DNA of 64,000 nucleotides from Aurelia coerulea. Lineage: Eukaryota; Cnidaria; Scyphozoa; Semaeostomeae; Ulmaridae. The notes under the pieces are model-generated. The model did no database searches. It was not told the DNA's origin and saw nothing but the letters and a program-made list of their open reading frames with translations. Below are positions 1 to 64,000 of this stretch, one piece after another. The position numbers and the translations under genes were made by a program. The stretch lies in NCBI GenBank assembly GCA_039566865.1, contig CM076944.1, forward strand, positions 6,718,501-6,782,500, read 5' to 3'. Each line of letters begins with the position of its first letter. Position 1 is the first letter of the stretch.

Positions 1-622
1 CGAAACCAGGACAAAAAACTGCTTGAAATTTCCGAATTTTTTTTTAAGAAATCTATCTCCACATGTTTGGGTATACAAGTTTGCATGCCGGTTAAAATGT
101 CTCAAGGTTTGGCGGAATTATGGCCTCTCCAATTCACACACAAAATGATAAGGCATTGAAACTAGAACAATAGAAATTTTGGCAAGGAGACAATAGTAAT
201 AACCAAATTATAGTGATTGTTGCAAGAACGACCCGAAAATGCCAAAATCTACATTTTCAATTGTTCTTGCTATTGCCTTTCTGCTAAATTTTCTTTTGTT
301 CAAGATTCAAAACCCTACGGTTTCTATTTGAATTGAAAAAGTCTACAAAGGCTTGTTTGTGCATTTCAAGTAATGTGGCAATACTCTAGGGAAGTTTCTG
401 TATTGCATTACTTTTTGTATTCATGGCACAAGCTTTCTTGTTGCGAAATAAGTTATAAACAGGCCTCAACAAGCCTTCGCTGATTTTGTCTGTTGGAGAG
501 GCATAACTCTCCTAAACCTAGAGCTACTTTAACAGGCATCCAAACTTGTATACCGAAACATGTAGAGTAGATTTTTCAAAAAGATTTGGGAAATTTCAAG
601 CAGTTTTTTGTCCTGGTTGCGT
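1..622. repeat. Foldback (inverted-repeat) element at the window edge
   Basis: The left end (accaggacaaaaaactgc at about 5) is the reverse complement of the right end near 603-620. Further inverted similarity continues inward (about 70-150 against 480-560). This is a non-autonomous DNA transposon with long terminal inverted repeats. The outer left end may be clipped by the window, so no target duplication can be read. No coding capacity is seen. Confidence 0.75.
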
Positions 623-951
623 TATATAAGGTAGGTAAAATTTAGAAAAATGTTCACGGTTTTCTCTTGTCTTCTTTGCTTATTCACCATCTGATTGGTC
701 CATGAAAATGAGGCTTTGGAGGTTTCAGCCATGGGCCATTAGCATGCGGCCCAAGACCACATTTGATTCCTATGCTGTGATGGTCTGGGATGAACAAGTC
801 ATCCCGCCATTTTTGTGTGACATTTCATATTTTGTATACCATAAAACTAGAGTATAGCCTTATCAAAGTTAATCAATGATACTTGAAAATTTGATGCCAT
901 GCTATTCAAATTGAAATAAAAAGAAAAGAATTTTGAATTTGGAAAACCAAC

Positions 952-1039
952 CTTGCAACCCATTGTCCTCCAACATCCCAGGAATCGCGACCACATACTG
1001 TATTCAAGTAGCTTCCACAAACACGTCCACCAACCCGAT
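952..1039 (-). CDS. Amine oxidase coding exon 2
   Basis: This 88-nt exon (2 nt, 28 codons, 2 nt) encodes RVGGR and DVGGQWVA. The acceptor is a pyrimidine-rich TTTCTTTTCTAG and the donor is AAG|GTTGGT. Confidence 0.87.
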
Positions 1040-4000
1040 CTAGAAAAGAAACCGTTCTTGCATTACATAAGTTGAACTGCATTACAGAAGAGTTTACATA
1101 TTGAATTTCTGAATTTCTGGACTTGTGAAAAGTCTGCCTTTTCAGTGGCATTCATTTCCTGCTGTTTGCGGAAAACTCGCTGTGCAAAGCATAGGGCTCA
1201 AATCTTTTAAAAGGTGGGTCCAAAAATTATGTGACATTTTTCTTGGAACTGAGTGGCTTGAAAGGAACTTATGGTACTTTGCAGTAAATCTGCCCAATTT
1301 CTTGATATCTTGACTTTTTCGAAATGGCGGCAATTTGATTATTTTGAAAAACTTCATGGAAAGTTCTGAAAAAATTCAAATCATCGTAAATCCTAAACCA
1401 ATAGGGGGGAAACAGGCATTTTCCTTTGACGCGTGCGATTGCACACGCACACGTTGGCACACATGCAAATTGAGTCACGAGTGCTTTTCCATTGCATGCG
1501 CAAAGTGTTATTTTGCTTAAATAGAGTGGTACTTTGATAGGCCTATTCGACAAATTCCAATGTCAAAGCATGTGCTTCACTAAACCATGATTACTGACAA
1601 ATCCTATAACGCTTTGGACAAAGTCCCAAGTGGCAATTCCCACAATATGAAATAATTGCGACACTTGGTGCTCATAGAGCGAAGGTAATTGTTGTTACCG
1701 ATACCGATGTTCATGAAGAAAATGAACCGAGCAGACAACAGATTTGTCCTGTTGACATTGATAGTTCGGAAGAATCAGACACTGACGAGTCTGAGTTTAC
1801 CGAGGAAGAAACTGCTGAGTATAGTGTCCTGTAAAAACAAAAACTTCATTGACACATAAACATATGAACAATGATATTCATTTCATCGGTAGTGTGATTA
1901 TCTTTATCAGTAAAGGGAGACTTGAGGACCTACTTTTGTTTCACTTCTTAAATACCGTCTTGAATAACTATGTGTGCGAATCGCACGCGCAAATGAATTT
2001 GCCTGTGTGTTTTGCAGCACGCGTGTTGTTTTATTCCCGAAAAGGACTGGGGAAATGAAATAACCTTCAAGAAAATCATAGTTTATCAAGGTCTATAATA
2101 TGGTGGAAATCAGAAATATGTAGCTTTTCTAGTTTACTGTAGGATTTAGAAATTTGATGACGTCACAGATAGCCTCAAATTTAATAAATGCCACGACTTT
2201 GAAAGTAATCAATATATCAATAAATTTCCACGGCAGATTTACAACAAAAACCCCAAGTTCCTTTCAATCCATTTAATTCAAAGAAAACTGTAATAGAATT
2301 TTACAGCGACCTTTTTAAAGATTTGAGCCCTATGTTCCTTTGCAGAAGTCTTGTCAAATCAATATAACCTTTTGTTCTCCTACCATTGCTTTCATCCAAT
2401 CACTTCTTTGACTTTCCTACACCACTCCATCCATCATACAACAAACAAGAATCCTTGTGGCAATGCCCCGGGGGGGGTACTTCATTGTTAAGTTGTACTG
2501 GACGTGCCGCTCATATGGGTGGGTTTTTTCATCCGAAATTCTCTACATATGGGTCTGTTTTTAACCACAATTCTGGTAGATGGGTAGTTCTTTGAGAATT
2601 TTCTTATCAATCGGCGCCATAATGATAATCCACGCAAAAAAACTGAAATTTTCCTTTGTTTCAAATCGACAAATTCATACACATGGGTCAAAAATTTCCT
2701 GATATTCATGCAAATGGGCTGGAAATTTTTGAATATTCTGTCATACGAATGGGTCCTTTTCTCAAAGTCCAGATTCAGGTCGAATCATGTTGACAATGAA
2801 GTACCCCCCCCCCCCCGGGGGCAATGCGCGGCTTGTCAAGGCAGGCAGTTGTTTGTTGCATGATCATGATGTTCTGCTATGTGCTAATTGCTATACAGTC
2901 CGGTAAAAGCTCCATGGATTCATTTCCGACTAACCGATCTATTAGTGTCTAATACATTCACTAGCAGCTAACCGATCAACTAGTAAATGTACTGAGAGAT
3001 TCCTTAGTTACTTACTGAATGAATAGTTCCTAATGAATCTATTAGTTGTAATATTAAACAGGCTTCTGATCGATTTCACAATGTTTTGAAAGGATTAAAC
3101 ACTTGAGTGCATGTCTCAGTGGGTAGTTATCTTGGTTGGTCCATTTGGCTGCTGCTTCCTACGTCCCTGTGCTCCCTGGTTCTAACGTGTTACGTGTGTA
3201 AAATAAGTGCAGCGATCCTAATTTGAGCATAGCTCTCCTTTGCACTGGTAGAATTTTGTTTCACCCAGTGAAATAGAGTTTTTTCACATGCTGAATCCGA
3301 TGGAAGTATTTTCAAGCCAAGATTTTGTACCATTTTCGGCATATGCACAACCTATCAAATTTCACTAACCGTTCGGTTAGTGATGAAGGAATCTCTTTGT
3401 ACATTTACTGGTTGATCGGTTAGCTGCCAATGAATGTATTAGCCACTAATGGATCGGTTAGTCGCTAGAATCTAGAGCTTTTACCAGACTGCTATAGCCT
3501 TTACTCTAGACTATGTCCCTCAACATTTTTGGTAGGATTCTTGCACCCTTTATTAATATTTAGCGTCATCTTTCTTTACCCTTTTTTTCGACAACATGGC
3601 GGCTGAGTGGAGCACGTGTTTTTTCGCTCAGCATCAAAGTCGTATTTCTTTATTTAATTTATGAATTTATCGTTCAATTTTATAATAAAAGTTCAGTTTA
3701 AGTTGTTTGCTATCAATGGAAGAGTGACACCAAATGATAGCATGATTCTGGGTGGTGGGGCCTTCCTGGGGGCTGCTAGGGGCTTTTCTATCTGGTGCAT
3801 ATTGGGGCGTGGGGGCTTTGGGGAATCTGGGGGTGGCTGTGGGGTTTCGTGGTTGGCTGTGCTTTGGGATGGGTTGTTTGGGGGCATCTAAGGCTGTATT
3901 GGAGTACCAATCTGGCCTTATGGTGTCTCTGATTGGCTTGTCTTGAGGTGTGGCTGGGTGTTGAACTCTTGCACTGCCTTTCGGGTTCTCTTGGGCATTT

Positions 4001-4712
4001 CATGCTCTGGTGTGCATTTGGTGGGGGCCTTTGGTATGTCTTGGGACTGGTCTCATCACTTAGAACAACTTTTTCCATAATTTGCTTTTTGGTTATATCA
4101 ACTTCCAAACATTCTTTGAAGATTTTCAAAAGTTAATAGGATTTTAGTACAGGGGGTGCTCTCTCCTCAATTAGTTTACCTATTGAGAGAGCTCCTCCTT
4201 AAGAAATTCCTCTCCATATAAATTTATAGTTTATGGTAATTATTTATATCAACTATTTTGTCGTATTTGTAACTTGTTATAATTCTACTTTCATGTTAGT
4301 TTGTTTAATGGATTTTTGTATGTTGTGGAATTTTAAAATGAAAACTGAACTGAACTGAACCAGATAGTTATACCTCCACGATATCAATATAATTATTAAC
4401 AGATACCCCCATGTCCATGAAGGTGTTGTGGCGCAGTGGTGTATGTAATTCACTGACTTTGCAACCAGAACAGTCAGGCGGGGACAGGGTTCGATACCCG
4501 GACGGTTTATTCTACTTCTTTTCTGTGATCCCAGCGCTTGGCGCTAAAAACCGCAACTTCACCTTCACCATGATATAATCAATACCTTTGGCTTCCAAAA
4601 CGACAATTCTTGCATCCCTGTCATGTTTCTTGATGTGATGGGCAGCTGTTAGGCCGGAACATCCACCACCTATTATAATCGTGTCAAACTTCTCTGGTTC
4701 TCCTTCAGTCAT
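952..4712 (-). CDS. Flavin-containing amine oxidase, N-terminal part (first two coding exons; continues beyond the left edge)
   Basis: Two exons on the minus strand (4712-4586 and 1039-952) join in phase 1. They encode the start of a flavin amine oxidase, the family of monoamine oxidases that oxidises amines with FAD and releases H2O2. The start MTEGEPEKFD leads into the dinucleotide-binding Rossmann motif (TIIIGGGCSGLTAA), the acidic ribose-binding end of strand 2 (VVLEAK), then DRVGGR and WDVGGQWVA, the second conserved FAD-contact block. The exon 1 donor is AAAG|GTATTG and the exon 2 acceptor is TTTCTAG|AT; the split codon gives Asp in exactly the family position. Exon 2 ends AAG|GTTGGT in phase 2, so the gene continues left of the window. 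The 3.5-kb intron contains foldback repeats and a tRNA-like SINE. The specific subfamily (MAO or L-amino-acid oxidase type) cannot be decided from 71 residues. Confidence 0.88.
1050..2370. repeat. Long foldback transposon remnant inside the amine oxidase intron
   Basis: The left arm (about 1130-1520) is repeated in inverse orientation at about 1970-2350. Shared blocks include gggctcaaatctttt, ttgaaaggaact, gtaaatctgcc and gcgtgcgatt. A diverged copy of the arms lies in the last STRAD intron (about 50440-51085). The interior holds an open frame fragment (1610-1834). Confidence 0.65.
1610..1834 (+). pseudogene. Unrecognised acidic open-frame fragment inside the foldback element
   Basis: A stop-free frame of 74 codons without an ATG ends at TAA (1832-1834). 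The C-terminal half is strongly acidic and serine-rich (DIDSSEESDTDESEF, then TEEETAEYSVL), while the N-terminal half reads like ordinary coding sequence (FPQYEIIATLGAHRAKVIVV). I do not recognise the family. Its position between inverted arms suggests the end of a transposon-encoded protein, but chance is possible. Confidence 0.35.
2464..2821. repeat. Foldback element with G-run/C-run termini
   Basis: The left end has CCCCGGGGGGGGTACTTCAT and the right end its inverse, atgaagtacccc followed by a C-run and GGGG. The interior holds short degenerate repeats around 'cat(at/gc)gggt'. Related G-run elements occur at 12203, 19066, 33064 and 38247. Confidence 0.7.
2891..3497. repeat. Foldback MITE (ends CAGTCCGGTAAAAGCTC)
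   Basis: Long inverted arms: cagtccggtaaaagctc at 2896 against gagcttttaccagactg at 3475. Inner blocks such as taaccgatc and gaggattcc-like segments are repeated in reverse. Both outer flanks read CTATA, suggesting a short target duplication. Non-coding. Confidence 0.75.
3498..4420. other. Non-coding intronic stretch with a G/T-skewed block and a LINE-type tail
   Basis: No exon is recognisable. 3748-3900 is strongly G-rich on the + strand, with repeated GGG/GGGG runs. At about 4330-4366 'ggaattttaaaatgaaaa' is followed by (ctgaa)n. The same sequence in reverse at about 25863-25915 ends in (ttcaag)n, so these are probably 3' tails of one retroposon family. Confidence 0.5.
4421..4583 (+). repeat. 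tRNA-derived SINE-like sequence
   Basis: An A-box-like TGGCGCAGTGGT (4429-4440) and a B-box-like GGTTCGATACC (4488-4498) are spaced as in a tRNA. They are followed by a unique tail (ctgtgatcccagcgcttggc). The tail is shared with 6270-6320 and 6588-6640, which identifies a SINE family. The cloverleaf is degenerate. It abuts the amine oxidase exon 1 donor. Confidence 0.6.
4586..4712 (-). CDS. Amine oxidase coding exon 1
   Basis: Exon 1 has 42 codons plus 1 nt. It starts with ATG at 4712 and carries the GGGCSG nucleotide-binding loop. Open frame continues past the donor to 4512, but that extension is intronic and overlaps a tRNA-like SINE tail. Confidence 0.88.
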
Positions 4713-5234
4713 TTTGCGACCTATTTCATTGCAAACAAACGGTGAAGAGGTCCTCGTTGTGACTTTCTACCTTGATCTTCGCTCTTCACAGGTTAGGTTA
4801 CATAAAGTCCCGCAATACTGCTGCTCCGTTCTTTGTTATTATGGTTATGGTACTGTTTTTGGTGCAAAGATCAAAGTTCATTTTGGTATGGTTGTGCTTC
4901 GCCCTCGTTTGCATATAGAGGCTTTTTCAACAGGCCCCCTTGGAAAAAGAACATATAATTATTCTGTGCCAGATTTTGTGCCCAGAAAGTGAAACATTTG
5001 CACAGAGATATTCAACAGGTTAATTTCTGCCATGTTTGTCGTAAATTGAACAGAAAACATTATTTCCTTGTAATTTTTTGTGTGCTTTTTTATTTTTTAG
5101 AGCCGAATGAGATCGATAACCTCTTTTTGATCTAGAGGCAATTCCAACAGAACCCCTTCTTTGCACAAAAGTTGACAAGAGAGGGCCTAGCAGAGAGTCA
5201 ACCCCTTCTCGCATCAACGAGATCATCTGACATC
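4713..5234. promoter_or_regulatory. Shared head-to-head interval between the amine oxidase and NDUFA8
   Basis: The two start codons (4712 minus, 5235 plus) lie 522 bp apart and diverge, so this interval must contain both promoters, probably a bidirectional one. A pyrimidine-rich TTTTTATTTTTTAG at about 5087-5100 could be a 3' splice site of an NDUFA8 5' UTR intron. No TATA box is convincing. Confidence 0.45.
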
Positions 5235-5618
5235 ATGGCCGAAGCTTTAGGAGTAGATCCGAAAGATTTAGAAATAGAAGAACTAGCTGCTACATCAGCT
5301 GTTTTAACTGCAGCCGCTCACGCACTTGGCAAATATTGTGATGAAGACTTCAAAGATTTCATGGGATGTCGTTATGTCACTAAAGATCCGAGACAGTGCT
5401 TGGAAGAGGGAAAGCTTGTTACGAAATGTGCCATGAAATTCTTCAAAGCAATGAAAGTTCACTGCCATGAAGAGTTCACAAAATATTGGACTTGTCTGGA
5501 TCATAATAACCAAGAGTATGGCTACTGCAGAAAGTCTCAAATACCATATGATAAATGTGTTTTGGAAAAAATGAACATTGACACTGAACAGCCTGTCCAA
5601 CTAACTCTCAAGAAGTAG
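5235..5618 (+). CDS. NDUFA8: NADH dehydrogenase [ubiquinone] 1 alpha subcomplex subunit 8 (complex I, CX9C protein)
   Basis: A 127-residue protein, starting at the ATG at 5235 because upstream codons in the same frame (from 5172) do not resemble the family. It matches NDUFA8, an accessory subunit of mitochondrial complex I on the intermembrane-space side. The family has paired CX9C motifs oxidised by the Mia40 pathway, and here cysteines 35/45, 55/65, 77/87 and 98/108 are spaced exactly CX9C. The conserved block SAVLTAAAHALG precedes the first motif, and DPRQCLEEGKLV and EEFTKYWTCLD are strong family signatures. Family members in other animals are usually about 170 residues; the C-terminal tail after the last cysteine pair is missing here, replaced by a short end (QPVQLTLKK). 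The coding region has no intron. Either the tail is genuinely short or a 3' exon is not recognised. Confidence 0.92.
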   Translation: MAEALGVDPKDLEIEELAATSAVLTAAAHALGKYCDEDFKDFMGCRYVTKDPRQCLEEGKLVTKCAMKFFKAMKVHCHEEFTKYWTCLDHNNQEYGYCRKSQIPYDKCVLEKMNIDTEQPVQLTLKK

Positions 5619-6118
5619 GTAGCTGTAAAGACATAACTGATGGTCTGATTGCTTCAAAGGCTGAAAACTATAGTGTTCTTAAAATTGTGATATTTGAAAT
5701 GTGGAATCAAGTAGATCAGAGTGTACTGGTCTGTTTTAGTTATAGAATGACCTTGTGAGGTGCTACACAGTTCATTGTCTTCATTGAACAGGTCCACTAT
5801 GATTGCTGTGGTTTACATAAAAATGAAGTCCTTGTAAATGTTTAGCACAAGATCAGCTTCCTACATGTCGCTTGAATCATAAGAGAAGCAAGGGGTGTCA
5901 CTGGGAGACAATTGCCACAAAAAACAAATGTTTGTTTTAAATTTTCTTATTTTTTCATCACTATTTGTGACAAAAATTCTTCAAGAAGTTTTGATTTCCA
6001 CACTGTTTTAAGGAATCTGATTCACCATTGTTCAATTTGATTTTATTCAAAATTTCAAGGTTCGAATTCAAAATTTGATTTTTCATAATTTTACATACAT
6101 GAAAATCTGATTTGCAAT
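5619..6118. other. NDUFA8 3' UTR and intergenic sequence
   Basis: No further coding exon matching the NDUFA8 tail was found and no canonical AATAAA is evident. Nothing else is recognised here. Confidence 0.4.
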
Positions 6119-6746
6119 GTTTGATGCATGTTTCATTGAGAAACGAAGAATTTTCCCAAGTACTTTGCAGCCAGAAGAGTCAGGCAGACAGGATTTCATA
6201 CCCAGTTGAGCCCCACCACTTATGCGTCATGTCTAGGGGTCGCAAACTCGATTAGCACTTACTGTAGCTACTTCTGTGATGGAAGTGCTTGGCACTAAAA
6301 CAGCAACTTCATCTTCTCCTTCTTCTGACTTTCCTGGTAGAGAGCAAAAGCGATTTTCATGAAACAAAGATTAAAGTCTCTGAACGACCAAAGCGATTTG
6401 TGGGTGGATTGACGTTTTATTTCATTTTTATGTTTGATGCATGTTTCATTGAGAAACGAAGAATTTTCCCTAGTACTTTGCAGCCAGAAGAGTCAGGCAG
6501 ATAGGATTTCATACCCAGTTGAGCCCCACCACTTAAATGCGTCATGTCTAGGGGTCGCAAACTCGATTAGCACTTACTGTAGCTACTTCTGTGATGGAAG
6601 TGCTTGGAACTAAAACAGCAACTTCATCTTCTCCTTCTTCTGACTTTCCTGGTAGAGAGCAAAAGCGATTTTCATGAAACAAAGATTAAAGTCTCTGAAC
6701 GACCAAAGCGATTTGTGGGTGGATTGACGTTTTATTTCATTTTTAT
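6119..6746. repeat. 312-bp tandem duplication carrying the SINE tail
   Basis: Two near-identical units, 6119-6430 and 6431-6746, begin with tgtttgatgcatgtttcat. Each contains a degenerate tRNA-like part and the tail 'cttctgtgatggaagtgctt' seen after the SINE at 4421. The few differences (cccaag/ccctag, tatgcg/aaatgcg) suggest a recent duplication. Confidence 0.85.
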
Positions 6747-9700
6747 GTTTGAAGAATGAAAACATTATGCAGGGGCTTTTTCTCCAACCGGAAGGAATAC
6801 ACCTATATAGACATATAGGTACATAGGAATCAGGAATGTTGTAACAATGGACATTATTTTTGCACACAATCGAAACAATCAGCGAATCATCTGAGGTATT
6901 TTTAGGCATTGTTAATGCATACAATCAAAACAATTCCGATATATTTGGGCCAACAATCAATTTTGGCGAAATTGCCAATTCGAATTTCCTCATTAAGGCT
7001 AATTACTGCTTGCTGCCAACTCATTACAAAGCAATCTTCAAAATTTGACCTCTTTGACCTGGCACACTGCCCTTACTGTTTGAAATCTTCAATATCAATA
7101 ACTGTTAGCAAGGGAACCTTACCAACCCATAAAATAGTATCAAGAAACAAGTGTGGCACTGTTGTAGTGGCAATTCTTGACTGGATAAAGTATGCAATTT
7201 GTAAATATCGTCGGCTATCCTTTAGTTTCACTCAGAGCAGTAGGAAGCATCTTTAACTTGGAGGGGCACGGCATTTCAGTGGCACTTTTTTCGTAAGAAG
7301 GGCACTTTGATATACACCAGATTTTTGACGGTAGAAATGTGATATATGGAAAAAAATAGTGTGAACGCTGATAGATATCCGATTTCCTTCAAAATGAAAA
7401 AAAATTAGAAATAAACATAACTAAATCATGAAGTAAATAATAACTAAATTAAACGACTTTCTGTCCGCATCGGTCTTCAAAAGGGGCATATCCTGAAACA
7501 AAAAGGGCACTTTTCGGTTTGTTGCAAAATCTGGGAGAGCACGTTCCCCCAGTGCCCCCAGTTCCTACATCTCTGGTTTCGCTACATCTAATGTGATAGT
7601 TCTGATGCATATCATAAAATCTGGTCTGTTTCATCAAGTGGCCTTTTTATTGGGCTACTGCCATTTCAATAGAAGCTAAATCGTGCAGTTGCAATTGCAA
7701 ATAAATAGTCTAAAATTTTGAGGCAAGCTACGTGCATGATCTCATTCTTCAAACATGGCTAATGGGGGCCTTTAATTATGTTTGAAGAATGAAAACATTA
7801 TGCAGGGGCTTTTTCTCCAACCGGAAGGAATACACCTATATAGACATATAGACATATAGGTACATAGGAATCAGGAATGTTGTAACAATGGACATTATTT
7901 TTCCACACAATCGAAACAATCAGCGAATCATCTGAGGTATTTTTAGGCATTGTTAATGCATACAATCAAAACAATTCTGATATATTTGGGCCAACAATGA
8001 ACTTTGGCGAAGTTGCCAATTCACATTTCCTCATTAAGGCTGATCACTACTTGCTCCTAACATTAATCCAGCTGCCAACTCATTACAAGGCAATTTTCAA
8101 AATTTGACCTCTTTGACCTGGCACACTGCCCTTACTGTTTAAAATCTTCGATATGGATAACTGTTTCCAAGGGAACCAACAAACCCATATAATACTATCA
8201 AGAAACAAATGTGGCACTGTTATAGTGGAAACTCTTGTCAGGATAGGGTAAAGAAAATTGTCAATATTGTCGGCCATCCTTCAGTTTTACTCAGAGCAGT
8301 AGGAAGCATCTTAAACTTGGAGGGGCACGGCAATTTAAAGGCAGTTTTTTCGTAAGAATGGCACTGTAATATACAACAGATTTTTGACGGGAAAAATGGG
8401 ATGTATAGAAGAAAATAGTATGAGTGCTGATAGATATCCGATTTCCTTCACAATGAAACAAATTGATAAGTAAACATAACTAAATCACGAAGTGAATAAT
8501 AACAAAATTAAACTACTTTCTGTCCGCATTGGTCTTTAAAAGGGGGCACATCCTGAGACAAAAAGGGCACCTTTTGGTTTGTTGTAAAATCTTGGGGGGC
8601 ACGGGGCACGTGCCACCAGTGCCTCCGGTTTCCTACGTCTTTGGACTCTCGCTACATCTAATGTAATAGTTGTGATGCATATCAAGAAATCTGGTCTGCT
8701 TCATCAAGTGGGCTCGTTATTAGGCTACATCCATTTTGATATGAACTAAATCGTGCATTGCAATTGCAAATAGATATTCTATTACTCTGCGGCAAGCTAT
8801 GTGCATGATCTCATTCTTCAAACATGGCTAATGGAGGCCTTTAATTATGTTTGAAGAATGAAAACATTATGGAGGGGCTTTTCTCCAACCGGAAGGAATA
8901 CACCTATATATATAGACATATAGGTATAGTACCAGGAATCAGGAATGTTGTAACAATAGGCATTATTTATGAAGATAATCGAAACAATCAGCGAAGCATT
9001 TGAGATATTTATAGGCATTGTTAATGTGTACAATGAAAACAATTCAGAGATCTTTTGGGCTAACAATCAAATTTGGCGTAGTTGCCAACTGACATTTCCT
9101 CGTTAAGGCTAATTACTTCTTGCTCCTAACATTAATCGAGCTGCCAACTCGTTACAAGGCAATTTTCAAAATTTGACCTCTTTGACCTGGCACACTGCCC
9201 TTACTGTTTGAAATCTTCGATATAGATAGCTGTTGCCAAGGGAGCCAACAAACCCATATAATACTATCAAGAAACAAGTGTGGCACTGTTATAGTGGCAG
9301 CTCTTGTCAGGATAAAGTGAACAATTTGCCAATACAATATTGTCGGCCATCCTTCAGTTTTTATCAGAGCAGTAGGAAGCATCTTAAACTTGGAGGGGCA
9401 TGGCAATTTAAGGGCACTTTTTTCATAAGAAGGGCATTTTAATATACATCAAATTTTCGACGTGAAAAATGTTACATATAGGAGAAAATAGTATGAATGC
9501 TGATAGATATACGATTTCCTTCGCAATGAAACAAAATGAGAAGCAAACATAGCCAAATCAAGACGTAAATACTAACATAATTAAACTACTTTCTGTCCGC
9601 ATTAGTCTTTAAGAGGGGCACATCATGAGACAAAAATTACACCTTTTAATCTTGGGGAGCACGTGCCCCCTGTGTCCCACTAGTTTCTACGTCTCTGGAC

Positions 9701-9900
9701 TCTCGCTACATCTAATGTAATAGATCTGATGCATATAACGAAATCTGATCTGCTTCATCAAGTGGGCTCGTTATTAGGCTACATCCATTTCGATATGAAC
9801 TAAATCACGCATTGCAATTGCAAATAGATATTCTATTACTTTGAGGCAAGCTATGTGCATGATCTCATTCTTCAAACATGGCTAATGGGGGCCTTTAATT
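6745..9900. repeat. Tandem triplication of a ~1.05-kb non-coding unit
   Basis: Three head-to-tail units begin with atgtttgaagaatg at 6745, 7778 and 8847, with lengths of about 1033, 1069 and 1054 bp. Each ends in 'cattcttcaaacatggctaa' before the next start, so unit ends are themselves short inverted repeats (tttgaagaatg/cattcttcaaa). Small indels separate the copies. Open frames inside are short and not conserved between units. The internal phrase 'aaacttggaggggcacgg' recurs at about 46487. Confidence 0.88.
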
Positions 9901-9902
9901 TC

Positions 9903-11239
9903 TTTTAAAATTATTCATCCACAGTGAGTATGATTGATTTTCAGGGGGCTGTGCCAACAACATTACAAATCAAAAATCTACCAAAGCTAATAATGAGAAA
10001 AGGAAACTAATTACAATCCTAGATAATGTATTTACAACTAATTACAATCAATTTACAAAAACCCTTTATCATGTAAGAAGATAAAGAAGGAGCTTGCTTG
10101 GCCTCGCAGCTAAGTTGATTCCATGTTTTCGCTCCACGAAATGCAAACACCTTCAGACCATTACTAGTTTTCATGAATGGTACTTGTAAGTCAGTTTCGG
10201 CATTTCTTAGGTTGATAGTATTGCGAACAGAATTTCTGATAAACAAGTGTGAGAGATAATCAGGGCAAGATTATTAACAGGCTTAAATACAATTTTTGCT
10301 GTCTCACTTCTAAGCATATCTTTCACAGTTGGCCATTTCAACTCTTAAATCAAAGCTTCGGCAGGAGCATCATAGCTGCTATTTGTGATAATTCTAGCGG
10401 CACGATTCTGCAACTTTTGTAGCTTAACTAGTCGGGACCCAGCACAGTTCTCCCACACAGAACAGCAGTATCTAAACTGTGGCTCTACGATACCTGTATA
10501 CAATTTGCAAAGAACGTTCTTTGGCAGAAATTTCTTCGCATATTTTAGAAAACCTAAAGAGCGGGAGACCTTGACTTGAACAGATATAATTCATTCATCC
10601 CACACGAGGTACTGGTCAACTTGGACATCGAGATACTTAATACTGTCGACGAGTTCTACAGGGGAATCATCGATCACAAATGTAGGAGAATCGACAGTTT
10701 TTTCACTGATCTTTTTAAGATTAGGTCAAGATCCGATGACCATTGCCTGAGTCTTGATTATGTTCAAAGACATTTTATTGCCTTGAAACCATTCTTTCAA
10801 ACATTTCAATTGGTTTTTCAGCGTTTCAGTAAGATCCTCAATGCTCTTGAGGAATAGGATATGCTAGTATCATCGGCATACATCGTTACTTCGCCGTTGT
10901 TCAAGGCGAATGGCAGATCATTTATATTTATAAGGAAGAAAAGCGGGCCTAAACAACAGCCTTGTGGAACACCACAGCTGATGCTTCCGATTTTAGATTC
11001 CGCTCCATTAACTTTAGTGAATTGATGCTATTGCTGAGATACGATTGAAACCATCGAAGTTCAAGACCTTGAATTCCGTGCTTAGAGAACTCTTGAATCA
11101 GTATGGCATGATCAACAGTATCAAAAAACTCTTTTGTTAGTCAATGAAAATATTTGCTGTATATTTTCCGCGATCAATAGCAATATGCCAATCATATGTT
11201 TTGCAAAATTTGTCCTTGATGTGATAGTGCTGATTTTAG
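9903..11239 (-). pseudogene. Decayed non-LTR retrotransposon (reverse transcriptase relic)
   Basis: Minus-strand similarity to a LINE reverse transcriptase, broken by several frameshifts and stops. The conserved block 'GVPQGCCLGPL' followed by INDLP is read from about 10985 down to 10910. The C-terminal region (10246-10019) has the typical FRGAKTWNQL motif. The 3' part ends near the tandem array at 9900. The element is 5'-truncated and non-functional, and it belongs to a different family from the LINE at 28.5-31.6 kb. Confidence 0.82.
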
Positions 11240-11248
11240 GCCTCTCAT

Positions 11249-11386
11249 TAGACTTGGCCCCAAGTCTATTTTGTCAAAAAAAATTTCGTAAAAAAAATTG
11301 AAGGGAAAAATGAAAAGCGAAATGTTTCGTAATATACTTTCCGGTAGATTTATTACAGTTGACGAAATAGACTTGGGGCAAGTTTA
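11249..11386. mobile_element. Small MITE with 9-bp target duplication
   Basis: The inverted ends TAGACTTGGCCCCAAGTC and its complement enclose 138 bp. Direct repeats GCCTCTCAT at 11240-11248 and 11387-11395 flank it exactly. A 9-bp duplication is typical of Mutator-like elements. Confidence 0.85.
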
Positions 11387-11577
11387 GCCTCTCATAAACA
11401 CTATGAATAAAAACGGAATGGTAACATTTCTTTAAACAATATACTCTCCGTGCTTGAAGGTTAACCCCGAAATTAACTTCAAGCAAGTGTAGACATCGTC
11501 ATACCATAACAATTCATCATCTTTAAATTGTGATATACATCATTAAGATGAAGTACAATCTACATTTTACTGTCCCA

Positions 11578-11822
11578 TTATCTATCAATCATAGAAACAT
11601 CTTTCTTAAAATCCTTTAATCTGGAGTCAACATCTTTTTTAACAATACTTTGATCCTGTTTATTTACAAAATGATTCATTACTAAAAAGAAGAGTACCAC
11701 GATTGCTGTAACAATGCCACCAATTCTGAATGATTTCACTGCTCCATAAGTATTAATCATTTCACCACCGGCAAATGCACCAAGTCCAGTCCCAAGACCC
11801 CAGTAGATACCTTGAAGAATCC
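11578..11822 (-). CDS. MFSD6: MFSD6-like coding exon 2
   Basis: 245 nt, encoding the last membrane segments (GAFAGGEMINTYGAVKSF, then IVTAIVVLFFLVM) and a charged C-terminal tail. The acceptor TTCTTTTCAG matches the phase of exon 1. Confidence 0.88.
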
Positions 11823-14298
11823 CTGAAAAGAAATTCAAGTTCATTCTACATTCAGCAATGCTTACAAGGTCTAACTATAAGATAAATGTTTAGATATGCA
11901 AGACAAGTAATTAAATACAATTGAAACAACATTTAGAGATGCCAAGGAACCGTTGTGATTTTCGAGCCGATTGCATTTTGTAGCTTCCAAATTGTTTAAC
12001 TAATATATATATATATGACGATTTTGAAAGGCCGTTTTTATATGCACATGAACCTAGTTCATGTCATTTTTGTACAAACGGCGTTCCAATAGTCGACATT
12101 TTAGCTACACATTTACCATCAATTCAAAGGAACCTAGAAAACGGTTTGAGAGATGCAAGCTTTCAAACGTCGAAACACTTTTGTACCAACCCGGTATCCA
12201 GGACCACGGGGGGGGGGTTCTTGGCCAAATTTTGGGCAGGGGCCTGCCGCGAGCATATTCAAAATGGTACCGTCGGCTAGACTAATTTTTACGAAAATGG
12301 TACCCTTGGCTAGACCATTTTGACCTTTCTCTAGACCAATTTTTACGAAAGTGGTACTCTTGGCTAGACCAATTTGACCATTTCCTGGACCAATTTGTCA
12401 AATTTGTGCCAAATATGGTATCATGACCGTTCGCTAGACCAATATTGTCAAAAATGATACCCTTGGCTAGACCGTTGCTAGGCCAAAATTGCAAAAAAGG
12501 ATACCCTTCGCTAGACAAGAAGTCCGAAAAAGTATACCCTTGCTCGCGGCACATCCCCAGGTACCTTTACTATGGAACTATGGAAGAACCCCCCCCCCCC
12601 CGTGTCTAGACTTACAGTGCTCGCTTCAATTTCATCCCCAGGACTTTTTACCGTCCCAATATGGCAAAAGACCCTGTGAAGGAGGTTGTGCTCGCTTGCC
12701 CATAACTTTAAAAAAATTTCATTAGAGGACATACCTTGCACAGTGGCAGCTGTATTTGGGGGAGCCGCAGCGCCAAGATACGTAATGCAGGCTGACCATG
12801 ACATTGAATAACAAATGCCTTGAGCGACTTCAATCGGCAGTGCGTACCATGGATTTAGTATTATGGAGTATCCAAAGAAGCTCAATGTATATGCAACCAA
12901 TGCGAATAGGATCATATTGTAATGACCAAATTTGTTGATGAAATAATTAGACATTGTAAACCCAATTATGATTGCAAGAGCTCTACAACTCGTCCCAATC
13001 CCCATCATGAAACGAGTTGCTCCTAGATCTTCTAGATACCAGTTCAAGAAGTTCATAATACCACCATGGCTAAATCCCATGAACCAGGCTATCAACAAGA
13101 AAGAGCCATTGCGAACTGTTGCGAGAAGTTTCACGACCGCCATGAATGAGACCTCTTCTTCGTGCACTACTTTTTGATAGTTGAAATTGACTCCAAATAA
13201 GGCGTAGAAGAAAGCAATGATCATAAAGCCAGCAAATATATAAAACAGAAGGATGTAATTTGTCAATGTTTTCCCACAAAACTGATAATGTGCATGATCA
13301 AGAACAGCTCCGATGGTGAAAGAGGCAACTCCGTACCCCATACTACCGAACAATCTTGTCGTGCCATAACGCGACCGCTCTTCTCCTAAATATTCCAATA
13401 ACGCCGTGTCCGTCATTATGAAAGATGGTGCTTCTAAAAATTCACCAACGACAATCAAGATCAACAGAATTATAAAAATATCGTGAATTTCTTTCGGATT
13501 TCTTTCTATAACGTATTCCACTTTTGCTTCGTTTGCAACTGATTTGTTGCCAACTGTTGATTTGTTACTAACTTGGCTTAAATTTGTATGGTCTTGTTTA
13601 GGCCTTGTGTCCTCATGACTTGCATCTTTGCTAAAATCTCGATTGTAGCCTTTGCTATTATTGAAGAAATCTTTGATGACGAAATTACTGATCACAAACG
13701 ATTTATCGTCCTTGTGAGCTGATCGTTCAACCCGCCTGTTAAAGTTGAAATTGCATCGGGATAGGAAGCAACTCGGTGGCGGTAAAATCCCCGTCATATG
13801 TCCATGAAAGCCTGGTATAGCATCTTTCTTCTGAGTCCGGCCATTTCCGTGAGGGCTCCCTTTCGCCGTTGCATTCACAGCCTTACAAACTTCATGATGC
13901 GGCCTAGGAAATGCAAGCAGCACTGTCATAACAAGCCATGCAACAATCGAAAACAGCAACACACCTTTTCGTGCTTTGTATTTATCTGCTAACATAGACC
14001 ATAATGGTCCACTCGCGCATTGGATAAGGGGCCGAACTCCAGCTAATATACCAACAGAGCTAGCACTTAGGCCTATTTGTTTGAAATATATTCCCAAATA
14101 AGGAAAGGTTGTTCCAAAACCGGCAAAAAACAAGAAGTAAAATATCTTGAGCCGCAATAAGACAGGATCGATTGTGCATCTTGAAATCTCTTGTGTTTCA
14201 TCATGTGACTTCTTCCCTTGGGACTTCCCGTCCAGTAAGTTCATAGCCTCCTCAGCTCTTCCAACCTTCTCCTGCTGTAGTCCATATTCTTTTGCCAT
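11578..14298 (-). CDS. MFSD6: Major facilitator superfamily domain-containing protein 6-like transporter (two exons)
   Basis: The two exons (14298-12735 and 11822-11578) join in phase 1 (CAA G|GG) to give 602 residues, close to the size of MFSD6/MFSD6L proteins. These are multi-pass membrane proteins of the major facilitator fold; transport substrates are not well defined. Visible features: a cytosolic N-terminus, the first membrane segment, the family signature PYLGIYFKQIGLSASSVGIL, and RPLIQCASGPLWSMLADKYK with the loop 2-3 motif. A long hydrophilic loop (about residues 135-260) follows, with a possible N-glycosylation site (NAT). The second signature is FLEAPSFIMTDTALLEYLGE, followed by the remaining helices. 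Exon 2 encodes YWGLGTGLGAFAGGEMINTYG and the C-terminal tail, with stop at 11578. The start was chosen as the first ATG of the long frame. Splice sites are AAG|GTATGT and TTCTTTTCAG|GG. Confidence 0.9.
12203..12604. repeat. G-run foldback element with internal ~35-bp degenerate tandem repeats
   Basis: The ends are ccacggggggggggttctt and its inverse. The inside repeats 'ttggctagaccaatttt' with 'aaaatggtacc' many times on one strand. It lies in the MFSD6-like intron. The same internal phrase occurs at 33120-33475. Confidence 0.75.
12735..14298 (-). CDS. MFSD6: MFSD6-like coding exon 1
   Basis: 521 codons plus 1 nt, encoding most of the transmembrane core. The open frame runs on past the donor to 12511, but that extension reads into a repeat with G-run ends and is not coding. 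Confidence 0.9.
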
Positions 14299-15202
14299 AT
14301 TTAGAAGTGGGTGTTTCAGAGGCCCGTCTCTGGGTATCTAGAATGCATTTTTTCTATTTTCTGTGCAATTTCTTGCGCTACGTTTGATTCATCGTGAAGA
14401 AACCAAAAACCCAAAATTACAACAAACTTTTACTTCATAGTAAACAAATTGTTAACAGTGATAAGTTACTTGTTTTCATACAACACTTTATCGAAATCTC
14501 TCGGGCCCGTTGACCTTAGCAGGTTATGATCGCATCATAGATCACGACTCGTTTTCATCCAGTGAAACAGATAGGAGGCTGAGAAAACATGAGAAAGGTT
14601 GAATTTTGTAAAAATTGATCTTTTCCCCAAAAACACCCTTTGGAAATGTTCGTTTGGACTCTTCATTTTTCATCTGAAATCTTCATATTTCACTGGGTGA
14701 ACCAAAAAGTATCGAGGTTTGTCAAAATTTATAACCATTGGGATAATCATAGGTAACTTACCAATGAAATCGTACTGCAAATGATTTTTAGAATGAAAAG
14801 GCTAAACTTACATGACGAAATAAATCATTCTTTTTACGAATGTCAGTGTGGCGTGCGGACGGCGGACGTGGTGTTTGGAGCTCCTCGATCGCAATGATCT
14901 ACAATCAGGAATGTTCGTTTAACCATGTCACTGGGGCATATGGCTCAATTCATTCCAATCCACCCAGTACTCTAGGAACTACGATAGCATTTTGGCCTAA
15001 GAAAATTCTTGAAGCATAGCAAATAGATCAACGATGTCCTTGATAAAATTTGAGCAAAACCTACCTCGAAGGAAAAGGAGGAGTTGGGGCTGCACGCAGG
15101 CTAGCAAAAAATAGATCATATTATTATTATATTACGTTTGCTAAAAGTCATCAGTTGTGCAGTTTATTTTTCAGGTTTCTTTAATTTTAGTTCTAAATTC
15201 TA
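14299..15202. other. Upstream region of the MFSD6-like gene
   Basis: This contains the 5' UTR and promoter of the minus-strand MFSD6-like gene. No TATA box, upstream exon or repeat family was convincingly recognised, apart from a partial 'gcacgcaggctag' hairpin end near 15094. Confidence 0.4.
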
Positions 15203-15831
15203 CCGGATGAGTCAGAAAAAAGGATCCCCGCTTGGAAGGCCACTGCTCCGTGAATATCAAAGCAATAACATTGAAAAATGTCTTGTTTTATTGCCAATAT
15301 GCTCAATTAGGTTCAGTAATTTACCCGGCCTTAATCGGCAATTCCTTCCCGTGGATATGGGTGGTTTTCTGCAGAAAGCCCCTTCCAAAAACCTCCAAAA
15401 ACGAATGAAAACAATGAGCACATTTTCCTTCCTAAAATTGATGACACTCTCATAAATTCATGTATTTTGTCCTCTTGGGAGAATGGAATCCCCTTGAATA
15501 GGTCATCGATACCAGGGGGCGGTCTTGTTCATCAACCCAAGAGGATAGCACGTGCTAAAGCATTCACAAGTCATTGCTGTAAGGCATTGTAAGGCAGAAA
15601 TGTTAGGGAAATCTGTTCATGATTATGGGCACGTTTTGAAGGTTTTTTGAAGAGGCTTTCTGGAGAAAATCCCTCATAATTTCAGAATGGAGTAGCCGAT
15701 TTCAGTCAGGTAAATGTTATAGTATATTTGAACATTTCTACAATAAAACTATATATTTGCCGATATCATTGTCTTGATATCCAGGGAGCCGTGACCTTTC
15801 AAACGGGGATTCTTTTTTCTGACTCACCCGG
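15203..15831. mobile_element. CCGGGTG-clan MITE, type A (complete)
   Basis: Flanked by TA on both sides. The left end is CCGGATGAGTCAGAAAAAAG and the right end is its inverse (gactcacccgg). Long inverted arms contain 'ggccactgctcc' against 'ggagccgtgacc'. TA duplication fits Tc1/mariner-type non-autonomous elements. Confidence 0.82.
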
Positions 15832-15833
15832 TA

Positions 15834-16061
15834 TGTGTTGCGGAAGTTTGCTTAGGCCAAAGGCCAAAGCTCTGGTTTGGACGTGGAGGAAAATTTGAAA
15901 TTTCAAGAGTTATATTTCAACTCTCAAAGTATCTATAACAAATGAGGCATCTTTGCAGTTAACCATCGAGGAATATATTGAAATTGATTAGCCATTGATT
16001 AAAGCTAAATTCTCAACACTGGACCCAACCAAATGTGTATAGTTTTTTCTGGGACACCCGA
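15834..16061. mobile_element. CCGGGTG-clan MITE, type E (one half)
   Basis: Matches the right half of the element at 40419-41011: ttaaccatcgaggaa, acccaaccaaatg, and the terminal gggacacccga. The left half is missing and the copy abuts the type A element. Confidence 0.65.
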
Positions 16062-17366
16062 TATTTGAATTAAGCATTCGGCATCTGATACCTTTGCCGA
16101 TTTGGAAGGGTAGCAGATGCCAACTACAAGGAGCCGCTCTTGCACTAAAGATCGCGTCAGAGAACCCACTACCGTGATCCTTTGCGTCTCAATGAATTTC
16201 GAGTGATCTGATTGATCGTTTTGCTTTTTAACGCAAGGGAACATGGTTTAAAATTCCCTGATGCCCTCTTCTGCGCAATCGTCTTTGATGCAAGCTGTGA
16301 AATCTGCTTCAAGACTTGGATTACGAGGACTAAAGCACCAGAACACATGTAAACGAGGCAACAAACGAATGGCAATGCCAAAACTTTTATCTCAGCATTA
16401 GATGACCCAGACGAATATCTTAAGTGCTAGAAGATGAAGCATGAGGAGTTGAACATAAATTATTAAAATAAAGTCATAGAAAGATTTCGTATGAGTGCAT
16501 AATTCAAATGTGTTTAGGTTTTTATTTGCACATTGCAAATCCTCAAATCCTTGAGATTAAATTTCACACAATCATTGGAAGAAAATGTTCAGCGATCTTT
16601 AAGCTTTCTTTGATTATGAAACACCGCGTTGACTGAAAAAAGCTGGATTCAGGGGGCTTATCGATCGGATATAGACAACGCGCTCTCTCTTTTAGAGGGT
16701 ATATTTTGCTTTGGAGTATCAAGTCTAGCATATTCTTAGGAACTGACGAATAGCCGTGTTTCCTAAAAAGTAGCACCTTTTACTGAAACGACAGTATGAA
16801 AAAATTAACAAAATATCTGAAAAGTTGTAGCTCAAAGGCCCTAACCTAATTTTGACACAACATCGCAGAAATTGATTAAATTCACTTCCTTGTGACCACA
16901 TATCAAAATACGCTTGCAGAAGCCGGAGCCCTCTTTAACACGCAGATCGAATCAAAAATTGGCAAGACAATCAATCAGCATTGCTTCGAAAAATCGACAA
17001 ATATTCTGTTTTCATCGTTTTCGTTCGTTCATGTGACGCCTGTTTCAAATTGTGCCGACTTTAGTTGCGTTTTCAAATTCTGCCGTTTTCAAATTCTTCT
17101 TTCATGTGAACGGTAGGCCTATCTGTAGCAATTTGTTTCCTTTCCAAATGGTACTTGCAATTGCAAGTGGCATCGCATGGACATGTTTAGTTAATCTTAG
17201 TTGAGCTCAGCAGAAATGCCATTTGGTCACAAAGATTAACAGCAACAACTGCAACAACGAACAATCAGCTTGCCATTTTATCGTTTGAATTCATAATACT
17301 AAATATTATAAATCTCAAAAGTACAGAAACTTCCATCAAAGAAGTTTCTACTTTTTGGAAAATTTA
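16062..17366. other. No gene recognised
   Basis: Short frames only (up to about 74 codons) with no recognisable protein or splice pattern. No repeat family is recognised. Confidence 0.4.
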
Positions 17367-17775
17367 CAGTAAATCTCCGCATATAAGAACCTAATTTTTT
17401 GAGAGCCAGGCTGAATTAAGTTCTTATTTCAAAGGTACTTAGATTTATTTCTGGGTATAATGGCTCTTAGTGGTTCTTATTTAAAGCCTCATTTTTGTAA
17501 TTTTTTTTCAAATGAGTCATCACCAAGAGATTTTAAACCCTTTTAGTTGTTTTGACGATTTCCTTGTCAACCTTATATCTAATTCTAAGTGTACAAATAG
17601 CAAGGGAGGAGGTTCAAATTTTAACAGCCAATCAAAAATCAACTTTATTACCCTTGTGATAAGAACATATTGGTTTATCAAACTGAAACAGGTTCTTGAT
17701 TAGAAGGTGCACAATTCAGTAAATGCAGCATGCAGGTTCTTGTTTTTGTAGGTTCTTATATGCGGGGATTTACTG
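17367..17775. mobile_element. pogo/Tigger-like MITE
   Basis: TA-flanked, with ends CAGTAAATCTCCGCATATAA and inverse (ttatatgcggggatttactg). CAGT-starting termini with a TA duplication are usual for the pogo/Tigger group. A related end occurs at about 51330 (cagtaaggccccgcattt). Confidence 0.75.
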
Positions 17776-17934
17776 TATTTAAATTTATATGATTGACGAT
17801 TTTTTACATTGTTGTCCGAGTAAAATTTGGAGACAAAGTTTGGGCATCATTGCTGGCAGTCATGTGTTGTAAAGGGTAACTACAATGTAACATCAAATTC
17901 AAAGCTTTTGTTGAGGCCAACATACAGGGTATCC

Positions 17935-18672
17935 CAAAAAAAATTGATCGATGTTTGATTAAATGCTAAAGAATAACGAAACAATGAACAGGCGCCATGG
18001 TAAGATAACCATATTGCTGAGATTTTGAATTAATTTTAGACACTAGAAGCTAGCAAATCGGCTAAATATTCACGGAGTTACGAGCTTTTGAAGTTCAAGT
18101 TTGTGCGAAAGCTGAAACCAGACGCCCCTAAATTGCATATTTTGTGAAAGTAGAAAATCGTTTATTCAAAGCAAATCAAAAGGAACTTAAAAAGCACATA
18201 CGATCAACTAGCTTTCTCAAACATTGAATCAAGGTTACGGATTTTTCGAGGAATCCTGTTGAGCACAATTTGAAATGGCCCCGTCTCTCATCAATTAAGT
18301 TTTCATTCCATATTTTTGAATACATGCATTCTTAGTTAAATTTTGGCAACGGTTACAAGAATTAAAGAACTTTTGAAGTCCTATTTGGTATGCTCTGATA
18401 TCAACGAGAGGTTAAACATTGGACAGTCTTCTTTTACCTCGATTTTGGTACGTCTTTTAAAAAACAAGTCAGTAAGGGGCGTCTGGTTTCAGTTTTCGCA
18501 CAAACTTGAACTTCAAAAGTTTTTAGCTCCGTGAATTCTTAGCGGATTCGCAAGATTCTGGGGTCAAAAATTAATTCAAATTCTTAGGAACAGGGTTGTC
18601 TAACCAGGAACCTGTATACCATTAGTTTTAAATGTTTAATCAAACGTCGAACAATTTTTCTGGGACACCCTG
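17935..18672. mobile_element. CCGGGTG-clan MITE, type B
   Basis: Left end cagggtatcccaaaaaaaat, right end inverse (attttt.ctgggacaccctg). Arms hold 'gatgtttgattaaatg' against 'gtttaatcaaacgtc'. The left flank is TA; the right flank is TG, a likely mutated TA. Confidence 0.75.
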
Positions 18673-18779
18673 TGAAAGACTGGTCAACATCGTTCCTACA
18701 AGAGAGTGTATGACCACATTTACACTGTACTGGTACAGTTGTGATCTGTTAAAAAGTTGTAACGGTTCAAGAGCATTTT

Positions 18780-20885
18780 CACTACTCTAGAACGACATTA
18801 CTCTTTGGATCGAAGCCGCAAAGGTGTTCCAGTTAACAAGGACATATCTTGTAACACAATAGCATCAATAAAGAAGAAGGGTAAATCTAAAGATCTGCCT
18901 GGCGGATTTTGTTTAGTTAAATCAGAAGCCGAGCCGAAGGCGCATTGTAACTCTCGCGTAATTAGGGCTTGCATGAAACAATTATAAAACAACTCCTGAA
19001 TCAAATAAACAAAATCCGCCAGGCAGATCTTTAGATTTACCCTTCTTCTTTCGCTATAGACCCAGACGGGGGTACTTGACTTAATTTTGTACGGGGATGT
19101 GCCCATGAAAAATGTTTTCTTCACCCTGCTCCAGAATTTTTCGCTCCAAATGATAACCGATTCTGGAAAAAAATGGTGAAAAGTATACTCCAAAACATGA
19201 AAATTTTATGAAAAAACGACCTGATCTAACAAAATATGTCATTTTGGCATGTTTTGACAACCTGCTCTAGAAAAATTTCCTTATTTTTATACCCCGTGCT
19301 AGAAAAATATGGTGAAAGCGATACCCTTAAACACAGCACATCCCCGTCGGACAAATATATTCAGTACCCCCCCTCCGTGCTATAAGCACATAACTTCTCC
19401 TAAAAACTACCTTTCGCGTGCACAAGGCGAGAGTTTGCCCTACTAGTTTCGAGGCAACTTTTGCGACCTCGTTTGTTTTGAATTACTGGTCGAGAGAGCT
19501 TCCTTTGTCTGCAGTCGCTAATCGCTTTGAATTGAGGTGTCAATCGAAAGCAACTGATGCTATTGTATTACAGATCTGCCCTTCTTGTTCCAGTTTAAAA
19601 GGAGCAGAGTAAAAGGGAGTCTAATCCGCTAAACAAGGGCAGATTTTGCTTTGAAATAATCAGAGCGTTTGTTTACATTTGTGACATTAACAAATCACAC
19701 GACTTAATCTAATATCACGTGACGCATTGTGATCTCACGCAAAATCAGAAGCTGTGACGATGAATGCAAAAATACTCTCCCTCCTCCCCAAAACTGGCGA
19801 CGTGCAAGTGGATTTTTGACCAATCACAGATGTCTTTACATTTTCTGTGAGAATGCAAGCTGATCTAAATTACTACCGTTTAGAATTTTGATATTCAACT
19901 TAAAATGAGAGAAATGTATATTTGAAAAACGCCTTAAAATCAAGGTAATGACCAATTTTTTAGGTTCGACAGAAAGATATTTCCTTGACCGACTACTTCA
20001 GTTTGTTGCACAAAGGTAGACAGCATCAAACAGATCTCCATGAAATTTTCGCTGTTGCACAAAAATCAAAAGGGACAGTATCTTCTATGACATCGAGCGC
20101 GGTATCGTCATCTGAAGCACTACAGTCGCACCTCACCTGCCAGACCCGGGGCTGACCTGACAGGCCCGATTCCACCTTACCATAGAATGATTTGTATCCT
20201 CATTTTGCGTTTATATGACAAACGCAACATCGCCGGTATAGTGAGATCCCACCTCAGAGGTGGAGTCTTACCTGGACGAGGTGAAATTTTTCCACATAAA
20301 TGAAACACTACCGGTAAACAAGGGCAGATTTTGGAATACAATAGAATCAGTTGCTTTTGATTGACACCTCAATTCAAAGCGATTAGCGATTGCAAACAAA
20401 GAAAGTCCTCTCAACCAATAATTTAAAAAAAGGCGTCAAAAGTTGCCCCGAGACCAGCAGGGCAAACTCACGACTTGTGCGCGCGAAAGGTGATGTTTAA
20501 GAGAAGTTATGTGCTTATAACGAAAGAAGAAGGGTAAATCTAAACATTTACCAGGCGGATTTTGTTTATTTTATTCAGGAGCTGCTTTGTAATCGTTCCA
20601 TTTAAGCCCTAAATACACGAGCATTACAATGCCTTCTGCTCGACTTCTGAATCAAATAAACAAATCCGCCAGGCAGATCTGTAGATTTAACTTTCTTCTT
20701 TTGTTATAAGCAGATAACTTTTCTTGAAACCCCCATTTCGCGTGCACAAGGCGAGAGTTTGCCCCACTGGTTTCGGGGAAACTTTTGCGGCCTTGTTTGT
20801 TTTCAATTTCCTTTGTTTCCAATCGCTAATCGCTTTAAATTGAGGTGTTATTAAAGCAACTGATCCTATTGTGTTTCAATTGACA
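18780..20885. repeat. Composite palindrome made of nested foldback elements
   Basis: Three copies of a ~200-bp arm (19381-19590 forward, 20313-20523 reverse, 20705-20885 forward) share 'aattgaggtgt', 'cgctaatcgcttt' and 'gcacataactt'. Two copies of a ~185-bp hairpin (18868-19052 and 20520-20703) share 'gtaaatctaaa' and 'cgccaggcagatct'. A G-run foldback element (19066-19380) sits between. No coding content is recognised. Confidence 0.75.
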
Positions 20886-20889
20886 AGAA

Positions 20890-21920
20890 CGTCTACGAAT
20901 TCATATGAAGATTTATGAATTTATACGAACGTTTACGAATTTATACGAAAATTTACGAATGCATACGAACATTTACGAATTTATACGAGCGTCTACGAAT
21001 TGATATGAAAATTTACGAATTGATATGAACATTTACGAATTTATAGGAACATCTACAATTGACACGAACGTTTATGAATTCGTATGAACATTTATGAATT
21101 TATACGAACGTTTACGAATTTATACGAATATTTACGAATGTATGCGAACATTTACGAATTTATACGAGCGTTTACGAATTGATATGAACATTTACGAATT
21201 CATACGAACATTTACAATTGACACGAACGTTTATGAATTCGTATGAACATTTATGAATTTATACGGACATTTACGAATTTTTACGAACATTTACGAATTT
21301 ATACGAATGTTTACGAATTTATACGAATGTTTACGAATTTATACCAATGTTTACGAATTTATACCAATGTTTACGAATTTATACGAACGTTTACGAATTT
21401 ATACGAATGTTTACGAATTTATACGAACGTTTACGAATTTATACGAATGTTTACGAATTTATACGAACGTTTACGAATTTATACCAATGTTTACGAATTT
21501 GTACGAACGTTTACGAATTTTTACCAATGTTTACGAATTTATACGAACGTTTACGAATTTATACGAATGTTTACGAATTTATACGAACGTTTACGAATTT
21601 ATACGAATGTTTACGAATTTATACGAAAATTTACGAATTTATACGAATGTTTACGAATTTATACGAAAAGTTACGAATTTATACGAACGTTTACGAATTT
21701 ATACGAATGTTTACGAATTTGTACGAACGTTTACGAATTTATACGAATGTTTACGAATTTATACGAATGTTTACGAATTTATACGAACGTTTACGAATTT
21801 ATACGAACATTTACGAATTTATACGAATGTTTACGAATTTATACGAAAATTTACGAGTTTATACGAATGTTTACGAATTTATACGAAAATTTACGAATTT
21901 ATACGAACTCATACGAAATT
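20890..21920 (+). repeat. Minisatellite array of a 20-bp unit
   Basis: About 50 copies of a 20-bp unit (ttacgaatttatacgaacgt and variants). It is degenerate at the left end and highly regular from about 21290 to 21900, where 60 bases hold exactly three units. Because 20 is not a multiple of three and no frame of the unit makes a stop, all three + frames are open for about 600-680 bp and read the same 20-residue repeat. These are not proteins. Confidence 0.95.
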
Positions 21921-23890
21921 TCGTGAAATCTTATGAATTCTGAAAAGAATTCTTCCAAATTCTGGGGTGTGAAATTACGGAAGAACTGTACCACTGTATA
22001 AGTGACCTGGAAAAACATTAATCATCAAAGTTCAAATTAGACCGATTGTTTAGGTAATGAAAACGAGAACGAAAAGACTGCAAGTCTCAATGTTATGTGT
22101 TGAGCCACTTTTATATGCTTACATTCCCTTTTAAGTTGTGAACAGCGCAAGCCTGAAGCTAATTCCTCCGCAGTCCCGCTGTATTTTTGGAGATCGACCT
22201 CTTAACAGTCACTTGAACTTGTTTGAACCTGTTGACATATTGGCTATAAAATGATTGATCGATTAATAATATTTCAACGACTTGCAGCTGTTAAACCGAG
22301 CGCGCGACTTTAGACGGGCCTAAACACACATCCATGCGTGAGAGACGAAATATATGATTGACCTGAAAATTATCGTTTTTTAGAGAAACTTTCTGCAGTT
22401 TAGCTGGCAACAACAACAAATTGAGACGGCAGGTATCTTAAAACGTCATCTGCCTTAAATTTGATCAACTTTTCGTTGCAAATCTCAAGATTATCTGGGC
22501 GATTTGTGCTGGCTTTACCCCCGGGCAGAATTTTGAGCCAACAATCGCCAATGGTAAGCTGATGATAATATTAATCATAATCACTATAAGACAGCATTTA
22601 TGGCGTATTTAGCGATACGAACAACGCGTTAGTTTGACGTTTACTCTAAATACACGATCTGGAAAATGGCAAAATCATCATTAATTGCAGGTAGCCAGAT
22701 TGATATGTTATCGTGTAGTGCACAGGAATCGTGTGGTATTTAGCGTGTTCGTGAATTGAATAGTGAGAATCAATGGATATTGTATTGCTTTCTACCCAGC
22801 TACTGCGACCATTGAAATCAGGTCAGTTAACTCCTGGTGCGAATGGTTGGAGGTCTGCAAAGGAAAACATAGCGAGCTATCCTGACTGAGAGAGCTGTGC
22901 TATTAACAGATGTTCGTACTAAAAACTCAAGCCATCGTTAACTAAGACAAATTGAAAGCTGACAAAGCGCGTTTCAGCAGGACAAGAAATGGGTGTTTTC
23001 TATGAAATTTCAGTAGTTTTGCTATAAGAGAAACAAGCGATTTCAAGTTATTATCTCTGGAATTACATGGCCTTAAGAGGAGATTTAGGAAAGAGTAAAG
23101 GAAAGGTGCACTACATTGTGATACATAACAATAAGGATCGCTGCTTGAGAGAGCGAAGGATCGAAGGATTCCCGAGAGAACAGTATGGACCCGCTGGGAC
23201 GACTCTTTTACTTAGCAAAGAACAATTTGGATTCATCGCTTATTCAGGAAGAGACGTTCATTCAGTGCTGGTCTGATTCAAAACATTCCGCTTGTACCTG
23301 CTCAAAGTTTTGATAACTTGGTTTGCTTCTTTCACATGAAAAGAACGCAGACAGGCCGACTCTTTCTTGCGCTTACATTCATCTCTAAGTCGCTTATTCA
23401 CTGTTTACTTTTTTCGATTGTTGAGCAAAGAGAATTATTGTCAAGGGAATAATTAAGCAATTTGTCTTAAAGGACTTTATTTGCTCAAGACCAGCGGAGT
23501 TTGAGTAGAGGACTTACAAATATACACAAGATAAGAATCCAGTTTTTGGTGAGGAAACTCCAAGTGCATTGGGAATACTAAGAAGGGTTTGGACGAGGAC
23601 AGTTTGAGTACAAAAGAGTTACAGAGATACAGACAAGAGTACAAGAAAGGTTGAGAATAAGTCAAAGATCGTTCTGAATACTCGATGAGTTGGAAGGAGA
23701 AGACTTCGAATAAAGGACTTTAAGTATTGTCATTTTTGCTGAGAATACGTTTAAGAACGAAGAGAATACTCGAAAGAATTTGAGACAAGAACTTACAAAG
23801 ACACGCACTAAAGGTATCCTCGATTTTACTGAAAATACGTCAAAGATCGCTTTGAATACTCAAAGAATTTGAAATTAACTTTAGTCGAAA
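21921..23890. other. Upstream region of the fucosyltransferase-like gene
   Basis: Presumed promoter and 5' UTR. From about 23640 to 23885 the sequence is built from degenerate repeats of 'gaatactcgaaagaatttga' and 'aaaatacgtcaaagatcg'. A 69-codon frame at 23067-23276 is unrecognised. No splice sites are assigned. Confidence 0.4.
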
Positions 23891-25555
23891 ATGAGGATGA
23901 CACAAGCATTTGGGTTCAGAAGCAAGCGAGTACTGCTGCTGAAAGTCGCATTATGCCTGATGACTTTCTACTGCCTATGCCTGATATTACAGACGTTTGA
24001 AATCCTCAACAGACAAGCAAAGATACAGAAATATCCACTAGAGAATGACATTGTGAAAATACGAGAAATTCGAAAAGTTGGATTACAATTGAACTGGATA
24101 TCATCAAACCAACTCGAAGATAAAGGAACATTACAACTAGACACCCAGACAGTCGAAACAACAAATATCGAGAAAAGCGAGGAAATTCATCAAAATCGCC
24201 ATCAGACTATCATCTCAGATAAGGAAAATAAATCGAACTTAAAATTGAGATTGAATGGCACACTCCCCATTGAGAAACTAAAGACATGGAATCGAGATCT
24301 AATGATAACTGACAAACTGCCCTATAAATCTACGACCCACTCAGAGCAGTCGAAGTACTCAATAAAAGAGGATTTAAAACGGAGGAAAGAAGAGTTAGTA
24401 GCCAAGAGAAGAAAATATATATTTGCCCTGAGATACTACGAGCAATTAGCACGAGCTACTAAAAATTTAATTGCCCTATCGTCATTGGCAAGGCATTTCG
24501 ATCGGGAAATTGTCATGCCGTTTATCAACAACTCCAGAATGAACGGAATCCAATTTAAGACATCGCAAAGAGGACTAATAGGAAAATTCAGCAATCTCAG
24601 CAGATATTTCGATATTACACATTTAAATTCGACCCTGAAAGAACGAGGTTACGCCCCCATGGCCCACTTTAACGACTTTTTGGTGGATTGCAATACTGGT
24701 TTTGATATTGTAATTCATTTCCTTTACAACGACTCGTTTGCATTTAACGATGCTAAAAATTGGTTTGGAATGACCTCGAAATCGTGGAATAATATTCGAT
24801 CGGAGGTTTTCAAGAATGATGGTTTTCGATCATGCGAATTTTTGAGAAAATCCGGGATAGAAAGACTCTTAGGCGGGATTGCGGTTAGAAAGTACATGTG
24901 CGTTGACCCAGAGATGATCTCTACCGCAGAGCACATGGAACGGACCGTTCTCAAAGGCGCGCAATGCGTCGGAATCATACAATGGAAAGGTGGTGGCGAC
25001 AAACGAACGCATTTCCCGTTACCGAAAAGCGTATACGAAGAACTGCGGCCGTCGGAATTTCGCCATAATCCGCGGTTAATTGACATTGCTCGAGACTATA
25101 CTGAAAAATATATAAAATACCCGTTTCTGGCTGTTCACATCCGCGCGGAAAATCAAATGGTTTGGCGCGGAATGGACAAATTCTTGAAATGCACGAACAT
25201 ATTATCGAAGAAAGTATTCAGAAGGAAAGAGGCGTTCAAAATAAAGAATATCTTCCTGGCGACTGATTTACCAAGACATGGATCAGACACATTTCAGAGT
25301 GCGAAATCTCGCGAAAGAGCTCTAGCTGATAGATATGTAACTGACTCTTTGCGAACGCCAATAACGTTTCAACCAGAACTGTATGGGTTATACGATAAGG
25401 GTGAAATAGCAATAATAGAAATGAATATACTAAGCTTTGGGGAATCTTTGTATACGTTAGGAGGAGGGAATTTTCAGGAATGGGTTGTAGATCTTTTTTT
25501 AGTGCACAATGCAGAGGATAGATCGCTTGTACATAAGATATGTACGAATGGGTAA
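23891..25555 (+). CDS. Type II membrane glycosyltransferase resembling protein O-fucosyltransferases
   Basis: A single-exon protein of 554 residues. A short basic N-terminus (RSKR) is followed by one hydrophobic signal anchor (about residues 15-37, VLLLKVALCLMTFYCLCLIL) and a charged stem (about 40-190), the layout of a Golgi type II glycosyltransferase. The C-terminal domain contains an HxR motif (FLAVHIRAENQM, His416/Arg418), an ATD motif (residues 457-459) and a final conserved-looking block with FGESLYTLGGGNFQEW. HxR followed by a C-terminal G/S-rich block is the pattern of GDP-fucose protein O-fucosyltransferases, where the Arg contacts GDP-fucose. The match is by motif order only, so donor and acceptor are inferred. 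The frame upstream of the ATG is not conserved-looking. A polyadenylation signal AATAAA lies at 25651-25656, about 95 bp after the stop. The lack of introns contrasts with STRAD nearby. Confidence 0.72.
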   Translation: MRMTQAFGFRSKRVLLLKVALCLMTFYCLCLILQTFEILNRQAKIQKYPLENDIVKIREIRKVGLQLNWISSNQLEDKGTLQLDTQTVETTNIEKSEEIHQNRHQTIISDKENKSNLKLRLNGTLPIEKLKTWNRDLMITDKLPYKSTTHSEQSKYSIKEDLKRRKEELVAKRRKYIFALRYYEQLARATKNLIALSSLARHFDREIVMPFINNSRMNGIQFKTSQRGLIGKFSNLSRYFDITHLNSTLKERGYAPMAHFNDFLVDCNTGFDIVIHFLYNDSFAFNDAKNWFGMTSKSWNNIRSEVFKNDGFRSCEFLRKSGIERLLGGIAVRKYMCVDPEMISTAEHMERTVLKGAQCVGIIQWKGGGDKRTHFPLPKSVYEELRPSEFRHNPRLIDIARDYTEKYIKYPFLAVHIRAENQMVWRGMDKFLKCTNILSKKVFRRKEAFKIKNIFLATDLPRHGSDTFQSAKSRERALADRYVTDSLRTPITFQPELYGLYDKGEIAIIEMNILSFGESLYTLGGGNFQEWVVDLFLVHNAEDRSLVHKICTNG

Positions 25556-25857
25556 TAGTGTATAGGGAATGGAATATCAGAGTGTCGATTAAAAGATATT
25601 TTGGTTGTGCTTTTTTTTCGAAGCCAGTACTTTATTTTGGTAACGCAATGAATAAAACACCCGCGTGTGAGAACCTATAATTTTGCAAATCAGCCTGGGT
25701 TCTTATACAATGAATACGATGGATTACTTCTTATAAAAAGGGGGGTTTAATTGAACAATTTCAGCCTGTAGGATCTTACAAGCTGTTTGAAAACAATTTG
25801 ATATTACGGGACAACCCGCGCTCGTGACGAAAACCTTGGGTTTTTAATGGCGGCCAG
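25556..25857 (+). other. 3' UTR of the fucosyltransferase-like gene
   Basis: Contains AATAAA at 25651-25656, which would place the mRNA end near 25670-25680. Nothing else is recognised. Confidence 0.5.
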
Positions 25858-25989
25858 TTTCATCAAGTTCAAGTTCAAGTTCAAGTTTTTCATTTTAAAA
25901 TTCCAACTTAAAAATTCCAGCTAACAACAAGTACAAAACTACATTAACAACAGCATCGCAGCTTCTACCATCCATTATCTTTGCTTCTA
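25858..25989 (-). repeat. 5'-truncated retroposon tail with (acttga)n
   Basis: Read on the minus strand it ends 'ggaattttaaaatgaaaa' plus four to five ACTTGA repeats, like the sequence at about 4330-4366. It is probably the 3' end of a LINE or SINE family with a short-repeat tail. It abuts a MITE at 25990. Confidence 0.55.
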
Positions 25990-26536
25990 CCAGGTGTCCC
26001 ATAAAAAAGTACTCCTGTTTAAAAAATCACCAAAAATTGATTATCAAACCTTGGACAAAATTTTATTTTTGAGTTGTTTTTTCAAAGACCCAAAAATATT
26101 CATAGAAGATAAAATGTTTGCTTTTGATACAGCAACGTAGAGAAATAATACGTTGAAAAACCTTATTTTGAGCTATAGTTTTTGAGCAAAATACTCAATC
26201 TTGCCTAAGAGTCAACAATTCAGATTATTTATCATTATTGAAGTCTCCAAGGATGGTGCGCATTTCTTTCCGTTATCTATGACCAAACTAGAAGCTTTAC
26301 AAGCACAAAGAAATTGATCTAGCAATCATCAGTGCTTTTTTGCAGTATGATTCAAAACCAGGTAGCCCTAAAAAGAGCTAAATTCGCTAATTTTTAAACG
26401 AATTACAAGGTCAACTATATCTTGGAAAATAATTTGGTCCTTGATCCACTACACAAAAAAAGAAAATCGAAGATCGGCTGCGTAATCAAATTTTGATGAT
26501 TTTTCAAACAGGAGTACTTTTTTTTGGGACACGCGG
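25990..26536. mobile_element. CCGGGTG-clan MITE, type C (complete)
   Basis: TA-flanked. Ends are ccaggtgtcccataaaaaag and inverse (gggacacgcgg). The arms share 'agtactcctgtttaaaaaat'. 547 bp, and paired with the copy at 54066-54783. Confidence 0.8.
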
Positions 26537-26970
26537 TACGTAAGTTTCATTGCAGTGTTTTCTTGACCATGTCTATGGAATTTCATGGAACATTTGATAT
26601 CCATTAAAACTTGCAGATATTCAGCGTTAGAAAAATAGAACAAATCCTCGACCAAGATTGTCGCAGATACTTTGGATTACTATTCTCTGTGCAAAATCGC
26701 GATTTCGCACGCAGAGCCACGCAGAGCCACGCAGAGAGGACGTTGTACAGCCCCTTTAATCCACTAGGTTCTCGTACGTGGGTGTTTACTGTTTACGGGC
26801 GCACTTCTTCTTCGTCGCTCTTCATTCTAGCGCACCAAATTAAAAATATGCAGATTTGAAAAGAAATATTCATTGGACAGATATTGAAAGTGAATGTTGT
26901 CAATAATAGTTGAGATACCAGCTTAGACCTTTTTTACATATTTATAGTTTGTTTCGTCCAGCTGCATTTA

Positions 26971-27191
26971 CGATCCTGGACAAAATATTTGGAACAAAGC
27001 TATCTTTTTGCTGATCACCTCAGTTCTTCTCACTTTTACATCTTCACCACCCCTTTTTACCCCCGAAACAATGTTGCTTGGCATCTTGAAACTGAAAACA
27101 TCCAAGCAACATCGTATCGGGGGTAAAAGGGGAGTTGTTCATTTGAAATTGTAAAATTTTACGTTGTTCCAATATATTTTGTCCAGGATTG
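26971..27191. mobile_element. Tc1/mariner-like MITE (CGATCCTGGACAAAATAT ends)
   Basis: TA at 26969-26970 and 27192-27193 flank inverted ends cgatcctggacaaaatattt and aatatattttgtccaggattg. Inner inverted blocks 'tttacccccgaaacaatgtt' and 'aacatcgtatcgggggtaaa' complete a hairpin of 221 bp. Confidence 0.85.
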
Positions 27192-27193
27192 TA

Positions 27194-28456
27194 GAATTAG
27201 GCCAGAGTTACAAAGCTGCCAAAGCTGTAAAATGCCAAGAAAGGCACATCAAAAATTATAGAATAGAACTGTACGGCTCAAGATGAGGCTTTTGAAGACA
27301 AGACAAACCATTGACTGTGTTAGCAGCGTAGAATCGTTTCTAAACCGAGTGAATCGATTGCAAAAGTTTATCTTTGAATTTAAAAGCCGAAAAAGAGAAG
27401 TCGCTTTCGCCTTTGACTTCACTCGTTAGAGCATGGGATCGCGTTGTTTGCGTTTTTAACGTTTCTGAGAAATCAATATGCTACTGACAATGGTTTATGA
27501 ATCTAGAACTAACTGGGCAAAAAATCAGATGAAATAGCAAAGTTTAAGTCAACATCTCGACTATAAAACATAATTTCAACATTTGCAATCAGTGAAGTGA
27601 ATAACTTTCCATGGTTCTTCAAACATAGACACTTCCTTGTGTTATTCCTTAAAGAAATCAAAATTAACTTAGACAGTGGGAGAAGAGGCAGTGGAATCAG
27701 CGTCAGTGATGGAAATCCATCATACAGGATACACTACGCTTGCTATTTCCCAAGCCACAAAGAATAAAAGGGAAAAGACTTGGAAAATATCATGTGAAGT
27801 ATTTACTTAAGGAAGTTTTCACCGTTCTAAAGGATGTTTATATCAACTTATCATCCCTGTATCCCTGGGAATTCTAGGAAGGGAAACAACTGCAGGAATT
27901 GGCGAGAATATTGAGTTATCCAGGTTTGTGGTCCGGTGTTAAGGGATCTAGATTCCATACCACTGGGTAGCTATCGCAATTAACGCCGTAACAGAAATGA
28001 TACTTTATAACCGATGTTTAGAGCGATGATAGGCTATCGCCAGTGCTTTAATCATGATAAATGAACAGTGAACAGCTAATAATATTTCCCAGGAACACCG
28101 AACGGGACATATTTAGGAGGGGGGGGGGGGCCAAAACTGCAAATCTGAAAGCAAAGAGAAAAATGATAAGTTTAAATTTAGGCCACTTTCAAGAGGACAG
28201 AGGGTGGGGTGATCATCCCCCCGTGCTCCCCTCTCCAGCGTTCCTGGTTTTCCTTCATTTGTTTGTTCCCTGCTCTTGATTTGGCCTGACGCAACCATTG
28301 CTTAATTGAAATACAGCTGGCTCTCTCGCACCTCTGTTAACGGTCCACCACTACCCATAGAGGTACTGAAGTTTCATAACGGTGAGAACATAGAACATTA
28401 GATCCTTTGGCAATTGGGAGAGTCAACGGAAAAATGATGAAAAAAGTACTGAATAC
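27194..28456. other. No gene recognised
   Basis: Only short frames. There is a G-run at about 28118-28131 and no recognisable coding or repeat family. Confidence 0.4.
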
Positions 28457-28706
28457 CGGGTGAGTCAAAGAAGTGTCGTACAAGTGTAATTCAAAAAATT
28501 ATTATTATTATTATTATCAATTTCTTTACCGTTGGATACATAAAAAATATAGCTAAAAGTAGTCAGCTAATTAATTCCAACGTTAGTTAAAATTTTAAAA
28601 TACAAATGTTACATCAGAAAAAAGGGGATAAAATATTTACAATTCATCGAAAGTATACAGTATAAAGGCATAAAAGTGTATAAAAGCAGATATTCAAATA
28701 TTATCA

Positions 28707-29036
28707 TCATAAAAAGCCCAAGTTCGGAATAAAAACGCGGCATAATTTACATGGGCAATTTTCTCCGTTCCAATTTTTTGATTTTGTTTTAAACTGACAA
28801 AGAGATTCTGAATTTCGTATAGTTAGTGGTAACGTTTTCCACAGCTGTGGACCTTTAAATCGGATGCTTTCTGTTCCGTTGTTGACAGATCTCACCCTAG
28901 GTTGGAAGAATTCGTTATTGTTACGCAAATTGTAATGACTTTCATTTTCGCAGAAAATTTCGTGCATGAATGAAGGGCTCAGGTTATTTTTTGTTTTGTA
29001 CATCTCAGTCATAAGTAACTGCAAGTTCTTTGCATG
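28707..29036 (-). pseudogene. LINE ORF C-terminal segment (frameshifted)
   Basis: Continues the element protein in another frame: NLQLLMTEMYKTKNNLSPSF, HYNLRNN and FKGPQLWKTLPL, which are typical of the region after the reverse transcriptase in this clade. A one-base-type frameshift near 29040 separates it from the main frame. Confidence 0.9.
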
Positions 29037-30547
29037 AATCGTAACGGCACAGTGCAGTCCTTCTCTAATAGCTCACTATAAGTAGATTCAGTATCCTTAT
29101 AAGTAATTCTCAGAGCCCTTTCCTGTATTTTGTTAATTTTTTGGCTGAGCTGCCTGCTGTGAAACATCCAGATTAAAGGACAGTATTGAAACTGACTGGT
29201 AATAAATGCCCTCATGAGTGTTCTTAGTTTGCTCTGACCCATGTAAGGGGATATGCGAGCAAGTGCATAAAGTTTATTGCTAGCCTTTTGACACAATTTG
29301 GAAACATGATTACCGAAGGAAAGTTTGCTATCAATTTGAACTCCGAGTAGCTTCTCTTCGGAGCTATTTACAACATCAGCATTTCCAATCCTAACAGTAA
29401 CAGGATCATCACACCTCTGCCCAAGAACCAAAAGATGGCATTTATCTGCATTTAATTTCATAAAGTTGTCGGTAAACCACTCTAAAGCTACACTACAGTC
29501 ATTTTCAAGCCTATGAGCTATATTGCCCAGGTTCTTATCGCAGGCATAGATTGTAGTATCATCTGCATAATTACATATATCCGAGTTTTGAATGAAGAGT
29601 AGAAGATCATTAATGTATATGTTGAATAACAGAGGCCCTAAGACTGACCCCTGAGGAACACCGCGTGTGACGCTTTTCCAAGAACTAAATGACCCATTTA
29701 CTTTGACTCTTTGTTGTCTATTTGTGAGGTAATCATTAATTAGTGCCAATGCTTCGCGAGAGAAACCGTAGGCGTGCAATTTTGCAATCAAAAGATCGTG
29801 TCTGATGCAATCAAATGCCTTGGACAGATCCATCAATACAGCCCCTGCTTTACCACCTTCATCAAGGCTAATTTTGAATTTTTCTAAGAGCCGTACGAGA
29901 GCATGCTGGGCACTGTAACCTTTTCGAAAACCACAGAGAAGTGATGATAAAAAGGGTGTAATATAAGCAACTATCTGTTTATCCATTATTCTTTCAAACA
30001 TCTTTGAGACCGTAGGTAGAACGCTAATTGGCCTAAAGTTGGTCCTAGAGTTGGTTGGTCCATTCTTGGGAAGAGATGTGACATCCGCACACTTTAGTTC
30101 ATCAGGAAAGGACGAATTTTCTATGCAATCATTAAATATTTTCGTCAGAGGTTCTACACATACATCAGAATTGGATTTAAGAATTTTAGGAGGAATATTT
30201 TTGTGCGTTGTAGCTTTTTTAGGATTTAGATTCCTAACCTCTTTGTCAACAGTATCAGGGGTAACTTTCTGAAAAGTAAAGGAACCAGCATCTTGAAAGC
30301 GACCTTTAATTTTCAGAATGCTAGGATGATTGGAAAACTTATGTACGGCCTCATCAATAGGATCTGTGATTCCCTCTGTTGCATTTTCGTAATTAGAGTT
30401 TTCATTTATGCCAAGGGAATCCGTCACAGTGACGAAAAATTCGTTCATAGTTTCTGCTACCTCAACATCGTTGGAAATAATGGTTTCATCTTCAATCAAC
30501 ACTATTTTATTCTTAGATTGTGATTTGTCCGAGAAAAAAGGTTTCAC
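29009..30547 (-). pseudogene. LINE reverse transcriptase
   Basis: 512 residues of the reverse transcriptase that copies element RNA at the nicked target. The order of motifs is family-typical: ADVTSLPKNGPT, NFRPISVLPTVSKMFERIM, GFRKGYSAQHAL, MDLSKAFDCIRHDLL (catalytic Asp), GVPQGSVLGPLLFNIYINDL and CNYADDTTIY (catalytic YADD). Coding sequence in this frame reaches back to the TAA at 30695. The frame shifts near 29040, and the C-terminal part continues in 29024-28707. Confidence 0.95.
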
Positions 30548-30694
30548 AGTTTTCCAGAATTTCTTATTATCAGTGACAAGTGAGATGTCTAGGTTATTGT
30601 AATAATTTCTTTTTTCCTTCCGAAATAACTTAACACAAGAGTTTCGTTGCTTGCGAAATTTGTTCCAATTTTCAGCAGTTCGATCTTCGTTGAA

Positions 30695-31507
30695 TTAATT
30701 ACGTAATCTAGAACGTAGCATGGACGCTTTACGCAGAGCACGAGTCATAAATGGTTTATCATTTGCCCGGACATATTTTTTCTTAACAGGAGCATGTTTA
30801 TCTTGAACTCTATCAAAAGTAGTTTCAAATGAACTGTAATTCAAGTCCAATGGCTCTATTCTCTCTAATTCCTCTCGAAGATCATTCCTGAAAGCAATCT
30901 CATTATATTTTCTATAATTTCTATAGTTGATTACCGTTGGTCCTTGTTTTGGGAAAGTAGTTTTAAGGATAGTAACAACCATTTTATGGAAATCTGATAT
31001 ATCAGTTTCAACTGTGGTAGTTTGTTGCACGCTCCTGTTTCGGTTTGTCAGTACAAGATCTATACATCTTGGTGTATGAGATTTATAGCACGTTGGTTCC
31101 TTGACAAGATTTTTAAGACTATAAAGGTCCAAGAAATTTTTGAGCTGTTCCTCAGTTTCAGTCATATTAAAATCTCCTATGAACATAAAATTTTCATACG
31201 TTTCACTGTAGTGGTCGATCGCACGACTAAGGTTTTCAAATGAATGATCTTGAGACTGGGTTGGTGGTCGATAAACACTGAAAAGTGCCCATTTCTTTTT
31301 CCTCAAATTTATTTCAAAACTAATGCATTCGATACCATCGGAAAATTTGAAAGACTTTAATTGATGCGAAGGTATATCACTTCGGACATAGACCAGTAAG
31401 CCACCACCATTTGCATTTCTGTCTAATCGAAAGGGAGTTGCAAATCCATCTATGGCAAATTGCCCCGTTGGAAAAGTAGCATCAATTTTTGTTTCGGCAA
31501 TCATCAA
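30695..31507 (-). pseudogene. LINE endonuclease (EEP) domain
   Basis: 270 residues of an exonuclease-endonuclease-phosphatase fold, which nicks target DNA for target-primed reverse transcription. Motifs seen are AETKID (catalytic Glu), SVYRPP, FIGDFNM (catalytic Asp-Phe-Asn), CIDLVLT and DISDFHK (the usual SDH step is SDF-H here). The frame starts upstream at about 31565 without a Met, so the N-terminus is truncated. It ends at a TAA, after which the same frame continues into the reverse transcriptase. Confidence 0.93.
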
Positions 31508-31707
31508 TACATCTAAACTTTGTGAAGTAATTTCTTTGAGTGCATCAAATTTATTAATTAGTTAACATTTCTCCTTGCTCCCAATTTTGCTAACTTTGGG
31601 CATCAGTTACTATTCGAGCAATTCTTCTATTACTAACAGCCCATTGCTAACCATGATCATCCACTTCAATAGATATCGGGATTAGATGCCATGTAAAGGA
31701 GATGGTC

Positions 31708-31888
31708 TTGTTGGGGAGACGAGATACGGTTTGTCCGAGGAAACGTATGTGTCCCCTCGTGCAGTAGGTTAATGCTCATGCGCCCGGCAGAGTTCCAACC
31801 TAAAACGCTACTGCGCATGAGCTTTAACCCACTGCACGGGGGGACATATACGTTTCCTCGTACAAACCGTATCTCATCTCCTCAACAA
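31708..31888. mobile_element. Hairpin MITE (ttgttggggag ends)
   Basis: Nearly perfect inverted arms: acgagatacggtttgtccga against caaaccgtatctcat, and gaggaaacgtatgtgtcccc against ggggacatatacgtttcctc. Both arms meet near 31800. The flanking ggtc on both sides may be a short target duplication. Confidence 0.8.
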
Positions 31889-32004
31889 GGTCTGCTCCAT
31901 AGCTGCAGCAAAAGTTCGCCAGGGGTTCTTTGCGCAGATAATAAGAAAATGCTCAAACCAAGCCTCGATTTGACAGCCTAGAGAATAGATTTCACACCTT
32001 CAAC

Positions 32005-32272
32005 CATGAGCGATAGGACACCCAAGTGTGTATCATTATGAATGTTTTATCAGTAGTGAGCCACCTTAAGTGCAGATCCACCGACGTTTACGCTTGAGGT
32101 GGATCTGCACTTAAGGTGGCTCACTACTGAAAATTTCGAAATCATGAAACAGCGATAAGGTGGCTCACTGCCAAGTAAATATAAGTTAAAAACACACAAA
32201 ACAATTGGTTAAGGTGGCTCGCTATTGAGAAAACTTTCACAGTGATACACACTTGGTGTCCTATCGCTCATG
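32005..32272. mobile_element. Nested foldback with a perfect 32-bp hairpin
   Basis: The outer inverted ends are catgagcgataggacaccca and tggtgtcctatcgctcatg. Inside, 32051-32082 and 32098-32129 are perfect 32-nt complements around a 15-nt loop. The phrase 'aaggtggctcact' recurs further right at about 32159 and 32212, so the hairpin unit is also partly tandem. Confidence 0.85.
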
Positions 32273-32379
32273 CTTCAACGCAGTCGACCACATAATGACT
32301 TTCTCTGTAAAGGCAATTCGCTTTGTCTTTCGGAAACCTGAAGTCCTGCATCAAAAATTTGCCGTTGCTAGAATTCATT

Positions 32380-32513
32380 TAGACTGATGATATGGTCGTA
32401 GTTATCGCTATTGAAATACTGCCGGACGCTCCTAACTAAGAGCGGTCCGGTAAGATCTGGCGTAATAGTCTCGTTTTGGATAGCGATTACTGGGACTCAT
32501 CGTAATCAGTCTA
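32380..32513. mobile_element. TAGACTGAT MITE with 9-bp target duplication
   Basis: Ends TAGACTGATGATATGG and inverse of tagactgattacgatgagt. Exact direct repeats GAATTCATT lie at 32371-32379 and 32514-32522. 134 bp, nearly identical to the copy at 62487. Confidence 0.9.
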
Positions 32514-32522
32514 GAATTCATT

Positions 32523-33063
32523 GCCAAAGCAAAAATTTCTCGAAAACGTTGGGTTAGTACAACGCAAGCTCTTGTCCCTCACTGAGAGATGACTTCCAAT
32601 TGAAAACATAATGAACAATTAGTTGCACTCTCTGAATTCTGATTGTGAGGTTCTCAGTTGCCGGTATGACCAACAATGCGGCACCTTGCGAGCTCGGCCT
32701 CAAATAAACACCATGGTTTATATTCATAGGAAATATAAAATAAACAACCTCAGAAATGCTCAATAAATCGACTTTTTCATTTAGCTGGTTGTTACGAAAA
32801 TGTTATGAAAACATCAGAAACACGCCATTGTTTCCTAGCTGACGGTTTCATTTCAAATTTCATCAAAATTAACCCAAAATGTAATATATGCTAGTTCAAT
32901 TATCGTTGCTTAATTTGTCCTGAATCGAAGAAGGAAGCACAAATTCATAATAGATACGACACAATAAGGTGGGTGTTAATTTTGAATATTTAGGCCCTGT
33001 TTACAGTGTTTACAACCATGCCGGTGCGAAACGACTAGATAGGGCATAAAACTCTGCCGCATT
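32523..33063. other. No gene recognised
   Basis: A 69-codon minus-strand frame (32554-32763) shows no family match. Nothing else is seen. Confidence 0.4.
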
Positions 33064-33475
33064 CACGGGGGGAGGGGGTCTTGGCTACACTTTGGAGAGG
33101 GGTCTGCCGCGAGCATGTTCGAAGTGGTACCGTTGCCTAGACCAATTTCCACAAAAATGATACTCTTGGCTAGAACAATATTGAAAAAATGATACCCTTG
33201 GCTAGATTCATTTCCAACTCCAAGCCTTTCGAGCCACCATATATCTCAACATTTTTAGTTTGAACTTGGAAATCGATTTTTTCATTTACAAAAGGTCGAT
33301 TTGTTTAATTTACTAGTTTATTATCGACAGAAATGGATTGTCAGGATGAAGTTCCTTCTTCCAAAGGGCATATTGAAAATCAAAATACAAATTAGCTGAA
33401 AACATGACCGTTCCCTAGACCAGTATTGCCAAATATGATACCCTTGGCTGGACCTTGCCTGGACCATGTATAACC
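33064..33475. repeat. G-run repeat with 'ttggctagacc' internal units
   Basis: The left end is cacggggggagggggtcttgg, with inside units 'aaaaatgatacccttggctag' as in 12203-12604. No matching C-run right end is present, so it is truncated or rearranged. An unrelated AT-rich stretch interrupts it at about 33215-33400. Confidence 0.65.
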
Positions 33476-33548
33476 AACCAAATCAATCGAAATTCTTTGA
33501 GACGCAAAGGATCATGGTGAAAGTTTGGCGACGTCAAATGTAACTTTT

Positions 33549-33667
33549 TAGACTGATTACATGAGTCTCAGTTTTCCGCATTGAATTGGATGATGGTTAT
33601 GGCCTCAAACTGAGACAGGTCAGATTAATAACAAAGAACGAATACAAGGAATCACGTCATCAGTCTA
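33549..33667. mobile_element. TAGACTGAT MITE, 9-bp target duplication with two mismatches
   Basis: Ends TAGACTGATTACATGAGTCT and tcatcagtcta. Flanks GTAACTTTT and GTATCTTTG match at 7 of 9 positions. 119 bp. Confidence 0.7.
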
Positions 33668-33676
33668 GTATCTTTG

Positions 33677-34365
33677 CAGATCTTGATCGAGTTTGTGCTT
33701 AAACGCAGGGGTTACAACACCCTCTGGCTTAGAAGTACCGCTCCAAAGGTGACTGTAGTTAAAAAACATATTGGTTTTGGTGCGGTAAAAAGATTACTCG
33801 ATTTTCATTATAAGGCGGGCTAATTTTTAACAATTCTCTCTTGTTTTTATCTATATCTGCTAGAGCAGAGATCATTCTGGATTACATGTTCTAAAATAGT
33901 GCCGAAATATTTCTTGGTTACAATTTCATTGCCATGTTGTTATATTGTGGTTTTTACTTTGTCACGGGTATCTTTGATTCCCACTGCAATTCCCTGATCT
34001 TTGTCAATTCGCTTACAAGCATTTTGCGATTTTTAATAAGAAAGTTAGATCTTCTAATAAAAGCAAATATTAATCTCCTGAAATAATATTTTTTATTCGT
34101 AACGGAATTATAAAACAGTGACATTCAGTTCAAAGGTTGCAATAGAAGCAACAATAGTCATACGAGAAATATTTTTGTTTGACTGCAGGATGAGTAAAAA
34201 CAACTTACGTTCTTGGGAAATTGTAGAAAACAATCTAACAGAAAAATCCCAAAGATTCCAGCTTTAATCTACTGTATTGATAAGAGTCTACCTTAAACTT
34301 ACAGACCAATGCTGGGTGTCTTTGTTACTAGTCATGCTGTTACTGACAAGTCATGTTCGTTACTA
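33677..34365. other. No gene recognised
   Basis: AT-rich sequence with short frames only. Nothing recognised. Confidence 0.4.
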
Positions 34366-34622
34366 CCGTAAAAGCTCTTTTAAGCCCCCCTCTCTATTAA
34401 GCCCCCTCACTTATATCAAATGCCAGAGGTTACTAAAGATTTTCCATTTATTGAGCTAAATAAGTTTGCATGTTAATTTTGATATGGTTTGAGATAAAAC
34501 TGTGTCGAATTCATGTATTTAACTCGTAAAATTGTATGTTTCTATCGCAAAATGTGGTGTAAAAGAATTAAAAAGTGTCCAAAATTAAATAAGCCCCCTG
34601 TAGCTTAATAGAGTTTTTACGG
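34366..34622. mobile_element. TA-flanked MITE (CCGTAAAAGCTCTTTTAAGC ends)
   Basis: TA at 34364-34365 and 34623-34624. Ends ccgtaaaagctcttttaagc and inverse (gcttaatagagtttttacgg). The phrase 'aagccccct' lies near both ends. 257 bp, Tc1/mariner or pogo type by target site. Confidence 0.8.
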
Positions 34623-34624
34623 TA

Positions 34625-35079
34625 GTCGTGTTGTTACCAGTGGCAAAAATTCTTCTATCGTTACTAGCCATGATCATATGCGCGCCTATGCAAAGAAAAC
34701 AGATCGAAACCATGCAGAAGAAAATAGATAAGGGACGACTTTCACGATCATCACATGAAAGTTAAATTTAGGGCCGCAGAGGATCATGGGTAGCTATGGG
34801 TCTTTAAGTTATAATATGTTAAAGACCCTAATTTGAACGACATTGCGCTGCTGTAAATTTTCAAAGTGCAGTATAGCTGTATCAAACCGGACGGTATCAC
34901 ACTGGGTAGTCAGATACTGCTGGTGTGCTTCTATGGAGGAGCATTGGAACTAATATGTACCTGCAGCGGAATAATTTCCATAGTTCTGCGGAGCTCCTCC
35001 AAGCAATAAATAATGTTTTCCTCCGCAAAAGAACAAAGCTGTGGGAATCAAGCACAACTGCGGCATCCAACCATCCATG
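34625..35079. other. No gene recognised
   Basis: No coding or repeat family identified with confidence. Confidence 0.35.
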
Positions 35080-35625
35080 GTATCACAAGAACCTTATTTA
35101 AATTAGGGCAGAGTCAAGCTTTTTCCCCGACAGCTTAGGACAGCTTACAAGAATGGAATAAAATCGACCCTAAAATCAGAGAATCTCCTTCCATTAATAT
35201 ATTCAAGAACAGATTGATTTCGCTTATTAGGCCACCTTCTAACTCTCTTTTCGGTATTTATGATCCTCCTCGGCTTTTTAACTCAACTTAGGGTAGAGTT
35301 GAGCAAACTAAATTTTTACAAATTCAGTCATGATTTTAGTGACACAATCAACCCGATATGTCCAATTAATTGTTTTTTTTTCTTCTTTCAATTTAGTAAT
35401 GTTACTGTAATTCTTTATTTCAAGTATCTGTATTCATTGAAATACTAATTAAATGTGTAGCATTTTGTAATTGTTAGCCCAGTTGCATGTCTTTATGTAG
35501 TGGCTATGGGCTGCCATTGTCTTTTACTTCTCATGGATGTTGCATAGCAAGTGTTGCATAGTAATTAGAAAGTATAGTAAAATGTAAACTATATTGTAAT
35601 CTTTCACATGGATATAAAAAAGAGC
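35080..35625 (+). mobile_element. 5'-truncated LINE 3' end
   Basis: Broken frames on the + strand give typical LINE C-terminal phrases: ESPSINIFKNRL and LTQLRVELSKLNFYKFSHDF, followed by a Cys-containing end (INPICPIN). A 3' UTR ending 'tagtaattagaaagtatagt' and an A-rich tail follow. The same UTR end occurs at 43735 and 60350. Confidence 0.8.
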
Positions 35626-36740
35626 TTTATTTCATTTGCATTATGGACTACCAATGCTTTCAAGAATCTTTCCTCGTATCTTCCTGGTAAAAAAACAACA
35701 TTGTAAACAAAACACAATTCGTCCTTGTATCTCTCCACAGCACAGAAATATGTACCAATCACTTTTCAATGTGGTAAATCAAAAACGGAATAGTTTAAAA
35801 AGCCACCTGGCCATATCTTGAGAGAACAACGATCAAAAACAATTTCAAATTGACAGCCAAAATAAGATCTCAAAATCATTGTGAAAATGTGCAGGTTGCC
35901 ATAATGAAATATGAACAGCTGAAAATAGAACGCAAAACAACTGTTGCTTTCCCACATTTCAGCGTTTTATTGAGTATTTAGCCCCAGGTGGTCACCAAAT
36001 CCAACGCGTTTTTCACACGTATAACGGCTGCTACATAAGCGATTTACGGTTCGCCATCTGAATAGCATACAGGCTGTTGATTGGCTAAAACATTTCATGC
36101 ATAGCCAACTCGTGTTGCATTCTGGTCATGAATAGGCAGACCTTCCCGTCAGACCTTCCGAAGATAGCTTTTGGTACGAAGCAAGGACTCCGAGGAAGTA
36201 GAACGTAGACAAAGACGCTAAAAAGCGTTTCCTAAAAATTTCCTAAAAAGCGTAAGAGGAAATAAAATCTAGGGGGCTGCTCGATAAGAAGTTCATTGTT
36301 TGCCAACATTTTTGCTCGACTTCTGGCGGATTTTTGTCAGAAAAAGGCTGATTTTGTAAATTTTTCCAACGTTAAGGGAAGGGGGCTGCCGCACTTCCAG
36401 CCACCTGGCTCGTACGCTTATGGGAGCCATTGCGCCATAACTGACTGTTAAAACAAGTTCCTGCATTGCTATTGGTACCACATACCAGAGGAAAACAACC
36501 AATGCAGTTTATGCGTTTATGCTTTCTTGGTCATTCTTCATCATCTCATAGCACTAGCAGTTAGCAAGACGCAAGACCGTCTTGCCATGACGTAACATAC
36601 AACCTCGAGCTCGATTACTTTGTCTGCATATGTAATTGTATTCTTGCACGTATCAATACAATATTACTTTAAAGATGGCGGAAAAGGAACTTCTTACCAA
36701 GATGCATTGTATTCTCTATTCAAATCGCTACGGTATCGTT
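35626..36740. other. No gene recognised
   Basis: Short frames only. Nothing else is supported. Confidence 0.35.
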
Positions 36741-37000
36741 TACACTGATTACAGTGAGTCCTGAGTCCCAGAAATCGTGCATCAAAACGAGACTAACATC
36801 AAACCGAGACCACTCATATTGGGACTCATGATAGGAACATACAAACGGCACGGCACAGTTTTTTAACAAACGGCTTCAACGGCAAATCGAAACAAGGCAG
36901 AAATAGAATTTCCAGCAAAATTGATGTTTGATTCTGAGTGGTACACAGAGCGTATGGTAACTAATCAATAGCGATAAGCTATGGCCATGTAATCGGTCTA
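36741..37000. mobile_element. TAGACTGAT-family MITE, diverged
   Basis: Ends tacactgattacagtgagtc and inverse of tagaccgattacatggcc. Flanks GGTATCGTT and GGCATCGCT match at 7 of 9 positions. Interior blocks gagtcccag and gggactcat are inverted. 260 bp. Confidence 0.6.
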
Positions 37001-37009
37001 GGCATCGCT

Positions 37010-37480
37010 AAAGAGTTTCAATGAGAACACAATGCATCATGGTGAAAGCCAAGAGTACCTCGCCACCATTTCCATGTTTTCTGTTTTAGCAAGACGTCAA
37101 CACATAACATTGAAAAGGAGTGCTCTGTCAGTAGATATAGGCGTCTTCTTACAGGTATCAACTGAATCTTAAACAAGATCTTTCAATTGATTTGCCAGAA
37201 AATTCTTTTACAATTTAATAATCCATCCTTACACTTGATTTATTGCAAGAAAACATGAAACGCCAAATACGTAGGAGGTAGATTTACACAGTCAACAGCG
37301 TAAACGATTAAGAATCCACAGATCTATCCAACCTGGATCATCAAAATTGCAAATATAATCTAGATTCGAAAATTATTGTTTGCAGAGTATTAATTTATTT
37401 ATCCGGTTGGATTGATGTGAACGGCACACTGAGACACGCTCGCTGTTGGCACAGAAACAAGAGAAAAACAAATACATCAG
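37010..37480. other. No gene recognised
   Basis: AT-rich lead-in to the minisatellite. Nothing recognised. Confidence 0.35.
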
Positions 37481-37487
37481 GGGAGAT

Positions 37488-38125
37488 GTGTGGAAATTGC
37501 ATCAGGTGGCAGGAAACATCCAGGAAAGCTACCAGGTGTCCCCAAAAACTGTACAGAAGTTTGGAAACTTCTGAAGCCAAGAGTTTGTGGAAATTGCATC
37601 AGATGGCAGGAAACATCCAGCACCCAAAAAACTGCACACAAGTTTGGAAACTTCTGAAGCCAAGAGTTTGTGGAAATTGCATCAGGGGGCAGGAAACATC
37701 CAGGAAAGCTACTAGGTGTCCCCAAAAACTGTACAGAAGTTTGGAAACTTCTGAAGCCAAGAGTTTGTGGAAATTGCATCAGATGGCAGGAAACATCCAG
37801 GAAAGCTACCAGGTGTCCCCAAAAACTGTACAGAAGTTTGGAAACTCCTGAAGCCAAGAGTTTGTGGAAATTGCATCAGATGGCAGGAAACATCCAGCAC
37901 CCAAAAAACTGCACACAAGTTTGGAAACTTCTGAAGCCAGTTTGTGGAAATTGCATCAGATGGCAGGAAACATCCAGGAAAGCTACCAGGTGCCCCAAAA
38001 ACTGTACAGAAGTTTGGAAACTCCTGAAGCCAAGAGTTTGTGGAAATTGCATCAGATGGCAGGAAACATCCAGCACCCAAAAAACTGCACACAAGTTTGG
38101 AAACTTCTGAAGCCAAGAATTTGCA
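37488..38125. repeat. Minisatellite with alternating 97-bp and ~82-bp units
   Basis: Seven units measured from tggaaattgcatcag at 37491, 37588, 37671, 37768, 37864, 37944 and 38041. Spacings are 97, 83, 97, 96, 80, 97 and a final ~83. Long units contain 'gaaagctaccaggtgtcccc'; short units replace it with 'cacccaaaaaactgcaca'. Frames stay open on both strands through the array, so long ORFs here are artefacts of the repeat. Confidence 0.92.
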
Positions 38126-38246
38126 CCCAATCATCCAATCATCGTTCTTATGTTAACCCTCAATAGCTAAATTAAATTTTGGTTTGTTTCTTACCATTAT
38201 TGGTAACTTAGTTGTGGAGCTATAAATCAGCAAGGATGAGATTCAT

Positions 38247-38505
38247 TCCCGGAGGGGGTGCTTGAGTAGGGAAGTGACGGGGGTGCGTGGAAAACCTCTC
38301 CACACCCTACACCCTATCGCATAAAAAATGGGCCAAAAGTATACCCTGTCGCATAAAAATGTTGCCTCTCAAAAACAGAGTAGAGCGCGATTTTCACTTG
38401 TGATACCCTGTCGCATAATTTTCGTTAGAAAGGGACACCCTGTAGCATAATTTTTACCGCAAAAGGACACCCTGTTGAGAGGAACATCCCGCCAGGTCAA
38501 GGATG
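38247..38505. repeat. G-run repeat with 'accctgtcgcataa' internal units
   Basis: Begins cccggagggggtgcttgag and contains five or so copies of 'ataccctgtcgcataaaaat' variants. It ends 'gaacatcccgcc'. Organised like the other G-run elements, but with a different inner unit. Confidence 0.6.
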
Positions 38506-38725
38506 GGAGCATAAGGGATTTACGCTAGGCCCAAATTCTTCATTACCAATTAACAGATCTACAACCAAGTTCCCGACAATGGTACGAAAAATGCCAAAAT
38601 AGAATTAAGCCATAGGGTTAAGATAAAGATAACTTTGGGTCGATTCGTCGAGAACTCTTGGCACCCTTGGCGTCAGGAGGTCTCAAACTTGTTTTTAGTT
38701 TTTGGAATACCCCAAGGTGATCCAG

Positions 38726-38896
38726 TAGACTGATTGCAAGTTCGTAGTTATCGCTATTGATAGACTGATGGACGCTCAAACTACGACTCATGGACTTTCA
38801 CATTGAAAATTAGGACGGATTTGTTAGAGCAAAGAATATTGTTGTTGTCGTCGTTGTTGTTGCTTTTGCGATAACTGGGACTATCTTGCGAGTCTA
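38726..38896. mobile_element. TAGACTGAT MITE with exact 9-bp target duplication
   Basis: Ends TAGACTGATTGCAAG and cttgcgagtcta. Direct repeats GTGATCCAG lie at 38717-38725 and 38897-38905. The inside has 'gtagttatcgctattga' as in the other copies and a short (GTT)n run. 171 bp. Confidence 0.88.
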
Positions 38897-38905
38897 GTGA
38901 TCCAG

Positions 38906-39687
38906 AACAAAAGAAAGTCTGGAAGAAATACCAAACAAGAAGTTTCAAATTCTGAATTTATTCCATGCCCATCTCATCAAGCACACTCTGAAGGTTTATG
39001 AAACACAGACAAAATTTAAATTGGACAACGGACAGCCAAGAAAATGACTTTTGAAGTTGGGCTTAATTCATTAATTTGCTTATAAAAGTACTTCTGGAAT
39101 AACGCTGCCTATACTGAATTTTCAAAGCAATATTTCTCTGCTCCAAAAAGTCGGACAAATTTTCGTTTTGATCTTATTTCCATCCTCCAGGCATGTACTT
39201 TCAAGTAATCTCAACGTTGATTGGAAATATTTATATTTTGGTACATTTTTATGCAATTCATAATGGCGCAAATTTTCAAAATTTATATCTTTAAAAATTA
39301 TTTCAAAAATTTAACTGTTGAAATATAAAAATTGAGGCAAAATGTATTTACCAACAAAATTTCAAATTTAACGCCACTAATTTTGCAAGTTGTTACCAAA
39401 GGGTTTGTTCCAAATCGTACCCAAAAATGAATCATGGTTTTTTCAATGTTTTCTGCAATAAAAAAATTTTGACGTTTAATAGCTAAAATATCCTGAAATG
39501 AAAAACTTGCCATCTATAAACAAATGCCTCTTGATGATGTATTTATTGTATCAAGTGTCGAATAAGGCTTTGTCAAGAAAATTTCATTTTTCTGCAATGT
39601 TGGTGTTACTTATTTTCGGGACTTTGTCAGGCAACGAAAGTTAGTTCTGTCAGCTGCAGGGATGAACACAGCAGCAAGTAAGACCGG
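38906..39687. other. No gene recognised
   Basis: AT-rich, short frames only. At 39685-39700 'accgggtgagtaaagaaaaa' is a type A MITE terminus fragment next to the following element. Confidence 0.4.
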
Positions 39688-39708
39688 GTGAGTAAAGAAA
39701 AATGTATA

Positions 39709-40317
39709 CCGGGTGCGCCAAAATAAACTATGCACGTTTGACAGGCCAATATAAATCGTACACAGAACCGATTTTGAAGATTTATGACTTAATCGTTAGC
39801 AGGAAGCCTGAATTAGATACTGGAATTTTTTGCAAATTTTTTCAGTTTCAGTTTTTAGAGCTAGAAGCGAGATTCCTAAAATTTTAGTTTTCGAAAACAC
39901 TGAAAACGATCAAAAATCATCGATCAAGTGTTTTGAAGAATCGACGTGAATGGAAAAAGAGAGAACTTGTCCGTGGTGATTTTCGATTTAGAAGTCGACC
40001 AATTGTAATCTGCTGTACGAGAGTTCGTACTAAACCCCAAATCCCCAAATCTCCCGGAAAACATTTTCTCTTTATTCATTCATGTTGAATTGTTTAAAGT
40101 TGATCGCTGTTTTTGATAGTTTTCAATGTTCTCGAAACCGAACATTTTAAGAAACTCGCTTCTAGCTCTAAAAACTGAAAATGGAAAAATTTGCAAAAAG
40201 TCAGAGAATCTAATTCAGGCTTTTTGCTAAAGATCAAGCCATAAATCTTCAAAATCGGTCCAGTGTACGATTTATTGTGGCCTTCCAAACGTGCATAGTT
40301 TATTTTGGAGCACCCAG
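39709..40317. mobile_element. CCGGGTG-clan MITE, type D
   Basis: TA-flanked, 609 bp. Ends CCGGGTGCGCCAAAATAAAC and inverse. Arms share 'ctatgcacgtttg' and 'tttagagctagaagcga'. A second copy lies at 48665-49265. Confidence 0.87.
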
Positions 40318-40418
40318 TAAATTTTTGAAAGCCTGTAGCTCTTACACAATTATCAGATTCCTATAAACTGATGATAGTGCATGTGCAAAGAACCCATCGA
40401 CTTAGATTTGAATATTTA

Positions 40419-41011
40419 CCGGGTGTTCCAAACAAATGTATACAGATTTGGTTGACTTCAGCGATGTGAATTTAGCTTCAATCAATGTCTAATCACTCTA
40501 AAAATATTCCTCAATGGTTAACTTTAACATAGATACCTCGTTTGTTGGTAATGGTGCTTTGAGAGCAGAGATGTTAATCTTGAAAGCTCAAATTTGCCTC
40601 TTCCTGCAAACCACAGCTTTAGCCTTATGGCCTAAGCAATTTCTTAAGGCATCGCGTATAAATCAACGATAGCTTCGATAAAATTTTAACAATATTAGAT
40701 CTGGTGTTATTCTGTCACCCCCAGTCACCCATGGGCAGTTTCTTGATTTTTCGCTATTTTCAGTTCTTAATTTCGATGTGCTTCAGGAACTTGCTAATGC
40801 CAAAAGGCCAAAGCTGTGGTTTACAGGTGGACGCAAATTTGTGGTTTGCAGGTGGACGCAAATTTGTGCTTTCAAGATTAATATTTCTGCTCTCAGAGCA
40901 CCAATACCAACAAACGAGGTATCTATGTTCAAGTTAACTATCGAGGAACATTTTGAGAGTGATTCACATCGCTGGAGTCAACCAAATGACTATACTTTTT
41001 GGGACACCCGT
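40419..41011. mobile_element. CCGGGTG-clan MITE, type E
   Basis: TA-flanked, 593 bp. Left CCGGGTGTTCCAAACAAATG, right inverse ending gggacacccgt. Arms contain 'ttggttgacttcagcgatgt' against 'acatcgctggagtcaaccaa'. Confidence 0.83.
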
Positions 41012-41092
41012 TAGTTTGTTAAAATCGATCGCATCGTTCTCAAATTACAAGCGATTCTTTTCAACCCAGAATCCCAGTTTAGCCGAACAGCT

Positions 41093-41585
41093 GTCATAAT
41101 GCAATTATATCCGTCTAGCTGGTTGCTCAAACATTTACTAGCTATTTGAAGAAGATACTGCATAATCATATACCTTTGGTACTGCTTTTCCGCCTTTTTG
41201 TCTACTTTCTATTGTCATGAGAGTGGTAGGGTGGATTGCTAGAAAATTTGATCAAGGTGTCATAATGAAAATATATCCGTCTAGCTGGTTGCTCAAACAT
41301 TTACTAGCTATTTGAAGAAGATACTGCATAATCATATACCTTTGGTACTGCTTTTCCGCCTTTTTGTCTACTTTTTATTGCCATGAGAATGGTAGGATGG
41401 ATTGCTAGAAAATTCGATTAAGGTGTCATAATGAAATTATATCCGTCTTGCTGGTTGCTCAAACATTTACTAGCTATTTGAAGAAGATACTGCATAATCA
41501 TATCCCTTTGGTACTGCTTTTCCGCCTTTTTGTCTACTGCTACTTCTATTGCCATGAGAGTGGAAGGGGATTGCTAGCAAATTTG
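41093..41585. repeat. Three tandem copies of a ~166-bp unit
   Basis: Units start with gtcataatg at 41093, 41259 and 41424 (spacings 166 and 165). Each holds 'tatatccgtctagctggttg' variants and 'ctgcataatcatatacc'. The copies are more than 90% alike by eye. Confidence 0.88.
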
Positions 41586-41589
41586 CAAA

Positions 41590-42390
41590 AACCAATCGTA
41601 CAATGTTTTGATTTTATTCCTGTGCTGGAAAACACTATGAAACTGTGGAAAAGCAATTAATCAAAGATTGTCTTTAAAAAGCGAGGTTATTGAGAGGTTT
41701 ACAATTATTGAGTGTGATATCTAACAAGATCAAATGGATAAGTCAACGAATGAAATGAAAATGATGATGTTTGGTCATCAATATGACCAATATGATGGTT
41801 GTTTTAAGCAAGTAGAATTAATCCAATTTCGTGGAGGATAAGTTGGGAGTTTTTGATGTAAAGGATAAGAAGCCGCTTGTATATGTTTGATGAAGATGAA
41901 AAAAATCCGACATGAGAGCACGATCATGGCAAATTAATTTTCATTTGTTTCATCATGAGCTCGAGATTACGGATTCTTAAAGGAGGCTAATCCATATTTA
42001 TTGAATCAGACAAATTACAGGGGACAAAGAAGATTACTTTACTTATGTCTTCGCAATCCACTTTCTAACATAAAACAATTCCATATCATAATCACACGCA
42101 CTTGAACACAGCTATTGGATTCTGTCTTAAATCTCACTTTTCCGTGCCACCATCTTCAAAAATCAAAATTCATCGGCAGAAACGGACGGGGGATTGAGAA
42201 TAGGTTGTTAATCAGTGCTACAGGTCAAGTAAAGCCCCTCGAGGCCCTGATATATTTGAAAAACCTTCAGTGTTATCTTGGCACCAGGTAGGCACGAAAT
42301 ATTTAAAATAGGCAGTGAAAGATTCTTTCTTTGGATAAACTGTTTTGCAATTTGACCAAAGAATCTTGATCGAGTGATATTTTCGAACAT
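41590..42390. other. No gene recognised
   Basis: Short frames only. Nothing recognised. Confidence 0.35.
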
Positions 42391-42548
42391 TTTTATTCAA
42401 AGGCTAGACTGAGAGGCGTTAGAGCTTCTGTCACAACTATGCACCGTGCAGATTCGAAATTTCGTCCATTTTTATTCAAAGGCTAGACTGAGCGGCGTTA
42501 GAGCTTCTATCACAACTGTGCACCGTGCAGATTCGAAATTTCGTCCAT
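42391..42548. repeat. Two tandem 79-bp units
   Basis: ttttattcaaaggctagactgag at 42391 is repeated at 42470 with two or three changes. The unit (gcgttagagcttct.tcacaact) is related to the arms of the hairpin elements at 60486 and 61588. Confidence 0.85.
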
Positions 42549-42610
42549 TTTTAACAAAATGTATCAAAATATCGATCCGAACTCTTCAAGAATAGCTGAA
42601 AGGTCCACTG

Positions 42611-42742
42611 TTGCAACAGACTTATGGCCTAGAGTCCCTTGCTTCCCTGTGCTCTATGACTTCAAGATGGCGCTTAGGTCAACAGAGCAAAGTTTACCGC
42701 AGGGATACAACGGACTCATCGTCATAAGTCTGCTATTGCAAG
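42611..42742. repeat. Imperfect hairpin
   Basis: ttgcaacagacttatggc at the left matches the inverse of gtcataagtctgctattgca at the right, with an inner 'agagtcccttg' and 'cttccctg' part. Similar to blocks in the foldback element at 56339-56893. Confidence 0.5.
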
Positions 42743-43619
42743 CCTTAAAAATGAACTTTAGGTATTTTCCTGTAATTCTACCATGAAATTTTTCATACAC
42801 TGCTCATTTTCCAGATGGTGGCGTTTATGATATTTGAGGTTGCGACGTCATCAAGTTCCTAGATCATTAACCAGTGAGAAGGCAGATTTCTGCTTGCCAA
42901 TATATTGCAGATCTTCTTAAACTGTGATTTTCTTGAAAATTCAACCATTTTTCCTCAATTGCTTCTGAATGATGAGTAAATTCTTTTTGAAAGTGCGTAA
43001 TGCATAATATTTCATTAAAAACAAAACAAATAAAATAAAAATAATTGCGCTTCGAAAACAGTTTTGCTGTGTACGACGTTTCGGGCTTAAACCCATTATA
43101 TTGCATTTCCTGGGCTACTAATAAGCACCAACTTGTCAGATCGACCCAAACAACGTTTCAAACACTAAGTTGAAGCCTATCCTATGCAAATACATGAAAA
43201 ACGACACAATGGAAGTTGGAGCTCCTCCACAGCAGCCACATTTTTTGGGATAACCTGTAGTTCATGGATGCGTTAATACCCAAAGCGTGCTCTGACACAG
43301 CTTTTACTGTATGGTGATCAAGACCTCTCTTATGATTTGAACAGAAATATACTCGAATTGACTTTACGTTTCATTCATGAAACTGGTCGGTTTGACTAAG
43401 ATCTTTTGAAACTTCAGTACCAAGCATCCACCAACTTCCTCAACGTAACTTTTCTGGTTCTTTGTAAGTTCTGTTTCACATTAGATGCCAGGCATATTTA
43501 TTATATTATTTAGGCATATTTTATGTCCGTAAACCAATCAAGATGAGCTGCGCTCCTGACATTTTAATTTCAAATCGCATACCTGAACGGACATCTAATG
43601 TAGACAGAATATAGAATAG
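42743..43619. other. No gene; hammerhead-like fragment and a clan MITE end
   Basis: 43065-43100 (minus strand aatgggtttaagcccgaaac followed by gtc) matches the arms of the palindrome at 54501. At about 43236-43260 'ttttttgggataacctg' is a half terminus resembling the CCGGGTG clan. No gene recognised. Confidence 0.45.
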
Positions 43620-43800
43620 TTTCCATTAGGTTTTAATTGTTCGTAATGTAGTTTTGCATTGCATGTCTTTTTTATTGGCCATGGGGTAGTCATTGTCTTT
43701 CGCTCCCCTTGGCATCGTCCCTGTAGTGTTGTATAGTAATTAGGAAGGTATAGTAGAATGTAAGATTTATTGTAAAATTTTATATGAATAAAAAAATAAC
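43620..43800 (+). mobile_element. LINE 3' UTR fragment
   Basis: Ends 'gtaattaggaaggtatagt', then an A-rich tail, as at 35560. It includes 'ggccatggggtagtcattgt' matching 'ggctatgggctgccattgt'. No coding part remains. Confidence 0.65.
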
Positions 43801-44196
43801 TAAATTCATCGAGATCGAGCCACAGAATCATGATTGACTTTTTCATCAAGCCCAAAATAAAAACATGCCTACTGTGAAGTATGATTACACACGAAATAGA
43901 GGCTAACATGACCTGGATATCGATGGGAGATAACGCTTATGAAAGAAGCCCGCGCGGTTTGATGACGTGAGAACTCGTGGCGATTTAGCGGCGATTTAAA
44001 ATGATGATTTGCATGACCGAAAGGAGTGACCTACCGATCATTAATATTTATATGCAATGAGGAAAAAATGATTTGCGATGCAAATCTCCTCGAAGTTAGA
44101 GATCAACTATAAACAGGTCTTGCAGCTTTTTGTAGGATGTTGGGTAAAAACACAAGGAAAGTTAATCAGTGAGCGATTAAGGCGCTAGATACACAA

Positions 44197-44996
44197 CCGG
44201 ATGAGTAAAAACCAATCCCATTTGAAAGGCCACTGCTCCCTGGATATTAAGGCAATAATACTGTTAAGTATATCATTTGATAGGGGACATGTTCAAATGT
44301 ATTTCAAAATTTACCTGACTGAAATCGGCTAGTCCGTTCTGAAATTATAGCGGATTATCTCAGGACAGCACCTTCAAGAAAACTTCAAAACAGGCTAAAA
44401 ATCACGACCAAATTTCCTGCCTTACAGCAATGACTTCTACATGTTTCTTGCGTTTTACTCTTTGCATGCACGTGTTATCCCTTTGGGAGGATGAATGTGT
44501 AATCCCGGAGCATAAAAACATTATTCCGGGTGAAATTACCCTCCTAAGAGGATAAAACGTGCTGTTTTTGTTTTCGTTTGTTTTTCTTATGAAATTAACC
44601 GTTGAATTGTAAGTTTCATTCATGGTGGGGACCAGATGACCTTGTGTCTTTCCCCGCCATGAATGGCACATGTAAATAGTATTTCATTCTATTTAGTATT
44701 AAGTTTTTTTGTCATAGAAAAAACGTGCTGAAACGTGTTGAAGTCATTGCTGTAAGGCAGAAATTTAAGGAAAATTTGGTCGTGATTTTAGGCACTTTTT
44801 GAAGGTTCCTTGAAGGGACTCTCTCGAGAAGATCCCTCACAATTTCAGAACGGAGAGGCCGATATCAATTAGGTAAATTCAAAAATGGATTGAAACATGT
44901 CCACCAATTAATAACATATTTGCCAATATTATCGTCCTGATATCCACGGAGCAGTGGCCTTTCAAAAGGGGATTATTTCTTTCTTTACTCAACCGG
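44197..44996. mobile_element. CCGGGTG-clan MITE, type A (second long copy)
   Basis: Left CCGGATGAGTAAAAACCAAT, right inverse ending tactcaaccgg before TA. Arms share 'ggccactgctccctggatat'. 800 bp. The left flank is AA rather than TA. The interior is longer than in the 15203 copy. Confidence 0.78.
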
Positions 44997-44998
44997 TA

Positions 44999-45496
44999 GT
45001 ACAAGATTTCTGGGCTCTTAGAAGGATTTTAAAATGTGGTAAACGTTTCAACAAACGCTGTAATGCTCCAAAGCTATGATTTTGCCTCAAGAGAGGAATT
45101 GCCTCCAGTCTCTTTCCCATCTGGTGCTATACAAAACTAACAAAACACAAAACTTATCCGATGGGGCCAAATTTTTGGTACACAACACATTTTGGACCTG
45201 CTGATTTTGCAATAGTTTTGTTGAAAATGTTGTCACTAAAGTGGCACAAATGCACTTAAATAGCACCATTTTTCGAAAAAGTTACCAAATTATATGTTAT
45301 AACTTCTACCAAAAATACCGTGAGACAATGGAAGGGAAAAGTGTGACGTTAAGGTGACGTAATTCTGTCAGGATTGCGTTGAGGGCATAGAGTCGGTCTG
45401 CGTTTGGGACATTGAGTCGCGTGGGCTAGACACTATACAGGTTACATTGACACACTGATCTGGATATCAATGAAGCACACTTGCTGTATAAGTGTG
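44999..45496. other. No gene recognised
   Basis: Short frames only. Nothing recognised. Confidence 0.35.
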
Positions 45497-45569
45497 GCCG
45501 AGATAGCTTAGTCGGTAGAGCAACTGCCAAAAATGCAGAAGGTTGCGAGTTCAAATCTCGCTCTCGTCA
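45497..45569 (+). tRNA. tRNA-like sequence (possible tRNA-Phe-AAA pseudogene or SINE head)
   Basis: 73 nt folding as a cloverleaf. The acceptor stem GCCGAGA pairs with TCTCGTC (one mismatch). The D arm starts AGCTTAGTCGGTAGAGC, an A box. The T arm GCGAG-TTCAAAT-CTCGC is perfect and forms a B box. The anticodon stem is only four pairs (CTGC/GCAG) with loop CAAAAAT, giving anticodon AAA. The weak anticodon stem and a following repeat array favour a pseudogene or SINE-type origin over a working tRNA. Confidence 0.5.
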
Positions 45570-45699
45570 CTCTTTCTCCATTTTTCCATTTGTCGAAAAA
45601 TTTACCAAATTAAATAGCACCAAATACAGCCTTTCAAACACATCATTTCACCATTCCGCAATAGCTATGCTCTCTGGAATGAAAAGATTCTAAACATGA

Positions 45700-46110
45700 A
45701 GGCTAATTTCATAGGTTTGCGAGCAATTCCATCACACAACAACATCAAGTGGAACATGCTATTTTAGCTCAGATGAGACTTAAGAAGAGAAATATTGAGC
45801 TGCTAACCACAGACATCTCGCTTCTATAGTCAAGATCTTTGAAATAATACAGAGTTAGTTGAGGACTAATTTCCCTCATTTAGGAACACTTGGCTTGCAT
45901 AAAACAATACCAAACTGACATTCGGAACATCCTATGTTAGCTCAAGGTCACTCAGAAGAGAACTAAATGTTGTACACATCTCGCTTTTAAGTCATTATAT
46001 TTGAAACGATACAGGGTTGAAGGCTAATTTCACTCGTTTGGAACACTTGGCTTGCATAAAACAATACCAAAATGTCATTCGGAACATTTTATTTTTGCTT
46101 AAGGCCCTTC
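45700..46110. repeat. Tandem ~160-bp units downstream of the tRNA-like sequence
   Basis: Units begin with '(g)gctaatttc' near 45702, 45867 and 46027 (spacing about 160). 'acacttggcttgcataaaac' and 'cattcggaacat' are shared by units two and three; unit one is more diverged. Confidence 0.7.
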
Positions 46111-46504
46111 AGCTGAACAGTGAACTGGTGCCGAGTACACTGTTATTAACGGTGAAGGATTGAGGATAATCCAACGTTAAGCCTAAAGCAGTGATTTTGA
46201 TACACCCAGAAGAAAAAGAGGATTAGTAGCCATGTTAATTATGGTTACTGGCTGGTTGGTTCTTTGATACCATGTGATGACATGGAAACAATTGACGTGA
46301 CCTTACTTTGATATGAACAACTACGCAGTATTTAAAGGTTTGAGCGAGTACAGAGGAAACAGTTCTCGATTTGAAAGGCAGAGCTCTCCGAAAGGCTACT
46401 GTTTAGATCTGAAGCGGCACTTTTTAACGTAAAAAGGCCAAGGAAAGGGGCACCGTGAGGTCGACGTCGGACATTTCCGATAAACTTGGAGGGGCACGGT
46501 GCTA
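46111..46504. other. No gene recognised
   Basis: Contains 'aaacttggaggggcacggtg' at about 46487, a fragment of the 1.05-kb tandem unit of 6745-9900. Confidence 0.4.
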
Positions 46505-46584
46505 CTAGCCTGCGTGCAAACTCTACTGATTTCTTTTCAGAGAACTTCTCTCAAAGAAATCAGTAGAGTCTGCACGCAGGCTAG
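46505..46584. mobile_element. Micro-hairpin element (CTAGCCTGCGTGCA ends)
   Basis: Arms ctagcctgcgtgcaaactct and its inverse (agagtctgcacgcaggctag) enclose a short loop. The same ends occur at 63394-63445 and, as a half, near 15094. Confidence 0.75.
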
Positions 46585-47610
46585 GTGCCCCCTGTATAGT
46601 GCTTCTAACGCTATGGGACTGCGGGAGGAGAAAACAACTACCTAGGAATTAGTAGGAATCTCGTAAAATTTTCCTTCTGCTTTGCCAAGATATCCCTGAA
46701 TCCTCTAGATATCGATTTGCTCTCTTAGAAATCTCATTTTCTTTTGCAGTGATACACCCGTCGAGTTTGAGCTCTCAAGTTTGTTAGTATCTTAACAGAC
46801 CTCACAGCAAAGGGTTCTTTGAATGCCCGTTTGATTGCAGCTAAACCGTACAAAGTCGCCTAAATTGTTCAGTTACGCTGGGATGGCATCATCGACGCTG
46901 GAGTCGGGGGCAAAGGGGGTACAACTGCCCTCCAAGTTTTCAAAAGTGCTCTATTTTAACCTCAAAATGGCCTTCATTCCACCTTTTTTGGTGATGATTC
47001 AACAGAGTATAAGTGAGGTCTATGGGATGGTGGGCATACTTCGTGTGTCGTGTCTACTATGTCGTCTGACCATGGCCTTCTTTGTCATGTCTCGAGGGTT
47101 GTATAGGGCAGTGATGGAGTCGTTACGGAGCCTTGGAACAATTCGCGGCGACAATTGTCTACATTCAGTCTTATCGACATTCAAAGTGTCCCTCCAGTTC
47201 TAGATAGCGCCCCCCGCCCTCTGAGATGTGCCCCTCTAAATAAGATCTGCTTTATGCGTCCTTGGATGGCACAACGAAAGTAGAAATGACACGACTGTGA
47301 TGATGAAATTGTACAGCATATTGATCGACACGGTCTGAGCTCTCGCTAGCTGGTGGTATTCTAGTTGACTGACCTCATTGAAAAGGGTCCTCTTGAACAC
47401 CCATGGCGCTTTCTTCCGCTGCGGCCGCGGTTTATTCCATGCGTCAGGGGTTCCCTCTGCATAGTACCCGCCGTCTTCCGAGGGGCAGTTTGTGCGCTGC
47501 TCCGGGCTTGCGTGGGAGGGTTTGATTGCCTTTATCTTGTAAATATTCATTAGCTCTTAACCAGGCTTTAATTAGCTCCAACTTAGAGATAGCCTACGTA
47601 AAAAAACAAC
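46585..47610. other. No gene recognised
   Basis: A 122-codon + frame (46835-47203) has no recognisable domain, and the region contains 'ttggagggcagttgtacccc'-type repeat phrases on the minus strand. It is GC-richer than its surroundings, but nothing further is supported. Confidence 0.35.
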
Positions 47611-47768
<158 letters not shown>

Positions 47769-48664
47769 CTAAAACTCTTGTATAACACTTTCCAATGATC
47801 ATGAATGTCATGAGGTTTTGTGGGGTCGGAAACAACGAATATGGGATCCTATCATTGCTGTTTCTCAAATTTGGCCCGGTATCAATGGATATCTATGAGT
47901 CCTATTTGAGTAATTTCAGTTTGGTTGCGGTAAGGAGTTGATGGTAGCGATCATTAAGACTTCTAGTGATATGCCTACTGAGCAACACTGGCCATCAAAG
48001 AAAATAATCAAACAGTCTACATCCTTCTCGTTTAATTTCATCATAGAATTATTAAGAGACACAACTGCTTAGAACAACTAAACTGACTTTAAATAAATTA
48101 CAAATCTTAGCATCCTACTTAAATTTGAGAAAATGGGTGTTATCTTTTTGACATTAGGGTGTTACTTCTTTTGCAAGTCGGAAAAGCTGCTCCAGTATCT
48201 TACCGATGAAAACTTCAATTAAAACGTTCATGCCATACTCTGTAGTTGTTTCTTCTTCTCTATGTCCTTGTACCCGTGTAGGTTGGTGTTGTTGCGTCAC
48301 TCAAATTTTCAGGACACAGGGATACAAGGAAAATCGGCACATGGAAAGAGGGAAGGACAAAACTGCCGTATGAACAACAACTACAGCATTTCTTAACGCC
48401 CATGACCAAAAAAGTGATTTTTAGCTCCTCGTATAAATTTTCAACAAGAAATTGGAAGAATGTTAGAATTTCAAGTGATACAGAATCGACGGAGATGTCG
48501 TAATTGATATCTTTTTGTGGTTAAATTTCTTAAAGATTTGACAGTTCTCATCAACAAATTTCTGTTTGGATTATCAAAACAATATAACTTCCAAAATAGC
48601 TTCTTAAGGGGAAAGTAACTGTCCTTTTCTATTAGGTGTCCAGAAAAGCAATTCTATTATTCTA
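47769..48664. other. No gene recognised
   Basis: Short frames only. Nothing recognised. Confidence 0.35.
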
Positions 48665-49265
48665 CTAGGTGCGCCAAAATAAACTATGCACGTTTGGCAG
48701 GCAACGATAAATCTTACACTCGACCGATTTTGAAGATTTATGATTTAATCTTTAGCAGAAAGCCTGGATTAGATTCTAGGACTTTCTGCAAATTTTTCCT
48801 TTTACAGTTTTTAGAGCTAGAAGCGAGTTTCCTAAAATTTTCGCTTTCGAAAACATTGAAAACGACCAAAAAACGTCGATCAAATTTTTAAAGATTCAAC
48901 ATGAATGAACAAAGAAAAACGTTTTTGGCGGATTTGGGGGTCTAGTACAAACTCTCGTATAGCAGATTACAATTGGTCGATTTCTAAATCGCAAATCACC
49001 ACGAACAAGTTCTCTCTTTGTCCATTCATGTCGATTATTCAGAAAACTTGAACGATGTTTTTTATCGTTTTCAGTGTTTTCCAAAACTAACATTTTAGGA
49101 AACTCGCTTCTAGCTCTAAAAAATGAAAACAAAATAATTTGCGAAAAATCCTAGAATCTAATTCAGGCTTTCTGCTAAAGATTAAGACATAAATCCTCAA
49201 AATCGGTCCAGTGTACGATTTATTGTGGCCTGCCAAACGTGCATAGTTTATTTTGGCGCACCCGG
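48665..49265. mobile_element. CCGGGTG-clan MITE, type D (second copy)
   Basis: TA-flanked, 601 bp. Left ctaggtgcgccaaaataaac, right inverse ending gcgcacccgg. Internally very similar to 39709-40317. It lies just downstream of the STRAD stop codon (49669, minus strand), within or next to the 3' UTR. Confidence 0.87.
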
Positions 49266-49668
49266 TACATGTTCAATCTTACGTTCCAGCTTACCTTGCA
49301 TCACATTTCCTTGTGAAATACAACAAGGACGGTTCACCTTTTGAACAATGGCCCGTCTAAACAGATACTGTATCAAAGTACATACGGTACAAAACAAGTA
49401 GACTTACCACGTGAACCCCTTCGTTTCGCTTCTGTTTCTCGGGTAATAAGTCTGGCAAGGATGTATCTGGCCTAAAGTTTGCATTACAAAATCGATTTCT
49501 GCTCGATTTTTAGTATACAATTTTCCGAAAAAATCGTCACTATGCAGGCTGCCAATCAAGTTTTGTTAGATGTCATACCTCCTTGGGATCGTCCTAGTTA
49601 CATCCTTTGTATCACCTCAAATTGTTTTAGGTTACCTTCTGTATGTCTCCAACATCTGCTATGTGATT

Positions 49669-49745
49669 TTAAATGTCCCAATCATCAATGATAACCATGC
49701 TTTCAATATCAAGAGGAATTTCACTGTCTTCACTTTCAGCACCAG
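49669..49745 (-). CDS. STRAD: STRAD exon 11 (terminal)
   Basis: Residues 392-416, ending [12 protein letters not shown] and TAA. The acidic Asp-Asp-Trp end is the position of the MO25-binding motif. Acceptor TTTCGTAG|CT. Confidence 0.9.
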
Positions 49746-52700
49746 CTACGAAACAAAACAAATTGAACGGGGTGACTCAAAATATGGAGTGCGTTTGCCA
49801 ATCAATACTCGGTGACCTCAAAAATATACAAAGTTCTAAAAATTACATACAATCTGATTATGAGACTGATCTTGGCATATTCCTCCTTTTAGGCAATGTA
49901 TCTGGACAGAATACAAGATCATAGTTACCGACTGTCGATAAGTACGTAACAAAAATAGGCCTACATTTGCGAGTTTGATACAGTCATTTTGATAGTATTG
50001 ACAGATGGGCTAAGTAAAGTTCTGGTGACAATGCAGCTCAAAATTAAGGCTCCCAATGGGAAAAAATCTGGGACTAGAAAGATTAATGTTTCTTTCAGCA
50101 ATGATGTATGACATCATCGTTACTATATGGAATGGATAGGCCAATATGTGCTTCGATCTTCAATCCTCCGATTTTACGTCAATATGTGCTTCGATCTTCT
50201 ATTTTTTACAAGGCGATGGGAACGAAAGTCCATTCGCTCTGAAGGTGATATGAAAATCACTCCGACATGGTTGTGGCATGATATAAATGGTGCTATCGGA
50301 TCATGTGCAAAAGGAAACATATCATTCACTCACCAAATGTGTGTTTTTGTGTCAATTTTTCTGTGCAACGTGTTTTTCTGAAGACCTGGCCCCCTTAACT
50401 GTCTGCGCATGATGCTTCGCTGATAAAACAGTCCACTGCACAGTGCAAACGGGAGCATAGGTTCCAAGTCTTTAAAAAAGTTGCTGTTAAATTCTATGAC
50501 CAATTTCCTTTCACTGAATGGCTTCATTGAAACTTTAGCTACTTCTATACCGTTGAAATTTTCTGAAATCTTCAATATTTCCAGACTTACAGGGTTTTTC
50601 TCTTTTTTAAGAATTCAACAAAAACTTTGAAAAAAGACTTGAACATCTGGTAATTTCTAAACTTTTTTAGCATAGAAAACATGGATTAATCATCAAGAAA
50701 CTCATACTTTATAGATGTCTTTAATATGGCATCAAGTAAAAGTAGTTCATTCCTCTAGTCTACGATTTAGAAATTCGAAACAATACGCTATAACTAAAAA
50801 AAAAACGTTCGAGATTTCTGAAAAGTCCAAAGGTAGAATTATAGGTAAGTAGCAAAAGTGTCTTTCAAGTCAAGCCATTCAATTGAAAGAAATAGTTCAT
50901 AGAGTTTTACACCCACCTTTTACACCGATTTAAAGATTTTGAGCCTTTGCTGCAAACGGGGCCTGAATCTAAAGTCCGTCTCATATTAGATGTCTCCTGA
51001 GATTTGCGATAACGCAAAATTCCTTTGCAAAACACTTCTGCTGTTGTTATTCGCAGGCATTTGCAGGTGACATCTAATTTGAGACAGGCTACAGTGCCAA
51101 GCATTACGCATTACAAAACTGATAATTCAATAACTTACGTCCAGATTTTAACTTGGACAGATCAACGATTGGGGAAATTGGTCGTAGCATATCTGATATA
51201 TTTGAATGCTCTCTCCTTGATTTCTTTGCCTATAAAGGAAACATACCAGTAACATACAAAACTAAATTGCAACTGTAGCAGTGAAAAACGACATCAGGAA
51301 TTTGCTTAGTTTTGACTGAGGTTGAAATACAGTAAGGCCCCGCATTTAAGAAACCACTTTTTCACACCTTAGCCTAAAAGGTTTCTTATATCTATGATAC
51401 TTTTCATTTTTTTAGGCTGAAAGTTTCTTAAGTTTCTAATTTCTTTTCTTGAAAGTTCTGGAAAAATAGGTTACAACAGAAAATGTAAAATTTATAGATA
51501 GACTAGCTATAGTTGTATGTTATCAATGATTGTCAAGAACATCAATTAAAATTTAGGTAAAAATCTGTTAAATCCTATACATCTTTGTAGCAATTTCTTA
51601 TGAGCCCTGCGTGAAGTGGAATACTCCCCAGACCGTCAGACCTGGACTTAGTGTTGATCAAAATACAAGAAACTTCACTTTGGGTATAAGCCTCAAGGGT
51701 TTCTTAAACCTGTCAAAATTCACCAAAAACATACGATCGAATTGACAAGTATAGTATGAGACACCAACGAATACGTTTTGCATTAGCTTGGAAATAGGTG
51801 GTAATTCCTAGTGCATTCAAACGATTCTCAACAACGAAAACAAACTTATTCAATACTACAAGGCGATTGTTTGGATGCTTCTAATCCGAGTTGCATATTC
51901 CTAGGATAATATGCTCATTGCGTTGCAGCACTGCCGCTGATCAAAATTGATCCCTCTTTTTTGATGAATTTCAGCGGATTTTAGAGCTGCCTGTGTATTC
52001 ACTAAATCCTTATTTTGGCCAGTTTGTGATCTCGATAAAGATATAAAAAAATAGTAGGGATGAAGTCAGCTACCAAACAAAGTCTGAATCATTGATTTTA
52101 TTTTAAAATTTACTTGACTAAAATCGGCCACTCCGTTCTGAAATTATGAGGGACTTTGTCCAGAAATCCGCTTCAAAAGGCCTTCAAAAAAGGCCTAACT
52201 TCAAGACCAAATTTCCCAAAAGGAGTTTTCGTGAGAAGATCCCTCACAATTTCAGAACAGAGTGGCCGATTTCAGTCAGGTAAATCTTAAAATCTATTTG
52301 AACATGTCCACTATTGAATAATATACTTTCCATTATCATTGCCTTGATCTCCAGGGAGCAGTAGCCTTTCAAACGGGGATTTTTTTTCTCACCCGGTACA
52401 ATAAAACATATATTTACCTGTTTGAAAAACGAGCAACCAATAAGTGAAGTCGCAGATGGCCTGTTGACACAAAAAGAAACCAAGCAAAAATAAGTGAACA
52501 TTTTTCATTAAGGCCAGTTTCCAGTCAGTGGAATTTTCCGAGCGGACGGAAATTCTTTTGTTTACAAGGGAAAATGTCACTCTGTAATTGAATAGAAATT
52601 TAGGGTTGAATGACTTTTCATTGTGTAAAATTCCGCCCGCGAGGAGAATTCCACTGACTGGAAACTGCCCTTTAAAACCATCAAATAAATTAAAGCAATG

Positions 52701-55700
52701 CCTTAACACCGTTGAGAAACAAAAACAAACGTGTCGCTTGAAAGAAACTAAAGTGGACCGCATTCGGTTAAAAAACTGAAGATGCACATTTGCACTTCAA
52801 CTTGGGACTAAGTTCCAGTCATACGCATACATATGATATTGGTTTACTCATCTCTAAATCTACTGTTTTGAGCTGAGATATGTAGTTTTGGAATACTTTT
52901 GCAAATTATTCAAAGTTTGGTGCATTTTCTAATTTATTCATAAGCTTCTGGACCATCTATTTGAATTCAAAGCAAGATAGGCCATTCAAGTAATTGAGAA
53001 TGAAATTAGTTTAATAGTTATTGCATACCCTTTTTGCAGTTCTGCGCGTGTGGGAATTCCTGCTTTTGAGAACTACCTGGTTTTAATTCATACTCTCAAG
53101 CTGAAGAAGCTGGTCATAAAATTGCAGAACAATCTATCCAGCCATTCACTTTGTTCGCCTATGTTTGTGATCAAGCTCTTTTATCATTTCTGAGGCTCAG
53201 TTAAACAACGTTTTTTTGCCGTGTGGAATTTAATAGATGCTGCTAAAAACTTTCTAAGTGTCAATTAAATTCGACACAAAAACGATGTTTAAATCATCTG
53301 CCGTTTTGAACAGATAAAACGGCAGGAGTTCACCAGCTCGGTCGTATAAAACGGCAGAAAAACGACTTGATTTAAACATCGGTATTTCTGCCGCGTTTAA
53401 TTAATCAATTCTAGACCATGGTCCACGGTTTCTACGTGTGATCAGCCATTGCGCTTGCGTATTTTGAAAAATGGCCATTTTAACAATTTCAATTTCAATC
53501 CAACACGGCAAAAAATGATGTTTAAATCAAATTTTTAGACAAGGCAGATTCGGCCGTTTTTAATACAGTTCGATTCGACACGGCAAAACACGATGTTTGG
53601 CCTTACTCTAAATTTCAAACCAAGTCGCAAAAAGGCTTTTTGTGAAAATTTGCAATTTCTTAAAATACTATAGCTCAAAAGACAGTTTCTCAAGCAACGG
53701 TTTCGTGGTCTTTTTCCTTAGGAACAATACTACCAAATTCGCACACAAGTTGCATATCAAAAATTGAGTGTAATCGAACATTTAGTTGATATCAAATCCA
53801 TACCTTAGACACATTTTTGAAAAATCCAGAGGGCCCAAAAAATTTTGAATACATTTGATCATGAGAAATATCAGTTATCAATTTTGCGAGTTGATAAACG
53901 TCCGAAATTTATGTTGGTCAAATTTGCAGAATTCTCAAAACAATTCGGTCATAATTTGGCAATAACCCAAGCGTTCAACAGCAATAACGCATACCTTTAA
54001 AGACGTCCAACATCAAGAAAACAGCCCCTATATATGTTATTAACATTCTAAAAGCTGCCAAGATACCGGGTGTCCAAAGAAAAGTACTCCCGTTTGAAAA
54101 ATCACCAAAATTTAATTACACAGCCGATTTTCGATTTTTTTTTCAAGTAGATCAAGGACCAAATTATTTTCCAATATATAGTTATTCTTGTAATTGGTTT
54201 CAAAATTAGCGAATTTAGCTCTTTTTAGGGCTACCTGGTTTTGAATCATACTGCAAAAAAGCATTAATGATTGCTTGTGCATGTAAAGCTTCTAGTTTGG
54301 TCATAAATGACGGAAAGAAATGCGCACTATTATTGGAGACTTCAATAATGATAAAAAATCTGAAAATGTTGACTCTTATGCAAGACTGAGTATTTTGCTT
54401 CAAACTATAGCTCAAAATAAGGTTTTTCGACGTATAATTTTTCTACCTTAGCAAAAGCTGTATCATTTATTATGTTTGGGTCTTTGCAAACAGTGATAAT
54501 AAATACAAACAAATAACAGTATAAATAATCGAGCTTTAAACAGAGTTTTATTTTGTACGACGTTTCGGGCTTAAACCCATTATCATTACTTCATTTGATA
54601 ATGGTTTTAAGCTCGAAACGTCGCACAAAATAAAACTCTGTTCAAAGCTTGATTATTTATACTGTTATTTGTTTGTATTTAGTGAAATATCGTGCAACAC
54701 GCGTACAAGAAGTTTGTTTTTGCATTTGATAATAAATGCTTGATGATTTTTCAAACAGGAGTACTTTTTTATGGGACACCCGGTAGCTGTCTGTTAACAT
54801 TCTTAAGAATGCAGCATTTGTTTTCAATTTTTCAATGTTTTTGGCGAAATTTTACATACATATATTTATATATACATATCAATAATTAATCAAGGAACAA
54901 ACCTGTGATGTGGCTTTCTGTCGACACATGCCTCGACGAACTAAATGAAAAAAGATACCTTGTTCATCCTGCCAAGAGGATAGCACGTGCTAGCGCGTGC
55001 AGAAGTCATTCTGTAAGGCCCGTGAAAGGCAGAAGAGTTAGGGAAATTTGTTTGTGATTTTGGGCACGTTTTGAAAGTTTCTTGAAGAGGCTTTCTTGAG
55101 AAAATCCCTCATAATTTCAGAACGGAGTGGCCGATTTCAGTCAAGTAAATTATAAAATGGATTTGAACATGTCTTCAATTAAACCATATATTTGACGATA
55201 TCATCGTCTTGATATCCAGGGAGCCATGACCTTTCAAACAGGGATTCTTTTTATTGACTCACCCGGTAGTTAACCCTAGGCTGGGCTATCTGACACATCC
55301 TACTTTGACCAGATTTGGTCTACTAATAGCTCCATGCATTTAATTTCGTAAAATATAAAAAGTAGCTTAAAATTGCCGCACTTTTCCTTGTATGGTCAAG
55401 AATCAAGAAATATGCTATAAAATAAGATTTGGAGCATAATATTAATATAAACATGACAGTTATGATAGAATACACCAAATAACATTACTCTGCAAAAGAC
55501 ATTTGTCCCCCCGTCATTTGTCAAAATATTTCAATGAACTTTTACGAAGAGTTGCACAAATGGTTAAAAGTCAGAAAGTTTCATTGTTGTAATCTTCTCC
55601 TTTCAGAATTATCAGAACATTTCCAGTAGGGAGGAAGGGGGGAAACCAAACAGCTTCCGAGCAAAGTAACCAATAGCTATTTAGATTAATTCATATTTCA

Positions 55701-58700
55701 TCTTATCCGTAGCTAAAATGACTTCAAATCACTGCAAGATCTGTTTACTTACTTGTTGTAAAGTAGAGTCAAATCGACGTGACATGGCCTGTGGTGTTGA
55801 CATTGAACGAATTCTCAGTGGGCTTGCTTGCCTTTTTTCTCTTTCACCTACCATTAAATCGGATGTCGAATTGCAAGGATCTGTTGATTTACGCCGTGCG
55901 AGATTACACCCTACAATTTCGGGTAACCGGCCATTCAGTTTTTCCAGAAATATCTGAAATCGTAGATAGAGAAATGTAAGAGTCATCAGCAAGGAACAAA
56001 ATCAACTTACTCTTGAAACTTGAAATTCTATTTCATTGACAATGGCATGGCATTTCCAATTATCCTCGGACAACTGATTACAAAAAACGAATTTGATTCT
56101 CTAGGGAAAGCCGTTTTTAGTTAATTGTAAGCATTTAGTGAAATTAATTTGGTACGAAAGTGTAGCCTGTCGAATGTTCTTATGCAACTTTCATAACTCT
56201 ACTCTTATCATCTTTCAACAAAGTATTCAACGCAGAATGCTCGAGGGGGTATCTTGACCTATTATCTGACGGAGACGTGCCGATTGGCCGAAAGAATTGG
56301 TACCCACAACTCCGAAAAATGATCACGAATCTTAGAGCCATAATGCGAGACTTTTGACTTTTCGTCCCTTCTTCCCTGCATTCTTTAAATTGCTGACATC
56401 ACTTGGTCATAGGGACTCATACCAATACTCCTATAAAGTGGGCCCCCTTTAGGCCCGCATAGAGTGGTTCCGTATTGACCAATCAAATTGCTAGAATTCA
56501 GTTTTCAACCAATAAGGAGGCGATATATAGACAGTTGTTGTTGATGCATACAAAAGACTGTTGATACAGCCTTGAGTTCTCGTAGCTGCGATGGATCTAT
56601 TTTTTTTCTACAGAGGAAGATTACTGCTTGAAAAGCATGTATTTTGCAATTAGTAAATCAGGAAAACATCATTCTCTGTACTAAAAGTTTGACTTTCAAT
56701 GGTTAAGCTCTTTAAACCAGACTTTGCAGCGATTTTGTTGAGTGTACGAGAACTAAGGCTAGTATAGGCCATTTTGTAAAAGGGGGCCCACTTTATAAGA
56801 GTAATGGTACGAGTCCCTATTGAGCCAGTGATATCAGCAAATCAAAGAACGCAGGGAAACAAGGGACGAAAAGTCATAAGTCTACAATAATGCCGCAAAT
56901 TTTTTAATGAAATTCTGGGCCATAATTCCACAAGTTATGAAAAATTTCAAGTAATCTGTAATATCTATGCCCTTACCCAGTTCTTCTCTACAGAATGGAT
57001 CATAATTCTGCAAAAAATCTGAAAATGATACACATAACTTCGTGGCTGTTTCGAAAAGGTACCACTAAAATTGCACGTCCCCACCACCAACATACCAATA
57101 TAACCCTCCCCCCTCCAAGGAAGAATGCAACAATATTTAAATAAATCCATCTTTTAAGATTGGTCCACATTTGCGTAAAAATGCCTTAGAATTGGATAAC
57201 GCAATTCCTAAACTCCTTCTAAACGCATTTTTAGTGAGTTATTGTTTCCAAACGGAATCAAAACTTTTGGATTCTATCCAAATGCGTTAGGGCATCTTCA
57301 ATAAAATCTCAAATTGACGCAAAATAATTTCGACGCTTTTCCGGCACAATTCTATTCCCATTCTACCACATTTTTTCTCCGGTATAAACCAGGCTTTAAA
57401 GCACAAATATATATCCACACGCAAGGCAGAAATTCTTCAAGCAACTTTCTCATGGAAAGTGCGGTCATTGAAGAGATACGATTAAGGTCCTGTTTACACG
57501 GGAATGCAATCGTTCCGTTCCATTCAGAAGGGTGGACAGCTTAGGGGTTGCGTTCACACGGGAACAATTCAAATAACATCGTTCCGTTTCAAAAAGTGGA
57601 AAGATAAAGAGTGATACGAAAAGTGGAACGATACGCAATCATTCCGTTCCGTTCCCGTCTGAACAGGGGATCAAGTGTAGAACTGGTCCAAAAAACGGAA
57701 CGATCAGTCTTTTGCCATAAGAGCATGCGTGGGTATTGTTGTTGCCGGAAATAATGGGGAAAAACCGAAGAAACAATTGTAGAATGGAACGATTGCGTTC
57801 CCAATTGAAAAGAAACAAAAACAGATACGCAATCGTTCCGTTTCCGTGTGAACAGTCTACTTTTGCGTTGGAATGAAGATGGAACAGAGCGATTGCGTTC
57901 CCGTGTGAACGGGGCCTAAATCAACGAACCTGCGTTGAAGACATTCCAGAAAAAGGAATTTGTCCCGTTGAAAGTTCTACAGCCATTATTCCAACACTGT
58001 ATATATCAGATTTTTCTGTATATCCAACCAGATTCTAAAACAAACAAAGAAAAAGATTTGTTAAAGGGAATCGACATTGTTAAAAGCTTGCCCGGGCCAA
58101 GTTAAAAATATTATCTATTCCAGAAAAAGGAATTTGTCCCGTTGAAAGTTCTACAGCCATTATTCCAACACTGTATATATCACATTTTTCTGTATACCCA
58201 ACCAGATTCTAAAACAAACAAAGAAAAAAATTTGTCAAAGGGAATCGACATTGTTAAAAGCTTGCCCGGGCCAAGTTAAAAATACAATCTATTGTATCTG
58301 ACAAATTTGACACGTGCGGTATCACTGTTTAGTAAAGAAACAATGGACTTGTGGGCGTTTTCTTCAGCCTATTTATAGCGGCTACGAGATATAGCTATAT
58401 CTATTCCTTTAAATATGATTGTAACAGTTTACAGAAAGACAAACTGCTATAATGCTAAATTATAATTGATAAATGATTATAGGGAATCTAAGCATACATA
58501 AGCCCTTGATAAAAATAGCGATGCAAAGACAATGACAGTGACATGTGCCGCACCATATTTGAGTAACTGACCTTTGCAACCGGAAAAACTGATATCTGAT
58601 TGGCTAGAATTTGACCGCAAGTGGCTTGAGCCATTTATATATGCTTAGATTCCCTTTAAAGACAAATGACGGAGATATAAGGTGATTTAAATCCCTTCTA

Positions 58701-61700
58701 AATATAGCCTATTGCATTCCATTGTATTTGATGATATCGAGCGATTAGCAAATCAATTGGACAAATAGAAGCACTAAGCCATCTTTTGTTCTATTTCTAA
58801 ACAAGGCGCTATATATCCGTCATTTGTCTTCAAAGTACAACAAAATAGAATATATGTAAAAACAAGACGTTTCCAGAATATAGTCATGAACAAGTCATGT
58901 TTTTAGACAAAAAGGTGAATATTCTTCCCGCTTCAACTTCGCTGTGACACCCCATAGTGACACTATTATCTTTTTTTGTATTTATCTATAATCTCATAAA
59001 ATACAACATCAACTACAAAATATTACAAAAATGATGCCTCAAGGAGAATGGAAATACACTATTATCTTTACATACCTGCTCTAATACTTCAGGTGCAATC
59101 CATGGTAAAACAGCTACTGCATGACTTGGGAAATTATGCAATATTTTACGACGATGACCATTACTCCACATTGGATAACAATAACGTAGACCAGATAGGC
59201 ACACTCGACCATCAGAACAAACTAGAATATGACTGGCTTTAATTGCCCTGCAAACAAGAGAATTGTAATAAGGTGAGAATCGTCAATACAGTGAACTCTC
59301 TCAGAACGGACACCTCGTTAAGAAGGATATTACATTTTTGTCCCGATTGAGAGATTCCAATTAAAATTCTTCCCGCAAGACGGACACCTTAATAAAGCGG
59401 ACACAGTCAGTTGGTCCCTAAGGTCTACGATTCTAAAGAGAGTCGACCATGTATAACTTGGAGCAATGCTAATGCTTGTGGAACTTGGTTTTTACCATCA
59501 TGCAATTTTCAAAAATGTAAAAATCCCTGAGAAATTGTCTGGGAATTTTTCAGATATATAATTTCCCAAGAAAGCTTTGTTTCAGCGTTTCTTACTTTTC
59601 GCTCAATCAAAATTAGTAGCAAGCATTGCTAAAGACATCGATAGTTGTCATGCCTCAGCCCTTCCTGCCATTTTTAATTGCCTAAATATGGTGGTTCTGG
59701 TTTGTGCCTGATAGCAAATTTTGTGATTGCTGACTTATAACTCTGCAATTAAGCTCCTGAGGTGATAAGAAAAATACTAAAATTTGATTTAACCATCGAG
59801 GGTAATTTGGCTACAACTCTTGGCGTCAGAATTTTCAAAATTGTGTATATTTTTTGGGACACCAGGTACATGGTTGATTGAAATTGACTGATAAGAAATT
59901 CACCACTTCATATTTTTCGAAACCCATATCAAAAGTCATAAAACTATTTACAGTACTAACCTATGGACATATCCAGCTTTGTGAAGGTATTCCAAACCTT
60001 GTAGCACACTTTTAAGGATATATATGATAGCTGCGTCTGGTAAACCATTTTGAAATCCTGCTTGTATGATATCAGCACACGATCCTGTTCAAGAACAATG
60101 AGAAAAAGATTAAATACAAAAGCGTCAACATAAAAGAGCATTCTGTGTCAGGCCTGTGTTAGGCCCCGTTTATGTTAACCGTTTTCAATTGAAAAGGGCA
60201 TCATGAAATCATTCTCCTTTAGTCTTCCACTTACAATGAAACGTTTTCGTAACGAACATCAAATGAAACTGATTTAAAATGGGTGCCATCTGAAAACAGC
60301 AAGAGAGGTTTCAGTATGAACGCTTGAAAATGGAACGACTCTGCATATTAATTAGAAAGTATAGTAGAATGAAGCCTGTATTATAATATTTTACATGGAT
60401 AAAAATGAAAAATAAAATGAAAAAAAAAAAGTAGATAAAAATAAAACAGAACGATTTGGCTTCGAATTCAGAGTGAGCCAATAAATCTTTAGCTTTTCTA
60501 CAAAAAAAATCTGAATCGAACGATATTTTTACACATTTGTTAGAAGTTTCGCATGTGCACACTAGTGATCGAAGCTCTAACGTCACTCAATCGAGCCTTT
60601 CATATAAATATGGATAAAAATATCGCTCGATCCAGACTCTTGTAGAAAAGCTAAAAGGTCTTTTCTCGTCTTGTGTCTCACTTTGAATGCAGAACAATAT
60701 TGTTCCGTTTTCGAGTGTTGACGCTGAAACGCTTCCATTCGTTTTCAAATGGCACCGTTCTCAAATACGAAAACGTTTCAATGAAAATGGATGGCCAAAA
60801 CGGGACAATTTCGTACCATTTTCACTTATCCTGCTCTTTCTATGCACATTCATGCCATTTAAGACCATTTGAGGTAATGGTCATTAACAAACCTATCTTG
60901 GCCTACCGGGTGACCCAGAAAAAAGTGAACCAACGCAATCTGTTATAGAAAAAAATGTTAGTGGCCAATTGAATTGCTTCAAACGTTGCTCTGTCGCTAA
61001 AAGAGTAGCCCATATTATGACTATTTTTGTAAATTTTTGACATGGTGAATTTCTCGAATAAACGATTTCGAGGAAAACGACATCCATGAAATTCTCAAAA
61101 ACAGGGAATCAGTTTACAGCCATTCAGATCTTCAATCACAATGAGGAGCGTGCTTTATTTCAGTCTGGGAATATTTTTAGGTACCTAGGGACAATAAACT
61201 TGTCCTGAAAAGTTTCGACTGAGTTGCCTATTTCCGGGTTGAAATGAAACACCCTTCTTATTGTTTTGAAGATCTGAAATGGTTGTAAATCACTCCCCTG
61301 TTTTAGATTACTTTTTGAGGATTTCAGGCATGTCGTTTTCCTTGAAATCCTTAATTCGAGAAATTTACCAGGTCAAAAAGTTTGCAAAAAATACTGATAA
61401 TATGTGCTACTCTTTTAGCAACAGAACAACGTTTGAAGCATTTCGATTGGCCACTTACTTTTTTTTCTATAACAAATTGCAATGGTTCACTTTTTTCTGG
61501 GTCATCCGATAGGTCAAGATAGGTTTGTTAATGACCATTAGCTCATGCTTGTAGAGAATTTCAGGTATGTCCATTTCCTCTTTAATAGACCTTTTAGCTA
61601 TTCTACAAAAGAGCCTGGATCGAGCGTTCTTTTTACACACGAGGTTCGATAGAGTGGCGTTAGAGATTCTATCAATATTGTGCATATTCGAAAATTCTAC

Positions 61701-63863
61701 AAACCTTTGTAGAATTTTCGAATTTGCACAATAGTTTTAGAAGCTCTTAACACCACTTTATCGAGCCTCGTGTATAAAAATAACGCTCGATCGAGGCTCT
61801 TTTGTAGAATAGCTAAAAGGTCTATTCGGGAAATTTACCATGCAGAAAATATTGCGAAAAATACTCATAACGTACTGGTCTTTCAGTGATAGAAAAACGT
61901 TTGAAGCTTTTCAATCGGTCACTTGTTTTCTTTTCGATGACAGATTGCGTTGGGCCTCCTTTTTTGGGTGACCCGATACATATTTGAGTACTGTCGATCT
62001 TGAACTTACCATAATCAAAAAAAGGAAAAGCAGTCCAGATGTCTCTATTGTCCACAAATGAGCAGTGGAACGACATAATTGAAGGATGTTTCAGTTGACT
62101 TGATAATTGCGTCTCATACTAGAATAAAGAGAAATAATTATAAAATTTGGTAAAGATATCAGGTACATGAAATGGACTTCACATTATTGCAACCAACTCC
62201 ACAGAAATTCAATATTTCTTGGTAATCCTAAACAGTTAAAAGACTTGATCAACCTTCCATGTAGAGCTGGATTGTCTGTTCTACCTCTAAGATGTGAAAA
62301 CACGCAAATAAACTTTACAGTAAGGTTTGAAAAAGATATGCAGGTGAAAAATCTTGGAACAGCATCGCGCATATCATAAAACTATCTTAACTCAATGCCT
62401 TTTAATCATTTACCGCTTAACATATCAGTTTGCCTTTCAGTAGAAAGGGAAACAATCTGAGAAGGTAAATCCATATGGGCAATTATTAGACTGATGATAT
62501 GGTCGTAGTTATCGCTATTGAAATACTGCCGGACGCTCCTAACTACCAGTATGAGCGGTCTCCGTCTGGTGTAATAGTCTCGTTTTGAATAGCAATTACT
62601 GGGACTCATCGTAATCAGTCTAGGCAATTATGACTTACCTGTAAATTTTCTAAATCATTGTATTCTAAATTGTCAAGTTTTGTTTTTCTTATAAGCACTA
62701 TAGTCTTTGATGGTTTATGATCTGCAATCCACAGCCTTGATAGCCCATACGTTCCATTGCCTGCATAACACAAAACCAAATTTTAACATCTAAGATGATG
62801 CTATATGGGACAAATCAAAGTGGTTAATTTTACTTTAGGGAATTATAGGAAACATTGAAAGTAGGAAAAGACAAGACTGTTGCATTTTTAAGCTTCCAAG
62901 ACAAGAAGGCTTATTATATTCAACGAAACAAAACCGAACGAAATCGAAACAATTTTACCGTTAAATCCTTAAAAATCGATTGAAATAGCAAATTTAAGAA
63001 ATAAATAAATTTGCTATTGCAATCGATTTTTAAGGATTTAACGGTAAAATTGCTTTAGTTTCGTTCAGTTTCGTTCGGTTATGTTTCATTTTGTTGAATA
63101 TAATAAGCCGACAAAAATCTAGTTCCAAAATTGCTACTAATTTTCAAAAACATCTGCTGTTGGGTATCCTGCAAAACATTGGCTTACCTCTCCTTGTAAA
63201 GTTCTAATGAAAGGAAACTGCCAACCCTTGGCAAAATATTGTGTCTGTTTACAGCATGCTTCAAGCCTGATACTAATAAACTTGTTTTGAGTATGATTTG
63301 AGTATGTTTGCGAACTTGATTCAAGAAAGAATTTTGTACCGTGTGTGCTAGCTTGCAGCATGCATATCAAACTCAATCAAGCTTGATTGTAGTTAGCCTG
63401 CATGCAGACTCAAACTTTAGGATAGTTGAGTCTGCACGAAGGCTAGATTGTAGCATGTTTATGAATAATTCTAGCATTAGATTATTGCCAAACTTGATCA
63501 AGCTCTAATCATACATGCAAACAGGTCAAAATTGTGCCAAAATCTGAAGTACAAACAATTCATTCAAACCTGAAGAAGGGTACCCCCAAAACTTATTGAA
63601 TGTGCATAATTTCAATTGGCCTAGAATGCCAATTTGCAACATCTTTCAATGAATCACTACCTTCAGAAAAGTCTTAGTGCAAACACATTTTTACCTTGCC
63701 TTGGAACGATTCTGACAATCCAGTTTGGCCTGCCCTCATAATGGAAGTCTTGACAATTACATGATAATTTTTCTGGGAATATTTTTTCAAACGGCAACCT
63801 TTGCTTTGGCTTAGAACAACTCTCCGAACTCTCTCTACATTTTGAAACAAGCTTGAGGATCAT
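49669..63863 (-). CDS. STRAD: STE20-related kinase adaptor (STRAD) pseudokinase, 11 coding exons
   Basis: The eleven minus-strand exons (63863-63695, 62760-62639, 62118-62010, 60084-59961, 59247-59076, 58034-57930, 55953-55753, 54940-54903, 52460-52418, 51229-51139, 49745-49669) have GT-AG borders and matching phases throughout. They give 416 residues, the usual STRAD length. STRAD is the pseudokinase that, with MO25, binds and activates the tumour-suppressor kinase LKB1. Signs of a dead kinase: the VAIK lysine is Arg (VLIRK, R81), HRD is HRA (174-176, then IKASHIL), and DFG is LSG (192-194). Conserved STRAD phrases are [64 protein letters not shown] and [11 protein letters not shown]. The C-terminus is DDWDI, at the place of the MO25-binding WEF end of vertebrate STRAD. 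Exon 1 is least certain, being supported by phase and length only. Confidence 0.93.
49746..51138. other. STRAD intron 10
   Basis: Holds a foldback remnant at about 50440-51085 related to 1050-2370, with inverse blocks at 50445-50500 and 50905-50970 (tttaaagattttgagcc). No further exon is needed by phase. Confidence 0.6.
51139..51229 (-). CDS. STRAD: STRAD exon 10
   Basis: Residues 362-391. [20 protein letters not shown] and [10 protein letters not shown], matching the conserved ELLRPVTPI block. Borders TTTATAG|GC and GGAC|GTAAGT. Confidence 0.94.
51230..52417. repeat. STRAD intron 9 with pogo-like end and a type A MITE half
   Basis: 51330 on: cagtaaggccccgcatttaa, a pogo/Tigger-like terminus with a partial inverse at about 51700 (gggtttcttaaacc). 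52095-52396: inner and right part of a CCGGGTG type A MITE ending tctcacccgg before TA. Confidence 0.65.
52418..52460 (-). CDS. STRAD: STRAD exon 9 (43-nt microexon)
   Basis: Encodes (R)[14 protein letters not shown], the last helix of the kinase-like domain. Borders TCAACAG|G and CAG|GTAAAT. A type A MITE ends 19 nt inside the downstream intron. Confidence 0.94.
52511..52671. mobile_element. Short MITE, PIF/Harbinger-like by target site
   Basis: Ends aggccagtttccagtcagtg and inverse (cactgactggaaactgccct), flanked by TTA on both sides. A 3-bp TWA target is typical of PIF/Harbinger. It lies 50 nt from STRAD exon 9 and causes a spurious long minus-strand frame. Confidence 0.78.
53192..53604. 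mobile_element. Foldback MITE (TTTGCCGTGTCGAA ends)
   Basis: Left tttttttgccgtgtggaattt matches the inverse of gattcgacacggcaaaaca. Inner hairpins share 'gatgtttaaatca' and 'aaaacggcag' in both orientations. Confidence 0.72.
54066..54783. mobile_element. CCGGGTG-clan MITE, type C, with a nested palindrome
   Basis: TA-flanked. Left CCGGGTGTCCAAAGAAAAGT, right inverse (acttttttatgggacacccgg). Without the 180-bp palindrome at 54501-54680 its length (about 538 bp) equals that of the copy at 25990. Confidence 0.85.
54501..54680. repeat. 180-bp palindrome with hammerhead-like cores (Penelope-like element termini?)
   Basis: The arms are near-perfect complements of about 85 nt: aaatacaaacaaataacagt at the left, and its inverse actgttatttgtttgtattt at the right. 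Each arm contains 'gataatggg.ttaagc.cgaaacgtc', resembling the hammerhead ribozyme core (CUGANGA, stem-loop, GAAAC, GUC) carried by Penelope-like retroelements. The first core box is altered (UGAUAA), so activity is doubtful. Confidence 0.5.
54903..54940 (-). CDS. STRAD: STRAD exon 8 (38-nt microexon)
   Basis: Encodes [12 protein letters not shown] plus a split Arg, equivalent to FVEQCLQRNP in human STRAD. Phases on both sides fit. A MITE half begins within about 20 nt of its acceptor. Confidence 0.92.
54955..55266. mobile_element. CCGGGTG-clan MITE, type A (one half)
   Basis: Shares 'aagaggatagcacgtgct' and 'ctcataatttcagaacggag' with 15203-15831, and ends gactcacccgg before TA. It lies in STRAD intron 7, directly next to exon 8. 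Confidence 0.78.
55753..55953 (-). CDS. STRAD: STRAD exon 7
   Basis: Residues 268-334, 67 codons in phase 0. Starts [14 protein letters not shown], followed by a low-conservation, Ser/Arg-rich insert with RRKST and RSMSTP, as in the STRAD C-lobe insert. Donor CAA|GTAAGT. Confidence 0.93.
56339..56893. mobile_element. Long foldback MITE in STRAD intron 6
   Basis: cataatgcgagacttttgac at the left matches the inverse right end. 'ctataaagtgggcccccttt' and 'gggggcccactttataagag' are inverted inner blocks. 'catagggactcatacca' against 'ggtacgagtccctat' confirms a long stem. Confidence 0.8.
57486..57916. mobile_element. PIF/Harbinger-like MITE beside STRAD exon 6
   Basis: TAA flanks both sides (57483-57485, 57917-57919). 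Ends ggtcctgtttacacgggaat and inverse of ggccccgttcacacgggaac. The inside repeats 'aacgattgcgttcc' in both orientations. Its right end is 8 nt plus the TAA from the donor of exon 6. Confidence 0.82.
57930..58034 (-). CDS. STRAD: STRAD exon 6
   Basis: Residues 233-267, 35 codons in phase 0: [19 protein letters not shown] and [12 protein letters not shown]. Donor CAG|GTTCGT. A truncated tandem copy lies just upstream in the gene (58117-58208). Confidence 0.96.
57943..58290. repeat. 174-bp tandem duplication covering part of STRAD exon 6 and intron
   Basis: Unit starts attccagaaaaaggaatttg at 57943 and 58117 and ends gggccaagttaaaaata in both. The copies differ at only a few bases, so the event is recent. 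Confidence 0.9.
58117..58208 (-). pseudogene. Truncated tandem copy of STRAD exon 6
   Basis: Part of a 174-bp tandem duplication (57943-58116 and 58117-58290). This copy keeps the acceptor and the first 92 nt of the exon, with one amino-acid change (S to C in EKSDIYS). It lacks the last 13 nt and the 5' splice site. Including it would require a cryptic donor, so it is most likely ignored by splicing. Confidence 0.88.
59076..59247 (-). CDS. STRAD: STRAD exon 5
   Basis: Residues 175-232. It begins with the degenerate catalytic loop (R-A-IKASHIL), then CLSGLR in place of DFG, and the activation segment to APEVLEQ. The most diagnostic exon of the gene. Confidence 0.96.
59290..59445. mobile_element. 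pogo/Tigger-like fragment
   Basis: cagtgaactctctcagaacg, then ggacacctcgttaag and cggacaccttaataaagcgg, the style of pogo/Tigger ends. No clear right terminus. Confidence 0.5.
59610..59872. mobile_element. CCGGGTG-clan MITE, type E (one half)
   Basis: Contains aaccatcgagggtaatttgg and ends tttttgggacaccagg before TA, as in the right half of 40419-41011. Located in STRAD intron 4. Confidence 0.65.
59961..60084 (-). CDS. STRAD: STRAD exon 4
   Basis: Residues 134-174. [19 protein letters not shown], then [19 protein letters not shown], the helix before the catalytic loop. Confidence 0.95.
60345..60450 (+). mobile_element. LINE 3' end fragment
   Basis: attagaaagtatagtagaat with an A-rich tail, as at 35560 and 43735. 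Confidence 0.6.
60486..60661. mobile_element. Hairpin MITE (CTTTTAGCTATTCTAC family)
   Basis: tttagcttttctacaaaaaa at the left matches the inverse of tgtagaaaagctaaaaggtc at the right. The inner 'gaagctctaacgtcactc' part recalls the arms of 61588-61822. Confidence 0.7.
60906..61509. mobile_element. CCGGGTG-clan MITE, type F
   Basis: TA-flanked, 604 bp. Left CCGGGTGACCCAGAAAAAAG, right inverse ending ctgggtcatccga. Arms share 'gtgaaccaacgcaat' against 'attgcaatggttcac'. In STRAD intron 3. Confidence 0.82.
61545..61976. mobile_element. CCGGGTG-clan MITE, type F (half) with nested hairpin
   Basis: Right half of a type F element ending ttgggtgacccga before TA, interrupted by the hairpin at 61588-61822. 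Confidence 0.75.
61588..61822. mobile_element. 235-bp near-perfect hairpin MITE nested in a type F element
   Basis: gaccttttagctattctaca and its inverse form the ends, with TA on both sides. The arms meet in 'aaaattctacaaacctttgtagaatttt'-like sequence near 61700. Removing it rejoins the host element. Confidence 0.85.
62010..62118 (-). CDS. STRAD: STRAD exon 3
   Basis: Residues 98-133. [20 protein letters not shown] aligns with the alpha-C to beta-4 region. Borders TTCTAG|TA and TATG|GTAAGT. Confidence 0.92.
62487..62622. mobile_element. TAGACTGAT MITE with exact 9-bp target duplication, beside STRAD exon 2
   Basis: Direct repeats GGCAATTAT lie at 62478-62486 and 62623-62631. 136 bp, nearly identical to 32380-32513. 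The near duplication begins at intron position +8 from the exon 2 donor. Confidence 0.92.
62639..62760 (-). CDS. STRAD: STRAD exon 2
   Basis: Residues 57-97. Encodes [17 protein letters not shown] and VLIRKTKLD, where Arg replaces the ATP-binding Lys. Borders TTATGCAG|GC and TTACAG|GTAAGT. Confidence 0.9.
62761..63694. other. STRAD intron 1
   Basis: Contains an inverted pair 'aatcgattgaaatagcaaattt' style at about 62975-63035 (ttaaaaatcgatt against aatcgatttttaa, with flanking ttcgtt blocks) and the micro-hairpin at 63394-63445. A short open segment at 63187-63242 with good-looking splice ends does not fit the phase of exon 2. Confidence 0.5.
63394..63445. mobile_element. Micro-hairpin element, second copy
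   Basis: tagcctgcatgcagactcaa matches the inverse of ttgagtctgcacgaaggcta. Same ends as 46505-46584. Confidence 0.7.
63695..63863 (-). CDS. STRAD: STRAD exon 1 (probable)
   Basis: ATG at 63863 opens 56 codons plus 1 nt, ending CAAG|GTAAAA in the phase required by exon 2. The sequence WIVRIVPRQ then G(N)GTYG would form the start of the kinase-like lobe. An upstream in-frame ATG at 63941 reads through a CA repeat and is less likely. The N-terminus is poorly conserved in the family, so similarity cannot confirm it. Confidence 0.6.
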
Positions 63864-64000
63864 CTTTTTACAAAAAATAGGGGTACATTTTCCCCATCTG
63901 TGGCCACCATTGCACACACACACACACAAAATGAGGCACATCGAATGAAGCTCAACATGAATCTAGCACACATTTTCAGTCAGGGTCAATCCCGCTTCCC
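63864..64000. promoter_or_regulatory. STRAD 5' UTR or promoter-proximal sequence
   Basis: Upstream of the assigned start. It includes a short (CA)n run at 63914-63928. No core promoter element is recognised and the window ends here. Confidence 0.3.

Follow-up and report, generated by a model that had tools for sequence, protein, structure and literature searches.

Probable Tc1/mariner-type MITE families with a common end signal and dissimilar interiors in the scyphozoan jellyfish Aurelia coerulea

Described MITE systems and the jellyfish elements

The plant MITEs known as Stowaway carry the end CTCCCTCC. In rice, 25 Stowaway families are described as lying at TA sites with no cognate autonomous elements, and Osmar mariner-like transposases are reported to mobilise Stowaways in yeast (PMC3660474); nine Stowaway families of carrot are reported to have one common end (PMC3695323). 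The aphid element Apismar4.1, a Crmar2-like mariner of the rosa (DD41D) group, is accompanied by MITE4.1 and MITE4.2 of 349-578 bp (PMC5490172), and the ends of maT (DD37D) elements are reported to start with CAGGG (PMC8472432). The mariner MITEs of Drosophila and Rhodnius are described as obtaining long inverted arms when one side of the element is replaced by the other (PMC4161770, PMC4678618). MITEs of jellyfish as such have already been predicted by program (PMC7305137).

We analysed a stretch of 64,000 nucleotides of the Aurelia coerulea genome (the window; contig CM076944.1, positions 6,718,501 to 6,782,500), in which seven groups of short elements, A to F and G, carry a common end signal beside TA. 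We consider it probable that these are Tc1/mariner MITEs of a scyphozoan jellyfish, the unrelated interiors of which were mobilised by a shared small pool of mariner-lineage transposases. The clan is a new example of a known arrangement, comparable to the plant Stowaway MITEs, in which elements hitchhike on a borrowed transposase. It resembles the rice Stowaways in its many families, short common ends, TA target and orphan families (PMC3660474), but the plant elements have other, shorter ends, and cross-mobilisation is experimental for Stowaway and Osmar and only inferred for the jellyfish clan. Membership of Stowaway in the strict sense was rejected, as the clan ends are CCGGGTG or close variants and not the Stowaway sequence; the clan works alike without being a member.

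The comparison with animal systems is similarly mixed. Apismar4.1 has a 32-bp end, GGGTGTCTCAAAAAG...GGATTTRAA, beside TA that came nearest to the clan signal among the published ends compared, but the aphid MITEs are described as internal deletions of the autonomous element (PMC5490172), whereas no autonomous relative is known for the clan interiors. The DD37D/maT elements have the TA target and are reported to start with CAGGG (PMC8472432), as group B does, whereas A, C, D, E and F start in a CCGGG-like manner. Long inverted arms are common to the clan and the Drosophila and Rhodnius mariner MITEs, but the rearranged part of Rhodnius Rpmar49 is reported to have transposase homology (PMC4678618) and none was seen in the clan. 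The coral CMITEs are likewise cnidarian MITEs with several families and tandem arrays, but they are described as piggyBac-linked and better conserved in the interior than at the ends, which is the opposite pattern (PMC2872659). Six exact variants of the clan end matched text in 14 papers, none of them on transposons by title, in a literature where ends often sit in figures or supplements and where subscription papers lay mostly outside the search. GGGTGTCCC together with mariner terminal inverted repeats was not found in the literature searched, and no title or abstract start among the matches listed pointed to such a clan of MITEs in a jellyfish, subscription literature again being mostly outside the search.

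Apart from these elements, the window encodes a major-facilitator protein (12514-14337, minus strand) and LINE-type reverse transcriptase and endonuclease ORFs in pieces (28707-31561, minus strand). Among 105 listed relatives of the major-facilitator protein, the best is 99% identical and bears the EukProt label "Seg582.4 ... GoldUCD", which probably refers to the California Aurelia genome, credited in PMC7305137 to Gold et al.; the next with a species name, from Rhopilema esculentum, is 65% identical, and those ranked between the two have 64-73% identity. Three head-to-tail copies, approximately, of a ~1.05 kb unit occupy 6743-9900 (82-87% identical by self-BLAST), 51 copies of a 20-bp tandem unit that is open in three frames occupy 20887-21908, and a tRNA-like gene called as Phe with anticodon AAA lies at 45497-45570 (Rfam tRNA, 55.8 bits).

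The common end signal and its mariner affinities

The consensus terminal repeat, adjoining TA, reads CCGGGTG-nn-YCA-n-AAAAAA-n5-C-n3-TTTGR (~33 bp) and consists of two blocks, positions 1-19 and 25-33. Information content, computed with one representative for each of the seven groups, is mostly high over positions 1-19, apart from the variable positions 8 and 13, falls at 20-24 and recovers over 25-33. The second block is present in six of the seven groups, F having block 1 only, and this conservation to position 33 does not support the proposal of the initial annotation that the transposase recognises only the outer ~15 bp. A, C, D, E and F start with CCGGG or a close form and B with CAGGGT; a start of B at 17935 with CCGGGTG had been given, and we place it at 17925. 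At positions 8-10, TCC is common to B, C, E and G, and A, D and F each have their own letters, which are mostly kept at both element ends. Identity of the ends between families averages 68.5% (range 57-79%).

An origin of these ends by chance or as a simple repeat is refuted, with the A-rich stretch within the end as the one point in its favour. The window holds 28 matches to TACCGGGTG with one mismatch or none, not all of which are element ends, where 3.5 are expected, and none of 100 shuffles gave more than 12. A non-circular test was obtained by rebuilding the end model seven times with one family withheld each time: 17 of the 23 ends scored above everything in 20 shuffled windows, with at least one from every family, the models for E and G being not fully independent owing to the possible kinship of these groups. 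Among the 23, the A2 ends at 44197 and 44996 gave no match and those at 52396, 40317, 48665 and 61976 lay within shuffle noise. The common ends first described in six groups were thereby borne out. A 34-letter end pattern with up to three mismatches was found 13 times in the window against 0.00 expected, although this pattern was written from the same ends and its count rules out a chance origin and nothing further; it had no match in collections of prokaryotic genomes and viral contigs. A 20-letter pattern matched at 20 IMG/VR loci, which we took as chance as no inverted pair of good ends stood at element distance.

No transposase domain was detected in the 237 stop-to-stop ORFs of at least 60 amino acids in the window (scanned as 8, 147 and 82, with two simple-repeat arrays left out), a search that shorter decayed pieces could escape. 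Among 82 of these ORFs, 64 of them in 639-14338, Pfam gave matches of weak to moderate strength to an FAD/NAD-binding oxidoreductase, the best for NAD_binding_8 with E 1.2e-5. When 49 published ends were compared with the clan signal, the closest was that of Apismar4.1 (z 9.6), and second came a cecropia-type mariner (z 6.4). The remaining rosa ends, those of Apismar4.2 and Apismar4.3, did not match (z 1.7 and 0.4). Seven of the 49, from several mariner subfamilies, reached scores attained by none of 500 shuffles. Since several subfamilies are found among the strong matches, the ends point to mariner with more certainty than to rosa: we assign the clan to the mariner lineage with reasonable confidence on end similarity, and to rosa/DD41D tentatively. 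The maT-like CAGGG start of B, alone among the seven groups, is a likeness of five bases drawn without a full maT end in the comparison.

On the preferred reading, a mariner-lineage transposase, rosa/DD41D-like by the ends or maT/DD37D-like, would have recognised the two end blocks together, excised the elements and reinserted them at TA. With only the ends being read, one small set of related transposases could have moved unrelated interiors, and several closely related enzymes would give the same picture as one. The lineage, the two-block binding, the excision, the insertion at TA and the sharing are steps that we infer. The letters of A, D and F at positions 8-10, which one transposase need not explain, count against this reading, as do the CAGGG start of B, the lack of block 2 in F and the negative result for transposase domains in the ORFs of the window.

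These letters would be accommodated if every family had a separate autonomous mariner lineage, with ends that are alike by mariner descent and little or no sharing of transposase. More than 30 mariner lineages are reported to coexist in Rhodnius, with ends similar within subfamilies, but the same paper gives a longer partner for only four of 15 Rhodnius MITE clusters (PMC4678618). Agreement between left and right ends is expected anyway if the arms arise by inverted duplication, which makes the family letters weak evidence, and four groups have the same letters at these positions. We regard such separate lineages as rather unlikely, though a serious alternative to the shared pool.

The elements, their TA sites and an insertion of A1 into E2

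All elements are read on the plus strand except where stated. A1, a complete A-type MITE with TA on both sides (15201..15833; arms 15201-15309 and 15725-15833; exact 2-bp TA repeat), is inserted into an E element, so that the "E half" previously placed at 15834 is one side of a split element, E2, and not a half. The left piece of E2 (14985..15200) was recognised by alignment to the complete E element E1, with 14985-15057 matching E1 40620-40692 at a score of 82 against a shuffle maximum of 65. The right piece (15834..16063) was recognised by self-BLAST to E1 and bears a terminal repeat at 16063 that the leave-out model scored at 26.1 bits. Joined, the two pieces score 222 against a shuffle maximum of 45. 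The own left end and left arm of E2 were not identified, the alignment to E1 beginning at 14985. Lone clan-like ends with no recognised partner lie at 14693, 28456 and 38442, and the first of these could be the decayed left end of E2.

B is a complete MITE (17923..18674) with ends CAGGGTGTCCCA, a decayed right TA and arms that are 81% complementary; the model built without family B detected its two ends, at 9.9 and 12.6 bits. Complete with TA at either side are C1 (25988..26538), which has short arms, D1 (39707..40319), with arms of ~217 nt, and E1 (40417..41013). A fragment of an A-type terminal repeat lies at the left flank of D1 (39684..39706), into which D1 may have been inserted. The A-type model across the joined flanks gave 9.1 bits (E 0.042), and in pairwise alignment they scored 39 with A2 (best shuffle 38) and 38 with A1 (best shuffle 41), so that a position of D1 inside an A-type end is suggestive only. 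D2 (48663..49267, minus strand, TA on both sides) is complete, 87% identical to D1 and in opposite orientation to it. Its left flank has a TIR-like stretch at 48630, and D2 was considered as an insertion in another clan end, for which alignments of the joined flanks to ten element sequences gave no support.

A2 (44195..44998) is a complete but decayed A-type MITE flanked by AA and TA, A3 (52099..52398) is an A-type element without its outer left end, and A4 (54959..55268) is the right half of an A-type element, 87% identical to A1 over 311 bp. C2 (54064..54785, TA on both sides) is a complete C-type MITE broken by an unrelated palindrome at 54500-54681. The palindrome is near-perfect (arms of 86 nt, 94%, with a 10-nt spacer), has ends that are not those of the clan and has a related piece at 43016-43099.

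G (59695..59868) is the right end of a possible distant relative of E, detected by the other-family model at 12.5 bits, and no self-inversion was found in it. It had been called an E half at 59610. Likeness to E is distant at best: G and E1 are 59% identical over 177 bp (E 9.6e-5), but under other scoring the pair reaches 59, below its best shuffle at 63. The alignable part begins at ~59695, and we name it G. A tandem array found by TRF at 37489..38115 has units of ~97/176 bp, and in several of them there is a terminal repeat of G type, with 77% identity to G over 79 bp (E 4e-10); the array is a satellite that grew out of a MITE end. Together with F, treated below, the elements make up 17.5% of the 15-62 kb region (8,232 of 46,994 bp, a sum that includes the 627-bp derived array and 425 bp of foreign palindromes), where a "large share" had first been claimed.

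TA adjoins 20 of the 22 ends, the exceptions being the left end of A2 (AA) and the right end of B (CA on the element strand). Of nine paired elements, seven are flanked by an exact TA repeat of 2 bp and the other two are decayed, and a repeat longer than 2 bp flanks none of the nine. The P value of 1e-21 for TA adjacency is too optimistic, because TA was part of the pattern used for the initial collection of ends.

The empty site of A1 is independent of that pattern. With A1 excised and one TA kept, the flanks in E2 align to E1 through the junction with no gap, scoring 200 where the best of 200 shuffles scored 60; the corresponding dinucleotide in E1 is GA. As E1 aligns gapless at the single-TA junction, the second TA arrived with the insertion of A1. 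If the elements came from a different superfamily and had TA as the terminal dinucleotide of their ends instead of as a duplicated target, its near-constancy at the boundary would be expected. Against this alternative stand this junction, the one good empty site, and the lack of a longer flanking repeat in the nine paired elements, and we hold it to be very improbable. The 2-bp TA target-site duplication that marks the Tc1/mariner superfamily was thus found in the clan, and the TA target proposed in the initial annotation withstood the empty-site comparison at the one site where it could be made well.

Interiors, the F locus and the growth of the clan

Bodies were compared after removal of the outer 45 bp, with 60 shuffles for each of 50 between-family pairs. 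The related interiors of a single family were not found: 48 of the 50 pairs did not exceed their own shuffles, and the five within-family pairs scored 228-742. The two that exceeded them were D1 with the F segment 60904-61511 (F1), at 72 against a maximum of 52, and E1 with G, at 39 against 37. Apart from these doubtful exceptions, the interiors of the groups thus appear to be unrelated, as had been proposed. Similar ends on unrelated bodies are the contrast that selection on a transposase recognition signal predicts.

One ancient MITE family, in which the interiors drifted while selection held the ends so that the bodies are not independent in origin, could also produce such a contrast, and would draw on the D1-F1 score and on the 59% identity of E and G. 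The first is not robust, with one of 16 arm pairs beating its shuffles, the second failed under the other scoring, and the great majority of body pairs show no relation, which makes a single ancient family quite improbable beside unrelated interiors under common ends.

With sizes of ~550-800 bp, inverted ends and no transposase domain the elements are MITEs, and together with the TA repeats this agrees with the Tc1/mariner-type structure and mechanism first suggested for them. Each type had also been credited with its own long inverted arms. Beyond the end signal, A, B, D and E have long arms; those of C1 reach ~120 nt and those of C2 were not detectable past the signal. Copies of the same family are ~77-87% identical in their best-aligned stretches, which indicates that they are old and probably no longer moving.

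The F locus, read as one element, spans 60904..61978 with TA on both sides and comprises a left arm (60904-61101), a loop, an inverted copy of the left arm and a right arm (61549-61978). The inverted copy (61312..61545, minus strand) matches the left arm at 175 positions, with 23 mismatches and 2 gaps, and carries in addition 34 bp of the left host flank (60870-60903), 32 of which match; the inverted arms of F1 thus run 34 bp beyond the TA. The right arm contains an unrelated palindromic insert (61584..61826, unstranded; self-palindrome of 89% over 244 bp). Once this was left out, the right arm aligned to 198 bp of the left arm at a score of 171 against a maximum of 43 in 200 shuffles (144 matches, 41 mismatches and 15 gaps), a divergence much like that of the arms in the other families. 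It ends in its own TA, and the whole locus shows an exact 2-bp TA repeat. A second palindromic family lies on both sides of the F locus (61584-61826 and 60480-60665), with ends near GACCTTTTAGC and possibly at TA.

The simplest reading of this arrangement is that F and the "F half" that had been placed at 61545 are one element that contains a younger duplicate, in inverted orientation, of the left arm and its flank, the supposed half being the right arm of the same locus. Fold-back copying during failed gap repair would be able to yield such a copy, and abortive gap repair has been proposed for the long-armed mariner lineage Rpmar49 (PMC4678618). A possible but less favoured reading makes F1 a separate MITE that was inserted at the centre of a palindrome beside a truncated F copy. 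When its flanks are joined, 33 of 35 pairs and seven of the eight central pairs match, and the window has six short-spacer palindromes including this site, of which 61662-61747 is equally tight at its centre, so that such targets do exist. It is less favoured because the neighbouring F piece supplies the right arm that was missing and ends in a TA of its own.

The F locus may also bear on how the clan grows. A lone mariner end beside arbitrary DNA might be copied in inverted form during failed gap repair and so become a new MITE; the long arms would then be captured host DNA, the 33-bp end would be the only shared part, and the F locus would preserve one such event, its copied arm retaining 34 bp of host flank. 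Families of such origin would have the same end and their own unrelated long arms. De novo formation of MITEs from solo ends was described as without empirical support at the date of an earlier paper (PMC4161770), and we hold growth by fold-back to be unlikely as a general account of the clan.

These elements are probably a jellyfish counterpart of the Stowaway arrangement, with many unrelated short elements under one mariner-type end code. The two-block 33-bp end provides a concrete probe for the responsible transposase in the host genome and, if the fold-back reading of F is true, the locus would offer a testable route to new MITE families with unrelated interiors.
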